A stretch of 64,000 bases of DNA, from positions 1,922,001-1,986,000 of the forward strand of contig CAKKNE010000001.1 in assembly GCA_918797485.1 (NCBI GenBank), read 5' to 3'. This DNA is from Pelagomonas calceolata. Lineage: Eukaryota > Sar > Pelagophyceae > Pelagomonadales > Pelagomonadaceae. This document shows, in pieces, positions 1 through 64,000 of this stretch. A program made the translations under genes and the position numbers. The notes below the pieces were generated by a model. The model was given only the letters and a program-made list of their open reading frames with translations, did not search any database and was not told the DNA's origin. Numbering within the stretch: the stretch's first letter is position 1; every line of letters begins with the position of its first letter.

Positions 1-115
1 GCTTGCTATCATCAAAACGGCGCGCGTCTTTCAATTTGGCCACGGCCGCCTCCACCTGGCCGTTGTCTTCATTTTGTTTCGGCTTCGACCGCATGCGTGC
101 CAGGAGGGAGCTCAT
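1..115 (-). CDS. N-terminus of an unidentified protein, cut by window edge
   Basis: An ATG at 115 on the minus strand opens 38 codons that run off the left edge without a stop. The peptide begins MSSLLARMRSKPKQ and continues into a charged helix (VEAAVAKLKDARRF). This layout loosely recalls the basic N-terminus and first helix of ESCRT-III/Snf7 proteins, but 38 residues are too few to assign a family. It is divergent from the PX-domain gene at 512, and the promoter-type word at 270-299 lies between the two starts, which supports this being a real gene start. Confidence 0.5.
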   Translation of the reverse strand, partial: MSSLLARMRSKPKQNEDNGQVEAAVAKLKDARRFDDSK

Positions 116-269
116 TGTTGTTGTCTCCTGTGCTGATCTCAGCGGTGCGCGTCGACTGGCGTGAAAGTGCTACCAGCTGGTCCAGGCGGTTGTCTGGGCT
201 TCCTCTGGTGACTTTGGACCTCAGAACGATTCGTAGGCGATGCAAAGCCGCCGCAAAGCCACGAAAGTT

Positions 270-299
270 GCTTGCGCTAGTGTGTCACAGGACGCTAGC
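270..299 (+). promoter_or_regulatory. Dispersed upstream word, copy 1
   Basis: Reads GCTTGCGCTAGTG, then TGTCACAGGACGCTAGC. It is a slightly diverged copy of the window-wide 28-bp word (read here on the reverse strand of the consensus), with the flanking CTAG boxes conserved. It lies 155 nt upstream of the minus-strand start at 115 and 212 nt upstream of the plus-strand start at 512. The rest of 116-511 holds no convincing gene. Confidence 0.6.
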
Positions 300-511
300 T
301 TCGCGGCCTGGGCTAACCTTTTTGCGGGCTGTATCGCGGCAAACCAGGTCGCGTTTCACTGTCAGCGCTGCTTCGACACTCCTACGGTGCCACCTGAACG
401 CGCCGGACGAGCGCTGTACGCCACAGGAGAGCTCGCAGCCCCAATTCACCTCTCAGCCAAAACCAGTCCATTGCAAGGCGGGGATACGCTCACAAACTAA
501 AAAAGGAAAAA

Positions 512-1195
512 ATGCCCCGCGTCGCGAGAATACGAGTCCCAATCTACCAGGAGACGGGCAAGCACACCCTGTACCGAATAGAAGTGACGACGGACGACGG
601 CCGAACTAGAAAGGTAGAGCGCCGCTACAGAGACGTACTAAGGTTCCACGGCACGCTCTGTAGGGCCGCCCCGCACCCGAAACTGGAACAATTCGACTTC
701 CCGCACAAGAGCATATTAAACACGAACGCGGAGTTCACGAAGGAACGAAGGAGATCAGGCTTCGAAGCGTACTTCGCCCTGCTGTTGTCGCTGGGCCCGA
801 ACTACGCGCCCTTCGTCGAGACCTTCCTCAAGGCCGACGAGCGGGCTTTAGATGATTCGGGCCACTCGCGGCCGGCGACACCAACACCTGTTGCAGCACA
901 ACCGGCGGTCGTCTTCGACGACGACGAGGACGACGACGACAGTACCATCGCCATCCAGCAACCACCACTAGTTCTAGAAAAGCCGCGGTCGCTGACGCAC
1001 TGGGCGCTGTGCTTCTACCTACCGGTGGCCTTAGTGACCTACGCGCACTGCTGCGTCCTCACGTTGTTAGGAGCTCTCCACACAGAGGACTGGTCGAAGG
1101 GCCAGGCCTGGCTCGCCGTCCTATCGGCGCCGCTCGTGCTCTGTGTGGCTTTGGCATTACTGGCGCCGGCCGTCGACGACTCCGAGGAGTACTAA
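512..1195 (+). CDS. PX-domain protein with C-terminal membrane segments
   Basis: The 227-residue product starts with a PX-type phosphoinositide-binding domain at about residues 5-115. Visible are the beta-strand opening, the RRYRDVLRFH segment typical of the PX core, the basic FPHKS loop and the helical EAYFALLLSLG segment. A Ser/Pro linker and an acidic run (DDDEDDDD) follow, then two hydrophobic segments near residues 163-187 and 195-217. Family knowledge suggests recruitment to endosomal or vacuolar membranes; the two predicted spans would anchor it there. Its stop codon lies 5 nt from that of the convergent gene at 1201, so the 3' ends must overlap. I cannot assign an ortholog. Confidence 0.7.
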   Translation: MPRVARIRVPIYQETGKHTLYRIEVTTDDGRTRKVERRYRDVLRFHGTLCRAAPHPKLEQFDFPHKSILNTNAEFTKERRRSGFEAYFALLLSLGPNYAPFVETFLKADERALDDSGHSRPATPTPVAAQPAVVFDDDEDDDDSTIAIQQPPLVLEKPRSLTHWALCFYLPVALVTYAHCCVLTLLGALHTEDWSKGQAWLAVLSAPLVLCVALALLAPAVDDSEEY

Positions 1196-1200
1196 TGTAG

Positions 1201-1941
1201 TTAATCCCACGATTCTCTAGACGCTTTGACCCGATCGAAGGCGGAAAACCGCCGCGCGTCGCCAGCGTGGACCATCGAATCGATCTCCCGCGGGTCCTTC
1301 TCGACAAAGTGCCGCCGCGTCTCCGTCACGAAGCGGTTGTCCTCGCCCAAGGCGATGGCGTCGGCGACGTTGTGCGACCGGAAGAGGTCCTGCCTCGTTC
1401 TAGAAGCCGGTGGCCGGTGGCCCGTGCCGTGATTCTTGTGCGCGTCGCGCATTTGCGTCACGAAGCGATCTTCTTCGCTGTCGGATCTAAAAATGCGCGT
1501 GTGGAACTGGAGGTCCTTGGACGTGAGGCGCATCTGGGGCGTCACGCACGTCGGGCCCGCGCGCCCGGAAGGTTGTCTATGCTTCGGCCGCGCGCCGTGC
1601 GCTCGCAACGTCTCCGCGTAATTCCTATCAGTCGTCGACGTCAGCGCTTTCTCGGTCACATGCGGTGCAATAGACGACCGCTGCAGCATCTCCGTGCTCA
1701 GCGTCGGCTTCTCCGCGTTCCTCGAGACAACAGGAGCGTCGAACGCCGCTTGCGACTGTGACTTATAGTCCCTGGGCGCCCACTCGGGGTGCTGCGCGAA
1801 GGGCTCGTGGCGCTGCAAGGCCGCTGACTTCTTGATGCCCCGCGTTTCCTTGGGGAAGGCCTTGCGCAGGCCCGCCCTTGGCACCGGTGGGGCCGGTGTC
1901 GGGGCATTCGCCTGCTTGAGGACGTCGCCGAGCGACGGCAT
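1201..1941 (-). CDS. Unidentified basic protein with two RFVT repeats
   Basis: The start is taken at the ATG at 1941 (MPSLGDVLKQANAP); upstream codons in this frame are low-complexity and run into the leader of the divergent gene. The 246-residue product is hydrophilic, rich in Arg, His and Thr, and has no signal peptide or membrane span. Two related segments near the C-terminus, RFVTQMRDAH and RFVTETRRHF, suggest a short internal duplication. Extended proteins with repeated Arg/Thr motifs are common among ciliary microtubule inner proteins, but this is only a suggestion. It is convergent with the PX gene. Confidence 0.55.
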   Translation of the reverse strand: MPSLGDVLKQANAPTPAPPVPRAGLRKAFPKETRGIKKSAALQRHEPFAQHPEWAPRDYKSQSQAAFDAPVVSRNAEKPTLSTEMLQRSSIAPHVTEKALTSTTDRNYAETLRAHGARPKHRQPSGRAGPTCVTPQMRLTSKDLQFHTRIFRSDSEEDRFVTQMRDAHKNHGTGHRPPASRTRQDLFRSHNVADAIALGEDNRFVTETRRHFVEKDPREIDSMVHAGDARRFSAFDRVKASRESWD

Positions 1942-2334
1942 TTTTGTTGTTGGTGGCGCGGCGGCGGCGTCGAGCGTGTTCACCGCCCAACTGTTGTTGG
2001 GCTGCCCCTTGACACTCGCAGTGCCAACCGTTGCATGCAATGCCTGCCACCAACTGGCAGGCCGTGTGCGACCTTGGAGACGTCCTTCGGGCGACGCCAC
2101 CGCTCCCGCCGGGCACCGGGAAGAGTCCTGCGTTTTCGGGCTTAAGTGTCGGGTTCGGAGCAAAGCAGACCTGGACAGAGCGCGCTGATCGCTTCCGCCG
2201 CGCGCGCGCACAGTCGTCGGCGCCAGGCCCCGCCATCGCCTCCTACGGCCGCTCCGCTCGCCGCGCAGCCGCTCCGAGGCAGCCCGAGCTTCGGCATAAC
2301 ACAGTCCCAAAAAGCAAGCTAGGAGCAGCGCAAG
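1942..2334. other. Divergent intergenic region, no clear elements
   Basis: About 390 nt separate the divergent starts at 1941 and 2335. The region is GC-rich. I see no full copy of the dispersed upstream word here; only AAGCAAGCTAGG at 2312-2323 resembles one end of it. Open frames on both strands are present but have no recognisable domains. Confidence 0.4.
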
Positions 2335-3303
2335 ATGAACCCCTCCGCCAAGCCGGACATGGAGTGCGGCTGCTGCCCGGGTGGATGCGATGAATGCTGC
2401 GACTGTTGTTTTGTAAGACAAAACCACATCTTCTTCTCGATCTGCCTGCCCATCCTCTGCGTCGTCTGGATCATCCTCTTTGTCGTTTTTGCAGCAGTAT
2501 ATTTTCCCGTGGGGATGATCCTCATCTTCTACATCGCCGGGCCGGTCACCATCGTCACCTCGATCACGGCCTGCTGCTGCCTATGCTTCTGCCAGAAAAG
2601 ACAAGACGAGCAGGCCCCGAAGCCGACGGTCCGCAGCGTCCAGTACGTGCAGCAGCAGCAGCCCGTGGCACAGCCGACCGTCCACTACGTGCAGCCGACG
2701 CCGCAGCAGTACGCGCCGCAGCGCTACCAGCCCGTGTCGCATGCCGTCGTGGTCCAGCCCCAGCAGTACCAGCCGCAGCCGCCGCCGCCGCCCATCGTGA
2801 GGATGCCGCAGCCCGCCCCGCCGCCGCCGCCGCAGTACGTGGCCGCCGAGGCGACGGTGGTGGAGGCCGCCCCGGAGGGCGCCAACGTCATCGAGATGGC
2901 GCCCGTGGCCGTGTGGCAAGGCAAGAGCGGGTGGGACGCCGCCGGGCTCGTCGCCGCGCTGCGGGCCGCGCCCCCGGGGCACAAGGCCCCGGCCGTGATT
3001 TCGCACTGCATGCGCCACACGGATCAGCCGCAGCCGCTGCCGGGGGACCTGGCGCTCGTCTTCGACTCGCTGGCGCTGGCGACGGACGCCGTCGAGGTCG
3101 CCGACGCCTTGGCCAAGAACGTCGACCTGACGGCTGAAGCGGCCGCTGCTGCGGTCAACGCGGCGCCGTCGTTGGCGCGCGCCGACGTCGCGAACAAGTT
3201 CGCCTCGAGTCTCAGTGGAGCGGCGAAGGCCCAGCTCGTGGCGAGCGTCCCGGGCCTGTCGCCGCGCGCGCCTTCCAAGGGGGGCGGCTTCGAGTACTTC
3301 TGA
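2335..3303 (+). CDS. Cys-rich N-terminal, Pro/Gln-rich membrane protein
   Basis: 322 residues. The N-terminus is packed with cysteines (CGCCPGGCDECCDCC), followed by two hydrophobic segments at about residues 32-75 ending in another Cys cluster (CCCLCFC) that could be palmitoylated. Residues about 90-165 are a low-complexity Pro/Gln/Tyr/Val tail with repeated YVQ and PQQY. The last 120 residues are Ala-rich helices resembling the DUF4476 type of bundle (LALVFDSLALATDAVEVADAL). The likely topology is a short membrane hairpin with a long cytosolic tail. Function unknown. Confidence 0.65.
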   Translation: MNPSAKPDMECGCCPGGCDECCDCCFVRQNHIFFSICLPILCVVWIILFVVFAAVYFPVGMILIFYIAGPVTIVTSITACCCLCFCQKRQDEQAPKPTVRSVQYVQQQQPVAQPTVHYVQPTPQQYAPQRYQPVSHAVVVQPQQYQPQPPPPPIVRMPQPAPPPPPQYVAAEATVVEAAPEGANVIEMAPVAVWQGKSGWDAAGLVAALRAAPPGHKAPAVISHCMRHTDQPQPLPGDLALVFDSLALATDAVEVADALAKNVDLTAEAAAAAVNAAPSLARADVANKFASSLSGAAKAQLVASVPGLSPRAPSKGGGFEYF

Positions 3304-3336
3304 ATTCACAGACCAGTAACTTAGACAACAATAATA

Positions 3337-4835
3337 TCAAGCCCGCTGCGCGAGCCACAGCTTCGACGCCGTCCGGCCCCCGAAGACCCGGACGAGCCGC
3401 GGCGGGAGTTTTTTAGCGAGCGCGTGCACGTACCACCGCGTCGCCGCGCGGCACCGCGATACTAAGTGAGAGAACCGCACCGGCCGCCCGAGGCGCCGCA
3501 ACGCGTCGGGCAGCCAGGCGTCGACCAAGGATAAGTCGAAGACGCCGCACCGCGCCTGCGCGCCTCTAAATAGAAATGCGATGCGGATGAGGGGAAAGGC
3601 CTCCTGCGTGGACATCAAACTTCAGCGCCCCACGCCATCGACGCGACGTTCATTTCTACGCAGGCTTCGACCGGGCTGTTCCGCCGGAAGCCGTCCCTCG
3701 CGAGTAACGAGCGGTCCACATCATATAAGTTGACGCCGGCGAGCGGCGTCCACCGCGTATCAAAATACGTGTACGAGATCAACGCCCAGAGCGCCACGGA
3801 AGGATTCTCGAGCTCGGCGATGCCCGAGGCCTCGATGGTCCGCGCGAGCCCCTCGGCGTCGCCGCGCGCCATGCAGACGACGCACTCCGCACAAGAATCG
3901 ACCTTGTCTGGGGGGAGGACCTTCGTCTGGCCCCAGTCGAGCAGGCCGACGCGGCCGTCCTCCAAAAGTACGACGTTGCCCGGGTGCGGGTCCGTGTGGA
4001 ACTCGCCTTGGCGAAAAATCTGCGCGCCCCAGCACTTATGTAAAGTAGCGTAGAGGCGGCGCCAGGAGCCGAATCTTTTCGCTTGGGGGCGCGGCAGCGC
4101 GGCCGTCGACTCGCGAAACACATCTAATAACTGCGGGCCCGCGAGCCATTCGCACGTGAGGACCCTCTCACTACACAAATGGCGGACCGGCGCCGGCGTC
4201 GTGATAAAATTGCGGAAATCTTTTTGAATGAGTTGCGAGAACCTGTCCAGCTTCGAGAGCTCTATCCTAAAATCGAACTCATCCTTCACGAGCTCGCGGT
4301 AGGCGGCGACGACCGACGGCAAATCTAGCCCGGCGTCCATCTTGAGGGCTTTCAGTAATACAGCCTGGCGGTACATCGCGTCGACGTCTTTACTAAATTG
4401 CCGTCGTCGGCCGAGCCCGACCTTGACCGCCACCGGAGTCCCATCCACTGAAGCCCTATGAACTTGCGCGACCGACGCCGTCGCCACCGGTTCGTCGTCC
4501 CATTCATCGAAGGCGTCCGCGATCCTCACGCCAAGATCGCGCTCGACGATCCTCCTCACAACTCTAGGATGAACGGGCGGCGCCGCGTCCATGGTCTCCG
4601 CCAGCGCCGCGCACCACGCCGGCGGCATCATCTGCGACCCCGCCGCGGCGACCTGGCCGACCTTGGTGTAGAAGCCTCCTAGGTCCCTAATCATGCGGCG
4701 CGCGCGCTCCGCGCCCCAGGCGTGCTGCGCGTCCCAGGCTTCATGACGTGCCGCGTCGTCGGTCATGGACCGGCAGCGGCGGCGCTTCACTAGGTAGCTC
4801 GCGAGGATGGGTATGATTTTATTGGTGCCCGCCAT
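3337..4835 (-). CDS. ABC1/UbiB (ADCK)-type atypical kinase, two exons
   Basis: Atypical kinase of the ABC1/COQ8/UbiB family, whose members support quinone or isoprenoid-lipid metabolism in mitochondria and plastids. Visible motifs are the invariant KxGQ helix (FYTKVGQVAAAGSQ), the Ala-rich nucleotide loop (VATASVAQVHRA), the VAVKV lysine, the FHTDPHPGN catalytic loop and LLDWGQT metal loop. The reading frame stops at 3615, but the following frame continues with the family's typical tail (FPLIRIAFLFRGAQARCGV). A 56-nt intron at 3604-3659 joins them in frame, giving about 480 residues. The start is uncertain: ATG at 4835 is used here; an upstream ATG at 5156 would add a hydrophobic presequence-like stretch. 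Confidence 0.85.
3604..3659 (-). other. 56-nt intron of the ABC1-kinase gene, introner-like
   Basis: On the minus strand the intron begins GTAGAAATGAACGTCG and ends TTTGATGTCCACGCAG. It contains an in-frame stop, and removal restores the kinase C-terminus. The first and last 16 nt, extended by CTGC at the 5' side, are inverted repeats of each other (about 12 of 16 positions). The same 3' end occurs in the GT23 intron at 24147. Flanking exon sequence GAAGCCT versus GAGGCCT could be a decayed target duplication. An alternative donor GTCGAA at 3671 is also in frame (68-nt intron). Confidence 0.75.
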
Positions 4836-5653
4836 TTCTCTATGAGTCGCCGGGGCGGTTATCCGTAGACAGGCGGATGCGGCTCGCAGCGCACACGCCG
4901 CCTTCGCGAGCAGCTTGCAAGGTAATGATGTTGTCAGGTACCACGCTGCTGCACACGTCCGCGTCGCTCGTCTTAAAAACCGCGTGGCCTGGCTCGCGTG
5001 CGTTTGGGCGAAGCATTCGCAGAAGGATTCTACTATTGCGAGGAGCAGGGCTGTGCATGCTATTGCTACGACATCCTTTGGAATGCTGATGTCGCGTTCG
5101 CGGTCGCCTAGCGCACTGTGCCGCACTGCTGGCAGTGGTGTGGAGGGCAGACGCATGGTTTTGGTGTGATCAGTCAGCTGCAGTGGGTAATTACTGACTC
5201 GTATACAAGAACTACAGCGCACGCCGCATCCGAGGCCATTGATTTCGCGTGCTTTGGTGTCCCAAAAAGCTGCACTGCGGCGGCGCCTCGAGCCTCCGCG
5301 CGCTCAGCTAAAGCGAGGGGAGCAGCAGGGGTCCGGACGATTCGCAGCGGAGCAGTACACGGCTGCTCTGAATTAAACGAATTAGTTTCAACTTGTGCGA
5401 ATCCAACTCTGAAAGACTTCATTTATTCTCAGGCGCTAGCTGGTGTCAACGAGCGCGGGCGAGCAAAAGCTGTGAACAATTGCTTATTTTCCTCAGCGAA
5501 CGCGTAGAAGGCGTCTGCGCTGCGCGTACGCGCGTTTTTGGGGTCCCAGAGACATGAGCTGCTGAGGAGATCCGCACATTAGGGCGCAAAGACGCGGCGG
5601 CGTCGAGCGTAGGAACTCGCAGCGCACCGCGCATCACTGTACATAAATAAACG
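4836..5653. other. Divergent region upstream of ABC1 kinase and XRN genes
   Basis: This holds either the leader of the kinase or its N-terminal extension (open on the minus strand to 5156 and beyond). Between 5157 and 5653 I see no gene. AGGCGCTAGCTGGTGTC at 5431-5447 is a weak partial match to the dispersed upstream word. Confidence 0.35.
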
Positions 5654-8475
5654 ATGGGCGTCTCGAAGTTCCACGCCTGGCTGGTGGAACAATTCGGCAG
5701 CGCGGCCTCGGACGCGCGCGGGAGGGCCTTGGCGGCGGACCACGTGGTCGTGGACATGACCAGCGTCGTCCAGAGCGCGGCGCGGCGCTGCAAGAGCGGG
5801 CGAGAAGCTGTGAAGCGGGTCGTCGGTAGGGTGGAAAGCATCTTTACGTCCTCGAAGACGGCGACGACGCACTCGGTCTGTCGGGCGCGCACGTCCGTGG
5901 GCTTCTTCCTCGACGGGCCGCTGCCGCGAGCGAAGGTCGTTACGGTACGGCAGAGACGGTTGAAGGCCAAGGATGGGGTCCGCGCCGACGGGCTCGTCAC
6001 GGAACGGGGTGCAAGACGGCCGTCGCCGAACCGCATCCCGCCCTTCGACGTCCTCGAGATCTCGCCGGGCACGGATTTTAGCGAGCGGCTCGCGGAGGCG
6101 CTCGGGCAGTGGGCCGAGAAGAGAACAAGACGGAACGCGGCCGCGCGCCAGGGCTTCGACGAGGTCGTCGTGTCCGACGCGAGCGTGCCGGGCGACGGCG
6201 AGGTCAAGTGCGTCGAGTACCTAGATGCCTGTGCGAGAGAAGCCGCGAGGAGCGGCGACCCGCGGCCGCGCGACGTTGTTTTGTATGGAGGCGACGTGGA
6301 TCTCGTCGTCATGGCGCTGTGTCGAGCCCAGCCGGGCCCGGGGCCCGTCTTCGGCCCGCACGTCCGGTCGATCTTAGTGCTGTCGGACGCCGGGCGCGTT
6401 TTGGATGTAGGCGCTTTGGCCGATGCGCTATGTGCGCGCGTCGCGAGGAAGAACGACGAGGAGGACCCGACGCTTGAACGAAGGCAGGTCGCTTTGGATT
6501 TTGCGACGCTCGCCGTCGCGGCCGGCGGCAACGACTACTTACCTCCACTCAGTGTAGCATCGCATGCGTTGTGGGACGCCTACAAGGCCCAGGACCGAGC
6601 GTTGTACGACGAAACGTCTGGAAAAGTGGATCTAGAAGTCCTCGGCAGTCTACTGGAGGACCGGCATGTACCCGCGTCGCGCGATCTCGGCACCGCGGCC
6701 CTGGTTTCGGCCCAAACTTGGACACGATCTCCGAGGGATACCCTCGACCGTATTGAGAAAGAAACACATCACTCCGACCACGACACACCAGAAATTGAAG
6801 GGCGCCTGAACGTTGATTTCCACACAGGCACGACGCCGCGACGATCGACGAGAAGAGGCGACGCGTCGCGGAGGACGCTCGGAGTCATACTCGCACGAAA
6901 GACGGGCGGCCGGCGGCGCCTCGGGCGTTAGAACTAGCTTTGCTGCGGAAAGCAGATAGGGTTGGCGTGCGGGTCTTGGCGCCGCGCGACTTCGGGGCCG
7001 TTACTTCTGGTGCAGCTACTTTGTTATACAGAGTGGAGTGGCGGCCCGTGCCCGTCCAGCCGCGCGATTCCGATGATTCAATACCTCGTAGAAGAACGCC
7101 GCCGCCAGTCAGTACGGCGCCTTGGCGCGTGGCCATCGGGGCTGATGGTTCGAGGCTGAATCGCGTGGAGCTGAGGCACGTCGATCCGAGGGTGGAGATC
7201 CGGGCGCCGGCGGGCGGCGGGCCGCTGGAGGTGCGGTGTCGCGCGAGGAATCACATCGGGTGGGGCCGGGCGCGGACGACGCGACTGAAACGAGATCCGA
7301 GGTGGTGCGTACAACAGTGCCCCCAAGGGCAAAGGTGTACAAACCCCCAGTGCGTCCACGCCCATGAAATCCGACACCTGGCCGAGGAGTGGCCGAGAGC
7401 GGGCAGCGCGCGGCCTCCCCAAGCGAGCGGCGTCTGGGCTCAAAGAACCTTTTCTTCCGTACCACCGAAGGACGAGGAGAGCGATGCGGAGACTTTAGTA
7501 GGTAGTGATGATGAGGTCGTCGCCTGGGCGGAAGGCGAGTGGTTACAGACCCTCGAGTGGTGTGTTACGACGTACGCGCGAGGGCACTGTCGGGACTTTT
7601 CGAGGAGGTATGCTCGACCAGCAGCTCCACCCCCAGAAGCTCTGATTGGTTATTGTTCTTCCATGCGAGGGGTCGATCGAGATACTACTACTGATGAATA
7701 TGTACCCCCGCCGCCCCCTGCTGAATCGCTAGCTTGTTTATTACCTGGAAGAAGGGCAGCACACTTACTCCCATTAGTGTTGAGGCCTTTGTTTGAGGAC
7801 GGCTCGCCCGTCGCCGACGCGTGGCACGGCGCGGTGGCGGACGTGCCCTTAGATCGCATACTGGAAGCGGCGGCGGCTCTCAGAAGAGCAGCGCCGCCCG
7901 AACTCGACGCCGCGGCACCGTCGGCCTTCGGCGCCGTCGTGAGGTACCGGGCGTCGCCCTACACGGGTCTGGTGGACGTCGACGTCTGTCCCGCGGCGGA
8001 AGGCCGGCAGCACTACGACAGCATGCCGCCGCGCGGCGCGCCGCCGCCGCGCGGCGTCTTCTACGATCCGAACCAGGGCGGGCAGTACGTCGACCCGAGT
8101 CAAGCGTACATGGTGCCGCAGTACGCGCGGCACTACCCGGGCCACTACTACGCGGCGCCCATCCCGCTCGCGCCGATTCCCAGCGACGCGGGCTCGTCGG
8201 GGCCTCCCTCACCACCGTCGCCTCGACGAACTAGACGGCCGCGGCGCCGCGGGTCGCCGCGCGACTCGCCCGTCGCCGACGACGACGAGGCGGAGACGGC
8301 CGCGCCCACCACGGAAGCGTCGACGGCGAGCGTGCCGCCCCAAGCGCCGCGCGACCAGACGCGCTGCCGCTTCTTCTTTTCGGCCCGGGGCTGCAAACGG
8401 GGCGCGGGCTGCTGGTTCCTGCACTCGGACGAGGCCGCCGAGCCCGAGGCTGAGGACGAGTCGAAGCAAAAGTGA
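5654..8475 (+). CDS. XRN-family 5'-3' exoribonuclease with FN3-like and CCCH modules, two exons
   Basis: The N-terminus is a clear XRN nuclease: MGVSKFHAWLVEQF, VVVDMTSVV, FFLDGPLPRAKV, VPGDGEVKCVEYL, YGGDVDLVVMALC and the GGNDYLPPL loop, covering most acidic metal ligands (one Glu of the usual GEGEHK is Asp). A 152-nt intron at 6676-6827 joins this to the second frame for 889 residues in all. In exon 2, residues about 404-493 look like a fibronectin-III fold (LLYRVEW ... VRCRARNHIGWG), 500-520 is a CCCH-like finger, about 570-700 is the XRN helical region (LEWCVTTYARGHCRDF, YVPPPPPAESLACLLP), and 851-873 is a canonical C-x8-C-x5-C-x3-H finger. Expected role: RNA decay. Confidence 0.85.
6676..6827 (+). 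other. 152-nt intron of the XRN gene
   Basis: Begins GTCGCGCGATCTCGG and ends GTTGATTTCCACACAG. Splicing joins residues ending RHVPA to HDAATIDEKRR and corrects the frame. The last 16 nt match the reverse complement of the 5' end of the GT23-gene intron (GTGTGGAAATCAAC), so a related inverted-repeat end appears to supply the acceptor here. I did not find a matching repeat at the 5' end. The donor site is chosen by frame and homology, so a nearby alternative is possible. Confidence 0.65.
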
Positions 8476-8565
8476 AGTGGCGCGGCCCCCAGGGTCGCGC
8501 CCATAATTAAGAGAGAATTGTACTATTCGATAGAGAAGAGGATGAAAACGGGAGGATGATGAGAG

Positions 8566-10125
8566 CTACTTCTTCGACCGGTCGTCGACGTGCATGTGCA
8601 GGACCGGGGCCTTCTCGTCGGACGTGATGCGCACCTCCGTGTCCGCCGGTTTTTGTTTTTGCGCCACGAGGTACTGCGTGAGGTCCACGCCCATGGCCTT
8701 CAGCTTCTCGAGGTAAAACATCTCGTCGTCCGTCGTCGCCTTGGCCGAGGCGCGGCGCTCGTCGGAGCGCGTGCGCTCGATGTCGAGGTCCAATTTATTG
8801 GTCGTCACCTCGGCCTCCTTCTCCTTGAGGTGTCGGTCGACCCTCCTTAGTGATTTCATGTCCTCGATGTCCTGCTCTTTGACGGCTGTCTCCTTTTCAA
8901 TCTTCAGCTTCGTCTCGTCGACGAGGTTCTGCTTGAGCATCGCGTCGATGTCGCGGCTGAAGCCGTAGCCCCGGTACGTGACTTTTGATACTTTGTAGCC
9001 GATCTGGTCGGCGCGTTGCGTCGACTGCTTGAACATCTTCAGATCATTCAACTCGTGGGTCCGCTCCTTGAGCTGGTCGAGCGTGCACTTCGAGACGAAC
9101 TCCGTGAGATCCGCCGTGATGGACACCTTCAGATCGGTCACAGGATCGTGCGTGCTATTCAGTAATTTCTCGACGTCAACCAACTGCATGAAGACCATGA
9201 CGTCCATGGAGACCTCCGCGTTGTCGAAGGATCGCAGTCGAGGTATGGTCACCTCCACCTGGTCCGGGAGTGTCTTGAGGACGTTGAACCGGCCGCGCTC
9301 GCCGTGGAGCGCCGACGTGGCGCTCCACTTGAACTCGTGGACCCACTCGTTCGACGCGGGGATGTGCACCGTCGGGCCCGTGACGACGCGCCTCTTTATA
9401 TTACTCTCCGTCCGCAGATACGACACGATGTGCTCGTTCGCGTCCAACATAATGCAGCGCTTGACGGCGATGCTCCGATGCTTCGTCGGGTCGAACCAGA
9501 CGTTCGCCGGCCCGGGGATGTGTTCCGTGTTGCCCTCCTTGTCGACGATCACGAGGTAGCGAATCGCGTCGGCGATGTACTCCCTCATGAACTCAATCTG
9601 GTCGCCCAGGAGCCGCTTCTTGGCCGGACCGACGACGACCTCGGCGCGGCCGTCCGGCTTCCAGACGATGGCGCGCTGGCCGTCGCGGACCGTGATCGAG
9701 TCGAACCAACCGAGCGCCGGCGACGTCTTCGCTCCTGACGTCTTGGCTCCTGGCGACGACGCCGGAACCGGCGGACCGGACCGGTGGCCTTGACGAAGAA
9801 GGTGGACGGGCGCCTCCGCGACCAAGACCGCGACGGGCTTCCCGACCGGCGCCTCGCCGCCCGCCGGCACGAGGATCTTCGAGACGTAGCCCTCCTCGCC
9901 CATGTGCTCCCACGAGATGCTCGCCTTGTCCGTGTCGACGTCGGCGAGCGTGTCGCCCTCTTCCACGTAGTCGCCCTCGGCCTTGTGCCAGGCCGCGATC
10001 GTGCCGGCCTCCATCGTCGGAGATAATGCGGGCATCACCAGCGTCTGGCGGCCCGCCGCGAACCAGCGCGCCGCTCCCAGGCGGCGCGCCGCGTGGCGCA
10101 GGTGGAGCATGCGCGTTGCGAGCAT
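8566..10125 (-). CDS. Lipoyl domain fused to SPFH/band-7-like protein, mitochondrial presequence
   Basis: 519 residues in one frame. Residues 1-27 are an Arg-rich amphipathic presequence. Residues 28-104 are a lipoyl domain as in dihydrolipoamide acyltransferases (MPALSPTMEAGTIAAW, EEGDTL, and DVDTDKAS with K67 as the expected lipoylated lysine, then GGEAPVGKPVAVLV). After a 40-residue linker comes an SPFH/band-7 or vault-shoulder-like region (about 145-420: ANEHIVSYLRTE, VTIPRLRSFDNAEVSMDVMV, DQIGYKVSKVTYRGYGFSRD), then a charged coiled coil. No E3-binding or acyltransferase domain is present. A role as a lipoylated scaffold of the mitochondrial inner membrane is inference. Confidence 0.8.
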   Translation of the reverse strand: MLATRMLHLRHAARRLGAARWFAAGRQTLVMPALSPTMEAGTIAAWHKAEGDYVEEGDTLADVDTDKASISWEHMGEEGYVSKILVPAGGEAPVGKPVAVLVAEAPVHLLRQGHRSGPPVPASSPGAKTSGAKTSPALGWFDSITVRDGQRAIVWKPDGRAEVVVGPAKKRLLGDQIEFMREYIADAIRYLVIVDKEGNTEHIPGPANVWFDPTKHRSIAVKRCIMLDANEHIVSYLRTESNIKRRVVTGPTVHIPASNEWVHEFKWSATSALHGERGRFNVLKTLPDQVEVTIPRLRSFDNAEVSMDVMVFMQLVDVEKLLNSTHDPVTDLKVSITADLTEFVSKCTLDQLKERTHELNDLKMFKQSTQRADQIGYKVSKVTYRGYGFSRDIDAMLKQNLVDETKLKIEKETAVKEQDIEDMKSLRRVDRHLKEKEAEVTTNKLDLDIERTRSDERRASAKATTDDEMFYLEKLKAMGVDLTQYLVAQKQKPADTEVRITSDEKAPVLHMHVDDRSKK

Positions 10126-10308
10126 CGAGCACGTGCGGAGCCGCCTTGTGCTTTATGTATGTATGTACAGGCTGCCCAAGCGACCTGTTGCAGCCGTTCC
10201 CGTGGGGGTCCGCGCGGCCGGACCTCGCCGCTGGTGCAAGCGCGCTGTGCCGCGCCCAAATCCTCCGGAACGCCGCAGTTGGGAGTTGGAAGCAATCTTG
10301 GGAGATTT

Positions 10309-10332
10309 CCTAGTGTCTTACCGGCAGCTAGC
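10309..10332 (+). promoter_or_regulatory. Dispersed upstream word, copy 2
   Basis: CCTAGTGTCTTACCGGCAGC followed by TAGC. It sits almost exactly midway between divergent starts at 10125 (183 nt away) and 10529 (196 nt away). The remainder of 10126-10528 holds nothing I can name. Confidence 0.7.
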
Positions 10333-10528
10333 TGATTATATGCCCGGTTTCGTTTTTTATCAAAATCCGAGCCCTTTTTGCTACTGGTGGCGCACTCTGG
10401 CAGCCATTACGGGACAGTGCTAGACCCATACTTATCGACGCCGCAACCTAAGCAGCGCGCAGCGGCACGGGACGGCAACAAATCCATAAAGCTTTACCCG
10501 GTCCCCGCATAGCAGGACGCCGCGCACC

Positions 10529-11713
10529 ATGGACGCCCTCACAGCCAAACTCAGCAAGATGTCCAAGCCCCAGATCATTTTGACGGCGGCGGGCGCGGGC
10601 ATCGCCATGGCCATCGCGTATCGACTGGCCGACCGCACGCTCGACAGTATCATACCGAAGAAGAAACCAGAAGAGGAAATAGTGGAAGATGAGCCCAAGG
10701 CGCACGCCGCGCCGCCGGCCGAGGGCGCCAAGGTGCTGAGCGGGTGCTACGACGTGAAAATCGGGGATCGAGTTGTTGCCGATGTGGCCCATAAAAATGT
10801 CCGGGCGGGCGACGTCGGGAGGGTTGTCGGTTTAGTCGCGGGGCGAGGGTCGGAGGCGGGCCGCGCGCGAGTGAATTTTGAGGGAGATAGAGGAGAGTAC
10901 AACTACATGATGGGCCAGCAGTGCCATAGATTACCGATCGTTGATGACATTGTTGTGGGGGATCAGGTGATTGTGGCGGCGACGGGCAAGCGAGGTGTTA
11001 TAGCAGGTGGCTGCGAAGGGAGCGCCACGAAGGTGCAGGTCGACGTTGATGGTAAAACAGTTATTGTGGAACGGGAGGACCTCGATCATGCGCCGCTCGT
11101 GGGCAAGTTCCTGACGAAGGGTGACTGTGTCCGGGCTTGTGCTCCTTTTGAGCACGTCGGGGTTGGTGATAGAGGCGTCGTGGCGGGGCCCTGTTCGTCG
11201 CTAGGCTTGGACTCCTTCCGCTCTAGAGTTCTGGTGGACTTCGGGACGAAGGGGCGCTACAACTACACGCGCGCGCAATTGGCCTTTGAAAGTCTCGTGG
11301 GAGACTACGCGAAAGAAGATAAAGTGGTAGCGACGCAGCCCTTGCCCGGTGTCCCTGTGGGTGAGACTGGTGTGGTCATTGGACTCGCAAGACCTCGGGG
11401 CTGTGCTGCGCTACGAGTAGATTTTGGACCGAGAGGAACCGTAGACGCCGACGTCAATAGTTTAGACCACGCTCCCCTCGTCCCGGGCCACCGCATCAAG
11501 AAGGGCGACCGCATCGTCGCGAAGGTCGCCTATGAAGAAACGGAGGTCGGCGATGTGGGAGTGGTGGTCGGCCCCTGCGACCGCGAGATGCACGCGCGGG
11601 ACTTGAGAGTGTGTGTCTTGTGGGAGCGCACGAAGGCCAAGAACAACTGGCAGCCGGGGCGCCACATCGAGCTCGCGTCCGAGTCGCGGCGCATGGAGTC
11701 GTCGGCGCAGTAG
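10529..11713 (+). CDS. N-anchored protein with five SH3/KOW-like repeats
   Basis: 394 residues. A hydrophobic helix at about residues 14-34 (IILTAAGAGIAMAIAYRLA) is a probable N-terminal anchor, followed by an acidic linker. From about residue 73 there are five repeats of 55-70 residues with the pattern GDRVVA, then VGDVGRVVG, then a strand pair ending VRVDFG and YNY or HAPLV. This is the look of small all-beta SH3/KOW-like barrels (for example KIGDRVVADVAHKNV and IKKGDRIVAKVAYEETEV). Such repeats usually bind protein or nucleic acid. No family name can be given. It ends 42 nt before the convergent gene at 11756. Confidence 0.65.
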   Translation: MDALTAKLSKMSKPQIILTAAGAGIAMAIAYRLADRTLDSIIPKKKPEEEIVEDEPKAHAAPPAEGAKVLSGCYDVKIGDRVVADVAHKNVRAGDVGRVVGLVAGRGSEAGRARVNFEGDRGEYNYMMGQQCHRLPIVDDIVVGDQVIVAATGKRGVIAGGCEGSATKVQVDVDGKTVIVEREDLDHAPLVGKFLTKGDCVRACAPFEHVGVGDRGVVAGPCSSLGLDSFRSRVLVDFGTKGRYNYTRAQLAFESLVGDYAKEDKVVATQPLPGVPVGETGVVIGLARPRGCAALRVDFGPRGTVDADVNSLDHAPLVPGHRIKKGDRIVAKVAYEETEVGDVGVVVGPCDREMHARDLRVCVLWERTKAKNNWQPGRHIELASESRRMESSAQ

Positions 11714-11755
11714 CGACCTTTTTTGAACCCCCTCGCCCCGACTAACACTACCACA

Positions 11756-12376
11756 TTACACGTACGGGACGAGGTCCTCCTTCGCATAGAGCTCAAGCTC
11801 GAGGCCGACTTCGTAGAACGACGTCACCGAGTCGACGGGGATCTCGGAATCGGTATGCGCGAGCGTCAGCGACCCGCACATGGTACGTATGGCGCCCTTC
11901 GTCACCTCCTGGAGCAGCGCGTAGTCTTTGTAGTACGGCGCGAGGGGCCGTTCCCGCGCGCGGTTCTTCGCCGCGAGCGCGTCGTCGACGGCGGACTCGA
12001 GCGCCGCGAGATCCAGGGTCGCCGCCAGCGCGTCGTAGCCGACCTCCAGGATCACGCCGTCCCGCGGCGCGTTCGGCGCGTGCTCAGGGTCGATCGCCGC
12101 GGGCAGCGTCACGAGCGCTCGGGGTATCGCGAGCTCTTCGGCCACGGCGCGCGTGATCGCCGAGATTCCGGTGGGCTCCAGTGGGTCGCCTTGCGTCACG
12201 AGAATGGCTTGCCGCTCGGTTATCCGCGGCCGCAGCGCCGCGGCGACGCGTCGTGCCACCTCGGCCGGGTCGCGCTGGTCCCGTCGGCCGGTGCCTCCCT
12301 CGACTACTATCGGTGCGAAGTCTTTGAGCTTCGTGAGTGCGGCCGTGCCTGTCAACAGGCTGCTGCAGACCTTCAT
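11756..12376 (-). CDS. Unidentified 206-residue protein
   Basis: The frame starts with ATG at 12376 and ends GLELELYAKEDLVPYV. It has alternating hydrophobic strands and helices (FAPIVVEGGTGRRDQRD, ERQAILVTQGDPLEPTG) typical of a small alpha/beta soluble domain; AILVTQGDPLEPTGISAITR could be a nucleotide- or phosphate-binding loop but matches no consensus I know. There is no signal peptide or span. The region 12377-12642 upstream contains no further gene that I can support. Confidence 0.5.
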   Translation of the reverse strand: MKVCSSLLTGTAALTKLKDFAPIVVEGGTGRRDQRDPAEVARRVAAALRPRITERQAILVTQGDPLEPTGISAITRAVAEELAIPRALVTLPAAIDPEHAPNAPRDGVILEVGYDALAATLDLAALESAVDDALAAKNRARERPLAPYYKDYALLQEVTKGAIRTMCGSLTLAHTDSEIPVDSVTSFYEVGLELELYAKEDLVPYV

Positions 12377-12642
12377 GGTACCTCGTCGTCACAGTGCAGG
12401 CGCGTCGTCACGGCTCGTCGTCAGAGTGCAGAGGCAGTGCTTGTGCAAGCACGGCTGCTCAGCTTTGCAGCCTCGTAGCGATGCGCAGCGATGTAATTTC
12501 GCGTGGCACTCGCGAAGCTGGCTTAAGTAACGATTGTAGCTCAACTTTTCACACGTATGATGCGGCTTACTCAAGGTGCGGCTCAATTTTGAGCAAAAAT
12601 GGGTGCGCGAAACCCGCGATTAAAAAACTACAAAACCTCCCC

Positions 12643-13197
12643 TTACCCGTCCATCGTCTGCCTTCCTAAATAAATCTCCATGATCGGGTGGACCGCGAAG
12701 TCCGCGATGCGGTCCCGGTACTTCATCTTCAAATCCACGAGGTCCGCGTCGAACGTGTCGAACATCGACTGCACGAGCTCCTCCAATTGTTCGAAGTCCA
12801 TGCGGTCGTCCCCAAAGTACTCGCAGGTCTTGGCCATGCTCACGAAGCAGCTCTGGACGTCTTCTTGACTCAAATAACCACTGCCTTTTTCATCCCAAAT
12901 TTCCAGGGCGATGTGTATCCTTTCTTCCAGCGTGTTGTTCGTGATCGTCGCTAGTCCACTCAAAAATGGCTTCGAGGGCACCTCGTCGTTCCCTCGCTTA
13001 TCATACAACGTGAATAACCGCTCGTGAATATCCCTATCACTTTCATCGACGCTACAAGCGACCTCGGCCGCCTCCCAGCCCTCCCTATGTATAGTTTTTT
13101 TTCCATCTTTTTCAGCCTTCTTCTTCAAGGCGAGCAACTCCTGCCGGTTCGACTGGTAGACCTGGCTGATCACCGCCACGTTCATCGTATTGCCCAT
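12643..13197 (-). CDS. EF-hand calcium sensor, probably N-myristoylated
   Basis: 184 residues starting MGNTMN; Gly2 makes N-myristoylation plausible. The size and layout resemble recoverin/calcineurin-B-like sensors. One loop (IWDEKGSGYLSQEDV) fits an EF-hand well; the N-terminal one (LYDKRGNDEVPSKPF) and the C-terminal one are degenerate, so it may bind few calcium ions. It likely responds to calcium at a membrane and binds a helical target. Confidence 0.7.
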   Translation of the reverse strand: MGNTMNVAVISQVYQSNRQELLALKKKAEKDGKKTIHREGWEAAEVACSVDESDRDIHERLFTLYDKRGNDEVPSKPFLSGLATITNNTLEERIHIALEIWDEKGSGYLSQEDVQSCFVSMAKTCEYFGDDRMDFEQLEELVQSMFDTFDADLVDLKMKYRDRIADFAVHPIMEIYLGRQTMDG

Positions 13198-13657
13198 GGT
13201 GGCTGGTGGCTGGTGTGTAGGTACGGTAGGGCGGTGCGGGCAGCTTTCTGCGGCCGCGCTGGGACGCGGTAGGTTCTGCTCGACGCGTCGACGGCGTGGT
13301 GCGGACGGAGCGAGGCGTGGGAGCCTGACAAGGGGCGCGCCAAGCGCTGTTTTTCACACGAATCACGGGTTTTTCTCAAGGGATGGGCCGCCGAGAGCGA
13401 CCCCGCGAGCCTTCCCACGAGAACTGCAGCGCTGAGCGACGCCGGGCTCCGCTCGACCAAACTCTAGCTGGGACTGGTGTGCCGACTGCCATCGTCCGCA
13501 CGTGGGCGTGTGCGCGCGCGGCCCCGTCTGAAAAAGGACTCAGGGGCGTCGTCGAGGACCACTGACCACTCGTGCGGCTGCCCGACGAGCAGGAACCACT
13601 CCAGTGCCCGGGACCTCACCGGAGGGTCGGGGCCAGCAACCAGTCCAGCGGCAGACC
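13198..13657. other. Divergent intergenic region, no clear elements
   Basis: 460 nt between starts at 13197 and 13658. Both strands have open frames without recognisable domains. CTCTAGCTGGGACTGGTGTG at 13461-13480 is too weak to count as a copy of the upstream word. Confidence 0.35.
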
Positions 13658-15826
13658 ATGGGGGCTGGAGGCTCGACGGCCGGCGCGGCGGGCGACGACG
13701 AGGTCGAGTTCCGACCTAGAAGGCAGCGCTACGCGGGACCCGGCACGCAGCCCGTCCCGCCGGGCCATCTGCGGGTGAGGGTCCCGCCCGGCCTCGGTCC
13801 TGGTAGTGAAGCCGCGTTTCAGACGCCTGATGGGAGAGTCATGCGCGCCGTGATTCCGGCCGGCGCTAGAGCCGGTTCGGTGTTTGATGTCAGACTCCCA
13901 CCGCGGCGCGACATCTCGGTGAGCGAGCGGCAAGAAGTGAATGACATGGCAGCCCGCCAATTGAGTGCGATGGCTGCTGTCCGAAACACCTTGGGCGACG
14001 TGGTCATTGACGACGAAGCCATCGAGGGGGCGTTGGTCGTGCACAACTTCGACGTGGAGAAGGCCGTGGCCCATTTGATCGAGAGCGGCGCGCTCACGCA
14101 GCGCGTGGCCAACGACTCCGGGACGCAATTAGTCAATCAACACTCCCGGGACGTCGGCGAGGACGCGCCCCTGCTCACGACGGCGCCGTCGCCGAAGCCC
14201 TCGGCGGACGCCTACGTGAATGAATTAAATAGGCCGCTCGAGACGCAAGTCAACCCGCTGCGGGCGGGCCTGGCTTTGGAAAGCGGCCAATCGCTGACGA
14301 GGGGCCGGCCGCACCGCCTCGACGAGTCGAAGGACGTGCTGGATCCATCAAGGTGCTTGCTGAGCGACGGCGGCAGCGCCGCGGACGCCAAGCCCGCCCC
14401 CAGTGACTTCCGGGCGGTCGACGCGAGCGGGGCGGAGGCCAAGACCGCGGCGCTGCAGCGCCTCGGCGCGCGAGACGCGGCGCGGGCCGACGCCAAGGCC
14501 GCCGCGCCCGTGAACGCGTCGCCTGGCGCGGGGCAAGCGACGACAGCTCCAGCCGTCTTCGAGCGGCAGAACGCCGCCGCCGTCCGCAGTTTAGCTCAAT
14601 CGCCCCTCACAACAACGGCAACAGCGGACCTCCTCGACTTCACGGCGTCCGCGAAAGACGAGCCCGCCCAGTTCTTCGAACCACAAAACATGAGCGACGC
14701 CGACGCCAAGGAAGCCTTACAGGTCGTCGAGGCCAAGGAGGCCGCGGAAGATACTCCGGTCACTACATTGGAAGTAGTGGACTCGCACGTCGACCGCATA
14801 TCGATGGAAGACATCGGAAAATGCACAAATAACTTCGGGACTTGTCTCGGCGAAGGCGGCGTCGGAAGTGTTTATAGGGGCAATCGTAATGGGGATGTGG
14901 CGGTGAAGCGGCTGAGAAACTTCTTCTCCGAGGGTTATGATTTCGTCGTCGAGGTGAACGTGTTGGCGCGCCTTGGACATAGGAACCTGGTGCCGCTGTT
15001 GGGCTACACGTGCGACGCGACGGAGCGGTGTTTAGTGTATGAGTTCTGCAAGGGCGGGTCGGTGTTTGCCAAATTGCGGACGCCGCGCGCGTTAACCTGG
15101 TCCGACCGGTTGGATATCGCGGACGACGTCGCGAGCGGCCTGAAACATTTGAGGGAGAACGACGTCGTGCACGGCGGCGTGAAGACGACGAATATCCTAC
15201 TAGCGAGCAGTGAACCGCCCTACGTCGCGAAGCTGGGCGATGGGGGCCTCGGACGACTATTGGTCAGAAATGAGGGCAAGCCGGTCATCCCACAGACAGC
15301 CGTGGACCACTCTCGAGGTTATGTAGATCCCGCCTATGCGAAGAAGGGGAACGTGGTGGCTGCCTCCGACGTCTACGCTTGTGGGGTGGTGCTGCTGGAA
15401 CTGCTGTCGGGCCAGCTGCCGTTTACTCCTGGAAGGGAGCCTCCAGCACTCGCACAATTCGCCTTTGACGCCGACTACGACGAGAAAACTCTGTTGGATC
15501 CGACATTGTCCGACTGTCCGCCGAGAGTGGCTTCTGGTCTGTCAGAAGTCGCGGCCAAGTGCCTCTCCGAAAAACGAAAGCAGCGCTGCAAAATTAGGGA
15601 AGTGAGCGAATCATTACATGATCTGCGGGACGCGATGCGCAACTTCCGGATGGCGACCTTATCGAGGACGGGCCTGACGCCCGTGCGTCGAGGGGCTGCG
15701 TCGTTACAGGCCGTGAGGGCGGTCAGCGCCTTCGGCGGCCTCGGCAGCGCGCGGCCGTTGCGACCGGCGCCCGTGCTCCAGCAGTCACCAGGTACAAGAC
15801 TAGGAGCAAAGCCGCTGCCGTTCTAA
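13658..15826 (+). CDS. UBA-like and receptor-kinase-like pseudokinase
   Basis: The ATG at 13658 gives MGAGGS, an N-myristoylation context, and 722 residues. Residues 25-70 carry the VPPGLGPGSEAAFQ / IPAGARAGSVFDVRLP double motif common in stramenopile proteins. About 89-144 resembles a UBA helix bundle (DEAIEGALVVHNFDVEKAVAH). A disordered Ala-rich stretch leads to a TKL/plant-RLK-type kinase domain from about residue 378: glycine loop LGEGGVGSVYRG, VAVKRL lysine, then HGGVKTTN where HRDxKxxN is expected, and GDGGLGR for DFG. The catalytic Asp of HRD is replaced by Gly while Lys and Asn remain, so it is probably a pseudokinase acting as a membrane-linked scaffold. Confidence 0.8.
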   Translation: MGAGGSTAGAAGDDEVEFRPRRQRYAGPGTQPVPPGHLRVRVPPGLGPGSEAAFQTPDGRVMRAVIPAGARAGSVFDVRLPPRRDISVSERQEVNDMAARQLSAMAAVRNTLGDVVIDDEAIEGALVVHNFDVEKAVAHLIESGALTQRVANDSGTQLVNQHSRDVGEDAPLLTTAPSPKPSADAYVNELNRPLETQVNPLRAGLALESGQSLTRGRPHRLDESKDVLDPSRCLLSDGGSAADAKPAPSDFRAVDASGAEAKTAALQRLGARDAARADAKAAAPVNASPGAGQATTAPAVFERQNAAAVRSLAQSPLTTTATADLLDFTASAKDEPAQFFEPQNMSDADAKEALQVVEAKEAAEDTPVTTLEVVDSHVDRISMEDIGKCTNNFGTCLGEGGVGSVYRGNRNGDVAVKRLRNFFSEGYDFVVEVNVLARLGHRNLVPLLGYTCDATERCLVYEFCKGGSVFAKLRTPRALTWSDRLDIADDVASGLKHLRENDVVHGGVKTTNILLASSEPPYVAKLGDGGLGRLLVRNEGKPVIPQTAVDHSRGYVDPAYAKKGNVVAASDVYACGVVLLELLSGQLPFTPGREPPALAQFAFDADYDEKTLLDPTLSDCPPRVASGLSEVAAKCLSEKRKQRCKIREVSESLHDLRDAMRNFRMATLSRTGLTPVRRGAASLQAVRAVSAFGGLGSARPLRPAPVLQQSPGTRLGAKPLPF

Positions 15827-15937
15827 CCACAAGTATATTGTTATTAATCGCTGCATCCTGGTCCCGTTGTTTGGAACGCGGTACTCGCAGAAGTCGCAGT
15901 CACATCACATGAGATAGCGTCGATGGCGGGGAGCAAC

Positions 15938-16753
15938 TCACCGGTCGCTGTCGAGCACGAGCTCATAAACCGGGACGCCCGCCTTTGCATACTTCCTCTC
16001 AAAAAGCGTCAGCGGATCATGCAAATCAGACAGTTCGTAGGGTCCTTTCGATACGAGGTCTGGCCTGATACCCAGCTCACCCGCCCTGCGACAAGCGAGG
16101 CGGAACTCCTCGAGGTACGTCCGCCACGACGCGCGCACCGTCAATTTGTGACCGCAGGCTTGTAACAGAGAAGGCAGGCTCGCGTGGCCCTGGAAGCGCA
16201 TTTTCAAGTGTTTATCTTTCGGGTACGGGTTGGGGTACAACAGATACGTCTCCTCCACCCTCAGATCGTTTGAATCGTTCAGGAGGCGCCAGAAGTCGCC
16301 CAGTTCCGCCCGGAGCAGCAATGCGTTGTCCGGCGCGTCGTTTGATTTTGAAAGGCGCGCCTCCGAGCGGTCGACCCCGATCACGGTTCTGTCCGGGTGG
16401 CGCGCGGAGAGCTTCAGCGTGCTGCGGCCCGTGCCGCAGCCCGCGTCGATGATGAGAGGCGCGGCTCGGCTTCTGGCGAACTCTGCTGCCGTTTGGAACG
16501 CTGCTCGTGTGTGCGCCGCGATTGGTCTTTTGTTAAGGTACGTCGCGTGCTGCGCGACGTGCCTTTCTACGAGTTGATGGACGGCCGCCTCGTCGACGTC
16601 GCGTTCCGGGATGGCGTAGATGCTGGACGCGTCGTCTGGGGCCGCGTGAAGTGCTGCTGCTCGCAGTGCACCTGTCTTGGCTCGCAGCAGCCTCCTCGCA
16701 CCGAGTGTTGCAGTTCTGCTGATCGAGAGCATCATGAGCAGTATGTAGAGCAT
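15938..16753 (-). CDS. TrmB-like tRNA (guanine-N7) methyltransferase
   Basis: 271 residues. The SAM-binding motif IIDAGCGTGRSTLKLA-like (IIDAGCGTGRSTLKL), the acidic VIGVDRSEARLSK strand and the family signature LLYPNPYPKDKHLKMRFQGH are all present, followed by LTVRASWRTYLEEF. These fit the TrmB/METTL1 family, which makes m7G46 in tRNA. The first 45 residues are hydrophobic then basic (MLYILLMMLSISRTATLGARR), suggesting organelle targeting. It could be a TrmB-like protein with another substrate. The dispersed upstream word lies 62 nt before the start. Confidence 0.8.
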   Translation of the reverse strand: MLYILLMMLSISRTATLGARRLLRAKTGALRAAALHAAPDDASSIYAIPERDVDEAAVHQLVERHVAQHATYLNKRPIAAHTRAAFQTAAEFARSRAAPLIIDAGCGTGRSTLKLSARHPDRTVIGVDRSEARLSKSNDAPDNALLLRAELGDFWRLLNDSNDLRVEETYLLYPNPYPKDKHLKMRFQGHASLPSLLQACGHKLTVRASWRTYLEEFRLACRRAGELGIRPDLVSKGPYELSDLHDPLTLFERKYAKAGVPVYELVLDSDR

Positions 16754-16815
16754 CGCTAAAAGTTCAGATATGCATTAATGGGGTCGGCAGCGCCCAAAAA
16801 CTCAGGCGAAGCCGC

Positions 16816-16843
16816 GCTAGCGGCATGTAAGACACTAGCAAGC
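16816..16843 (+). promoter_or_regulatory. Dispersed upstream word, copy 3
   Basis: GCTAGCGGCATGTAAGACAC then TAGCAAGC: a consensus copy. It lies 62 nt upstream of the TrmB-like gene start at 16753 and 100 nt beyond the end of the next minus-strand gene. Confidence 0.75.
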
Positions 16844-16942
16844 GGGCCCGGGGGGAGCGGGAGGGGTACGGGGGACCCCGCGACGTAACTAGCCTGAGCC
16901 TGAGCGGATTTTCTCGGGAACTAGACCTCTTACCACACCAAC

Positions 16943-18778
16943 TTACACATTATCGTCTCTACTATCCTCTTCGTCCAGCTCGTCGACCCATCCCGCGCGA
17001 GCGTCGGGGAACGCGTCGCAGTAGGGTACGTACGGCTTGATATCCAAAACCGGCGTCCCATCCAACAGATCCAGGCCCTGGACGGTGAGCTCCAATTTTT
17101 CCTCGTCTACGTCTATCAATCGTAGCGCCGACAGCGAGATCGGCGACGGGCGGTGCGGCGCGCGTGTGGCAAAGACGCCGTGGCGCTCGTCGCCGCGCGG
17201 CGGCTTGATCTGGAACCGCCGCAATTTTCCAGTTTGCAGGTGCATGTGCGCGAGGACCCAGACGTAGTCGAAGCCGTCCAGCGACTTGAGCGACCCGCGG
17301 AACTCGGGATTCAGCGCGATCACGCCCAATTCGTCATTGCCAACGGTGGCCTGCCGCGGCGTCCCGTGGCGTTCGACGTAGGGCGACCGCACGACGCCGA
17401 TCGGCGCGTAGGACACGGAAGAAGGCGCCTCAAACCGTGTCGCGTAGTCGCGCAGCGGCGGCGTCGCGCCACCTCGAACACTTAACGACTTCAGGCACGC
17501 GGCCGCCGCGCGGCGGCCCGACGCGAGCGCGCCGTTCAGCGACGGGTCCGTGAGGTGGTCGCCGCAGACGTATATCGAGTCCGAGTACGCAGGCGAGCCC
17601 TCTAGATCAGGCTTGTCCAGCTGCTGTCGGGGCTGGGCGAAGGGTACGCGGTAGACACGCTCGAAGGTCCAGCTTCCGACGTTCGCGTCCGGAAACAATG
17701 TCGCGAGGTGGCTTCTCGCCGCGGCTTCCACGTCGTCAGGTACATCTGTGAGTGAGTCTATAATCGTCGCGGAGCAGAGCGCCCGGCCTTCTGGCGCGTA
17801 GGACGATTGCACGTTCGACGGGAAGCAGACGTTGTTCAGGGGACCGTCGTCTGGTATCAAGAGAATGATCGGCAGTTGTGTAGGCAGGTCCCTTGCATCG
17901 AGCGAGAAGTAGACGCACGTGGACGCGCGCACTTGGACCGGTTTTAGGTCCGGAAGGAGCTTTGGCAGAGCGGGCCCGTCGACCGCGACGACGACGCGGT
18001 CGAATTGGAGCGTCTCGCCGTTGACGTCGATAGAACCCTCACGGACGGCGTCGACCTTCGCATTCAATCGCACGTCCACGCTGGCGGCGAGCTGCTCCGC
18101 CACGGCGCCGATGCCGTCTTGTGGCAGCGACGTCGGCGCCGCGGAGAGCGCCCGGAAGGCCAACAACCACACTCGCGGATCCTGGTCTTCGAGCCTCGAC
18201 AGAAACACGCCGCGGAAGAACGGCTCGAAGAAGGCGTCCAAGAGGCGCGGACCGACGCCTACCTTATCCGAGAGGAAGTCCCGCGCATTGGTGGAGCTTT
18301 GCGTCCACGCACCATTCCTAATCCCCGCGGCGTCGAGCGCGAGGCAGCCCGTGCGCAGGGCGCCGGCGCGGAGCTTGTCGGCGAGCGAGCCCACGGGCGC
18401 GCGCAGCGACGGGAGGAGGTCCTGCGGCCGCCTTAACGGATCGCCGACAAATTGCCGCTCGCTGTCTCGACAGACGAGCGCACCGGGCTGGAAGGGCCGC
18501 AACCGCAGCGCGTCGTAGTCCAAAGCTTCTCGTGATTCTTCATAAGCCTCGAGGAACACCGCAAAACCTCTATCAAAGACGTAGCCGCGCTCGCGGTCGG
18601 ATCGTACGCGCCCGCCGACGCCGTCGGACGCCTCGAAGACCGTGACGTCGCAGTTAGGCTGCAGTTTTCGGGCGCAGTTGAGGCCGCTGACTCCTGCGCC
18701 CACTATGGCGACTTTTGGTCGCGCAGGTGTTATTGCTGCCACTGCTGCTATGAGGCACAGGTGCTGATGTGCAGGCAT
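16943..18778 (-). CDS. FAD amine-oxidase-like domain fused to TrmO/TsaA domain
   Basis: 611 residues in one frame. After a hydrophobic leader (LCLIAAVAAITPA), residues 20-440 are a flavin amine-oxidase/phytoene-desaturase-like domain: dinucleotide motif KVAIVGAGVSGLNCARKL, FEASDGVGGRVRSD, and the closing YVCGDHLTDPSLNGALASGRRA segment. From residue 457 the protein becomes a complete TsaA/TrmO domain: YAPIGVVRSPYVERHGTPRQ, ALNPEFRGSL, FDYVWVLAHMHL, FATRAPHRPSPISLSA and LDLLDGTPVLDIKPYVPY. TrmO methylates t6A37 of tRNA using SAM. The two halves have unrelated chemistry; the fusion may be real or a read-through between once-separate genes. Confidence 0.8.
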   Translation of the reverse strand: MPAHQHLCLIAAVAAITPARPKVAIVGAGVSGLNCARKLQPNCDVTVFEASDGVGGRVRSDRERGYVFDRGFAVFLEAYEESREALDYDALRLRPFQPGALVCRDSERQFVGDPLRRPQDLLPSLRAPVGSLADKLRAGALRTGCLALDAAGIRNGAWTQSSTNARDFLSDKVGVGPRLLDAFFEPFFRGVFLSRLEDQDPRVWLLAFRALSAAPTSLPQDGIGAVAEQLAASVDVRLNAKVDAVREGSIDVNGETLQFDRVVVAVDGPALPKLLPDLKPVQVRASTCVYFSLDARDLPTQLPIILLIPDDGPLNNVCFPSNVQSSYAPEGRALCSATIIDSLTDVPDDVEAAARSHLATLFPDANVGSWTFERVYRVPFAQPRQQLDKPDLEGSPAYSDSIYVCGDHLTDPSLNGALASGRRAAAACLKSLSVRGGATPPLRDYATRFEAPSSVSYAPIGVVRSPYVERHGTPRQATVGNDELGVIALNPEFRGSLKSLDGFDYVWVLAHMHLQTGKLRRFQIKPPRGDERHGVFATRAPHRPSPISLSALRLIDVDEEKLELTVQGLDLLDGTPVLDIKPYVPYCDAFPDARAGWVDELDEEDSRDDNV

Positions 18779-19000
18779 GGCTGCCAGCGCTCGAATTGGT
18801 GCGTTGTTTCGCGCTCAAGAGATGAATGAGAGCTCGAAAAGACGCGCTGCCGTGCTATAACTGCACGACGCGTGGTCGTCACCAGCCAGCGCCAAGTTTT
18901 GGCCACAATGCGCGGGTTTTCGCGATTATCCGAACCGCTCGCTGCCCGTTCGCGCCATGCAGCAGGGGTGCTCAGAAAAGCAGAGGATGTTTCAACCTTA

Positions 19001-19198
19001 TCACGCGGCGCCCGACGACGAAGCCGCGGCGCGCGCGGCCAGCGCCTTGCGCGCGTCTTCCAGCGCCCTCTGAACACTGGGCGTATCAGGATGAGATGGC
19101 CCGAACACGCGAGTCCACAACGGTGCGACTGACCCGAGCGTCTCCACGCTCTCGCGGAGATCGTCGAGCGTAGCACCGTCTTTCTTACGGAGAGTATG
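19001..19198 (-). pseudogene. TPR (kinesin-light-chain-like) gene tail, fragment A
   Basis: On the minus strand a frame ending at the TGA at 19001-19003 encodes ATLDDLRESVETLGSVAP, then LWTRVFGPSHPDTPSVQRAL and a poly-Ala tail. This is the last TPR of a kinesin-light-chain-type repeat protein. There is no ATG or preceding TPR; a stop codon lies just upstream. It is a near mirror copy of fragment B, from which it is separated by about 58 nt. Confidence 0.55.
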
Positions 19199-19382
19199 GA
19201 TTTACGCGAATACGCTCTACATGGATGCCAGCGCCACGCTCGACGATTACCGCGAGGCCGTGGAGACGCTCGAGTCCGTCGCACGCTTTTGGACGCGCAT
19301 ATTCGGACCGGCGCATCCCGAGACACCCTCTGTCCAGGGTGCGCTGAAAGAGGCGCGCGAGGCGCTGGCCGCGCGCGCCGCG
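19025..19382. repeat. Inverted repeat of about 150-bp arms (TPR tails head to head)
   Basis: The arm 19025-19174 (read on the minus strand) and the arm 19233-19382 (plus strand) align over their whole 150 bp at roughly 80% identity, both ending in GCGCTGGCCGCGCGCGCC. The spacer is 58 nt. Each arm codes for the same TPR-tail peptide in its own outward direction, so the conserved reading frame, not only the DNA, is duplicated. Confidence 0.7.
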
Positions 19383-19385
19383 TAA
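19221..19385 (+). pseudogene. TPR (kinesin-light-chain-like) gene tail, fragment B
   Basis: A 54-residue frame MDASATLDDYREAVETLESV, continuing ARFWTRIFGPAHPETPSVQG and ending EAREALAARAA. It is one TPR with the GPAHPET signature of kinesin-light-chain repeats; the frame stays open some codons upstream of the ATG (IYANTLY). The rest of a TPR gene is missing, so this looks like a terminal exon or fragment rather than a full gene. It stops 17 nt before the convergent large gene at 19403. Confidence 0.5.
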
Positions 19386-19402
19386 GTTACTAACAAGACT
19401 CC

Positions 19403-22400
19403 TTACCCCGCGGGCGCCGGCGCCGGCGGCAGACTTTGTAGTGTCTGGTGCGTCACCGTCGACTCGTCGTCCTTCAGTCGCCGCGCGGCCGCCCGGGCCT
19501 CGCGCCGCCGCATCGTCTCGGTGTACGTGTCGGGGTAGGCCGCGTCGAAGAAGGGCTGATATTTCGTCGTATCCCGGTCCTTGCGCACGCGCAGCGCGAT
19601 GCCCGAGTCCTCGTCGGGATCCAGGAACTGGGAGCAGAAGACGCAGATCGGTAATCTGTTGGCCCACAAGGCTAACGACTCCGACCCGCGCTCTTTGAGC
19701 TCGTCTTCAGACAGCCCAAAGTTCTTGAGTTGCGCGATGATCACGTTGTGCGGCGCCGAGATCGTATAAGAATCCGACGGGAAGAGCTGCAGACAGAGAC
19801 CACACGCGTTATACAACCGCTTTTCTCTTCTGCGAGGCCGGCGGTGCTCGTCGATCTCGTCCTGAATCAGTTGTTTTTGATGAGCTCTACGTGTTTCCTG
19901 TTTCAACCGATAGTCGTACTCGGGGGCCACGGTGACGGGCTTCTTCTCGCCCCGATGTTTCCTCGCCTCTAACACCTCGAGGTGCGACTTGGGCTTCTTT
20001 TTAGCCACCTCCGGCGCCAAGCGCGCCGCGAGCTTCTCGAAGCGCGCTTGGGAGGCCACATATTTACTTCGGCCCTTGTTCATGGTCTGCTTCGCATCGA
20101 GCAGTTCCTCCTCTACGGTCGAAGGAGGCAATCGCCGTCGAGGCCCCGCTCTAGACTGCAAACGCCTAGATGGAGTACCCTTCTGTTTCCGTTCGCGCTC
20201 CTGCTGCTTGCCCAGATCCACATGGACATGCTTCGATCTGTCTCTATCTTCCCGTCGCTGCGTCGCGGCCGGATCGACGAGTCTGTGGTCGGTATGCACG
20301 TCCAGCGCATCCAAGACATCCCGCGGATAGCCCCCGTCGATCTTGCCATCCGAACGATCTCGAATCAAAGCTAATAAAGCCAGAAAGGCGGGCCACCTTA
20401 TATCAAGTTGGAGCGGCCCCCTATGTGCGTCATCAAGTTCACCATCTTGCACGGACTCCTCGGGGAACTTCTCGTCGAGGCGAGCGAGCTTGTACAGCTC
20501 CGACGCGATGGAGAAACACGTGTTCGCATCCAACAGTTCAAACAAACCCGCCTTTAACTTTTCCCGACGTTTCTTGGTCGACGGCGTGGCATTCCCATCT
20601 TCTTCCTTCTGCGCCGTCGAATATAGGGAAGAGGCGCACTTCCTTAGGCCCGTGTAGATGTGGGAGATGTCGATGGTCAGCGCTTCGATTCTATGACTGC
20701 CTGGTGGCGGTGCTGCCGAGTAGTCGTCAAAAGAAGGTAGAGAGGCGTCGTCGGGCGGTTTGGGGGTCGCGTCTCGAGATGCTAATGCTCTTTCGTCAGC
20801 ATGGGGGGAACACGACGCAAACAAATCTCGGGCTGTCGTGAGCTGGTCGGACGTGAAGGTACTTTCTACCGATCTACGCCGGTCCTTGATCTGGGCCTCG
20901 TGGTCGTACCTTAGCAGAGTCGTCCAGTACATCCTATCGACCTCGTGGGAATCGAAGCCTGAAGGTTGTTTATGGCGCTTTATTCTCGCCGCGAGTGCTG
21001 GAGACAGTCGAGACGTCGTAGCCACTCTAGACAGCTCAACGGGTGTCGGTTGGGCCCGATGCGTGCTAATCGACCGAGTCCCTTCGTGAAAAAAGGCCGA
21101 CTTGTCGCCGCATTGGGGCGTAGCCACAACTTTTTTTCGGCGAGACGTTACGGTATCAGTGGAAAAGAAGCTCTGCTCTTGTAAACCAATCTGGTCTAAC
21201 GTACGTGTGGTCTGTTGTTCATTTATGGTGTGCATCAGGTCGTAGAAATGATGTAACTCGTCGTCCTTGTGTTGCTTACCCTCAGCCCTAAAAACCTCGA
21301 CGGCCGCGATTTGTAGACTATGAGTACCTTCGACCTGGATGCGCACGGCCGCCGCCCTCAGAGGTTTGGAGGGAGTCCAAACAATCCTCTTCCCTTGACC
21401 GACGAACTCTTCCACACACCTCTTCCGCGCATCCGACAACCTACCTTGACCGACGGACGTCAGCAACGCAAACACATGCACAGGAGCTCTGTTTGGTGTC
21501 ACCAGCGTCACGATAACTTCTCTGATAGGGTTCGACTGGGGATCCAACTGAGCCTCCCACCAGGCCTCCTTTTCCCTCTGAGTGCGAGAAAACGTATTTT
21601 TGTCCCCGTCGACGGCGCGGTCACCGTCCAGCCCGTCACATACGGATGATTGCACACAATCGGCGCCCAACAACACATTCGGCGACTCGTCCGTATCAAG
21701 AGCATGCTGCAGCTTCAGGTCCTCCTTCATAGATTTACCCATCAAATCGACGCCGAGCTTATCTTTATATAGATTCTTTTGCGCTCCGGTCGGGCCGTCC
21801 TTGCTCAGCAATTGCGTGCAGAAGACGCATAGTTTCACTTCATCATACAAGTATGAGGGAGTCTGGAGTCTTCGAGACTCTTTTTTTTTGAGGCCTCCCT
21901 TCTCTCGAAATTCTTCGATGTACTTATTGGTCGTTAGGCCTGTGACCGACGACTGTTCGAAGTGGAGTTGGCACAAGCCGCACTTCGCATATCCGAGTCT
22001 AGCTTGGGCGTAAAAAGAAGTAGTACGGTGGTGGTGGTGCTGGCCCGCGTGGACGTCGGTGACGGGCACGTCTCTCCCAGCGACGTTGAGAGTTTTCCCA
22101 TACCAAGTAGAGATAGAACTTTCGTCATCGGCCAAGCCGTCGCCGTGGTGCTTGCCGTGGTGCGTGAGCGTCGAATTCGATGCTAGACTATCCCCTTCGT
22201 CCAGAGCCTTCTTTCTACGCGCTTCTTTCTCCTTCTTGCGCTGCCGCTGGAGCTCCATCCTTCGAGCTCGAGACATCCGCTTGTCCATCTTCTTGTCGAC
22301 TTCATCTATCAATGCTGTGACGAGCGGCGAGTCGCGGTCGATCTTGCTTTGGCCCCGCTCGACCAGTTCGATGCCATACCTCCAATACGCCGACGCCTCG

Positions 22401-22591
22401 CCGGATCTCCCGGCCGCCGAGAAGCGGTGGGCCAGCCTCTTGAGGTCTCCTTCCGTGTGTCTTGGTCTACTAAGTACGGCCTGCGCATGGCGGCCCGGCT
22501 TCGGCGGCGACGCGGCGGCCTTCTTTGCTTCCTCCTCTTCTTGAGCCTGCTCGGCTGCATAGGCTGCCGCTCGCTCCGCGGGGGTGGGCAT
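19403..22591 (-). CDS. Large protein with two CGLC/CVFC zinc modules and a discoidin-like domain
   Basis: 1062 residues. The N-terminus is charged and helical. Two similar cysteine modules are visible: KCGLCQLHFEQ ... LCVFCTQLL near residues 207-265, and ACGLCLQLFPSDSY ... ICVFCSQFLDPDED near 945-1010; each could bind one zinc. Between them, at about 318-440, is an F5/8-type C (discoidin, galactose-binding-like) domain: DGDRAVDGDKNTFS, AWWEAQLDP, IREVIVTLV and AAAVRIQVEGTHSLQIAAVE. The remainder is low-complexity and basic. Such mixtures occur in large algal flagellar or surface-linked proteins, but I cannot name this one. Confidence 0.65.
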   Translation of the reverse strand: MPTPAERAAAYAAEQAQEEEEAKKAAASPPKPGRHAQAVLSRPRHTEGDLKRLAHRFSAAGRSGEASAYWRYGIELVERGQSKIDRDSPLVTALIDEVDKKMDKRMSRARRMELQRQRKKEKEARRKKALDEGDSLASNSTLTHHGKHHGDGLADDESSISTWYGKTLNVAGRDVPVTDVHAGQHHHHRTTSFYAQARLGYAKCGLCQLHFEQSSVTGLTTNKYIEEFREKGGLKKKESRRLQTPSYLYDEVKLCVFCTQLLSKDGPTGAQKNLYKDKLGVDLMGKSMKEDLKLQHALDTDESPNVLLGADCVQSSVCDGLDGDRAVDGDKNTFSRTQREKEAWWEAQLDPQSNPIREVIVTLVTPNRAPVHVFALLTSVGQGRLSDARKRCVEEFVGQGKRIVWTPSKPLRAAAVRIQVEGTHSLQIAAVEVFRAEGKQHKDDELHHFYDLMHTINEQQTTRTLDQIGLQEQSFFSTDTVTSRRKKVVATPQCGDKSAFFHEGTRSISTHRAQPTPVELSRVATTSRLSPALAARIKRHKQPSGFDSHEVDRMYWTTLLRYDHEAQIKDRRRSVESTFTSDQLTTARDLFASCSPHADERALASRDATPKPPDDASLPSFDDYSAAPPPGSHRIEALTIDISHIYTGLRKCASSLYSTAQKEEDGNATPSTKKRREKLKAGLFELLDANTCFSIASELYKLARLDEKFPEESVQDGELDDAHRGPLQLDIRWPAFLALLALIRDRSDGKIDGGYPRDVLDALDVHTDHRLVDPAATQRREDRDRSKHVHVDLGKQQERERKQKGTPSRRLQSRAGPRRRLPPSTVEEELLDAKQTMNKGRSKYVASQARFEKLAARLAPEVAKKKPKSHLEVLEARKHRGEKKPVTVAPEYDYRLKQETRRAHQKQLIQDEIDEHRRPRRREKRLYNACGLCLQLFPSDSYTISAPHNVIIAQLKNFGLSEDELKERGSESLALWANRLPICVFCSQFLDPDEDSGIALRVRKDRDTTKYQPFFDAAYPDTYTETMRRREARAAARRLKDDESTVTHQTLQSLPPAPAPAG

Positions 22592-23179
22592 GCTGCTGCC
22601 GCTTTGCTGGGAGCCTGAGGGGGGGGCTACAACTTGCTCCGGCTGCTGCCCTGCCTCGCGGGGCAGCCTCCTCCGGGCTTGTTGTTGAATGGGCTCCTCC
22701 GCGGTGACCCTGTAAGGCGCACGGGCGGGCGCTGCCGCGAGCTGGGCTCCTCCGCGTTAAGCGCTGCCGCTCTGCGAGAGGCTAGCAAAAAGCTCTAGCG
22801 CGGCGCTCGTCGTTTTCTCGGACTACTCTTCGCGAAGGATCAGTAGAGACGCCTCTGCTTTACGAGTCGTGCGCCACTGTGCAAATTCCCGGGCAAAAAC
22901 CGCAGCAGGACTTGGCGGGTGGCGGTGAGCGCGCTACGTCCCCACGAAGCGACCGACGAGTCGCAGCCGTTCGCGCGCGTTCAAGAGCAGCTCTCGCTGC
23001 GTGCGCGGTCGTCGCGTCCGGGCAGCCCAGGCTCCCCAGCGGGAAAGCCAGTAGCCCACCTTTGAACTCAGCGCGCGGTCGACGCCGCGCCCGGAGGTTC
23101 GAGGTTGACGCCTGTCGACGCCACACCTGGCCCGGAGGTCCTAGCTCGACGCCCCGCGACGCGGCGCGCCGGCAGAACC
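22592..23179. other. 588-nt divergent intergenic region
   Basis: No gene or full upstream word is visible between starts at 22591 and 23180. It holds a short G-run (22619-22626), a small GC hairpin around 22641-22668 (CTGCCC ... GGGCAG) and AGGCTAGCAAAAAGCTCTAG at 22780-22799, a possible eroded half of the upstream word. Confidence 0.35.
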
Positions 23180-23710
23180 ATGATCCTCCGACGACCGTAC
23201 CTCGTCCTCCTCGCGGCCCTTACAAGAGCCGACGAGAACTACAATCTTGCGATCCCGGACCAGGACGACGAGGCCGCCCTTTTAGAAGGCGACGACTGGC
23301 GGGACCACCACCCCGACTGGATTAATGAAATAGCGTACAACCAGCAGTGCCAAGAAAAGCTCCAAAAAGAGCGTGCGCAGCGCTGGATCTGCGATGCGAG
23401 ATGGTGCGATTCGGAGGGCCGGGATTGTTATGATGGGCCGCCGCCGCACCACTTGAAATATGGTACTAGTTCTGTGGGCTCGGAAGTCAAGAAATGTATC
23501 TTCTCGCAAGTGCCCGACGAGTGCCGCGGGCGGTACAACTACGCGTGCTGCAAGCACAAGCCGAGCGGCGAGGTCGTGTTTGGCATCGTGTTTCCTATTA
23601 TAATCTTCCTCATGCTCGTGACGGCGGCGTGGCCCGAGGAGCTCCACGTCTTCGGGGGGACGTGCCTCGAGCGGAATTTAGGGATGGGCACGCCGCGGGG
23701 GTTCAAGTAA
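23180..23710 (+). CDS. Secretory-pathway single-pass Cys-rich protein
   Basis: The ATG at 23180 (MILRRPYLVLLAALTRAD) begins a likely signal peptide; the whole product is 176 residues. The lumenal or extracellular part is acidic and carries ten or so cysteines in pairs (WICDARWCDSEGRDC, RYNYACCKHK), likely disulfide bonded. One membrane span follows (VVFGIVFPIIIFLMLVTAAW), then a short tail. No family recognised. Its stop codon is 1 nt from that of the convergent glycosyltransferase gene. Confidence 0.6.
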   Translation: MILRRPYLVLLAALTRADENYNLAIPDQDDEAALLEGDDWRDHHPDWINEIAYNQQCQEKLQKERAQRWICDARWCDSEGRDCYDGPPPHHLKYGTSSVGSEVKKCIFSQVPDECRGRYNYACCKHKPSGEVVFGIVFPIIIFLMLVTAAWPEELHVFGGTCLERNLGMGTPRGFK

Positions 23711-23711
23711 T

Positions 23712-25042
23712 CTACACCTTAGTAGTCTTCTCGCCTCCGAGCCTCGGGACGGAACTCCGCCAGGCGGTCGGCGCTTTTTTATCTCGGGACCGTGGGGTGG
23801 TCGTAGCCTTCGCGACGACGTCGAGCCGGCCGCAGCCCTCGACGCAAGTGCCGCCGACGAAGAGGCCTGCTGGCTTTTCGTCGCTCGCCGCTATACAGTG
23901 GGGCCGGTGGTGCCTCTCATTTTTGAGGACGCAGTGGGCGTTCTGGTGGTTCGAAAAATGTTGCCAGAAGCCGCGGACGTTGTTCTCGACGAGTCCGTCG
24001 CCGGCGAGAAACCATGCCGGCAGGCCGTCGAGGTCGTGGAACCGATGTCGATTCCCTTGGAGCTCGTGGACGAGCCGCCCAATGTTCGACGACAGCGTGC
24101 CGATGACGTAGCCGCACCGCGCCATCAGCAAAATCTCGGCCGCGACCTGCGTAGACATCAAATTTCGCGACACCCGGCTCACTGGTTGATTTCCACACCG
24201 GCCGCGACGTCGAGGGCGTGCGACTTCGAACAAGTACCAGAGACGCCGCGCTGATAATGGCCATGCGGCGTGAAGGCCACTTCCACCTTGAGGGACGGCC
24301 GCCAGCGCTGGACGTCCTTGACGATCATTTCTGAGGCGTCTTGGCGGTCCGAACAAACTAGCAAACCGTCGTAGCCGTAGGCGTTGATGACGGCAATCGC
24401 CCTCGACACATAACCTCGCGTCGCGTGCGTCCGGGCCTCCTTTGCTTTCGCGCGGTCGACGCGCGCGTGAATGGCCACGACCTGATCAGGGGGAACGTCC
24501 CCAAACAGGGCCCGCTCGAGGAAGTCGACGCGCTTCGACAAACAAGGCAGGGGCCGCGTCGCGTAGGTCGCCAGGACTGACGCCCAGAAGAACGGCGGTT
24601 TATCTTGCAGATTCTCGTTCACGGCGCTTATGGCGAAGGTCGAGTTGTGCTCCACAAACACTGTCGGAGAGGAGAGCTTGAAGCGCGTCGCTGGGATGCC
24701 GCGGTCGCGCCAGTGCGCCATGCAGGGCGAGAGCTCCTGGAAGAGCGTCGCGTAGGCGCAAGCCACGTCGTGGAACGGCGTCGCGGCGTAGGACTTGCGG
24801 CCGCGCGCCTGGTGGCAGTGGCCCTTCGCCTCGAGCGTCAGGACCCGCCCGGTCAGCAGGGACCTCGATAAAGCAGCAACAACAGTGTGAATCCCGCTCG
24901 CGAAGCCGCCGTCCCGAGGACTCGTCCGGAGCAAATCGACGGGCTTATGGCAGTCGTTCTGCGCCTCCGTGACGAGCTCGAGGGCGCGGTCGAAGTCGCT
25001 GTCTCGTGCGGCGGCCAGTGCGACGAGCAGCACGAATCGCAT
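23712..25042 (-). CDS. GT23-like (alpha-1,6-fucosyltransferase type) glycosyltransferase, two exons
   Basis: Secreted or Golgi-type protein beginning MRFVLLVALAAARD. Exon 1 carries the donor-binding segment VVAIHARVDRAKAKEARTHA and LLVCSDRQDASEMIVKDV, as in the GT23/FUT8-NodZ superfamily. The first frame stops at 24179, but excision of a 62-nt intron at 24147-24208 gives the continuous family motif SKSHALDVAAEILLMARCGY then VIGTLSSNIGRLVHEL, which is the expected LSxSDxxVxTxSSNVxR-type region. The spliced product is about 422 residues. It probably adds a sugar, perhaps fucose, to N-glycans; the exact donor is unproven. Confidence 0.8.
24147..24208 (-). mobile_element. 62-nt introner-like intron with target duplication and inverted ends
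   Basis: Minus strand: the intron starts with GTCGCGGCCG, a copy of the exon sequence that also follows the acceptor (24146-24137), so 10 bp are duplicated exactly. Inside lie inverted ends: GTGTGGAAATCAAC at the 5' side and AATTTGATGTCTACGCAG at the 3' side (about 12 of 16 positions pair). The donor GT comes from the duplicated exon and the AG from the element's end; splicing restores LDVAAEIL exactly. This matches the introner mechanism described in Micromonas and Aureococcus. It looks whole and young. Confidence 0.85.
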
Positions 25043-25178
25043 CGGTGGCGTGTGGGCTGCCCGATCGTCTTACGCGTGCGATTTCGCGGCCGCACGCTCT
25101 GTATGAGGCATTTTCTATGTGCTGCGTCTACCGGCAGCCATGCATACGGCAGAGGGCAGCCTCCGCGCAAGACTGTTT

Positions 25179-25204
25179 GCTAGCGGTGTATAGACACTAG
25201 CAGC
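25179..25204 (+). promoter_or_regulatory. Dispersed upstream word, copy 4
   Basis: GCTAGCGGTGTATAGACACT then AGCAGC. It differs from the consensus by a small deletion and two substitutions. It lies between divergent starts at 25042 (136 nt) and 25400 (195 nt). Confidence 0.65.
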
Positions 25205-25399
25205 ACGAGTTTTTGGCTGCTGTGCTCAAGCGCTCGCGCGGCCTGGACCCAGGACGATCGCTAACTTTTTGATTCATTCCTGATCGCTGCGTGCGTGTAG
25301 CCGCCAGTGCTGGCTGGCCAGGGAGGCTAGCCCTTACCTAGGCGTTGAGCACAAAACGCCAGCCGCCGCGGCCGGCGCGGCGGTGCGCCGAGCGGAACC

Positions 25400-26491
25400 A
25401 TGCGGCTCCACCTCCTCCTCCTCATATACGTCACACCGACAAAAGCCATCGTCGGCCGCTTCTTCCGGAGGAAGAATAGCGACATCCTGCGGCGCGACAT
25501 CCTCCAGCGCAACATCTTAGCTCAAAGAGCGGAACTAGCCCAGCTCGAAAAGCGGTTGAGGGGCGAGATCATCCAGGAGGAGGTGAGACGGCCGCCGCCG
25601 AAACCGAGGATCCACGGCGGCAACTTCGTGTCAGCTCTGAAAGAATCAAGTAACGTCTTTTTAAGAAGGTACAAGTTTCATGAAAGAAAAGGCGACGACC
25701 GAGTGAGGTGGATGTCGAACAAGACGCAGGCCGCGCTGGGGATTACTGCCGAACTAGTCACGCTGCCGCCGCAACAGCGAACGGCGAGACTCGCGACTCT
25801 CAGAAAATACGCTCCATTGTTGGTGGTCCACGCCCCGGGCATCCTAGCGAGGCTCGATAAGCTCGAACGGTTCGTCCCGGGCATCATCAACAAGATTTTG
25901 GATGGCGGCCACTTAGCAGCGATCGAACCGGAACTTGACGGAATTCTCGACCGCTTCGACGACATCGAGCCGCACGTGCCTTGGGTGTTGGAGAACATCG
26001 ATGATCTGGCGCCCTACGTCAGCTCGTTGATGCGGCATATCGACGAGTTACTCTTATATGCTGATGATGAGTACAGGTGGGCCGATGATTTCCTGCCTTA
26101 CCTGCCGTTCTTCGTTTCTAGATTAGATGCGCTGGGGCCGCATCTGCCGTTGTTGCGGCCGCACCTGAAAGTGCTGGGGCCGCACTTTCGCCGGTTGGTG
26201 CCCTGTGTCGATCCTATATTGTTGGAGTCGCAGTCGTTCTCCATCTCAGCAAATGCGGACGTGCTGCTGTGGTGGTTCTCTTGGGCTTTACGTATACCGG
26301 TGGTGGTGCCGTTGGTGGTGCGGTGTCCGGGTGGGGCTAGGTTCATCGCGTTTCTGGCGCGGCGGCTGCCTCGACGATTCGTGCGAGGGAGGTGTGCCGA
26401 CGTGGAATGCTTGGTGGGGGAGGACTACGGGAGCGACTGGAACAACGTCCGTGAGTATTTGGACGACGCCGCGCGGCCCGTAAGTTTCTGA
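25400..26491 (+). CDS. Secreted or membrane protein of short Leu/Pro/His helical repeats
   Basis: 363 residues with a signal-type start (MRLHLLLLIYVTPTKAIVG). Residues about 140-285 are built from an 11-14-residue repeat with the pattern L-x-x-L-D-x-L-x-P-H-x-P: ILARLDKLERFVPG, LDRFDDIEPHVPWVL, IDDLAPYVSSLMRHID, LDALGPHLPLLRPHLKVLGP. This gives a likely solenoid or bundle of amphipathic helices. A hydrophobic stretch near residues 285-330 may be a membrane anchor. Similar repeats occur in other algae and oomycetes without known function. Confidence 0.6.
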   Translation: MRLHLLLLIYVTPTKAIVGRFFRRKNSDILRRDILQRNILAQRAELAQLEKRLRGEIIQEEVRRPPPKPRIHGGNFVSALKESSNVFLRRYKFHERKGDDRVRWMSNKTQAALGITAELVTLPPQQRTARLATLRKYAPLLVVHAPGILARLDKLERFVPGIINKILDGGHLAAIEPELDGILDRFDDIEPHVPWVLENIDDLAPYVSSLMRHIDELLLYADDEYRWADDFLPYLPFFVSRLDALGPHLPLLRPHLKVLGPHFRRLVPCVDPILLESQSFSISANADVLLWWFSWALRIPVVVPLVVRCPGGARFIAFLARRLPRRFVRGRCADVECLVGEDYGSDWNNVREYLDDAARPVSF

Positions 26492-26506
26492 TCTTATGAA
26501 AGGGTT

Positions 26507-29500
26507 CTAGAGGCCCTGCGCCGACAGGTCGCCGAGCGCCTTCCGCGGCATGAGCGCCACATCTAACGCCTTCGCCAGCGAGCTTCTGCAGGGCGACTTG
26601 GGCACGTCGTTCTCAGAGGTCGACCGGACGACGTCGGGCGACGGCGGCCCGCCAGGCGCGCTCGCTTGAATCACGGCGACCGGCGGCCCAAGCCCAGTAC
26701 CAGTAACCTCGAACTCGGCCGGAGGTTGGGGAGGCTTCGCCATGTGGCGCCAGGGCTTCTCGTAGTTCTTGGTGGCCTTGAGTCGCGTCGTCTCCTCCTC
26801 GGTCTGGGGCGGAGGCGGCGGCGGCACGCTCACCGTGTCGTCGATGCGCGCGTTCACCTGCCAGGGCTTGGCGTAGGTCCTTTCTACTCGATCCCGCAGT
26901 AAGTTGCTATCAGCCGTGTCCAAGCCGTGCTTCTGCAGCGCAGAAACAGCCCGCATCAACTGGCCCATCTGCTCGTCCTCCTCCTCGTTGTTGTCCTCCT
27001 GCAGTCCGGATAATGACGCTCTGTGTCTCGCTCGACGTCGAGCGTACTCCCTTAAAGCCAGCGACGACGCGTCGTCACCGTCGACGACGGCCTTCGTCTG
27101 GACGTCGTCGTCGTCGTGATCTACTATGCGTGGAACAGGCGCCGCCGGCGTCTGCGAACAGGATAGACCAGCTAGGGACGACACGCCGGCCATCAGCGCC
27201 GACAGGGTCTCCGACCGTCGCGACGTCTCCTCCGATTGTCGAGCTTTGAACTTGGACCGTTCCTCGGCGAGCCACGACTTGTGCTGGGCCCGGTTCTTCG
27301 CGTCCAGCTCGGAGACTGTCGACCGAGCGTCTCTTTCGGCAGCTCTTGCTCGAGCTGCCTCATCAGCTAACAGTCTCAACAACGTCCGGCACTCGTCCGA
27401 CGAAGCGGTTAACGAGAGCAGCGGATCCGACGACGCTTTAGCCTCGCCGTTCAAGACGCGCGCCGCTCTTCTCTCGACCTCGGCCTCGAGCCAGTCGGGC
27501 ATGCCGTCGGCGTTGTCCTCGACGACGCGCTGGACGGTCCTCCCTCTATGTCTTATGGGAGACCGGTGGCGCTTCTCCTTCTGCGAGGCGCCTACGAGAC
27601 CAGCCCTCGCCTTCCGTAAAGCGCCTCTCGTTTCAGCTAACACTCTAGCTTGGGTCTGTTCTTGCCGCGCGAAGCGCTGCACTAATTTTGTCTTCTCGCC
27701 TCTCACCCGCTCGTTGTCCCTCCTCAGTCGCTTCGCCTCGCGCTTCCACTCGCGCGCGGCTCTCGCGTGGTCCGCGTCTCTCTGTTGTAACCTTCTTTGT
27801 AATTCCCCGCGCTTCCGTCGCGATTCCTCGACCTCCGCCCGCAACCGCCGCGCGTCGTGCTCGGCGCGATCCTTCAGCCCGCCGCACCGATCCACCTCGC
27901 TCTGGGCCCGCTTCTGTTCCCTCTTCACGCGCTCCATGGCCAGTTCGAGCTTCCGAGTCTTCTCCCGCAAGATGCGCGTAGTGGCTTCACTATCCGACGC
28001 CGACGCCTTCCTTTGTAACTCAGCTCTTTCTCTCTCAAGAGCGCAGACCTCCGTCTCGAGCTTCTCGATGGCCCGCTCGTAGTGCTGCTTCAGCGAGTCC
28101 ATGCACTTTTCTTCCAGTAACAGTGCCGCCAATTTTCTTTCTTGTTCCGTCTCGTCGTCGTCGTCCTCCTCTTCGTCACTGGAAGACGCCTCGTCATCGT
28201 CCGGAAGCTCCGACGCGATATGTACATCATCATCGACCGGCAATTGACTTTCGGCGGCCTCCGCCGCTGCTGGTGGTAAGGCTAAGCGTAAAACATCACA
28301 TCGCTTGGTCAAAGCGTCGTTCTTCGCCTGCAACGTGTCGATGGTCTTCCTTAACAATGCTGTGTCCTTCCGATGATTCTTCTCGGCCTTCGTCAGGGCC
28401 TTCTGCAGGACGCGGATCTCGTCTGGGGTGTGTGAAGCACCTCCTTCGGACTTGAGGAGGCGGACCATCTCCCTTAACGACTCCAACTCGGCCCGCTCCG
28501 CGATCTGCAGCCTTTCGGCCTTGGGGTCCACGACGACGTGGATGCCCTGCGCGGGAACGACGCCGTCGCGACACGGCCGCGGCTCTCTCGCGCGACGCGT
28601 AGACTCTCTCGCGGCCGCGTCGACGCCATCGCCGCGACCGCGTCACGTTCAAGGCCCCGGAAGACGCCGCGCGACGCACGGCCACGTTCTTCACGACCGA
28701 CGCCTTGTCGGCCCAGCGCAGCGTGTTCAAAGTCTCGTTGATATCGACGTCGCCCGGACTCACGCAGGCGACCATGCACGTGTGCGCCGTGCCGCCCAGA
28801 CTATCCGAGAGTAGTCTCGTTAATGTTGAATCCCTATAAGGTACGTGACCACCCTTCCGCTTCTCCGACGACTGGAGTTCTACAAGTCGCTGAATGACGT
28901 TCCCGAGCATGAACAATGATTTGTTGATCTCGATGCCCTCCTGCAGGCGCGTCCCCTCCGCTTGGGTTCGCTTGACGCGCTCGCTGCCGGCCAGGTCGAC
29001 CAGATGTAACTTAGAAGACGTCTTGCTTCGCCCCTCGCCACCGGCGACCTCCACGCGGAACGACAGGATCATGTGCGATCGCGACGAGTGCTCGTTCATG
29101 TTCGTGGCGGCGGTCATCCGTCTACGAGTACCCTCCCTCGTCAATGCTACCACAGCCTCAATCGAAGAAACTTCTCGCTCACTGAGTCCGGCAATCGTCA
29201 CACCCCCACCGTTCGGCGCCTCGCGCACGGCTAGAGCTTTTGGGCCCTCCTCCTCGTCGCATTCCATCAACAGGTCGCGGACCTCCTCCTGGTAGACCTC
29301 GCACATCGAGCACACCACTAAACAGCCGCGGCCTTCACTGATCAACTTCTGTCTTCTGTCAATAATCTCGGCGACAGCTCTAGGCACGACGCCGTCGACC
29401 TCGGCCTCGTCGAAGGCCGTGCCCATCGTATGCGTCTTGCCACTGCCCGTCTGCCCATAGGCAAGCACGGTCGCGTTGTACCCATCAAAGAGCTGGGCGA

Positions 29501-29708
29501 TCAACGGTTTTGCGGTTCTGTCGTACATCGTCGCGTGGCGGTCGCCTCCTCCTACTACACTTTCATTGCCGTAGTCGTGCGTGCGGCCACTGATTGTGAT
29601 GCGGCCGCCGTCCTCGTCGATGGTCGAGACGTTCTTGACGTCCTTGTCCGTCTCGTGCGGGAGGAGGGGGCGGCATCTTACTACTACTTTGACGGTCGTT
29701 TCGGCCAT
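26507..29708 (-). CDS. Kinesin-4/KIF21-like motor, two exons
   Basis: Exon 1 is an N-terminal kinesin motor: VVVRCRPLLPHE, P-loop GQTGSGKTHTMG, NMNEHSSRSH switch I, LVDLAGSERVKRT switch II, and HVPYRDSTLTRLLSDSLGG, closest in style to kinesin-4. The first frame degenerates after NVAVRRAASSGALN; a 100-nt intron at 28547-28646 joins it to a second frame (GIHVVVDPKAERLQ) that gives 680 codons of stalk and tail. Residues about 355-700 are strongly coiled coil with an acidic insert; the tail is disordered with YEKPWRHM and YAKPWQVN repeats. About 1033 residues. Expected role: plus-end motor in cilia, spindle or microtubule-length control. Confidence 0.85.
28547..28646 (-). other. 100-nt intron of the kinesin gene
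   Basis: Phase-0 GT..AG intron, beginning GTGACGCGGTCGCGGCG and ending GTCGTTCCCGCGCAG on the minus strand. It corrects the frame between the motor and the stalk. It is GC-rich with CGCGAGAGAG repeats and lacks the inverted ends seen in the ABC1-kinase and GT23 introns. Confidence 0.75.
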
Positions 29709-30283
29709 CTGTCTGTTTCTCCGTGTGGCGGGTCCGCGGTGGTGCGCGGTGCGCGTCGGCTGCGTTAGGCGCGCGTCGGCTGCTTCAATCGCCGCGGCGC
29801 GTCGGCGGACGTCGCTTTTAGCGCTAAAACGTCGGCTATGCGAACGGTGCTGTGCACGCGCCACACGCGGTCGTTTGACGCGCCGTGTGAGACTACACAG
29901 TTCTGGCGGCTTCGGAGCTGGCTGTCACACGGCAGCGCTGCGTCCAGCGGGGCCGCGTAGCGCCGATTTGGCTCACGCTGATCACGAACGGGGAAAATAC
30001 CCGCGAGTCGCGGACGCCTCCCGCGTCCGCCCTACCACCCCTCCAGGCCTCCCTCGCATCGCTAGGGAGCAAGACAGGGCCGGGCGCCGGCGCAGACCGG
30101 CACCCGCGGCGGCCGCGCAGACTCAGAGGTCGCCCCTGGCTCTACTCCTGGCACTTATTCGCGAGGAGCCCTCGGCTCCCAGGTAGCTAGCGTACCCCCA
30201 CACGCCATCGCCGCGACGCGCCCGGCTAGAGACATCTTCCGCCAGTGGCAATTTATTTCCCGCACGCAAGAGTCATAGCTTAC
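29709..30283. other. 575-nt intergenic region upstream of the kinesin gene
   Basis: Tail-to-start spacing between the EF-hand gene end (30284) and kinesin start (29708). No supported gene. GGTAGCTAGCGTACC at 30182-30196 is a short palindrome-like relic of a CTAG box, not a full upstream word. Confidence 0.35.
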
Positions 30284-31735
30284 TCACGCGTAGGGCGACA
30301 GCCGCTTCGTCGAGCGCCTTTCAGGCGACCGGTAGGCGACGCCCACGCCGAAGTCCTTGCGCGTCCAGTCGGCCGTTCTAGCACCTCTCCCGAAGCGCCC
30401 CGCACTATACGTCGACATCTTCTCCCGTAGATCATTGACCGACGCCTTCATGAGGTCCAGCGTCTCCGTTGGTGAGACAGGTGGCTGTGTCAAGGGTCCT
30501 CGTTCATGATCCGGTTTCTTGAGCCAGTCGGCGACGTGATCCAATCTACGTTTATATAACAGTGATTGCTCCCGCCTTTTTACTTTCGCCTCGAGCATCT
30601 TGATGGCCGTGGCATGTCTTGAGGCTTCACTCAATTCCACTTCGTCGATGATCGAAGAACTTCGTTCGTACTCCTGGAAGTGATCCACATCGACCGCTAG
30701 CGGTTTCGAGAGCTCATCCAAGATCACGGCTCTCCGAGCCTCCTCTTTCAAGGACGGCGGCTGGACGAAGCGCGTCACAAAGTCCCTCTCGGCTTCGGCC
30801 GATCGAGCCTCCAGCGTCGCGCGGATCTTCCGCTCCGTGTCTCGCTTCCGCCACTGCGCTACTTGCAACTGTTTGGCGAATTTCGAGTTCACCAGATAAT
30901 CGGGCTTCTTGCGCGGCTTCCGGGGTTTCCTGTTCCTATTTAAAGCTTCTGCCAGCCTCTTTATTTTATCTTGCCTCGACTCCTCCTCTTCCTTCTTTGC
31001 AACAGGTTCCTTGCGCCACTGGGCGTGGAGCTGCTGCGTCGCGTTCTTCTTCATGAAGTGCATGAACTCGTCGACCGTGACGTCGCCGCTGCAGTCGATG
31101 TCTATCGCTCGCCAGAGACCTCGCAACTCATTTAATGTAATTTTCTCCTCGCTCAGGTTCAGGCCGGGGTCCCTCCTCCTCGAAACCTGCTCCAGTTCTT
31201 CCCATCCAAGTCTCCCGCTTTCATCAGTATCAAAATGGCCGAAGATCTTGAACCAGTTGCCCGACGACGTGCCGTCGCCCTCCTTGCTGTACTCGTGCAC
31301 CGCCGCGTCATTAATAATGCCACACAGCCTCGTTAGTGTCCTCCTGTCGAGGCGCGGCCAGTCGTCCAGTATCAACAAATAGCAGGCGTGCTGGAACTCC
31401 TTGATGGACACCAAGCCGCTCTTGTCGTGGTCCACGTAGGCCCAGAGGCCCTTCGCCTCCTTCTCCGTGATGCTGATCTCGAGGACATCAATTAATGCCC
31501 TGCGGAACTCCCAGTAGTCGAGGCGGCCGGAACCGTCCGTGTCCAATCGACTGAAGAGTAGAGCCCAGTTCTTGCGCATGGCGTTCTCCTCGTTCCACGC
31601 GGCGCAGAGCCTGGGAAAGGCCTCGTGCATTTTTAGTACTACGGCCCGTAGTTGTTTCGTGGGCAGGAGCTGCTCGTGCTGGGCGTGGAGGGAGGGGCGG
31701 CCCATGGCGCCCTTGCCCATGGCGCCCTTGCCCAT
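30284..31735 (-). CDS. Four-EF-hand protein with helical C-terminus
   Basis: 483 residues. Four canonical loops are visible: RLDTDGSGRLDYWEF, YVDHDKSGLVSIKEF, HFDTDESGRLGWEEL and AIDIDCSGDVTVDEF, in two pairs within residues about 55-240. The rest is a charged, Arg-rich helical tail (SKFAKQLQVAQWRKRDTERK) suggestive of a cytoskeletal or flagellar protein. The start contains an in-frame 15-nt duplication giving MGKGA-MGKGA-MG, with three ATG codons in a row; the 5'-most at 31735 is used. No kinase or other catalytic domain is present. Confidence 0.75.
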   Translation of the reverse strand: MGKGAMGKGAMGRPSLHAQHEQLLPTKQLRAVVLKMHEAFPRLCAAWNEENAMRKNWALLFSRLDTDGSGRLDYWEFRRALIDVLEISITEKEAKGLWAYVDHDKSGLVSIKEFQHACYLLILDDWPRLDRRTLTRLCGIINDAAVHEYSKEGDGTSSGNWFKIFGHFDTDESGRLGWEELEQVSRRRDPGLNLSEEKITLNELRGLWRAIDIDCSGDVTVDEFMHFMKKNATQQLHAQWRKEPVAKKEEEESRQDKIKRLAEALNRNRKPRKPRKKPDYLVNSKFAKQLQVAQWRKRDTERKIRATLEARSAEAERDFVTRFVQPPSLKEEARRAVILDELSKPLAVDVDHFQEYERSSSIIDEVELSEASRHATAIKMLEAKVKRREQSLLYKRRLDHVADWLKKPDHERGPLTQPPVSPTETLDLMKASVNDLREKMSTYSAGRFGRGARTADWTRKDFGVGVAYRSPERRSTKRLSPYA

Positions 31736-32012
31736 GGCGGCCTCGTCTGTGGGGCGTGCGTGTCGCGAGCAGGCTGCCCGCGGCGTTTGGCAGGCCGGCT
31801 CTCCGGCTCTCCGTGTGTGCTGCGCGCTATGGAGAGGAGGTTTTTCGCCCCCGCGGCGGGCGACCGTTCCGGCTTCATCTACGAGGAAATGTTCGGCGCG
31901 GAGTCGTACGAAGCCTCTTACGGAATTAATTTTTTAGCGCCCTCCTTTCCGATTTGTCCGATTTGCAATCTGACATCAAGAATGCCTTCAAGACAACCGG
32001 GGCAGCCCAACG

Positions 32013-33425
32013 ATGCTCGCTTTGGCCTTATTCATCGCAGCTGGAGCGCCCAACGCTGCTAGGGCGCTGCTCGACGCCCGCGCGGTGACGAGGGGCAGCT
32101 TTCGGCGCCTGAGCACCGCCAATTTCGAGGAGCTAAAGCTTGTGGCCGCCGATGCTGCGGCGGGCGACGAGTTCGGCACCTCCGTGGCGATCGACGGTGA
32201 CACCGTGGTTATCGGCGCCCCCGGCGCTGGCACCGGCGGCGCGGTCTACATCCTCCGCACGACCGACGGCGGCGCCACGTACGGTCAGGTGGCCAAGCTG
32301 ACGGCCTCCGACGCCGCATTATACGACGAGTTTGGCAGCTCCGTGGCGATCGCTGGCGGCACCGTCGTGGTTGGGACCAGCGCCAAGGACAGCTACACGG
32401 GCGCGGTCTACGTCTTCCGCACGACCGATGGTGGCGCAACGTACGCCGAGGTGGCCAAGCTGACGGCTGCCGACGCGGCATCGGGCGACGATTTCGGCAT
32501 CTCCGTGGCCATCGCCGGCGATACCATCGTGGTTGGGACCGAGAACAAGGAAGCAGCCTACGTTTTCCGCACGACCGACGGCGGCGCCACGTACGGCCAG
32601 GTTGCCAAGCTGACCGCCTCCGACGCCGCGGCGGGTGACGTGTTCGGCTCCTCCGTGGCCATAGACGGTGAAACTATCGTGGTCGGAGCCTACGGCGAGA
32701 ACTTCGCCACGGGCGCGGCCTACGTCTTCCGCACGACCGACGGCGGCGCCACGTACGGCCAGGTGGCCAAGCTGACTGCCGCCGACGCCGCGTACGATTA
32801 TTTCGGCTACTCTATGGCGATCGACGGCAACACCATCGTGGTCGGGGCCTACGTCAAGGACAACTGGACGGGCGCGGCCTACGTCTTCCGCACGACCGAC
32901 GGCGGCGCCACGTACGACCAGGTGGCCAAGCTGACGGCCGACGACGCCGCGGCGAGCAATTATTTCGGCTACTCCGTGGCGATTGACGGCGGCACGGTCG
33001 TGGTCGGTTCCTTCGGCGACGACGACGCCGGCTCCTACTCGGGCTCGGCCTACGTCTTCCTCACGACCGACGGCGGCGCCACGTACGACCAGGTGGCCAA
33101 GCTGACGGCATCCGATGCCGCTGCGGGCGACTTCGGCGGATCTGTGGCGATCGCCGGCAGCACCATCGTGGTCGGGGCCTACTCCGGCTCGGGCTCGGCC
33201 TACGTCTTCCCGCCGCCCGCCCCTACTGCGCAGCCGACGCCCCGTCCAACCTGGACGTTTCAGCCGACGCCCCAGCCAACGATATCGCCCAAGCCCACAA
33301 CGCCCCAGCCCACAACACCCCAGCCCACGCCCGAGCCTTCGACAGCGGCCCTTGGATCAGATGCGGCGACGCGGGCGGGCGGGACCTTCCTCGCCCTCCT
33401 CGTCGCCACGGTCCTCGCTCTCTAG
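32013..33425 (+). CDS. FG-GAP repeat surface protein, probably GPI-anchored
   Basis: 470 residues. Signal peptide MLALALFIAAGAPNAARA, then seven repeats of about 52-56 residues with the FG-GAP signature (FGTSVAIDGDTVVIGAP, FGSSVAIAGGTVVVGTS and so on) joined by AYVFRTTDGGATYGQVAKLT. These form a beta-propeller as in integrin alpha chains. A Pro/Thr/Gln stalk (TPQPTTPQPTPEPS) and a hydrophobic tail (AGGTFLALLVATVLAL) suggest a cell-surface GPI anchor. At DNA level the repeats are nearly identical for 40-60 nt stretches, pointing to recent gene conversion or unequal exchange. Confidence 0.8.
   Translation: MLALALFIAAGAPNAARALLDARAVTRGSFRRLSTANFEELKLVAADAAAGDEFGTSVAIDGDTVVIGAPGAGTGGAVYILRTTDGGATYGQVAKLTASDAALYDEFGSSVAIAGGTVVVGTSAKDSYTGAVYVFRTTDGGATYAEVAKLTAADAASGDDFGISVAIAGDTIVVGTENKEAAYVFRTTDGGATYGQVAKLTASDAAAGDVFGSSVAIDGETIVVGAYGENFATGAAYVFRTTDGGATYGQVAKLTAADAAYDYFGYSMAIDGNTIVVGAYVKDNWTGAAYVFRTTDGGATYDQVAKLTADDAAASNYFGYSVAIDGGTVVVGSFGDDDAGSYSGSAYVFLTTDGGATYDQVAKLTASDAAAGDFGGSVAIAGSTIVVGAYSGSGSAYVFPPPAPTAQPTPRPTWTFQPTPQPTISPKPTTPQPTTPQPTPEPSTAALGSDAATRAGGTFLALLVATVLAL
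32120..33215 (+). repeat. Tandem DNA repeat inside the FG-GAP gene
   Basis: Seven units of about 150-165 bp. The core TACGTCTTCCGCACGACCGA followed by CGGCGGCGCCACGTACG recurs almost unchanged at about 32240, 32410, 32560, 32725, 32880 and 33050. The unit length matches one FG-GAP blade. Confidence 0.75.
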
Positions 33426-33581
33426 CCGCGCCCGCGGATATCCCGTTCACGCCCCCAGGGCGTTGCGCGCAATTCCGTCTCTTACCTCGAGTCGTCCTCC
33501 CCCCATCGCCGCTCTCCCGAGTCTTCAAATCCCCTCCCGAGCAGAGCTACTTCGACAGCCGCCACTAATTATTCGATCTTT

Positions 33582-33605
33582 GAGGCTGAGGCTGAGGCTG
33601 AGGCT
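33582..33605 (+). repeat. GAGGCT hexanucleotide repeat
   Basis: Four copies of GAGGCT (about 33582-33605) in the 331-nt gap between the FG-GAP gene and MUS81. The rest of that gap holds only the upstream word at 33623. Confidence 0.7.
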
Positions 33606-33622
33606 AGTTACGTCGCAGGTTT

Positions 33623-33650
33623 GATTGCTAGTGTCTTACCGGCCGCTAGC
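33623..33650 (+). promoter_or_regulatory. Dispersed upstream word, copy 5
   Basis: GATTGCTAGTGTCTTACCGG then CCGCTAGC. It lies 106 nt upstream of the MUS81 start at 33757. Confidence 0.75.
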
Positions 33651-33756
33651 TCCAAAAATGCGCGCGCAAGCACTCACTCTGAGACACGACTCCCGCCGGA
33701 CGCTAGCGTGAGCCCAGCGCTGCCGTCCCGTCAGAGCCGCAGCATCGAACGTAGCC

Positions 33757-35751
33757 ATGGCGAGAACCATCAACCGAGGCGCGGGAAGAGGCGGCGGCCG
33801 CGGCGGCAACTACGGCCGGGGCCGCGGCTACGGCCGCGGCAAAGGGGGCGGCCGCGGCGGCCGCCAGGGCGTGCTCTGGACGCGCAAGGCCCGCGAATGT
33901 AATACGCCCTGCCACAACGCCGCGAACAACGATTTAAGGGACCGCTACCGCAAGTACTACGAGTTCATCTGCGCGACCAATGAAGAGACGAGGCAAGAAC
34001 CGGGCACGTACCTCAAGGTCCTCAAGGGGTTATATTACCACGGCGAGGAGGTCGATTCCTACGACGCCGCCCTACGAGTCAAGGGCGTCGGGCCGATGCA
34101 CGCGCGGAAGTGCGCGTCGGCCGTGCGCTGGCGCGAGCACCTCGACGCCAACATCACTCCAATTCAGCGGGGCCGCTGGGCGGCGCCGCCTCGCCAAGAG
34201 GGCCAGAAGCCCCGCTGGTGGCGCGTCGAGACCGTCGAAGTTCCGACAACGGGCAAGTGCATGGCGCGGCGCCAGTGGGGCCTGGAAGGTACTGCTGGCT
34301 ACGATGAAGATTTTAAGGACTTTAGTGAGCGGCGCAAGTGCGACTCTGACGTTGCGAGTTGGATCCGGAGGAAGGAGGGCGAGGGGTATCAAAGGTCGGC
34401 TCATGGTGGAGATGATGGCGCGGACCACTACTTACCACCTCAAGAAGAGGAAGAACAAAGGGAGGTCGTCCCGCGCGTCCGGCGGTCGAAATACGGTCCA
34501 AGGTTCTTAGACAAGGACACCGGGAGTCTGTCCGGTGTGTGTGCGTTGCTGGTGGCGCTGCACCGCCGGTCGCCTTTGGACAAGGCTACGCTAGCCCAGG
34601 AGGCCCAGCAGCATACGAGGGTCGCGATGACCGCAAATGGCCAGCAGTGGTATGGTGGTATTAAATCGCTAGATACTTTACTAAAAAATGATATCGTGGA
34701 ACCCGTGCCGCATGATGTGCGACGCTACCGCTTAACGAGTGAGGCCGGAAGCGGTTTAGTTAGTGGTGTCGAGCTGGCGCGCGACGTCGATGCTCGTTAT
34801 CGCAAGGAGCTCGAGCATGCAGCTCCACAAAGAGACGACGATAGCGATGAAGAAGCGCCTCAGAAGAGACGACGGAGCTGCCTCGAACGCTTGAGGAACG
34901 ACGTCGACGGGGCCAGGCCGTTCCTAGACGTCTACGACATTACGTTATATGTTGATAGTAGAGAAAAACGAAAGAACGACAACCACGAGGCCGACGCCAT
35001 CGTTGGATTATTGCATCAAGGTGCCCAGGCAATGAGTGTGAAGAAGGCGCCGTTGCAAGTCGGGGATTACCTATTTATCGCGACGCCAAAAAACGAACAG
35101 CAGTACGACACGTTCTGGCGGGACCGAGGCATTGTTGTAGGGTCCTGTATCGAGCGCAAATGTGCTTCGGATTTCCATACGACCGTGAAGGGCAAGTCTC
35201 ATCATCGAAAGCAGACGCTGGCGTTATCTCGTTGTGGCGTGCCCGCTTCGTATGTGATTGAGGGTGACATCGATGCGTTGGATATTTGTAGTTTAGATAA
35301 GCAGGATTTACATGACGAGATGGCGCGCTTGGAGATCCAGCTTGGATTTACGGTCCATAGATCCCCGTCCTTTGAACATACGGTACGCTACCTCCAAGGG
35401 CTGGATGCGTACTTGCGCGACGATTTACGTCGTAAAACAGTAGACGATGTATTGAAGAACGCGATGGCTTATAGAGATATCATACAATCGCTGGGTATCG
35501 ACGAGAAGCAGTGGGACCTAAAAGCGCGGTTCGGGGCTTTTTTACTACATGTACCGGGCGTCAAAAACGAGTACGTCGCGCATATTCTGGCGAAGTACCC
35601 GACGTTTGCGTTGTTGAAGCGGGCCTTGGATTCCCATTCACTAGAAGAGCCGCTCCTGACGCGCGTGCTCGTGCCCGGGTCGCGGCGCCGCGCGGACGCG
35701 AAAAAGATCGCGGACTTCTTTGTTCTGAGGGACTACCCCGTCACCGGATAA
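33757..35751 (+). CDS. MUS81: MUS81 structure-specific endonuclease
   Basis: 664 residues. A Gly/Arg RGG-rich leader (residues 5-38) precedes an N-terminal helix-hairpin-helix (YDAALRVKGVGPMHARKCA). A winged-helix segment follows near residues 250-330 (LSGVCALLVALHRRSPLDKA). The ERCC4 nuclease domain (about 390-540) has LYVDSREKR, VGDYLFIA, and IERKCASDF, which together satisfy the GD-Xn-ERK-x3-D signature, so it should be active. A C-terminal HhH region ends the protein (LLHVPGVKNEYVAHILAKYP). With an EME1 partner it would cleave branched DNA in repair and meiosis. The RGG leader is unusual for the family. Confidence 0.88.
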   Translation: MARTINRGAGRGGGRGGNYGRGRGYGRGKGGGRGGRQGVLWTRKARECNTPCHNAANNDLRDRYRKYYEFICATNEETRQEPGTYLKVLKGLYYHGEEVDSYDAALRVKGVGPMHARKCASAVRWREHLDANITPIQRGRWAAPPRQEGQKPRWWRVETVEVPTTGKCMARRQWGLEGTAGYDEDFKDFSERRKCDSDVASWIRRKEGEGYQRSAHGGDDGADHYLPPQEEEEQREVVPRVRRSKYGPRFLDKDTGSLSGVCALLVALHRRSPLDKATLAQEAQQHTRVAMTANGQQWYGGIKSLDTLLKNDIVEPVPHDVRRYRLTSEAGSGLVSGVELARDVDARYRKELEHAAPQRDDDSDEEAPQKRRRSCLERLRNDVDGARPFLDVYDITLYVDSREKRKNDNHEADAIVGLLHQGAQAMSVKKAPLQVGDYLFIATPKNEQQYDTFWRDRGIVVGSCIERKCASDFHTTVKGKSHHRKQTLALSRCGVPASYVIEGDIDALDICSLDKQDLHDEMARLEIQLGFTVHRSPSFEHTVRYLQGLDAYLRDDLRRKTVDDVLKNAMAYRDIIQSLGIDEKQWDLKARFGAFLLHVPGVKNEYVAHILAKYPTFALLKRALDSHSLEEPLLTRVLVPGSRRRADAKKIADFFVLRDYPVTG

Positions 35752-35926
35752 GTGTGTTTGATTGTCGATGGCGTAGAGCGTAGGCGGCTACCCCGACGCG
35801 TCGACGCGGCGGCAGAGCGCCCTGCACAGCGGCAGGCGGCCGTGGTGCTGTCGCGCCATAAGCGCACACACCACCGCGACGCTGGCGCGTCAGGTGCTCC
35901 ATTAGGCAGCAAAACAACCGCGTACG

Positions 35927-37726
35927 ATGGCCCAGCGCTTCGTCGGGCAGCCCGGCGGCAAGACTGCCTTCGACAAGCGCCACTCAGATGACAGCTTGGC
36001 ACCGGCAGCACAACTGCAGCGGCGCGAGACCTCGAAGCGCCTGGTGAGCTGGGAAGGCAGCAACCAATTGGCACTGCTGGACAGCGATTATAAAGCGGCG
36101 CACTGCCGGCGCTACACCGGGCGTGCGACTGTGCGAGAGCCGACGTTCAGCCTCCGAGAGTTCTGCAAGGCTTACGCGTACGAGACCCTGCCGCCGGTCC
36201 TCGATCTTGCGGCCGCATCCCTTCTAGAAGGCTCGCTTGCGAAGGGATGGCACGTGACGGGTTATCGCGCGCTGCGGCCGTCGCCCGCGCACATCGGCTG
36301 GGGCAACTCGATTTTCGCTGGGGTCTTCGGCCATATCACTTGGGCGCCCCTCGTCTACGCGGTCAACTACGCGTACTTCACGAGTCGCGTCGTTCGCGCG
36401 CACGTCGACCCCGTGGAGTTGCTCGTCCTCGACGTGTTCCAGCTCATCCGCAACGGCGTCGTCGCGACGAAGTACGCGTATTTTGAAGAGGAAGACCTGG
36501 AGTCGATGCGCCAGAGGCCGCCGGCCTGGTCATGGGACAAGACGGATAGGCAGCTGCTGCTCGGCGGCGGGCTGTCGCCAAAGGACTACGCGGGTCTCCT
36601 CGAGGCGCTCGTCGTCGACGCGATGGCGACGGCTGACATTGATTTGAGGGCAGTCGACGTGGCCATCGACGAGGACGGCGCGGCGGCGGTGCGAGACCTA
36701 GTCAAAGCCACGGGCGGCGACGCCTTCGCGGCGCCCGATGGCCGCACGTCCGCCGCGGCCGTGCTATGGTGCCTCTTGGCGCGGCACTGGTCGGTGGGCC
36801 TGGCACCAAAGGCGGTCCTCTTTGTCGTCGCCGAGGTGTTGATGATACTTTTTTTGCCGGCCATCGAGCGAACAGCCCTCGGTGGCGCCCCGTACGGCCC
36901 TCCGGGGCTAGTTCGCTTCGTTCTCGTCATGTACACGGTTCTCCTCGCTTTCGGGCCGAAGACGGCGACGCCGACGCTCATCTTTCCCATGGCTGCCGCA
37001 AACGACTGGCACCGACGGGGCATGGTCCTTGGGTGCCTCGGCGACGTGTTTGATGCGCCGGGGCTGTCCGCGGGCGACCTCGTGCGCCCGACGGAGAATA
37101 CTGAGGGAAAGGTCGCGCCCGCCGCCGGCACACGCATATTTCTGGATCCTCACGATCCTAAGAACGTCTTCGCCCACGCGATGATGCGCCCGGTACTGAG
37201 ACGAATCGCGCGGAAGATCCAGTTGAGATGTCAGGCGTACCTCTGGATATATTTTGCCGGCGCGATAGCCGCTCTAGTGGTACTCAACGTCTTGCTGTGG
37301 TATCCGTTGTCTCACAGACTGCTCGCCGCGCACCTCGCGGCGCTCTTCGCGGTGCTGACGGGTCTGTCTGTCGTGATTATCTTCGTCGCTGCGAAGACGA
37401 CGAACGACATCACACCTATCCACCGGTCGCGCCTCCAGCGCGAGCGCCTCGCGATCGAGCGTGAAATATCTGCCGGGGTGGACTCGACGCGAGCCGTGAC
37501 CCTGGAACACGCGCGACGGCTCCTCAAGACGCTCGACGAGAACATAGCGTTTGAAGAAGTAGAAAGGGAGCCCGCCTCGGTCCTAGGCGTCGCGGCGTCG
37601 GCGGGAACCATCGGGTCTGTGCTGTCGTTGCTACTGGGCGGGCTGCTCTTCGCCTTCGAGGGCTACAACTCGAGCCGGCAGAACGGCTGGAAGTATGGGG
37701 AGGACGGGGTGTTTTCGAAGGAGTAA
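35927..37726 (+). CDS. Multi-span membrane protein of unknown function
   Basis: 599 residues with about six hydrophobic segments: near residues 130-150 (IFAGVFGHITWAPLVYAV), 300-320 (PKAVLFVVAEVLMILFLP), 330-350 (VRFVLVMYTVLLAFG), 440-465, 470-495 (FAVLTGLSVVIIFVAA) and 555-580 (TIGSVLSLLLGGLLFAF). The first 110 residues and a loop between spans 1 and 2 are hydrophilic. I recognise no transporter motif. The frame is clean and codon use matches its neighbours. Confidence 0.6.
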   Translation: MAQRFVGQPGGKTAFDKRHSDDSLAPAAQLQRRETSKRLVSWEGSNQLALLDSDYKAAHCRRYTGRATVREPTFSLREFCKAYAYETLPPVLDLAAASLLEGSLAKGWHVTGYRALRPSPAHIGWGNSIFAGVFGHITWAPLVYAVNYAYFTSRVVRAHVDPVELLVLDVFQLIRNGVVATKYAYFEEEDLESMRQRPPAWSWDKTDRQLLLGGGLSPKDYAGLLEALVVDAMATADIDLRAVDVAIDEDGAAAVRDLVKATGGDAFAAPDGRTSAAAVLWCLLARHWSVGLAPKAVLFVVAEVLMILFLPAIERTALGGAPYGPPGLVRFVLVMYTVLLAFGPKTATPTLIFPMAAANDWHRRGMVLGCLGDVFDAPGLSAGDLVRPTENTEGKVAPAAGTRIFLDPHDPKNVFAHAMMRPVLRRIARKIQLRCQAYLWIYFAGAIAALVVLNVLLWYPLSHRLLAAHLAALFAVLTGLSVVIIFVAAKTTNDITPIHRSRLQRERLAIEREISAGVDSTRAVTLEHARRLLKTLDENIAFEEVEREPASVLGVAASAGTIGSVLSLLLGGLLFAFEGYNSSRQNGWKYGEDGVFSKE

Positions 37727-38212
37727 GTGTTGTGCGTGTGTGATTGTGTGATTGTGTGATTGTGTGATTGTGATTGTTGATTGTGATTGTGATTGTGATT
37801 GTGATTTATGTGATTCATAATTTATCCACGTGCCGTATGTATAACATATGCTGTCGACGGATATGTTAGACAGATATGTTAGTCCGGTCCGAGTCGCGAT
37901 TTAACTCGAGGGTGTTCTTAGCGTCCAATAGCCGCCTATTGTCCCCGTATGTGTCCGTTGACTGTAATACGGGTCGATGGGTGGGTTCGAGGCCTCGCGG
38001 GTGTTAGCGATATGGCTCAGATTCCAGAGTCCAAGTTTTGCCAGGCAGCCTCTGTGCAAAGCCTGTGCTCAACGTGCGCGAATCAGTTCCGGTCCACACT
38101 TACGCAAGCTCGATATTACTATAAAAACTGAGCGCGCGGCCGAAGCTCGGCATCGCTGGCGCCCCTTAGTACGCCATAGCCAGCAAAGAGCTCTCCTAGC
38201 TCTGCAGCCGAA
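37727..38212. other. Intergenic region with TGTGATTG microsatellite and AT-rich tract
   Basis: Starts with a (TGTG)ATTG-type simple repeat (37735-37812), then an AT-richer stretch with two ATATGTTAG copies at about 37861 and 37874. CTATAAAAACTGAG at 38118-38131, about 85 nt before the CDF start, could be a TATA element. No upstream word copy is present. Confidence 0.5.
37735..37812 (+). repeat. TGTGATTG / GTGATT simple repeat
   Basis: An imperfect short tandem repeat directly after the stop codon of the membrane-protein gene: TGTGATTG units pass into GTGATT units. It is the clearest microsatellite in the window. Confidence 0.85.
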
Positions 38213-39463
38213 ATGTCGCCAGCCATCGACGATATAGAAGCCCCAGCCATCGAACGGCCGCCGGAGCACCCGCCGCTCGCCACGACGAACCCGCTGCTCG
38301 TCAACGCCTTGCGCGAGGGCAAGGTCGACGAGGCGGCGTTGCGCAAACTACCACGAAGTGTCAGGGAGTACCAAGAGGCGCAGAACGAACTCATCGACGA
38401 CCTTCTCGACATCGAGTATGCGCCCTCGAACCCCTGGGACGCCGCGCCGGACGGAGAACAAAGCGCGCGCGCGCGCTTCGCCACACGTGCTTCGTTCATG
38501 ATCAACGTCTTCCTGTGTCTGATTAAATACGTCGCGTTCATCTATTCAAGAAGCTACGTCGTCCTCGCGTCGGCGGTCGACTCGACGATGGACCTCGTGT
38601 CAGGTGGTGTGTTGTTCTGCCAAGCTAGAGCAGCGGCTAGACAGGACCGTCCAAAGGTGCGCGACAAGTTTCCGACCGGGCTCTCTAGACTAGAACCCGT
38701 ATCCGTGTTAGTTTTTGCCGTCCTCATGGCGGCGCTCTCGCTCCAGATCTTCTACGAGTCCGCCGAAGCACTGATCGGCGGCCTGACGAAGACTTCGCCG
38801 CCGCGGCCCGAAGCCGGGGCGCTGGTCATCGCCATCATTGTCACCGTCATCGCGACGAAGCTGTGCCTGCACATCTGGTGCCAGCGCGTCGCGGCGAAGG
38901 GCGGCGCGGACACCGGCCCCGTCCAAGCCCTGGCCGACGACCACCGCAACGACGTCATCTCGAACACCTGGGGCCTGGCGGCTCTATTAGCGGCGGCGCT
39001 CGGCCCGGGCGCGTGCTGGATGGCCGACCCCATTGGAGCCATGCTCATCAGTGTCTTCCTCGTCTACATGTGGGCTTGTACCGCTAAGGAGCAGGGGACC
39101 ATATTGGTTGGAGTTGCTCCTGACCCAGCTTTCCACGCCCGACTCACGTATCTGGCCCTCAAGGCCTCGCCCGCGCTCGTGGGCCTCGACACGCTACGCG
39201 TTTACTCCGCGGGCGCCGAGACGTACACCGTCGAGATCGACTTGATCCTCCCGCCGGAGATGCTGCACCGCGACGCCCACGACATCGGACAAGCGTTACA
39301 AGATCGATTGGAAGCGGACCCGGCCGTCGCGCGCGCCTTTGTCCACCTCGACTGGGAGGCGTCGCACGTCGGCGAGCACCTCGGCAAGCCCTCCCTCGCG
39401 CGCGGGCGCGGCTCGAGCCTCGACTCGCCGGGGGCGCCCCTGCTGCACAAGAAGGGGACGTGA
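38213..39463 (+). CDS. Cation diffusion facilitator, Mn-type
   Basis: 416 residues. A 95-residue acidic N-terminus precedes six membrane segments. Both metal sites are visible: DSTMD in helix 2 (ASAVDSTMDLVSGG) and DHRND in helix 5 (LADDHRNDVISNTWGL). The DxxxD pattern in both is the mark of the manganese CDF branch (MTP8-11 type) rather than the HxxxD zinc branch. The C-terminal cytosolic domain (VEIDLILPPEMLHRDAHDIG) is the usual dimerisation fold. It would move Mn2+ out of the cytosol into a vacuole or Golgi compartment. Confidence 0.85.
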   Translation: MSPAIDDIEAPAIERPPEHPPLATTNPLLVNALREGKVDEAALRKLPRSVREYQEAQNELIDDLLDIEYAPSNPWDAAPDGEQSARARFATRASFMINVFLCLIKYVAFIYSRSYVVLASAVDSTMDLVSGGVLFCQARAAARQDRPKVRDKFPTGLSRLEPVSVLVFAVLMAALSLQIFYESAEALIGGLTKTSPPRPEAGALVIAIIVTVIATKLCLHIWCQRVAAKGGADTGPVQALADDHRNDVISNTWGLAALLAAALGPGACWMADPIGAMLISVFLVYMWACTAKEQGTILVGVAPDPAFHARLTYLALKASPALVGLDTLRVYSAGAETYTVEIDLILPPEMLHRDAHDIGQALQDRLEADPAVARAFVHLDWEASHVGEHLGKPSLARGRGSSLDSPGAPLLHKKGT

Positions 39464-39627
39464 CTGCTCGATGGCGTTGAGGGTGCCCCAGAGCCCTCGC
39501 TCTAAGCTATGTGATTCGTTAACCTTCACGCGCAGTGAGTTCTAGCAGTGAGTGTTGCACAGAATATTTACAGGCGTGGCCGCCGGCGGCGCAGGAGCGG
39601 CGCGGGCGGGCACGATGGGGAAACGTA

Positions 39628-40029
39628 CTACAACGACCAGCAGAACGTCGGGTCGCCGCCGTCCTCCGACACCTTGCGCCCGTAGCCCTGGAAGCTGTGG
39701 GCCGAGCCGTCCATCGTCGCACCGACCTTCGGCGACTTCGGCTCGGTCACGGGCTCGGTGAGGGCGGGCCCGTCGACGTCGGTCGTGGGGCGGCCCTCGG
39801 GCCCGGCGAGCGCCGCGCCGAGGCCCGCGCGGAGTTCTTTCTCTTCGTCGAGCGTGCGGAGGGCGATCTTGACGTCGTCCTTCTGGTCGGCCGTGAAGCG
39901 CACTCTCCCTTTATCCGCGAGCGCGGCGCCGAGGCGCCCGTCGAGGCCCTGGCTTGGCGGGCCTTCCTGGTCCAGCCCCTTGCGCAGGGCGCGCCGCACG
40001 GCGTCGGCCTGGTGGGGCGTGAACATCAT
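39628..40029 (-). CDS. Small unidentified protein
   Basis: The ATG at 40029 (MMFTPHQADAVRRALRK) starts 133 residues. Two similar segments, FTPHQADAVRRALRK and FTADQKDDVKIALRTL, suggest an internal duplication of a short helix pair. The C-terminus is disordered. No signal peptide or span. The frame is well supported by length and lack of a competing gene, but it has no known family. Confidence 0.45.
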   Translation of the reverse strand: MMFTPHQADAVRRALRKGLDQEGPPSQGLDGRLGAALADKGRVRFTADQKDDVKIALRTLDEEKELRAGLGAALAGPEGRPTTDVDGPALTEPVTEPKSPKVGATMDGSAHSFQGYGRKVSEDGGDPTFCWSL

Positions 40030-40422
40030 TTTCGAGCGTCCTGCGGTCACAGGCCCATTTTTGAATCGGCAGCCCGTTTAAGGCTGCCCGTTTCGAGATG
40101 TTGCGCCCACCGCCCAATTTTGTGTTGCCGTGACGTTCGAAATTGTTGATCCCTCGGAGCGGTGCAGGGTAGTCCCGGGCGCAGCGACAACGTCCTGGAG
40201 ACAGGTATCGCTGCTAGACTGGAAAACAGACTAGAGACAAGGACAAGTTCTTCGACGACCGCGTAAGACGCGACACAAGCGGTGCTGACGGCTGCGGAGT
40301 TTGGGAAAAGCGCCTTTGTTTAGGCGGAGAACCTTCATCCAAAGCGTCTGTTCGCGCGGCTTGCGCGTGGTGAGCACGAGCTTACCCTTGAGATCCTTGA
40401 GAGAGCAAGAGGAGCTGCGACG
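40030..40422. other. Divergent intergenic region, no clear elements
   Basis: 393 nt between starts at 40029 and 40423. I see no upstream word copy, repeat or additional gene here. Confidence 0.35.
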
Positions 40423-41889
40423 ATGTCCATCTCCCCGACCGGCCGCTCGAACCCCGAGCGGCACCACCCGACCGACGAGCAGCGCCTCGCGTCCTTACAA
40501 AGCGAGTTCGGCGTCAGCCCGCCGGGTTCATTGAGAGGCGACGGCTCGGATGATGATATTATGCAACCGCTGCCCCAAAGGCCCAGCACGACGTTACTCC
40601 AAGTGCAGGACGCTCTAAGAGATGCGCTCCCGGAGTCGCCGGACATGATCCGGGCAAGGCACGACGCCCTCGCGGCGAAGATTAGGTTAGATCAGCTTTC
40701 CGAGCGACGCCCGAGATGCGTGTCGCACAGCTCAGCGATGGACGACTCGAGCCATTCCTGCGCGCAAGTGTCCATGGACGAGAGTAGGACGCGCTTCGAC
40801 AAGGTGCAAGAGGAGGAACCTGATTCGTGGGAGGGCGCCGCGCGCATCTATGAATACGGCTCGGCGGCCAATCCGGAGCTCCCGAAGGTTCCTGTGGTTG
40901 TGCACCCGGCGTCGCTGCACGAGTCCGGTGCTACACGAGTTATTCCCTTTGATTTGTCGGAGTTACTGGGTGGCCAGGGCCCTTGTACCTCGCCGAACCT
41001 CATGGCGTCCTACATCCGTATCATAACAGGAGAGTCCATCACGACCCAAGCCAAGGCCACGTCCCAGGCGTATTATGTGATTCGAGGGTCCGGAAGCACC
41101 TCTTCAGAACACGGCGTCGTCAAGTGGGCCACGGGCGACCTCTTTGTAGTGCCAAAAACGGAGGGCCAGCTCCACCACACGTGTTCGGCCGCCGAAGCAC
41201 ACAACGGCGCTGCGTTGTACTGGATCCACGACCAGCCTTTATTGGATTACCTCGGGGTCAAGCCGGACGAAGTGAAGTTCCCTCCCGCATTGTTCACCCG
41301 TAGTAAATTGCTGGAGACGGTCGAGGAGATCCGCCATGGACCGGGCATGGAGCACGCGAATCGGTTAGGTGTTTTATTAGGCAACGCGTCCACCGAAAAG
41401 ACCACCAAGACCTTGACACATGTGATGTGGTCTCTCTTGAATAGCATAGGCCCGCACACGGTCCAGAAGCCTCATAGACACAATTCGGTAGCTTTAGATA
41501 TGGCCGTCGCGGCGCCCTGGCCGCACGGGAAAGTTTATACGTTGATGGGTAGGGAATTAGATGCCAATGGTAATGTCGTCGATCCCATTCGAGTGGACTG
41601 GGCCGACGGCTCGGTCTTCGTCACGCCGCCGGGCTGGTGGCACTCGCACCATAATGAGTCAGATGCGACGGCCTGGGTTTTACCTATACAGGATGCAGGC
41701 TTGTACACCCATCAACGCACGTTAGACATCCGTTTCGCGGACGATGAAATCGCATTGCACCGCGAGGGGCGCATCCGCGGCACGGCGTTCAACATCACGA
41801 ACAAGCAGTACCTCGAGGTCGTGTCGACGCACCAGGCGCAGCTCGATGCGGCGGACAACGACGTGCCGAACTTCAACTACGGCCTTTGA
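40423..41889 (+). CDS. Bicupin dioxygenase-like protein
   Basis: 488 residues. After a disordered 130-residue N-terminus there are two cupin domains. The first (about 185-290) runs SYIRIITGESITTQAKATSQ, YYVIRGSG, GDLFVVPKTEGQLHHTC. The second (about 335-450) has HTVQKPHRHNSVALD, GSVFVTPPGWWHSHHN, with His residues placed as metal ligands (HRH and WWHSHH). The layout is that of gentisate 1,2-dioxygenase-type bicupins. Substrate unknown. The first cupin lacks a clear HxH pair, so probably only the second holds iron. Confidence 0.75.
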   Translation: MSISPTGRSNPERHHPTDEQRLASLQSEFGVSPPGSLRGDGSDDDIMQPLPQRPSTTLLQVQDALRDALPESPDMIRARHDALAAKIRLDQLSERRPRCVSHSSAMDDSSHSCAQVSMDESRTRFDKVQEEEPDSWEGAARIYEYGSAANPELPKVPVVVHPASLHESGATRVIPFDLSELLGGQGPCTSPNLMASYIRIITGESITTQAKATSQAYYVIRGSGSTSSEHGVVKWATGDLFVVPKTEGQLHHTCSAAEAHNGAALYWIHDQPLLDYLGVKPDEVKFPPALFTRSKLLETVEEIRHGPGMEHANRLGVLLGNASTEKTTKTLTHVMWSLLNSIGPHTVQKPHRHNSVALDMAVAAPWPHGKVYTLMGRELDANGNVVDPIRVDWADGSVFVTPPGWWHSHHNESDATAWVLPIQDAGLYTHQRTLDIRFADDEIALHREGRIRGTAFNITNKQYLEVVSTHQAQLDAADNDVPNFNYGL

Positions 41890-42091
41890 GCGCTGCGTCC
41901 TGCACATACCATCGCCGATCCACCGACCCCGCGACGGCCTTCTTTTGGCTTCCCCGCGACGACCCCCCGCCTCCGCCCAGTTTTGTACATGTCCTCGTGT
42001 AAATAGTTCTACTAGTAGTCTTGCTTTCCCTGGGGCCTTATAAGTCCCAGTGGCCTTATTCTTCAACACACTTACGCAACCGAGCACGCAG

Positions 42092-42949
42092 TCACGTGGC
42101 GGACAGTCCCGCGAGGAAGTCCACCGTCCGCGCCGGCAGGCCGCACGCGACAGCGGCGGCGCGGGCCGCGACGACTCCCTCGTCTCCGTCGCCGGCGGCG
42201 TCCTGCGCCACGTTTCTGTCGTGTCGCACGCGCACGAAGGGCACCTCCGCCGTGGCTACCGAAGCTCCGCCCTCGAGCAGCGCGTCGAGGAAGGCCAGGT
42301 CCTCCCCCAGGTCCGCGCCGTCGTCGTAGCGCGCCTTGGGCCCCCAGAGCTCGCGTTTGAACATCATCGTGCAGGGCTGCACGAAGGACCCCCCACGGTT
42401 CTCGCGGAATTCACCATCCGACACGTCGAAGCGGTAGGCCGCGTCCGCGCCGAGGAAGCACACGTCGCCGCCGCGCATGAGTTCCGCCGCTTGCGCGCGC
42501 AGCCGGTTTGGAGCAAAGTAGTCGTCGTCGTCCCACGTAGCTACGAGCTCGCCCGTGGCACGCGCGAGACAGGCGTTGCGCTTGGCGCCGAGGCGCTGGC
42601 GCGCCGCGTGCGCGAGGTAGCGCACGTTATGGACCGGTTCACCGGCGCCGTCGTCGGCCACGATGATCTCGACGCGCTCGCGCGGGTAGTCCTGGCGCGC
42701 CATGGAGACGAGTGCCTCGGCGAGGAAGTCGGCGCGGTCGCGCGTGATCGTCACGACGGAGACGGAGGGCCAGCATGCTGCGTCGGTCGGCGCGCCGCTC
42801 GTCCAGTCGTAGTCCGTGCGCGGCGCCAGGGGCGTCGCCGGCGGCGAGAGCTCGCGCCAGCCGTTGTCCTTCGTCGGGGCGCGGCGGCGGCGCTTCGGGG
42901 CGAGTAATGCGGTCGCGGCGATGGCGTGGAGGATGAGCAAGCGACGCAT
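42092..42949 (-). CDS. Family 2 glycosyltransferase with signal sequence
   Basis: 285 residues. Starts MRRLLILHAIAATALLAPKR, a signal or signal-anchor segment. The GT-A core is clear: VSVVTITRDRADFLAEALVS, VEIIVADDGAGEP, RLGAKRNACLARATGELVAT, then WDDDDYFAPNRL with the metal-binding DxD. It should transfer a sugar from a nucleotide donor in the secretory pathway. The start codon is 1 nt after the stop codon of the upstream same-strand gene (TAATATG), so its mRNA leader must lie within that gene. Confidence 0.8.
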   Translation of the reverse strand: MRRLLILHAIAATALLAPKRRRRAPTKDNGWRELSPPATPLAPRTDYDWTSGAPTDAACWPSVSVVTITRDRADFLAEALVSMARQDYPRERVEIIVADDGAGEPVHNVRYLAHAARQRLGAKRNACLARATGELVATWDDDDYFAPNRLRAQAAELMRGGDVCFLGADAAYRFDVSDGEFRENRGGSFVQPCTMMFKRELWGPKARYDDGADLGEDLAFLDALLEGGASVATAEVPFVRVRHDRNVAQDAAGDGDEGVVAARAAAVACGLPARTVDFLAGLSAT

Positions 42950-42950
42950 A

Positions 42951-43445
42951 TTAGTAGATCTTCCACGGGTGGTCGAAGCCGACGTAGAGCAAGATCTTTT
43001 TCGCGATTTCAGCCCGGTTAGCGTCGTGTGCGCGCAGCAGTTCCGGCACCAGCTCGTTCTTAAGGTCGCGGCGCCACTTCTGAAGCGCTTTCAACTTTTT
43101 TACGTTCAATGCGGTGGTCTCTTGTTTAGTCGGTAGGCATATATCGTGCCCGCCGCGCGAGCACACTCCCCTGTTACCCACGATTTCTTGCCAACTCGCG
43201 TCGAGGGGGTGGCCGTCGAGCAGCTCCTTTCGCAAACACTCACAAATTAGCACCCGCACAACGCAATTACACGTCTCGCACCAGACACCAGGTTCGCCGG
43301 GGTTAAAAGGGCTGGCTGAAGCTGGGACAGCACCAGGGCTCGGCCAGTGTATGGGTGTATCACCACTGAGCTGTACCGTATTGTGAGACCAAGTATATAT
43401 AATTTTACTCGCGTCGTAGTAGCTGTTACAATTTGTGCAAGGCAT
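42951..43445 (-). CDS. Cys-rich 164-residue protein
   Basis: Starts MPCTNCNSYYDASKI. Cysteines occur as CTNC, WCETCNC and CEC, then GVCSRGG, which could hold zinc. The C-terminal 70 residues are a charged helix (LKALQKWRRDLKNELVPEL). No recognised family. It precedes the GT2 gene on the same strand with no space, and has an upstream word copy 111 nt before its start. Confidence 0.5.
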   Translation of the reverse strand: MPCTNCNSYYDASKIIYTWSHNTVQLSGDTPIHWPSPGAVPASASPFNPGEPGVWCETCNCVVRVLICECLRKELLDGHPLDASWQEIVGNRGVCSRGGHDICLPTKQETTALNVKKLKALQKWRRDLKNELVPELLRAHDANRAEIAKKILLYVGFDHPWKIY

Positions 43446-43490
43446 GCCCGCGCATAGACAATCGCCCCACCGTGCCGCGAGCGGCCTGCG

Positions 43491-43561
43491 GTCCAGTGCG
43501 GAGCCTTGCCTATAGGTTCCTAGCTCTAGTGTCCAGTGCGGAGCCTTGCCTAGGTTCCTAG
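43491..43561 (+). repeat. Two tandem copies of a 33-bp unit
   Basis: GTCCAGTGCGGAGCCTTGCC plus AGGTTCCTAG occurs at 43491-43523 and again at 43531-43561, 40 nt apart, differing by a small insertion (TAT). The second copy runs into upstream word copy 6. Confidence 0.8.
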
Positions 43562-43580
43562 TGTCTTACAGGCCGCTAGC
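43557..43580 (+). promoter_or_regulatory. Dispersed upstream word, copy 6
   Basis: CCTAGTGTCTTACAGGCCGC then TAGC. It is 111 nt upstream of the Cys-rich gene start at 43445, in the gap before the RP9 gene end. Confidence 0.75.
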
Positions 43581-43659
43581 GCGTTTTTAGATGGCTCTGC
43601 GCTGAGGGACCCATGCCTACGGGGTTATGTCAATCAACAAAAATAAATACAGTTACAGG

Positions 43660-44199
43660 CTACCCCGACGACGACGACGACGAAGAGGAAGAACTCGACG
43701 ACGACGACGACGAGCTGGACGACCGCCTCCGCCGCTTCTTCTTGCGAGCCTTCTCCTTCTTCTTACGTTTCCGCTTCTTCTTCTCCTTCTTCCGCCGCTT
43801 CTTCCGCTTGCGCTCGTCGCGCCTTACGTCCTCGACGAGCGCCCGGAGCGACGACGCTTCCTCGCGTGGCCGCTTCGCAAGCGCCATCGCCATGGGGTCC
43901 TCGCGCGCGATGCGCGACGCCTCCAAATCCACGTTGCCCGTCGTGGCCAGGGGACATTCTCGATCGCCCGTCCGGTGGCCGTAGGCTTTACATCTCCAGC
44001 ACTGCATCGTCTTCACCTCGAGGCCCATGGGCAGCCACAAACCCTTCGAGGGCGCATTCTTCAGGAAGTCGCGCGTGGCCTGGTTCTCGGGGAGGTCGGG
44101 AATCGCGTCCTCGGGCCGCTCCTCTTCTTTCGTCTCGTCGGCGTTGGTGCCCTCGAGGACGAATTCGTTCGTCGTGTCGGGCGGCGGGCGGGACTCCAT
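43660..44199 (-). CDS. RP9: RP9 (PAP-1)-type splicing-associated protein
   Basis: The ATG at 44199 (MESRPPPDTTNEFV) gives 179 residues. The core PENQATRDFLKNAPSKGLWL, then EVKTMQCWRCKAYGHRTGDR and ECP with a CCHC zinc knuckle, then EDPMAMALAKR, is the RP9/PIM1-associated protein domain almost word for word. The C-terminus is a Lys/Arg tract followed by a run of about 19 serines. RP9 interacts with the spliceosomal U4/U6.U5 components in animals, a fitting neighbour in an intron-bearing genome. The Ser run is coded by imperfect TCG/TCC repeats. Confidence 0.85.
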   Translation of the reverse strand: MESRPPPDTTNEFVLEGTNADETKEEERPEDAIPDLPENQATRDFLKNAPSKGLWLPMGLEVKTMQCWRCKAYGHRTGDRECPLATTGNVDLEASRIAREDPMAMALAKRPREEASSLRALVEDVRRDERKRKKRRKKEKKKRKRKKKEKARKKKRRRRSSSSSSSSSSSSSSSSSSSG

Positions 44200-44215
44200 T
44201 ATCCAACACGCGTCG

Positions 44216-44271
44216 CTCCGCACGGCACAGCTACGCGCGCTTGGCTCCGCACGGCACGCCTACGCGCGCTT
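44216..44271 (+). repeat. Two tandem copies of a 27-bp unit in the RP9 leader
   Basis: CTCCGCACGGCACAGCTACG with CGCGCTT at 44216-44241 and CTCCGCACGGCACGCCTACG with CGCGCTT at 44245-44271, 29 nt apart. They lie directly before the RP9 start codon. Confidence 0.75.
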
Positions 44272-44439
44272 TCCCCAGCGCTGCGAGTTGGCTGGGTGGA
44301 GTGCTGTGAGGCTAGCAGCCTCCCCTTCTGCTCACTGATCGCACCGCTGGCTCCGGTGCGTCTGAGGCAACGCAGGTGTGCCCAAGCCGCTCTAGCACGC
44401 CGCACAAATGCGCCACTGGGCTTACGGCCGCGCTCGATA

Positions 44440-44467
44440 GCTAGCGGCATGTAAGACACTAGCAAGC
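44440..44467 (+). promoter_or_regulatory. Dispersed upstream word, copy 7
   Basis: GCTAGCGGCATGTAAGACAC then TAGCAAGC: identical to copy 3. It lies between the divergent RP9 (44199, 240 nt) and G-patch (44674, 206 nt) starts. Confidence 0.8.
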
Positions 44468-44673
44468 AGCAAGGCCGGCATTTTTTGGCAATATAACCGG
44501 CGCACGAGCTGGCCAGGACCTAAACAGCTCACCGCAGCGACGCCCCCAACGCAGCGCTTCGACATCTCGCCGCTGCACCTACGCCCGACGCCGCCAGAAA
44601 CGTAGAGTGACAGCCGCCGCTGCTGACAGCCGCCGCTGCAACGCCCCCGACGCTGCGCATATATAGAAAAACG

Positions 44674-45405
44674 ATGTCCCGCTTCGACCGCAAACCAACG
44701 AATGCGGCCGAGAAGCCGCCCACGGACGCGCCGGCCCCGGCCCAGCTCGACCCCGACCACATCGACGCGAGCAACGAGGGCTTCAAGATGCTGAAGAGCA
44801 TGGGCTGGACGGAAGGTGAAGGACTCGGCAAGCAGTCGAAGGGCGACGCTTTACCTTTATCGGAGCGCATCAGGGAGGAAGCTAGAAGGGAGGGTCTAGG
44901 TCGTAGCAAGCAAGAAGCGGAAATGCTCAGCAAGGCGACGACGCGGAAGCGCGACGAGAGTGACGACGAGGCCGCTCGTAAAAAGCGGAAAGAGGTCGGC
45001 GAGGAGCAGAAACGTAGAGACGAAGTACTGGCCGAGCAGCATCGCAATTTTTACTGTGCGTGTTGTGATAAACAATATACCACAGTATCGGAGTTCTCGG
45101 CGCACCTGTCGTCCTACGACCACCACCACCGCAAGCGCTTCGCGGAGATGCGCGAGGCCGAGAAAGCGAGGAATGCCGACGCGACGGCCGAGAAGCGGTC
45201 GAGGGAGGAGGCCAGGCGGGAGCGGGAACTACAAAAGCAGATTAGAGCTGCGGCCGCCGCGGCGCCGGCGCCGGCGCCAGCGCCGGCGCCCGCGTCGACG
45301 GGATACGCCACCGCCCCGCTGCCCGGCTTCAGCGGCTTCCAGACGAAGAAACTTCCGGGCGCCGCGCCGATCAAGTTCAGCCTGGACTTCGGTAAGAAAT
45401 TGTAG
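44674..45405 (+). CDS. G-patch and C2H2 zinc-finger protein (GPATCH8-like)
   Basis: 243 residues. A G-patch at about 33-75 (SNEGFKMLKSMGWTEGEGLG) is followed by a basic stretch and one C2H2 finger at about 125-150 (FYCACCDKQYTTVSEFSAHL, then SSYDHHH). This order is that of GPATCH8/ZNF804-type RNA-processing factors. A charged helix and an Ala-Pro run (APAPAPAPAP) lead to a conserved-looking end (FSGFQTKKLPGAAPIKFSLD). G-patches stimulate DEAH helicases; a splicing role is likely. It shares a divergent promoter with RP9, another splicing-related gene. Confidence 0.8.
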   Translation: MSRFDRKPTNAAEKPPTDAPAPAQLDPDHIDASNEGFKMLKSMGWTEGEGLGKQSKGDALPLSERIREEARREGLGRSKQEAEMLSKATTRKRDESDDEAARKKRKEVGEEQKRRDEVLAEQHRNFYCACCDKQYTTVSEFSAHLSSYDHHHRKRFAEMREAEKARNADATAEKRSREEARRERELQKQIRAAAAAAPAPAPAPAPASTGYATAPLPGFSGFQTKKLPGAAPIKFSLDFGKKL

Positions 45406-45505
45406 TGTTGTGCACAGGCTTGGTTCTTAGACAGGGGTAGTACATTGGGGTCGGTCCTATACGCCATCGACGCGTGCAAGTCGCGCCGGCGGCGTCGAGG
45501 GGAGA

Positions 45506-46756
45506 TCAGTTGCACGTCGTGAGCGCCCTCCGGACCGCGGGCCGATGCTCCACGAGCCCCTGGCCCCCGACGCGGCCCCCCTTCCAGGACGCCCAGTGGC
45601 CGACGTCGCGGAACCGCGGCGTGCGCCAGCCGTCCATGGGCCAGAGCTCCTTGACGAGGACCGTCGCCGGCGCGAGCACGCTGAATGAAGACGCTTCCGT
45701 AGCGACGGGCAATGAGCACCAGTCGCCCTCGCCGAGCTCGTCCCCATCAATTACGACGCGGCCCTTCAGCACGAAGATTTCCTTGTGCGGCCGCAGCCAC
45801 TTGATTTCAGAATCAGATTCCCAGCGCTCGATGCGCGTCTCGATGCCATCTTTTGACAGAGACCAGACCAATCTGTTGGAGACGGCCTCCGGCGCGATGC
45901 CCGACGGCGTCAGCGTTTGAGGGTCTAATTGAATACTCCGCCCGCTCTCGGTCGAGGAGGTGGCTTGCATGAGGCCCCACCAGCAGAGGATGTCCGTCCT
46001 TTCCGAAGAGGGCTCCGTCATGGCGGCATGGTGCGTGCCGATCGGGTAGCGCACGAACGCCGGCGACTTGACATCGGGAAAGTTCGTATCACAAAAACTC
46101 CCGGAGAATACCAAGTACTCCTCGCCGCCCGGGTGGTCGTGGTACGGCAGTTGCGGCGTCCGCGGTGGATACGAGACCAAATACCGCACGCGCGGGTAGT
46201 GGACCTTCTCGCTCACGGAGGCACTGAGCCACTTCCGTTCGATGCCCGGAAAGGTATGGATATCTTCGCCAAAATCATGACATTCGTGGACCGTGTTCAG
46301 CGCGCACTGGAAGCAGTGCGCCGACGTCTCCCATTTACCCTGATTCGTTCGTACGATGTGCGTCTTCGTCGGATCCGTGTTCTTCTCGAAGTCTTCCACG
46401 GGCTCGTCGCTGCGCCACTCGCCGCCGATGGCCCATGCTTTCCGGCTTCGTTGGCTCCGCTCCCGCGAGACGCGGCGGCCTTTTATCCGCCACACCGTCC
46501 GCAGGGTTAGATTTGTCAGTCGTTGCCACCACGTCGGCTGCGCTGTTGCTGGCCACGTTGGCTGCGCTGTTGCTGGCCGCATTTCGGCGCACTTTTGGCA
46601 CAATACATGGTCTTCGCACCCACTGGATGTCCCTGTCTGTGGTTCTGTCAGCAGTTCTGTCGGTTCTGTTTTCTTTTCGATACTTCGCGGCTGCCCCGCG
46701 GGCCACGAGACGTCGCTGGCGTTGCCGCGCGGCGTACCGTAACCACCTTTGCCCAT
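45506..46756 (-). CDS. ChrR-type cupin protein
   Basis: The ATG at 46756 (MGKGGYGTPRGNASD) gives 416 residues. A ChrR-like cupin is visible at about 210-290: PYHDHPGGEEYLVFSGSFCD, then VRYPIGTHHAAMTE, with HxH, E and H placed as zinc ligands. A second cupin-like part lies near 330-400 (RPHKEIFVLKGRVVIDGDEL, GEGDWCSLPVATEASSFSV). The N-terminal third has CQKC and a basic stretch with an ATAQPTW duplication. Bacterial ChrR proteins sense oxidative stress; the eukaryotic role is unknown. Confidence 0.65.
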   Translation of the reverse strand: MGKGGYGTPRGNASDVSWPAGQPRSIEKKTEPTELLTEPQTGTSSGCEDHVLCQKCAEMRPATAQPTWPATAQPTWWQRLTNLTLRTVWRIKGRRVSRERSQRSRKAWAIGGEWRSDEPVEDFEKNTDPTKTHIVRTNQGKWETSAHCFQCALNTVHECHDFGEDIHTFPGIERKWLSASVSEKVHYPRVRYLVSYPPRTPQLPYHDHPGGEEYLVFSGSFCDTNFPDVKSPAFVRYPIGTHHAAMTEPSSERTDILCWWGLMQATSSTESGRSIQLDPQTLTPSGIAPEAVSNRLVWSLSKDGIETRIERWESDSEIKWLRPHKEIFVLKGRVVIDGDELGEGDWCSLPVATEASSFSVLAPATVLVKELWPMDGWRTPRFRDVGHWASWKGGRVGGQGLVEHRPAVRRALTTCN

Positions 46757-46871
46757 GCTTGCTGATGTGCTGTGCTCTGCACAATTTTTCAAGGCACGAC
46801 ATCGGCGCCGCGAATTTTACCGGCGTGCGGCCCAGGCGCGCCAGGGCCCAGCCTAGGTATATATCAGGCAT

Positions 46872-49529
46872 TTAACTTCTAACTCGCGGCAGGGACACAA
46901 TCTGGAGCTCCAAGTCCCCCTCCGTGCGAATCGTGACGGACACCTTTCCCACGACGGCGAGGCGGTAGAGGTTCATGCCGGGCACGTCGAGGGTCGGCGA
47001 CGTCATGCGCTCGAAGAGCGTCGGCCCCGTGAAGCCGAGCCGGAACAGCAGCGCGACGAGCGCCGCCGCGTTCTTCCCGTAGACCTCCGCCCAGTGGCTG
47101 ACCTCTGGGGGATTCACCCAGGCTTCGGCGATCAGCACGCCTATGTCCTCGTCGCAGGCGCTGATCTTGATTTCGAGGCCGTCGAAGCAGTGGCAGGGGT
47201 TCTGCGTCAGGGCGCTCCCCGTCAGCTCCCGGGGCACGTCCGCGAAGCAGTATTCGCGGTCGCGGAAGTGTTGCACGCCCTCAGTGAGCTCGACCATTGG
47301 GAGTGGACCGACGGCCCAGTCCTTATTGCCCTTCGTCACTTCGGCGACGCACGACGTCAGCACTGCCTCGCTGTAAAGGAGCACATTGAACTCCGCAAGA
47401 CCCGCTACACCGAATTTGACCACACGGCGACCAGCGACGGGCAGTTTCCAGATGTCAGCGCCCGCCTCGTCGGCCTCGAACGCGTCCGACGTCAGCCAAT
47501 GAAACGTAGTCCGTACGAACCCGAGGTCGGCGAGCTCGGTCTCGAGCGCCGACGTCGTCTCGTGGTATTTCCGCCTGTTCGCGTGGAAAATGAGCACACC
47601 GACGCAGTCGTCGCTCACAGCGACCTCAATCGACACGCCGGCGCCGGTGTTCCGCTGGTTGCTCGTGATAATGCCGCGGAGCGTCGTCGGCACACCCCGC
47701 AGCCGGCACACGTGTGGGTTCAAGATGTATGGGACACCATCCTCCAGCGGCACGGTCGGCACCAGGCTCGGCGGCCGCGACGCGCGCGCCGCCTCGACGC
47801 TCTTGATGGTGCTGAGGCCCGCGTCCGTGAGCGAAGCGAGGATCTTGGGGTGCTTCTGCATTGCCGTTTGATCTAGTTTTGTGAGCAGCTCGCGCGGCAC
47901 GTCGGGCTTGTAGTCGAGCAGCCGCTCGAGCGCCTCCTGCTCACAATGCGTGGCCGCCGCCTCGAGCGCGGACTGGCCGCCCTTGTCGCGGCTGTTCGGG
48001 TCGGCGTAGCCGCGGAGCTCCCGGACGAGCTTTCCTACGTTACCGGTCGCAGCGTAGTCCACGAGCGGGCGGCTCGGCTTCAGCAACTTTTTGAGGTGTT
48101 CGTCGACAACGGCCCGCGCCGCGCGGATTCGCTCCACCCCGCACACCTGCGCCAGCGTCGAGAGAGCCCGCGCGGCCGACTCCGGCGGTCGCGTCCAGAG
48201 CATGAGGTAGCCAGCCACGAGGGCCGTCTGCCCTTCGTCGTTCTGCGCATCGAGGTCGAGGTAGTCGGCCGCCTTGTCCACCAGCACCCAGACACACCGC
48301 TCGTGGCCCGCGAAGACCGCGGCATGCAGGACCGTCTCGTTTTTGCAGGCCGGGTCGCGCGCGTTCGCGTCGGCGCCGTGGAGCAGGAACGCGTGGAGGA
48401 TGTCGGCGTACCCGGCCCGCGCGGCCTGGTGCAGGAGCGTCGTGGCGTCGTCACCCCGCAGCAGCCGTTGCAACGCCGCAGCGCCGTCGTCGCCCGCGCT
48501 CGCGCGCCCGAGGTGCTCCCGGCCGAACTCCAGCGCGCTCACGACGCGCTCGAGGTCGCCCTTGGCCACGGCCGCGCGCAGCTCGCGGACGACCTCGAAG
48601 TCGCGGTGGCCCGTAGTCATCTTCGCACGGTTCATCGCGCGCGTGCTGAGCTGGAGCTCGCACATGTGCCGCTCGAAGCACACCACGAGCTGGACGTCCC
48701 GGTACCCGCCCGCCAGGGGGCGCTGGTAGCGGTCATTGAGCTCCTTGATGTCCGTCCCGAAGCGTGCGACGATGTGTTCCAGGCCGCCATATAAAGCCCC
48801 CAGGTCCTCGTACTCGATCGTCGCTCTCACTAAATCGGTCAGCCGGTACCAGGCCACGTCGCGGTCTCCGGACGCGCCGGCGTCCGCGTACTTAAATAAG
48901 GCCTTCATGCGCGCGCGTACCTCGCCCTTCACCGGCGGCACGACCGCGGCACCGCCCGTCGCTTCCGCGAGCGCCCGCACGACGTCGTCGAACCGGGCAT
49001 GAACGACGTTCGCCCGCTCGTAGAGCTCTTCGAGCGTTTTCACGAAGTGTTGGTTGACGAGCCGCGTCGAGAAGCCCATGCGCCGCCCGTAGTCTCGCGG
49101 GAGCAGGCGCCGGAGCTCCTCGTCGAGTTCCGCGTCCGCTACCGACGCCGCGAGCTGCTTGCTGACCGTCGCGTACCGCTGGAGTTCGGCCGCGCCGCCG
49201 ATCGCCGCGAAGGCCTCGTCGTACGTGATCGGTTCGACCGCCTCGGCCTGCGCCGGCGCCGGGACCGAGTTCTTCTTCTCCCGCTGCCGCACGGAGAGCC
49301 GCCGGAGAATGCCCATGACGCGGGGGCTGATACCGGACGTTGGGGATACCGGATGCGTATCAAAATCTGGATCCGCATCCACGCCCTCGCGCCGCAGGGT
49401 GGCAAGCTCTGTCCGCACGGCATCGAGCTCCTCCTTGACCGCCAGCAGCTCGGCTTTTTGCTCGGTGACGGCAGTCGCGAGGCGTGACACCTCATCCACC
49501 GAAGCAGACGAGGACAATTGCGCTCCCAT
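46872..49529 (-). CDS. RelA/SpoT-like domain with ankyrin repeats and twin C-terminal modules
   Basis: 885 residues starting MGAQLSSS (myristoylation context) and a coiled coil at 12-50. Residues about 205-320 resemble the RelA/SpoT nucleotidyltransferase fold: WYRLTDLVRATI (expected catalytic Asp-Arg), GGYRDVQLVV, and CELQLSTRAM with the expected catalytic Glu, then GHRDFEVVRELR. Ankyrin repeats follow from about 350 to 590 (TTLLHQAARAGYADILHAFL, NETVLHAAVFAGHERCVWVL). Two related beta-type modules of about 120 residues end the protein (620-740 and 760-880, sharing a VGVLI core). Whether it makes (p)ppGpp-like nucleotides is unproven. Confidence 0.7.
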   Translation of the reverse strand: MGAQLSSSASVDEVSRLATAVTEQKAELLAVKEELDAVRTELATLRREGVDADPDFDTHPVSPTSGISPRVMGILRRLSVRQREKKNSVPAPAQAEAVEPITYDEAFAAIGGAAELQRYATVSKQLAASVADAELDEELRRLLPRDYGRRMGFSTRLVNQHFVKTLEELYERANVVHARFDDVVRALAEATGGAAVVPPVKGEVRARMKALFKYADAGASGDRDVAWYRLTDLVRATIEYEDLGALYGGLEHIVARFGTDIKELNDRYQRPLAGGYRDVQLVVCFERHMCELQLSTRAMNRAKMTTGHRDFEVVRELRAAVAKGDLERVVSALEFGREHLGRASAGDDGAAALQRLLRGDDATTLLHQAARAGYADILHAFLLHGADANARDPACKNETVLHAAVFAGHERCVWVLVDKAADYLDLDAQNDEGQTALVAGYLMLWTRPPESAARALSTLAQVCGVERIRAARAVVDEHLKKLLKPSRPLVDYAATGNVGKLVRELRGYADPNSRDKGGQSALEAAATHCEQEALERLLDYKPDVPRELLTKLDQTAMQKHPKILASLTDAGLSTIKSVEAARASRPPSLVPTVPLEDGVPYILNPHVCRLRGVPTTLRGIITSNQRNTGAGVSIEVAVSDDCVGVLIFHANRRKYHETTSALETELADLGFVRTTFHWLTSDAFEADEAGADIWKLPVAGRRVVKFGVAGLAEFNVLLYSEAVLTSCVAEVTKGNKDWAVGPLPMVELTEGVQHFRDREYCFADVPRELTGSALTQNPCHCFDGLEIKISACDEDIGVLIAEAWVNPPEVSHWAEVYGKNAAALVALLFRLGFTGPTLFERMTSPTLDVPGMNLYRLAVVGKVSVTIRTEGDLELQIVSLPRVRS

Positions 49530-49675
49530 TGTGCTCTTTGTGGCTGCCCAAGTGGGCCTGAGAGCGACGGAACCCGCACGGCCGGGCCTCGGGGATTCGG
49601 GGTTTGTCGGAGCTAGCGCATGGTTGTATACTAAAAGACAACATTATAACAAACTACAAGAAAGCGCCAGGACCA

Positions 49676-50110
49676 CTAGATGTCCGGGTCCTCGGGGATC
49701 ACGAACTTCGCATCTCTCAATTCGGGCGACACCTTGATCTGGCAGCATAAACGACTGGTGTCTTCCAGCCCCCAGGCGAGATCGAGCATGTCCTCCTCCT
49801 CCTCGTCGGGGGGCTCCAGGGCGTCGTAGAGCTCCTGCTCGAGGATGACGTGGCACGTGGAGCACGCCAGCTCGCCGCCGCAGGCCGCCTCGATGTCGAC
49901 GTCGTGGTCGAGCGCCGCCTCCAGGACCGTCTTGCCGACCTCCGCTTCGACTTCTATGGTCTGGCCGTCGCGGCTGTCGACGAAGGCGAGGGGCACGGTC
50001 GCGTCGGCGAAGCGGCGCCTCGCGCTATGCTGCATTGTGAAGCGCTGCGCCGGCGCATGCGTGCGTCCCCGCGCCGCATCCGTGCGCAGCGCCCTCGCGG
50101 CGACACGCAT
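49676..50110 (-). CDS. Mitochondrial-type [2Fe-2S] ferredoxin (adrenodoxin-like)
   Basis: 144 residues. A basic presequence (MRVAARALRTDAARGRTHAP) precedes a ferredoxin fold with cluster ligands C77, C83, C86 (EAACGGELACSTCHVIL) and C122 or C123 (SRLCCQIKV). The acidic PPDEEEEDMLDLAWGLEDTS stretch is typical of adrenodoxin/Yah1/FDX2 proteins that feed electrons to Fe-S cluster assembly or P450s in mitochondria. The start is the ATG at 50110; the frame is open further upstream but runs through the upstream word and is not coding. Confidence 0.87.
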   Translation of the reverse strand: MRVAARALRTDAARGRTHAPAQRFTMQHSARRRFADATVPLAFVDSRDGQTIEVEAEVGKTVLEAALDHDVDIEAACGGELACSTCHVILEQELYDALEPPDEEEEDMLDLAWGLEDTSRLCCQIKVSPELRDAKFVIPEDPDI

Positions 50111-50273
50111 GACATTGTGGTGTGGCCTGACACGCTGCAGCGCGCTGGTGAGCGGTCGCGCCGCCTTTACTCGGTCTGGACCGAACCGGCGGCATAAATG
50201 CTTTGTCGTGAGCATTTTTGGAGTGCGGACGTAACGTGTACGCCGCGTTTGAAGGGCTCGCCACGATAAAGCT

Positions 50274-50301
50274 GCTAGCGGCCTGTAACACACTAGCAAG
50301 C
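50274..50301 (+). promoter_or_regulatory. Dispersed upstream word, copy 8
   Basis: GCTAGCGGCCTGTAACACAC then TAGCAAGC. It lies between the divergent ferredoxin (50110, 163 nt) and PH-GYF (50555, 253 nt) starts. Confidence 0.75.
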
Positions 50302-50554
50302 AAAAAAAAATCCTCGAGTTTTGCTGGTAATTGGCTAAGCGCTGCCTCTGAGCACCCACCGCTCGTCGCAGCACCTACGTGGCTTGCTGAGCCCAATCAC
50401 CAACGCGTCGCGAGGCCTTGTATGCGTACGCTTCGCCGTAGACGCAAGAGCGCCGAAGGCGCATAGCACCCGAACGCGGCCAAATTGCACCGCGCGTACG
50501 CCGTCGACGCGCGCGCGCGAAGACGCAAGGACACAGAAACAACAACAGCAACAA

Positions 50555-51658
50555 ATGGCCGCCGTCTACGAGGGCTGGGAGTACCCGCCGCCCGACTGCT
50601 ATTCGTGCGATCATCGCGACAGCGAGGGCCATTTGAGGTACAAAGGGGCGCTGCTCAAGAAGGGCGGTTCGCGATCAGCAAAAATAAAAACCGACCGCAA
50701 CAGCGGCGACAAGACGCCGAAATCTTCTTTCTTTGGGCGACGGAACTGGTCCGACCGCTTCTTTTACCTGGATCTGGACAAGGGCCACTGGAGCTACTAC
50801 AAGGATGCCGGGTATGAAAATCTAGCCGGTGTTGTTAGACTACTCCCTCACTCGTCGATAGTAGTACCGGAAGAGGTAAGATTGCGAGGCAGACACGCCC
50901 CGACGGACCCCACCGAGACGCTCAACTACTTCGAGGTCCACCACACGACCGACGACGCGGGCAAGGTCCGGACGGCGCCGTTCGTGGTCCGGGCGCCCTC
51001 ACCTAGGGAGTTCGAGGACTGGTTGAGAGCCTTAAGGTGGTGTCTGGCTCGCCTGAGACGGGGCTCCTTGTCCGAGGAACCTTCCGCGGGCGGCGTGTCG
51101 CGGGACTTCTACCTGAGCGGGGGCTCGGCGGCGGCGGGCCTGAGTGTGGCCTCGTCGGCGGCGGGCGTGACCCCGGAGACGCACACGGCGTCCACGACGC
51201 CGCCCCCAAAACCGGCCGCGAACTACAAGGACGAGCTCGAGGAGGCCTTGGACAACGTCCGCCTCTCCGGTCAATCTGAAAGAAAATCCGAGGAAGAAAG
51301 GCCCGCGTCGACGGAATTGAGGTTGGGCTTCGACGCGCGCGCCTTTTTGGACATGGAGTACTACTACCAGGACATGAACGGCGCGCAGAAGGGCCCCGTC
51401 GACTTCGAGGGACTGAAGGCCGTCTGGACGCGTTCTGAAATAGACGAGCTGTCCTATATCTACACCAATAGGAAAGACGAGTGGGTCGACCTCGCCTCGC
51501 TGCCTACTCTGATGAAGTTGCTCACATCAAGGACGTCCGACCCGCCGCCGCCCCCGCCGCCGCCGCCCCCGCCGCCACCACCTGTCCAAGCGCGGGCGGG
51601 CGTGCCCTACGCGTCGCCGACGTCGCGGGGCCCGGCGCCGCGCGCCTTCCGGCTCTGA
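50555..51658 (+). CDS. PH-domain and GYF-like protein with polyproline tail
   Basis: 367 residues from the ATG at 50555. A PH domain spans about 25-165 (RYKGALLKKGG, WSDRFFYLDLDKGHWSYYKD, closing FEDWLRALRWCL). A Ser/Ala linker follows, then a GYF_2-type domain near 268-325 (YYYQDMNGAQKGPVDFEGLK, LSYIYTNRKDEWVDLASLP), and a run of 14 prolines. GYF domains bind proline-rich ligands, so the tail could mediate self-association. Probably a membrane-lipid-regulated adaptor. Confidence 0.8.
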   Translation: MAAVYEGWEYPPPDCYSCDHRDSEGHLRYKGALLKKGGSRSAKIKTDRNSGDKTPKSSFFGRRNWSDRFFYLDLDKGHWSYYKDAGYENLAGVVRLLPHSSIVVPEEVRLRGRHAPTDPTETLNYFEVHHTTDDAGKVRTAPFVVRAPSPREFEDWLRALRWCLARLRRGSLSEEPSAGGVSRDFYLSGGSAAAGLSVASSAAGVTPETHTASTTPPPKPAANYKDELEEALDNVRLSGQSERKSEEERPASTELRLGFDARAFLDMEYYYQDMNGAQKGPVDFEGLKAVWTRSEIDELSYIYTNRKDEWVDLASLPTLMKLLTSRTSDPPPPPPPPPPPPPPVQARAGVPYASPTSRGPAPRAFRL

Positions 51659-51691
51659 TTTTGTTCCCCTACCATGTAAGACAGTTAGACA

Positions 51692-53439
51692 CTAGAGGTA
51701 GGCCGCCTGGACGCGGGACTTCTGGCGCCGCTTCGCTTTGATCTTGTCGCGGTCGCCGCCCTTGGCCTTCTTCGGCGGCGGCTTGCCGCCCTTGAAGCCG
51801 AGCGTCTTCAGAGGCGGCGGGTAGTCCGCGGCGCCGTAACGGTCCTTGTCGGCGGTCGACAGAAGCCAGGGCGTGTGGCACGACGGCGCTGGCACCTTCG
51901 CGAGTTCGGGGCACCAGAGCTTGACGTATTGACCGTCGGCGTCGTAGTCCTTGGACTGCTTGAGGATGTTGAAACGGTTGATCCGGCCGCCGCTGAGGCC
52001 CGCCGCGGCGTGCCAGTTGCCCCAGTTCGACTCCGGCGTGTAGTCGACGAGGAGCTCCTCGAAGTGCTCCGCGCCCAACCGCCAGTCGAGGCCGAGGTCG
52101 TGGACGAGGTAGGACGCGACGTTCTGGCGGCCGCGGTTCGACATGAAGCCCGTCGCCCGCAACTCCCTCATGTTCGCATCCACCAAAGGCGCGCCCGTCC
52201 GCCCCTCCTTCCATGCTCTCAAAGCATTACTATCGACGCGCCATTTTTGCGAGGAACCCTTGACGCCGTACGGGAAGAAGAGCTTCTCTCCATATTTGTG
52301 CGCGTAGTACACGAAGTAGTCGCGCCACGTCAATTCGAACTTGACCCAGTACGTGCTCTTGTTGGCCACTCTTTTCTGTTCATATTTCGCACATTCATGA
52401 GCGACGCGGCGCGGCGACAGGCAGCCCCGCGCGAGCCAGGGTGCGAACTTCGTGGAGTAGCCCTGGCCGACCATGCCTGTGTGTGTTCAGTGTCCACGTG
52501 ACGCCATCGTGGCGTCTGCGCCATTGCGTCGATGCGTCGTTGCGTCGATGGCGTCGATGGCGTACGGGAGCGACGCCATCGACGCGAGCTCCGCTCGTCG
52601 AAAGGACGCGGGCCGGCACCGTTGCGCGTGTCGAAGTAGGTCCGGAGGCGGTCCTCGTCCCAGACGTAGCGCTGGAGCCGTTCCAGCGCGGCGGCCTCGC
52701 CGCCCCGTGGGTCGAAGAAGTCGCCCCGCTTATCGACGGACGCGTCGCCGTAGCCCAGATCATTTAGAGAAGGGATCGCGTCGTCGAGACCGGAGCATGC
52801 AGGAGGCGCCGGCAGGTCCCGCGGCCGCGCGAAGCAGTCCGCTCGGACCGGCGTGTCACCCTTCTCGACGGACGTGCGCCAGGCCGTGAACTGGTCCTTG
52901 AAGGGGATATACGCTAAATCGTCGCGGTGGTAGAGCGTGCCGTCCCAGACTTTCGTGAGCGGCGCGATTTCTGACACGGCGGCTTCGTCTTTCTGTTCTT
53001 CCGAGCAGGCGGCCTCCGAGGAAATGATCGCGACATCATCGCCGAGCTCCTCACAAATATCGGCGAGGACCTGGCGCGGGCTGCCCCGGCGGACGACGAG
53101 GCCGGAGCCGAGGTCTTTTAGCGAGCCGCGCAGGTCCTCGAGGCTCTCCAACACGAACTTGGCCCGCCGCGCGCCCGTCTTTTGCGACGAGCCGAGGTCG
53201 CTCTTTGCCGAGGCGTCGAAGACCCGCGGGTCGAGGCAGAAGACCGGCAGCACCGGCGCGCCGCGCCTCGCGGCCTCGGCCAATAGAGCGTTGTCGTGCA
53301 CGCGCAGCTCGTCGCGGAGCCAGACGACCGTCGCCTTGCTCGCCATGGCGGACATTTTTCTTCCTCGGAGGAGCGAGTTCGGCGCGGCCAGCGAATGTGC
53401 GGTGCGTGCGAGTGCCAGTAGACTCGTCGCTCGACGCAT
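51692..53439 (-). CDS. CRY-DASH cryptochrome/photolyase, two exons
   Basis: Exon 1 (53439-52620) starts with a presequence (MRRATSLLALARTAHSLAAP) and the photolyase N-terminal domain (VVWLRDELRVHDNALLAEAA). Exon 2 (52476-51692) carries the FAD domain (YSTKFAPWLARGCLSPRRV, YWVKFELTWRDYFVYYAHKY, NRGRQNVASYLVHDLGLDWR, WGNWHAAAGLSGGRINRFNI). Splicing gives TRNGMVGQGYSTKF across the junction, the usual DASH wording. The protein is about 534 residues with a basic C-terminal tail. DASH proteins bind FAD and a pterin and repair UV lesions in single-stranded DNA or signal blue light, usually in organelles. Confidence 0.9.
52477..52619 (-). other. 143-nt intron of CRY-DASH with a perfect 13-bp hairpin
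   Basis: Begins GTGCCGGCCCGCGTCC and ends ACTGAACACACACAG on the minus strand; it interrupts a Gly codon. Inside, GCGTCGATGGCGT and its exact reverse complement ACGCCATCGACGC are separated by 9 nt, and three more partial copies follow. The same 10-mer TCGATGGCGT occurs in the ABC1-kinase intron. Confidence 0.85.
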
Positions 53440-53980
53440 TCGATGCAGTCAGCACCCTCTGTGGGTGCTCTCGGCGACTGTACGTGGAGATCGCGCGGAG
53501 TTGTTGCACGAGCGGTTGAGAGCAGTGAAGCGCGCACTCTTGCTGTGTCCTGCTCGTTCTACTTGCACCGCTGACGGGTAATGACTGCGAGAGCACTGAG
53601 TTGTTGCAAACCAACTCACTCATCAACGGAGGTGCACTAGAAGCCTTCAGCACAGCCCCAGGGAGTCCCTTGGCGTCGCGCTAGAGCTGCATGGAGTGAT
53701 GGAGCTTCGGAACTGAGGCCTAGTGTCTTACTGGAGCTAAGGATCATCCGCTTTAATTTTGCCGCGCCGCTGCGTTTTGCCTCTGCTCTCCGCGCACAAC
53801 CGCTGCATCGACCAGCTCTCTCGCGTATCGCACAGCGCAGCCAGCCGCTGCTTCATCACCGCGCTCACCGCGCGTCGCAGTTCCCGGCGCCGTCGAGAAT
53901 CGTTCTCGCAGCGCGCACCACTGTTTGCCGAGCGCGCACGGCCCACAAGCAGCCAAACGCCTCTCGCATCTACCGCAGCC
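53440..53980. other. 541-nt divergent region between CRY-DASH and HOP2
   Basis: No gene is supported. Upstream word copy 9 lies near the centre. GAGTTGTTGCA occurs twice (about 53500 and 53601) without further structure. Confidence 0.4.
53719..53740 (+). promoter_or_regulatory. Dispersed upstream word, copy 9
   Basis: CCTAGTGTCTTACTGGAGCT then AA; the GCTAGC end is eroded. It lies 279 nt from the CRY-DASH start (53439) and 240 nt from the HOP2 start (53981). Confidence 0.6.
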
Positions 53981-55111
53981 ATGTCCGATACCGAGGAGGA
54001 CGACTGGGACGACGCGCCCGAGGACGAGGAGGAGGACGCCGCCGTCTCCGAGCCCGAGGAGGAGGACGACGACGACGACGAGGAAGAAGAGGACGACGGC
54101 TCCGACAGCGACGAGGAGGACAACAAGCTGGACGCCGTCGAAGAGATGACCGGACCGCGCAAGAAAACGGCGCCCAAGCCCGCCGCCGTGGCCGAGGCGC
54201 CGAAGAAGCCCGCCGCCAAGCGCGGCTCGGCCGCGTCGGCCAAGAGCGCCAAGAGCGCCGCGTCGGCGGCGTCCAAGCAGAGCGCCCCGAAGAAGCGCAA
54301 GTCCGCCGAGTCGTCGAGCGACGAGGAGGAGTCTGACGACGACGACGGCACGGAGCAAGTATCAAAGCCGCCTCCCAAGAAGAAGCCCTCGCTGACCGAC
54401 GCGAACGTCAAGAAGGAGGAACCCGAGGTCAAAAAGAAGCTGCCCCAGAAGGGCGACGCGCGCGGCGAGATCGAGCATTTGTTGCTGGAAGCCAATAGGC
54501 CCTTCGGCGTGAACGACGTCGTACAGAAGCTCGCGCCGCGCTACGACAAAGGTGTTGTGCAATCTATGTTAGATGCTTTAGAACGGCAGGGCGTCCTGCA
54601 GTCGAAGGCCGTCGTCGCCCAACAAAAGGCCTACTGGCCCGACCAGGCCAAAATAAAAGCGACGTCCATGGCCGACATCCGCGACATGAGCTGCGACGTG
54701 AGGGATGCGAAGTGCGACGCCAAGGAGGCCGACGAGGACGCGTCCAAGCTCGAGCGCCGCGCGGAGCGTTTGCTAGCGGAGCCCGCCAACGATGCGTTGG
54801 ATGCGGCCGTCGCCGCGGCCGAGAAGGAGGCGTCGGACTTGGAGGCGCGCCTCAAGCGCGCGAGCCAGGCGCCGCCCGTCAAACCGCGCGACATGGTGCG
54901 CGCCGTCAAGAAGCACAACGAGCACCGCGGCCTGTGGCTCAAGCGGAAGCGGGCCTTCAAGGAGGTCGTCGAGGTGATCGCCGAGAACATGGATTTGCAC
55001 CCCAAAAAATTCATCGCGGCGGTCGCCGACGCGCAGGACGTCGAGACGGACGAGGACGCCGGTGCGACGCTGCCGCCGCCCGACGCGATTCCTGTGCCCT
55101 CCCTCAAGTAG
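53981..55111 (+). CDS. HOP2 (PSMC3IP/TBPIP)-like meiotic recombination factor with acidic N-terminus
   Basis: 376 residues from the ATG at 53981. The first 150 residues are an acidic then Lys/Ala-rich extension (EEEDDDDDEEEEDDGSDSDE). A winged helix at about 165-225 (ANRPFGVNDVVQKLAPRYDK, LDALERQGVLQSK, AYWPDQ) matches HOP2, and a coiled coil plus the closing KRKRAFKEVVEVIAENMDLH and ETDEDAG fit the TBPIP C-terminus. HOP2 with MND1 helps DMC1/RAD51 strand invasion. The acidic extension is unusual and may give histone-like contacts. Together with MUS81 it suggests a sexual cycle. Confidence 0.8.
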   Translation: MSDTEEDDWDDAPEDEEEDAAVSEPEEEDDDDDEEEEDDGSDSDEEDNKLDAVEEMTGPRKKTAPKPAAVAEAPKKPAAKRGSAASAKSAKSAASAASKQSAPKKRKSAESSSDEEESDDDDGTEQVSKPPPKKKPSLTDANVKKEEPEVKKKLPQKGDARGEIEHLLLEANRPFGVNDVVQKLAPRYDKGVVQSMLDALERQGVLQSKAVVAQQKAYWPDQAKIKATSMADIRDMSCDVRDAKCDAKEADEDASKLERRAERLLAEPANDALDAAVAAAEKEASDLEARLKRASQAPPVKPRDMVRAVKKHNEHRGLWLKRKRAFKEVVEVIAENMDLHPKKFIAAVADAQDVETDEDAGATLPPPDAIPVPSLK

Positions 55112-55222
55112 ATTCCCCCATCCCTCGAGAGCACTAAGGCTCCTCATACGTGTCTTTTGGCTCCTCTCGTCATCATACGTATTACTCCCCTGGGGCCCTC
55201 GAGCGAGCCGCCGAGGCACCGC

Positions 55223-55684
55223 TCATCGCAGCGTCGCGTACGCCTTGCCGTTGAAGAAGGACCCGTTGTGGAACGCGCCCTTCCACTCGACCTTGTCCGT
55301 GTCCGTGTAGCAGCCCTCGCCGTGCATCCTTCCGGCTTTCCACCCGCCAACGTAAGAGGCGCCGTCCGCCCATTTATAAGTACCTTCGCCCGAGAAAACA
55401 CCCTCCTCGAAGCCGCCCTCGTAGGTCGCGCCGCTCGCGAAGGCGCACCGCCCGACGCCGTGGAGCTTGTCGCTCACCCACTCGCCTTCGCTCGTCTCGG
55501 GCCCTTGCGTGAGCGTACCGTAGCCGTTCCGCCTCCTGACTCCATCCTCCGTGGCGTACTGGCCTTCATATCTACTTCCGTCGACGAAGGTGAAGAGCCC
55601 TTCGCCGCTCTCCTCCTCAGGTTCGCTCGGCTCGCTCGGCGGCGCGCTTGCGAGGCTAGCTTCTTGGGACGGGGGCCGGGACAT
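55223..55684 (-). CDS. MORN-repeat protein
   Basis: 153 residues. Four or five MORN repeats are visible: FTFVDGSRYEGQYATEDGVR, GEWVSDKLHGVGRC, ATYEGGFEEGVFSGEGTYKW, ASYVGGWKAGRMHGEGCYTD and VEWKGAFHNGSFFNG. MORN arrays bind membranes or scaffold proteins at basal bodies and the cell cortex. No kinase domain is attached, unlike plant PIP5Ks. Confidence 0.85.
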   Translation of the reverse strand: MSRPPSQEASLASAPPSEPSEPEEESGEGLFTFVDGSRYEGQYATEDGVRRRNGYGTLTQGPETSEGEWVSDKLHGVGRCAFASGATYEGGFEEGVFSGEGTYKWADGASYVGGWKAGRMHGEGCYTDTDKVEWKGAFHNGSFFNGKAYATLR

Positions 55685-55686
55685 GG

Positions 55687-55740
55687 TCGCTGCGACGGCG
55701 TAAGCGTGCGTTAGGCTCGCTGCGACGGCGTAAGCGTGCG
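55687..55740 (+). repeat. Two tandem copies of a 24-bp unit in the MORN-gene leader
   Basis: TCGCTGCGACGGCGTAAGCG with TGCG at 55687-55710 and 55717-55740, 30 nt apart. A partial third copy (GGCGTAAGCGTGCCCG) follows near 55768. The first copy starts 3 nt upstream of the MORN start codon. Confidence 0.8.
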
Positions 55741-55935
55741 TGGATAGGCTGCCCCTTCGCTCTGGGCGTAAGCGTGCCCGTCGCAGAGCTGCCCCGGTTG
55801 CGTTGTGCTCTTGCTAGGTATGCCTACTAGGCCTGAGCATACGCGCGACCGCGCGCTACTTTCGCCCGAAGCTTCGCCGCGCCGGCGAGTCCTAATAACA
55901 CGACTGATTGACAACACACACACCTTAAGGGAGGA

Positions 55936-56319
55936 CTAGACGTGCCCCGCGTCGTCCTCCGCGCTAAAATCCAAAAGCTCCACCTCGTACGTCAGCGTCG
56001 CCGCCGGCGGGACCACGGGCATGAACCCCTCCTGGCCGTAGCCCAACGATGGCGGCACCGTGAAGACGCAAATCTGCCCTACTGACATCTTCGGAATACC
56101 GTCTTCGAGGCCCGGGATGAGCTGTCCGGCCCCCAACTTGAAGATGAGGGCGCGCTTCCGGTCTCTGGACGAATCGAAGACGTCGCCGTTCTCCAACCGG
56201 GCCTCGTAGTGGACGCGGCACGTACACCCCGGCGCGGGAAAGTGCGTCGCGTTGCCCGGGCGCTTCGTGATCACGCCCAGCTCGTTCTGGCCCTTCTTTT
56301 TTTTTGCTGCGGCGTCCAT
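55936..56319 (-). CDS. FKBP-type peptidyl-prolyl isomerase
   Basis: 127 residues covering one FKBP domain: VHYEARLENGDVFDSSRDRK, KLGAGQLIPGLEDGIPKMSV, FTVPPSLGYGQEG and PPAATLTYEVELLDF. Active-site residues Y, F, D and the I-P-G-LEDG loop are present. No signal peptide, so cytosolic or nuclear. A lysine run (AKKKKG) follows the start. Confidence 0.9.
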   Translation of the reverse strand: MDAAAKKKKGQNELGVITKRPGNATHFPAPGCTCRVHYEARLENGDVFDSSRDRKRALIFKLGAGQLIPGLEDGIPKMSVGQICVFTVPPSLGYGQEGFMPVVPPAATLTYEVELLDFSAEDDAGHV

Positions 56320-56508
56320 GGCTTCGAGCTCGGCCGCCTAGCCACCCCCTGGGTGCTGTACAACCGGTAGGTAGGTAGATGAATGCGCGCCCGCGGGGCA
56401 GCCTCGGTCGCGGCCGATCGGGTCCCAGGCGATGCGAAGAGCTCCTAGGGCGCGTCGACGGGCGTCGGATAACACCAATTAGCGCGCAGCGCATAAAAGC
56501 GCTGTTTT

Positions 56509-56536
56509 GCTTGCTAGTGTGTTACTGGCCGCTAGC
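56509..56536 (+). promoter_or_regulatory. Dispersed upstream word, copy 10
   Basis: GCTTGCTAGTGTGTTACTGG then CCGCTAGC: near consensus. It lies between the divergent FKBP (56319, 189 nt) and RPC6 (56764, 227 nt) starts. Confidence 0.8.
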
Positions 56537-56763
56537 TAGCGCGGCTGTGAACGCAGTGGAGAGCCCATTGCGGCGAAGAGCGGCCTGTGGCGTGCGCAGG
56601 AAGCGTTTCTGGCTCAGACGCGCTCAGCCGTTCGGTCGGCGTCAGGTCGCCGCGTCGCGAAACGCCCAGACGGTCGGGAGAGCGAGGTGCTTGCAGCGAA
56701 GTGCAAAGCGGTACGCCGTCGAAGCGGCGCTGCCGAAGCAAGTCAACGCAAGCGTAAACAACC

Positions 56764-57615
56764 ATGGCCGACGTCAAGGCTAGACTGGAGCAGATGCTCA
56801 AGGACGACCACGCTTCTGGGGGAGGCGGCGTCACCAATGAACAACTAAAAGACGCGTTCGGCGACGAGTTCGACGACCTGCCGGCGATTATCAACGAGCT
56901 GATTAACACGGACCGCATGGAGTTGCTGCAGGGCGAGGGTAGGACGACGCTTGCGTACCAGTGGATTCCGGAGGATAGAGCTGCGAGACTAGGTGAGCTG
57001 ACGAACGAACAGAGGTTAGTTCTACAAGTTGTTGAGAGAGCCGACACGTCCGGTGTGTGGTTACGAGATATTAAATCCGCGACCTCCATGCAGCAGCAAA
57101 CTTTAAATAAAGCTCTGAAAGTACTGGAAAGTAGGAAATTAGTGAAGACGGTCCGCTCCGTGCAACAAAAGACCAAAAAACTCTACATGGCCTACGACCT
57201 CGCACCGACGCGAGAAGTGAGTGGCGGGCCCTGGTACACGGATCACGAATTTGATCATGAATTTGTATCTGCGATAAAGACAGTTGTGGTTTCTTGTGTG
57301 AAAGCATTGGGGAACTGTACGCTCGAAGATATCCACCAGGCGGTGCTAGGGACCAAGGTTTCTACCGTCCCGTTAAGTATCTCGGACGTACAGACCGTCG
57401 TCGAAGCGTTGCTGGCCGACTCGCAGCTCGAGCGGTTGCACGCGTCGGATGACGCGCGGTTCAAGGTGGCCAAGCCCTGCGTGAATACGGACTGGGTCGC
57501 CGAGGTGCCGTCCGGGACGTGTCCGTGGCCGCGGTGCCGCGCGGAGAACGGTGGCACGTGCAACGCCGAGTCGTGCCTGTACCTGGACGCGTGGCTCGAC
57601 GAGGCTAGCACCTAA
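56764..57615 (+). CDS. RNA polymerase III subunit RPC6 (RPC34/POLR3F)
   Basis: 283 residues. Two winged helices are visible (residues 1-75 and about 78-150: TNEQRLVLQVVERADTSGVW, LRDIKSATSMQQQTLNKAL, KLVKTVRSVQQKTKKLYMAY). The C-terminus carries four cysteines (CPWPRCRAENGGTCNAESC) that fit the 4Fe-4S ligands known in human RPC39. RPC6 helps open the promoter at tRNA and 5S genes. Slightly shorter than the human protein (316). Shares its promoter region with FKBP. Confidence 0.9.
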   Translation: MADVKARLEQMLKDDHASGGGGVTNEQLKDAFGDEFDDLPAIINELINTDRMELLQGEGRTTLAYQWIPEDRAARLGELTNEQRLVLQVVERADTSGVWLRDIKSATSMQQQTLNKALKVLESRKLVKTVRSVQQKTKKLYMAYDLAPTREVSGGPWYTDHEFDHEFVSAIKTVVVSCVKALGNCTLEDIHQAVLGTKVSTVPLSISDVQTVVEALLADSQLERLHASDDARFKVAKPCVNTDWVAEVPSGTCPWPRCRAENGGTCNAESCLYLDAWLDEAST

Positions 57616-57623
57616 CTTGTATG

Positions 57624-58679
57624 TTATGTTTTAATGACGTACTGTCTCAAAAAAGACGTCGCGGCGGGCACGCATCTCTCGGCCGTCCGCTCGGCGTCGA
57701 ACAGGAGGCCGTATTTGTCAAAATCCAGCACGGGAATTTTGAGGAACCTGGCGACAGGTAATAAAGGCCCGAGGAAGTTCTGCATCTCGACGTTGACGTC
57801 CGGTGCCAAGAAGGACACGTGGCACGGCGCGTCCGCGCCGGCGAAGGCGATCACGCCGCGCTGCGGCCACGTCGTTGGTGTTACACCAACAGCAATACTC
57901 TTCACGTCGCCGGGAAACCGCTCGCGGACAAATTTTAATGGGACCGCCCCATCGCCTTCGCTCGCGATAGCTAGGAAAGGGACATCCGGGACGGCGTCCC
58001 GGCCGAAGCCCGCGATGGCCACGGCGCCTTTCGCTTGAGGCACCTTCAGCGCCGTCGCAGCACCTGCAGAATGGCCGAGCGCGCCGATGGCGCCCGTCGC
58101 GCCCCGCCGCTTCGCGTGCTCCAGAGCCGCGACCACGATTTTATCACGGCTCGAGCCGCCGTCTTTGTCGGGCGTATAGCTTCCCGCTAGTGTCTCGTCA
58201 AAATCCGGCGCGATGGCCACGGCGCCCTCTCTTGCAAGCGCTTCGCCGAATTTTGAGAGGTCAAAACGCGTCCCCAGGAAGCCGTGTGCGACGACGACGA
58301 CAGGCGTGCCATCCTTCACCGTCGCGCCGGGCGCCTCCCTTACACCCGGGGCGTCCAGCGCAAAGGTCCGGGCGATGGCGTCGGGCGTCGGCAGTCCGAG
58401 GATCGTCTTCACGAGGCGGCCCGCCGAGATGCGGTACTTGTAGCTCGCTGGTGGCGCGTCGGCGCCGTCTGAGGGCAGCCAGACGCACGCCGGCACGCGC
58501 GCGCCGCACGGCAGGTCCAGAACGACGTCGTCGTACCCTATAACGGCTGCCGATGGGGCGGCATTGCTGGCGCCGGGCACTGCTGCCGCCGCGAGGCTGC
58601 CGGTGATGGCGTTGCGGCGCGAGAGCGGGGCGGAGAGGGCTGCTATCGTCGCCGGCAGCAGTAATATCATTGATTTCAT
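57624..58679 (-). CDS. Plastid-lumen-targeted alpha/beta-hydrolase (chlorophyllase/PAF-AH type)
   Basis: 351 residues. The N-terminus has a signal peptide (MKSMILLLPATIAALSAPLS) followed at once by a twin-arginine lumen signal (RRNAITGSLAAAAVPGASNA), the bipartite pattern of a complex plastid. The hydrolase core shows VVVVAHGFLGTRFDLS, IAPDFDETLAGSY and the nucleophile elbow GALGHSAGAATAL; a His near VNVEMQ or CHVSFL could complete the triad. The family includes chlorophyllase-like and platelet-activating-factor acetylhydrolase-like esterases. The substrate is not clear. Confidence 0.78.
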   Translation of the reverse strand: MKSMILLLPATIAALSAPLSRRNAITGSLAAAAVPGASNAAPSAAVIGYDDVVLDLPCGARVPACVWLPSDGADAPPASYKYRISAGRLVKTILGLPTPDAIARTFALDAPGVREAPGATVKDGTPVVVVAHGFLGTRFDLSKFGEALAREGAVAIAPDFDETLAGSYTPDKDGGSSRDKIVVAALEHAKRRGATGAIGALGHSAGAATALKVPQAKGAVAIAGFGRDAVPDVPFLAIASEGDGAVPLKFVRERFPGDVKSIAVGVTPTTWPQRGVIAFAGADAPCHVSFLAPDVNVEMQNFLGPLLPVARFLKIPVLDFDKYGLLFDAERTAERCVPAATSFLRQYVIKT

Positions 58680-58820
58680 TGTGGCAGGGGTGGCAGCGTG
58701 CAGGATGCAGCTGTTTGCACGCAGTTGTCTCGATACGAGCTGTAGCGATGCCGCTACAAATGTGTAGTACCAAAAAGGCTGCGAATAGCCGAAAAGCCGC
58801 AGACTCGACCCTCCAAAGGA

Positions 58821-58848
58821 GCTAGCGGCATGTAAGGCACTAGCAAGC
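58821..58848 (+). promoter_or_regulatory. Dispersed upstream word, copy 11
   Basis: GCTAGCGGCATGTAAGGCAC then TAGCAAGC, one substitution from copies 3 and 7. It is 141 nt from the hydrolase start (58679) and 158 nt from the F-box start (59007). Confidence 0.8.
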
Positions 58849-59006
58849 TAAAGCAGCGCATCCGCGCGATTTGGGCCAACCTGCTCTCTGCGCACGTCGC
58901 AGGGATCTATTCTCGACCAGAACAGATCCTACGCACGTCTAAAAGCTCTCAGAGACACCGCCCGGCCCGCGCCAAAATACACCTCTATTGACCCAGCACA
59001 CACACG

Positions 59007-60104
59007 ATGCTGTCGTCCCTGCCTGAAGACGCGTTGTACCACATTCTGAAGTTTGTCGATGAAAACGACGACGCGCGCTGCGCGAGGATCAGCAAGAGCT
59101 GGACGAACTTGAGGCGAGCATGGGTCGTTTCTCGCTCAAGTTTTCCTGGCGGCGAAGGCGTTGGAAGGGCTGGGCAAAATGGAGTCCAAGCCGTGGCATT
59201 TTCCTGCGACGGCAAACTTCTCGCCATCGGCGCCGACGACTTTGCACTCAATCTCATGGTTCTCGATGCCGTGACCGGCGACCTGCGACGCACGTTCCCG
59301 CGGCCCCTTGGGACCTCATGCTTGGATTTTTCGCCGACCGACAGCACAGTGCTTGTGGCGGGCGGCAGTAGAGATCTCATTGCTTACAATACGGCAACTG
59401 GCAATTCGCGCGAGCTCTGGCGCGGATCAGAGGAACTTAGATGTGTCACATTTTCGCCAGCGGGATCTACTATTGCGTATTGCCGCACGCTTATAGTCGC
59501 GGTCATCGATATTGGAGGACCCGACCCCACGCGCGACCCCTTTGCTGTGCCAGCTCGTGTCCTACTCACGACCCATCCCGGCGGACCTAGAAGAATAGAG
59601 GGCATCGCGTTCTCACCGACGGGGTCTGTGCTTGCGGTGGGCGTCGGTACGAGGGTCAAGTGCTACGACGTCGCCTCTGGCCAAGTACGCTCCGAAATTG
59701 CGCATGGTGGTTATGGCATCTGGACCATTGCCTACTCGTCTCGCGAGATAATTGCGGTGGGTGGTCCTGACGGTAAGCTCGTGCTTTATGACGCATCAAA
59801 CGGCCGATTAATCCGTGAGATTAGCCCCGCTGGGAACGGGTTATGCTTTTCGCCGGATGGGTTGATGATTGCTTTTCGGAAACATGGGTTGACGGGTGCA
59901 GGGCGCGTGTTTTTTTACGATGCTGAGACTGGCGACCTGCGCTTCGTTATCTCGCGCAACTACGGTATTCATGGGCTTGGGGCCGTTAGGTTCAGCCCCG
60001 ACGGAAAGACTGTTGCGGTAGGAGACTACAAGGGCAGGGCCGCCCTCTACGACGCCACAACCGGCGACCTGCGACGCATGCGCCGCGCGCCGCCGGCAGC
60101 CTAG
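59007..60104 (+). CDS. F-box and WD40-type propeller protein
   Basis: 365 residues. An F-box opens the protein (LSSLPEDALYHILKFVDEND). Six or seven WD40-like blades follow, with weak WD dipeptides but clear strands (VQAVAFSCDGKLLAIGADDF, LRCVTFSPAGSTIAYCR, IEGIAFSPTGSVLAVGVGTR, LGAVRFSPDGKTVAVGDYKG). A substrate receptor of an SCF ubiquitin ligase is the expected role. Confidence 0.78.
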   Translation: MLSSLPEDALYHILKFVDENDDARCARISKSWTNLRRAWVVSRSSFPGGEGVGRAGQNGVQAVAFSCDGKLLAIGADDFALNLMVLDAVTGDLRRTFPRPLGTSCLDFSPTDSTVLVAGGSRDLIAYNTATGNSRELWRGSEELRCVTFSPAGSTIAYCRTLIVAVIDIGGPDPTRDPFAVPARVLLTTHPGGPRRIEGIAFSPTGSVLAVGVGTRVKCYDVASGQVRSEIAHGGYGIWTIAYSSREIIAVGGPDGKLVLYDASNGRLIREISPAGNGLCFSPDGLMIAFRKHGLTGAGRVFFYDAETGDLRFVISRNYGIHGLGAVRFSPDGKTVAVGDYKGRAALYDATTGDLRRMRRAPPAA

Positions 60105-60133
60105 GAGGTGTAATAATGTGATGACTTAATACC

Positions 60134-61432
60134 CTAAGCAGTCCGCCCGTACTCGCGCCGGTGCCGCCCATCAATACACCGCAAAAAGAACACGCCCGCC
60201 GCGAGCGGGACACCTCCGCTAGGCTCGAGCGGCGCCGCCCCGTACGCCGCCTCGCGCGCGTCGCAGGCCCCCGCGAAGTCCGCCGCGGACCGCTCGACGC
60301 GCTTCGACAGCCTCGCTGACAGATCGACCGTGGACCGTATTGATGAAAGCGCTATTTTGCCAGAACGCCCCTTGAGCACGTACATCGACGCGACGGCACC
60401 AGAACCGTAGGAGAACATCAGGATACGCTTCCCCTCGAGATCTGAGGAAGCGACGAGCGACACCAAGCCAAAAAATACCGAAGCCGTGTAGCAGTTGCCG
60501 ATATGTCTCGGTGCTTCCGTGGAGGGAGCGACACGTTTGTCATAATCATCTGCCGACGCCTTCCGCAGCGACGCGTCCAAACCTTTGTCCACGAGCGACT
60601 GCTCGTACGCGACGTCGCCAGCAACGCACCAGTTCCTCGGCCGATCATTCGAATCTCTCAGCGCTAGCCGCGCGTGGGCCTTCCTCACCAGCTTGTTGTA
60701 GGGCGCGTGGAAGACGCAGTAGTCTACTGAAGCGAGATTACCATACGAGCCTGGGTTCGAATAGCACGCGTCGACGCATCGTAAATAACAAGCTTGCGAT
60801 AAAGCGCCATCAACTAACGGGTATTCTCCACCCTTCGGTTTGTAGAAGTCCCAGCAATCTAAGGCATGTGTTGTTCGTTGTGGCTCGAGCACTAAGGACG
60901 CGTCCGGCCCAATTAATAGAGCTACTGCTCCACAACCGCCCGACGGCCGCGCCGGTCCCTTTTCATACACGGCGATATCCCCACAAACGACAATGGCATA
61001 CCTCCCGTCCCAGGCCGACGACTCGACCCACGCTACACTGTTGAACAAAGCTGCCGTGCCACCATAACAAGCATTGACGGACGTCACTCCTTCCATGTTC
61101 GGGTTGCCTTCAAACAACCGTAACAAAGACGTCTTGACGGACTTGGACTTGTCTATTAACGTTTCCGTGCCGACCTCTAGTCTTCCCACAGACTTGGGAT
61201 CTATCTTATAATTCTCGAGCAACCGCGCACAGGCCGTCAATAGCAAACTCCCGACGTCCTCCCTTGAATCGGCGAAGGCCATCTGCTGCTGGCCGAGACC
61301 GACCGTGTATTTCCCGTCGCAGCCGTCCTGCTTCTCCAATGACGTCTGCGCGACGTAGGTCTGCGGGCTGTACCACTCCATGGCGACGATGCCCACGTTT
61401 TCTGGCCGCGTTTTTGAGACTTGGCTGGCCAT
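60134..61432 (-). CDS. Hydroxymethylglutaryl-CoA synthase
   Basis: 432 residues. Catalytic residues are in place: E90 (VGTETLIDKSKSVK), C122 (VNACYGGTAALFN) and H242 (VFHAPYNKLVRKAH). The opening IVAMEWYSPQTYV and the YSYGSG-like end (LMFSYGSGAVASMYVL) match eukaryotic HMGCS. It joins acetoacetyl-CoA and acetyl-CoA in the mevalonate pathway. There is no presequence, so cytosolic. Its presence argues for a stramenopile or similar host rather than a green alga, which lacks this pathway. Confidence 0.92.
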   Translation of the reverse strand: MASQVSKTRPENVGIVAMEWYSPQTYVAQTSLEKQDGCDGKYTVGLGQQQMAFADSREDVGSLLLTACARLLENYKIDPKSVGRLEVGTETLIDKSKSVKTSLLRLFEGNPNMEGVTSVNACYGGTAALFNSVAWVESSAWDGRYAIVVCGDIAVYEKGPARPSGGCGAVALLIGPDASLVLEPQRTTHALDCWDFYKPKGGEYPLVDGALSQACYLRCVDACYSNPGSYGNLASVDYCVFHAPYNKLVRKAHARLALRDSNDRPRNWCVAGDVAYEQSLVDKGLDASLRKASADDYDKRVAPSTEAPRHIGNCYTASVFFGLVSLVASSDLEGKRILMFSYGSGAVASMYVLKGRSGKIALSSIRSTVDLSARLSKRVERSAADFAGACDAREAAYGAAPLEPSGGVPLAAGVFFLRCIDGRHRREYGRTA

Positions 61433-61639
61433 GGCTCTCGCTGTGGTGCGATGCGTGCGGCTAGCGTTTTAGATGGCTGCTGATGCCTAGCTTTTGCCCA
61501 AGCTGCGGTGGTCGTAGCGCTTCTTTTCTTCTGCGGCGACTGGCGTCTAGGCGCAGCAATCACTATTACTACCAGCCCGTCCAGCCGAGTGATGAGGCGT
61601 TGTGAGCGGCACGCGCGCGCTTTTGTAATCCTGCATTGA

Positions 61640-61660
61640 GCTAGCGTATTAACACTAGCA
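61640..61660 (+). promoter_or_regulatory. Dispersed upstream word, copy 12 (shortened)
   Basis: GCTAGCGTATTAACACTAGC then A. Both CTAG boxes are intact but the middle is about 5 nt shorter than the consensus. It lies 207 nt upstream of the HMG-CoA synthase start. Confidence 0.55.
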
Positions 61661-61673
61661 ATTAAAGAAGTTA

Positions 61674-63734
61674 TCACACAGGAAGGGGCCGTTCGAAGCG
61701 CAACGTGGACTTCGCCGAGGACGTCGGCAGATCGGCTTCAGCAACACCGTCTAGAACTCGGTACGTCTTCACAATCTCAAGGCCCTCAACGACTCGACGA
61801 CCGTCCTTCGCAAATGCCCGGCGGAAGCGCCGCTTGCAGCGAACGAGTCTGCTCACGCGTGCAGCACCACCTATCAGCCCACCGGCCGCAGCATCGACGC
61901 GGACTAACTCGTCGAAGCCGAAGCCCGCTTCTGATATCTCGCTGGTCCTCGAGACGACGGTTAGGGTCGCGTCGCCGTCGCGAAGAATGCTCGGCGCGCG
62001 AGGATCCCAACTGACGGCTCCTCTGCCGCCGGCGCCGCGCCGTTTTCCGAGCTCAAAGGCGCGGTCCAGCACGACACCTGCGACGTCACGGCCCTCGAAC
62101 CTGTACGTCGCGGCCGCTGCCGGCGCCACGAATCGCGTCTCGTACGTCTCCGCTCGTCCAGCGACAAATGGGGTCGTGCCGCCGCCCAGGGCGCGCCAGG
62201 CGCCCTCGGCAGCAGTTTGGTCCCCTTCAACAGCTGTAAGCACACGCTCACAGCGCCATTCACCGACGAGCGACGCCGGGTAGAGCACGTCGCCGGTCGC
62301 TGCTCCGACCGAGACGTCGAACGCGAAGGCGCAGTGTGGCACCCAAGCGAGTGCCGCAATGGCTGTTGAACAGCTTTGGCGCCGCGTCACCGCATCCGGC
62401 ACGGGCGCACCATCGTCCAACGGGACGCGAAACACGAGCCGCTCCACCTCCCAACCAAGAGCGACACACGCGCCGCCCGTCTCCGACCGCGCTCCGTCGG
62501 GCAGCGGCCACGCGTCCGAGACCAGAGAAAACCCGGCCTTCGTCAAACCCTCGCGCGCGGCCTCCGCGGCGCGCTCGGACCGCGTCTCGACCGCCAGGAC
62601 GCCGCCGGGCGCCAGAGCGCTACGAGCAGCATCCGCGACGTCGGGTGCGAGGATCCAGTCGAGGGCGCCCCTTGTATTGGGAGGAGTGGGATGCTGCACT
62701 GATATGGCCTCGAGCGGGCCCGGGTACTTCGCCGCCGCGGCCAGGATGGACCGGGCGTCGGTCGCGACGTAGGCGAGGTTGTCTCCGCAACTGTCGCGCT
62801 TTGCCCGCGCCGCGCACGCTTTTACGATGGACCGCGACGCGTCGACGCCGAGGACGTTTCGCGTTCTATCAGAGGCCCAGCCCCGCGCCGCAGCACCCAA
62901 GCCGCAGCCGAGGTCGAGCCGGAGCGGCCTCGTGTCATCGGCGAAGAGGTCGCTCAGCAATGGCGGCGCGGGGGGCATCGCGGGCGCGGTGCCCTCCCGG
63001 AAGTCGCGCCGCCGCTGGCGCCCGCGGTTCTCGTGGCCTGCGTGCAGGGAACCGTTCGCGTCGACGGCGTGGAGCTTGATGGTCGACGCGGAGCCCGCAC
63101 GCCAGAGCCAGAGCTGCGGTCGCGCGTCGTCGCGGCCGAGCCGCTCTATATATGAAACGAGGCGCGGCGGGGCGTCTTCGGGCAGCAGGCGCCCGGCGGC
63201 CGTGGCAGCGGCGGCAGTCGTTTCTTCACACACGCAACCAGCAGCAACAAGGCGCTCGTAGGCGTTGAGGACGATTCGTGCTGGTCCGCACCCGTCATCC
63301 GCGCCGTGGTCGAGGCACGCGTCCCGCGAGTCGTCCGGATAAATATCGTCGCCCGACACGTAGAGGCCGCCCGCGCTCCAGGTCTCCTCCACAAATCGGC
63401 GCGCGAGGTTTTGAAATAGCTCCTCATCAGAAACGCCGGCGCGGTGGAAATAGAACGCCGCGTCAGCTATACGTCGGCCCACGAGCTTCGCGTCGACCGC
63501 GACGTTTTGTGCTGCTGCTGCCGCGAGCTCCGCGATTTGCGCACGCGCGTCGCCCTCGCCGTCGTCCTCGGCCGTCGCGAGGGCTAACGCCGCCGCGGCC
63601 ATCCCGAGAACACCACTGCGATCCGTAGTCTTGCGCAGTCGCTGCGTGCGGCTGGCGTCTAGCAGCTTGCCGCGCGCCGAGAGGGCCGTGGCGGCTGCGA
63701 GCATCCATGCTGCGTGCAGTGTGTGGGATGGCAT
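61674..63734 (-). CDS. SAM methyltransferase fused to DUF6816-like lumenal domain, with internal targeting signal
   Basis: 686 residues from the ATG at 63734. The N-terminus looks targeted (MPSHTLHAAWMLAAATALSA; RSGVLGMAAAALALATA near 40-55). Residues about 270-445 are a class-I methyltransferase of the TrmB-like kind (LRLDLGCGLGAAARGWA, VLGVDASRSIVKACAARA, ISVQHPTPPNTRG). At 451-471 a second twin-arginine-like signal appears inside the protein (RRQSCSTAIAALAWVPHCAF), followed by a DUF6816-type domain (LVGEWRCERVLTAVEG, VVLDRAFELGK). The protein could be cut into two, with the C-terminal part going to the thylakoid lumen. The DUF assignment is moderate. Confidence 0.65.
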   Translation of the reverse strand: MPSHTLHAAWMLAAATALSARGKLLDASRTQRLRKTTDRSGVLGMAAAALALATAEDDGEGDARAQIAELAAAAAQNVAVDAKLVGRRIADAAFYFHRAGVSDEELFQNLARRFVEETWSAGGLYVSGDDIYPDDSRDACLDHGADDGCGPARIVLNAYERLVAAGCVCEETTAAAATAAGRLLPEDAPPRLVSYIERLGRDDARPQLWLWRAGSASTIKLHAVDANGSLHAGHENRGRQRRRDFREGTAPAMPPAPPLLSDLFADDTRPLRLDLGCGLGAAARGWASDRTRNVLGVDASRSIVKACAARAKRDSCGDNLAYVATDARSILAAAAKYPGPLEAISVQHPTPPNTRGALDWILAPDVADAARSALAPGGVLAVETRSERAAEAAREGLTKAGFSLVSDAWPLPDGARSETGGACVALGWEVERLVFRVPLDDGAPVPDAVTRRQSCSTAIAALAWVPHCAFAFDVSVGAATGDVLYPASLVGEWRCERVLTAVEGDQTAAEGAWRALGGGTTPFVAGRAETYETRFVAPAAAATYRFEGRDVAGVVLDRAFELGKRRGAGGRGAVSWDPRAPSILRDGDATLTVVSRTSEISEAGFGFDELVRVDAAAGGLIGGAARVSRLVRCKRRFRRAFAKDGRRVVEGLEIVKTYRVLDGVAEADLPTSSAKSTLRFERPLPV

Positions 63735-63812
63735 CCTAGCACAGGTCACTACGGCCCGTAGCGATGCGCATTGGTCAAACCACGCGACAGCGAGTTAACC
63801 GAGGCTGCTATC

Positions 63813-63834
63813 TCGTATCTTATCGGCAGCTAGC
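63813..63834 (+). promoter_or_regulatory. Dispersed upstream word, copy 13 (diverged)
   Basis: TCGTATCTTATCGGCAGCTA then GC. It keeps the TCTTA-CGGC-GCTAGC half with several changes in the other half. It is 79 nt upstream of the methyltransferase-DUF6816 gene. Confidence 0.5.
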
Positions 63835-63869
63835 GTGCTAGACACCGCTGCCAAGCGCCTTGAGCGTCT

Positions 63870-63894
63870 ACTAGCGTAGTCACATACTAGCAAG
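63870..63894 (+). promoter_or_regulatory. Dispersed upstream word, copy 14 (diverged)
   Basis: ACTAGCGTAGTCACATACTA then GCAAG, in the opposite orientation to copy 13 and 36 nt from it. The remaining sequence to 64000 has no ATG and may be the leader of a gene beyond the right edge. Confidence 0.5.
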
Positions 63895-64000
63895 AATCGC
63901 AGCGCAAACGGCGCTGCGGGGCTCGAGGAGCCAGGATCAACCAAAGCCGTGGGCCCGACGCTGCCGACGCGACCCCCGCACCCTAAGCACGCGGCTACGG

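Follow-up and report, generated by a model that had tools for sequence, protein, structure and literature searches.

A paired-box word repeated in the promoter gaps of Pelagomonas calceolata, probably a binding site of a general promoter-organising factor

In yeast, the factors Abf1, Reb1 and Rap1 have sites in the promoter gaps of many unrelated genes, some of them common to divergent genes. In vertebrate promoters, ZNF143 (Staf) has a 29-base motif with 4,682 ChIP peaks; this motif is described as degenerate, with a TGGGA core, and a motif set that apparently includes it is reported to be enriched in bidirectional promoters (PMC11118474). Closer in phylogeny, the oomycete INR, FPR and DPEP are stramenopile elements of promoters without detected TATA boxes; they are 7–16 nt long, lie near the start site, are orientation-biased and occur in 7–18% of promoters (PMC3599244). 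For Pelagomonas calceolata itself, the genome report describes an RCC100 assembly of six nuclear contigs (32.4 Mb, 63% GC) plus a plastid and a mitochondrial contig, and a peak of intron lengths near 210 bp that corresponds to introner elements (PMC9481584). Our literature searches gave no match, either for the letters of the core sequence discussed below or for cis-regulatory elements of Pelagomonas.

Here we analyse a word that recurs in a stretch of 64,000 nucleotides of this genome (C1:1922001-1986000, 62.6% GC; hereafter the window), the whole genome being 32,445,274 bp in 8 contigs. Counts were made on a 164-kb sample, about 0.5% of the genome, composed of the window and ten 10-kb stretches picked by coordinate, two on each of five other large contigs (L039-L043, L047-L051), and genes were called with our own codon-usage-based models, which are approximate, carry no introns and assign 69.6% of the sample to coding sequence. 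Within the window, a consensus pattern at up to 3 mismatches matched 7 places against 0 in 100 shuffles, a fixed-spacing matrix at score 6 found 11 element matches, and a spacing-aware matrix, in which the two boxes of the element may shift, found 13 at score 10. A preliminary description of this DNA had reported 14 copies of a recurrent word, and 13 of these pass the spacing-aware model, the one at 61640 being degenerate and below threshold. Over the whole sample this matrix gave 29 matches, where order-3 shuffles lead one to expect 0.13 per 164 kb.

The copies in the window vary in strength and setting. At the centre of divergent gene pairs lie those at 10307..10333 (− strand, score 34.5; 196/195 bp), 44439..44465 (+, 45.2; 239/208 bp), 50273..50299 (+, 40.8; 237/255 bp) and 56511..56537 (−, 38.9; 191/226 bp), the third of which would fall within a GTG-started upstream extension of a 2Fe-2S gene (ORF 49676-50374). 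The copy at 274..300 (−, 30.0, canonical spacing) is 211 bp from the ATG of the + gene at 512; that at 16815..16841 (+, 42.8) is 61 bp upstream of the − gene 15938-16753; that at 33625..33651 (−, 41.2), an exact fit to the 24-mer, is 105 bp upstream of the + gene 33757; and that at 58820..58846 (+, 39.4) is 149 bp upstream of the − gene 57624-58670, with an ORF on its other side (59007-60104, +) that has WD40 matches and was dropped by the gene model. Tandem − genes surround the copy at 43555..43581 (−, 39.1), which is 605 bp from the predicted ATG and adjoins an imperfect local tandem duplication at 43480-43580. Four of the 13 matches are weak, at 13-17 bits: 25178..25203 (+, 16.0; 1-bp shorter spacing), in a divergent pair (135/196 bp); 53717..53742 (−, 15.9; poor left box), 238 bp upstream of the + gene 53981; 63809..63835 (−, 13.2), 104 bp upstream of the − gene 61674-63704; and 63869..63893 (+, 17.1; 2-bp shorter spacing), a second copy in the promoter that holds 63809. 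The degenerate copy, GCTAGCGTATTAACACTAGC, occupies 61640..61659 (+) and is sub-threshold at score 10. Of 17 proteins encoded near copies in the window, 13 gave Pfam matches, in a scan limited to copy-adjacent genes, and their functions are unrelated, including Rpc34, Hop2/TBPIP, ERCC4, photolyase, G-patch, 2Fe-2S and Methyltransf_4; one of the 13, an HMG-CoA synthase, adjoins the sub-threshold copy. Elsewhere in the window, at 16943-18778 (−), a single ORF fuses an amine oxidase domain with a TrmO-like tRNA methyltransferase domain.

The word is abundant throughout the genome. GTAAGACACTAGCAAGC at up to 2 mismatches occurs at 1113 + 1147 places, with none for the reversed-pattern control, and the 24-mer at up to 3 mismatches at 1041 + 1108, that is, 2,149 copies, again with none in the control. 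The strand counts of the 24-mer are balanced genome-wide; an excess of the + strand appears only among the matches listed, a listing that for the 24-mer omits the − copy at 33625, and those listed strands were left unused. Outside the window, the ten stretches hold 16 element matches per 100 kb, and from this density and that of the 164-kb sample we estimate a genomic total of about 5,200-5,700 copies.

Across 50 distinct instances, mostly search-selected, the conserved core is sharp, 24-26 bp, and the flanks of different copies are unrelated. The core can be written A-GCTAGCG-(G/T)C(C/A)T-GTAAGACACTAGC-AA, and it is made up of a pair of CTAG boxes in inverted orientation, CTAGCG in one half and GTAAGACACTAGCAA in the other, which differ consistently from each other (CTAGCG versus CTAGTG). 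The reverse complement of its last nine columns is similar to its first nine (permutation p = 0.0004), and the AT fraction is 0.47 over the motif, about 0.41 at 25-100 bp and 0.33-0.37 beyond 200 bp. The initial picture of a 28-bp, partly palindromic word ending in AAGC was right about the inverted CTAG ends and too long; of the terminal letters, the AA is conserved and the next GC only weakly so in the same mostly search-selected set.

The two boxes belong together. A scan of the 164 kb for the right box, which required no left box and used a matrix itself trained on whole elements, gave 27 matches, all 27 with a word resembling the left box at one of three adjacent spacings and 26 with the left box well matched. 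Genome-wide, CTAGC N{0,30} TAAGACACTAGC is found at 901 + 855 places and its control at none. Some element copies are spacing variants: among the matches listed, 97 counted of 100, the gap sizes are 6 (59), 5 (22), 4 (8), 2 (6), 7 (1) and 12 (1), and a gap of 3 has none. This dip was spotted post hoc and afterwards checked by two whole-genome counts, which gave 4 places with gap 3 against 56 with gap 2. In the gap-2 copies the base preceding G varies, mostly G or T and sometimes A, which makes it unlikely that these copies descend from one recent founder. With gaps of 2 and 4 allowed and one of 3 nearly absent, the geometry of a protein seems a likelier cause than neutral drift in length.

In our view the word is probably bound by a sequence-specific nuclear protein, either one alone or two as a fixed pair, with a general role in organising Pelagomonas promoters. 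Computation has established the absence of the word from predicted coding sequence, its centrality in divergent gaps, the pairing and discrete spacing of its boxes, a lack of significant orientation bias and its retention at orthologous sites. From these we infer that a protein may bind there and open chromatin or recruit polymerase, the same protein acting in both directions. The putative factor would contact two regions of its site in a rigid but not unique register; its binding would hold the promoter open, giving divergent pairs one promoter in common, and transcription would run outward from the element on one or both sides, towards start codons at a median distance of about 210 bp.

The position of the copies relative to genes supports this reading. 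None of the 29 matches in the sample lies in predicted coding sequence (binomial p = 1e-15 given the coding share), with 6 of the 29 overlapping some ATG-started ORF of at least 150 aa that the codon model rejected. Avoidance of coding sequence is thus a firm result, and the earlier observation that no copy falls in a predicted coding region holds on the 164 kb. Matches are carried by 16 of 29 divergent gaps (13 of 29 have none), 7 of 30 tandem gaps and 0 of 25 convergent gaps; divergent and convergent gaps differ by gap count at p = 3e-6, in classes whose gap lengths differ. The densities per kb are 0.84 in divergent gaps, 0.42 in tandem gaps and 0 in convergent gaps, which total only 3.6 kb. 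After correction for length, the divergent excess over tandem gaps, 17 versus 7 matches, is not significant (p = 0.15, 164 kb), and in the short convergent gaps none was found where 2.2 were expected (P(0) = 0.10). The avoidance of convergent gaps is hence weak in this sample: their emptiness, which the preliminary description had asserted, is borne out by number of gaps and only weakly by length. That description had also named the circumstance that would count against it, copies as frequent inside genes or in convergent gaps as elsewhere; on the 164 kb, the avoidance of genes is strong and that of convergent gaps weak. Finally, of the 95 genes predicted in the sample, 37 have a copy within 500 bp upstream, where the preliminary description had spoken of 'about half the genes'.

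Such a location would also suit a core promoter element, initiator-like or a bidirectional initiator, placed directly at the start of transcription and not upstream as a factor site would be, and because TATA is nearly absent some other core signal is expected: on 81 promoter sides, the interval between element and ATG holds TATAAA 0 times and TATA[AT]A once. The same 81 sides reveal no clear core promoter signal at a fixed distance from the element. Several observations make the core-element explanation unlikely. Distances from copy to ATG are broad (93 values, mostly from search-selected loci: 10th percentile 103, quartiles 160/211/279, 90th percentile 473), a range for which the previously given 60-280 nt is roughly right. 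Copies in tandem gaps point opposite to the gene in 13 cases and the same way in 6, with no significant bias (p = 0.17), whereas the oomycete core elements show ratios of forward to reverse copies of 1.8-5.9 (PMC3599244). In addition, a single copy often sits midway between two genes.

Midway placement bears as well on the idea that the word works mainly in replication, as an origin, or in chromosome architecture, as an insulator, and lies in promoter gaps incidentally. This would be in keeping with the lack of matches in predicted coding sequence, with the lack of significant strand bias, with a frequency of about 1 per 6 kb (29 in 164 kb) and with an avoidance of convergent gaps that has no significance in the sample once length is considered. 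Against it, 64 distinct instances, mostly search-selected, comprise 33 in divergent gaps, 19 in tandem gaps, 12 at locus edges and none in convergent gaps; for the 52 that could be typed by gap, about 4.7 convergent ones are expected by hand calculation from the 164-kb length share (P ~0.008). Moreover, copies in divergent gaps are more central than chance (mean asymmetry 0.22 versus 0.5; KS p = 4e-6, n = 25), as the preliminary description had noticed for several pairs. The test used the 25 of 33 divergent pairs with less than 700 bp between starts, and the 8 longer pairs left out include that of L022, in which the copy overlaps with the predicted start of a gene. We regard a primary role in replication or chromosome architecture as improbable.

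A tiny mobile element, or the terminal repeats left over from one, tolerated only in promoters, was the other possibility raised at the outset. Thousands of highly identical copies with inverted ends (half-site similarity p = 0.0004) speak for it, as does an information content well in excess of what locating the sites requires: 36 bits over 24 columns (29 matches), minus 1.1 bits for spacing, against 13.5, the 36 bits being inflated since matches were chosen by score. For a factor site at this frequency the content is far above need and counts against the factor reading, and no other observation speaks as strongly as this surplus for copying, or for a site under a double constraint. We nevertheless judge the mobile element very unlikely, as the remaining evidence runs the other way. 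For target-site duplications of k = 2 to 10 in 57 flank pairs, exact matches and identity are near shuffled levels, without excess, the largest departure being one 4-bp match against 0.2 expected. The core is sharp, at 24-26 bp, between unrelated flanks; both boxes occur together in 27 of 27 cases; and a spacing of 3 is nearly absent although 2 and 4 occur.

A further argument comes from a related genome. The strict pattern matched three contigs of marine MAGs labelled bacterial. One stretch (L044) is 96% and 90% identical to C1:2154808-2156473, copy included, and another (L046), with further contigs of the same MAG, is colinear with P. calceolata at mostly 80-90% identity; on this similarity we read the latter contigs as a sister Pelagomonas contaminating a marine MAG. 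More generally, MAGs labelled Spirochaeta (MED672, ERR599032; L044, L046, L061-L065) contain Pelagomonas-like DNA, that of MED672 representing the sister lineage, and an element copy is also present near the end of L045, a contig of a 'proteobacterium' MAG.

Six fetched loci contain 11 sister copies, of which six, all first seen in the sister, were compared (left out were L062:4289, 5351 and 7633, L064:5362 and L065:2946). All six stand at the same promoters in P. calceolata, so that among these 6 of 11 no presence/absence difference at orthologous sites was seen. In five aligned promoters the core is identical at 105/115 positions versus 567/1000 in the 100-bp flanks, a flank figure that counts gaps as differences and includes one flank (0/100) that is an insertion in the sister. 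For the sixth copy (L063) the global alignment is poor (17/33); its partner in L071 has the same orientation and sits by the edge of the aligned block. Two copies occupy corresponding positions in the block C6:2669001-2678900 of each species, and the second copy has the same shortened spacing in both. In 2 of 6 pairs (L062/L068, L064/L069) a 1-bp indel lies inside the core, and the P. calceolata copy in L068, with a 1-bp insertion, is below the model threshold. The mobile-element claim is thus not supported, given the lack of a target-site duplication excess, the paired boxes, the near-excluded spacing and the two copies conserved in a syntenic block, whereas the reading as a bidirectional promoter or factor-binding element gains from placement, centrality and retention at sister promoters.

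Other repeats were encountered in these loci. A repeat of about 120-137 bp (L062:2050-2172), with about 40 copies in P. calceolata, adjoins a sister element, and is missing from that site in P. calceolata. L046:1432-1545, 2251-2400 and 5889-5998 are short stretches with many dispersed P. calceolata copies, perhaps of introner type.

That the word acts as an RNA hairpin in 5' untranslated regions, its inverted ends pairing, has almost no probability, considering the lack of significant orientation bias to the gene, the symmetric placement between divergent genes and the 0 Rfam families at gathering score in the window. Carriage by viruses was considered and rejected: the 20-base pattern and its shorter spacing each matched 0 viral contigs, and a relaxed pattern matched one, of 37% GC and with a hairpin-like context, which we took as chance.

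Returning to the promoter-organising factor, we tentatively put forward a more specific version, which we hold to be possible and somewhat short of an even chance. A lineage-specific pelagophyte factor would recognise the inverted CTAG boxes at a few distances from each other (16, 17, 18 or 14 bp box to box, hardly ever 15), serving more than one-third of genes with surplus information; it may derive from a transposase that used to bind these paired ends. If true, this paired-box factor would constitute a promoter system unlike the core elements so far described in stramenopiles. A 24-bp word at about 40% of sampled genes would offer a direct handle on gene regulation in Pelagomonas. It would also give access to the working of divergent promoters where the genome is compact, and to the reason for the near-constancy of so long a sequence at thousands of sites. 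As a stretch of DNA it can moreover be used to recognise Pelagomonas contigs in metagenomes, as happened here in MAGs labelled bacterial.

Two other words attracted attention between genes. The GC-rich GGGCTGCC/GGCAGCCC is common in upstream gaps (21 non-coding and 9 coding occurrences; 12 of 29 divergent, 4 of 30 tandem and 0 of 25 convergent gaps), both with and without the 24-bp element, at window positions 1999, 2278, 23021, 25054, 32001, 40068 and 53078 and also in L039-L051. ACGCCATCG (reverse CGATGGCGT) is enriched between genes, in divergent, tandem and convergent gaps alike (29 non-coding, 13 coding), at window positions 28623, 30202, 35766, 39469, 45461 and 52501-52573 and also in L040-L051.

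Set beside the known systems, the element shares with introner elements and MITEs the short length, high copy number and inverted ends, and differs from them in being 24-26 bp, in having 0 of 29 matches in predicted coding sequence and in showing no target-site duplication excess. Unlike the oomycete core elements, it is 24 nt long, lies about 210 bp from the ATG and has no significant orientation bias; the oomycete words YCAYTYY, MWTTTNC and SAASMMS each occur in 0 of 29 matches on either strand. Like the sites of yeast Abf1, Reb1 and Rap1, it sits in promoter gaps beside many unrelated genes, some of them divergent, and the yeast sites have other sequences and are shorter. The closest functional parallel we found is the ZNF143 site, whose role may be comparable. 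By sequence, a ZNF143 site is ruled out, with TGGGA in 0 of 29 matches, and the inverted CTAG pair with its discrete spacing sets the Pelagomonas element apart; what the two have in common is a very long site and, apparently, an association with bidirectional promoters.
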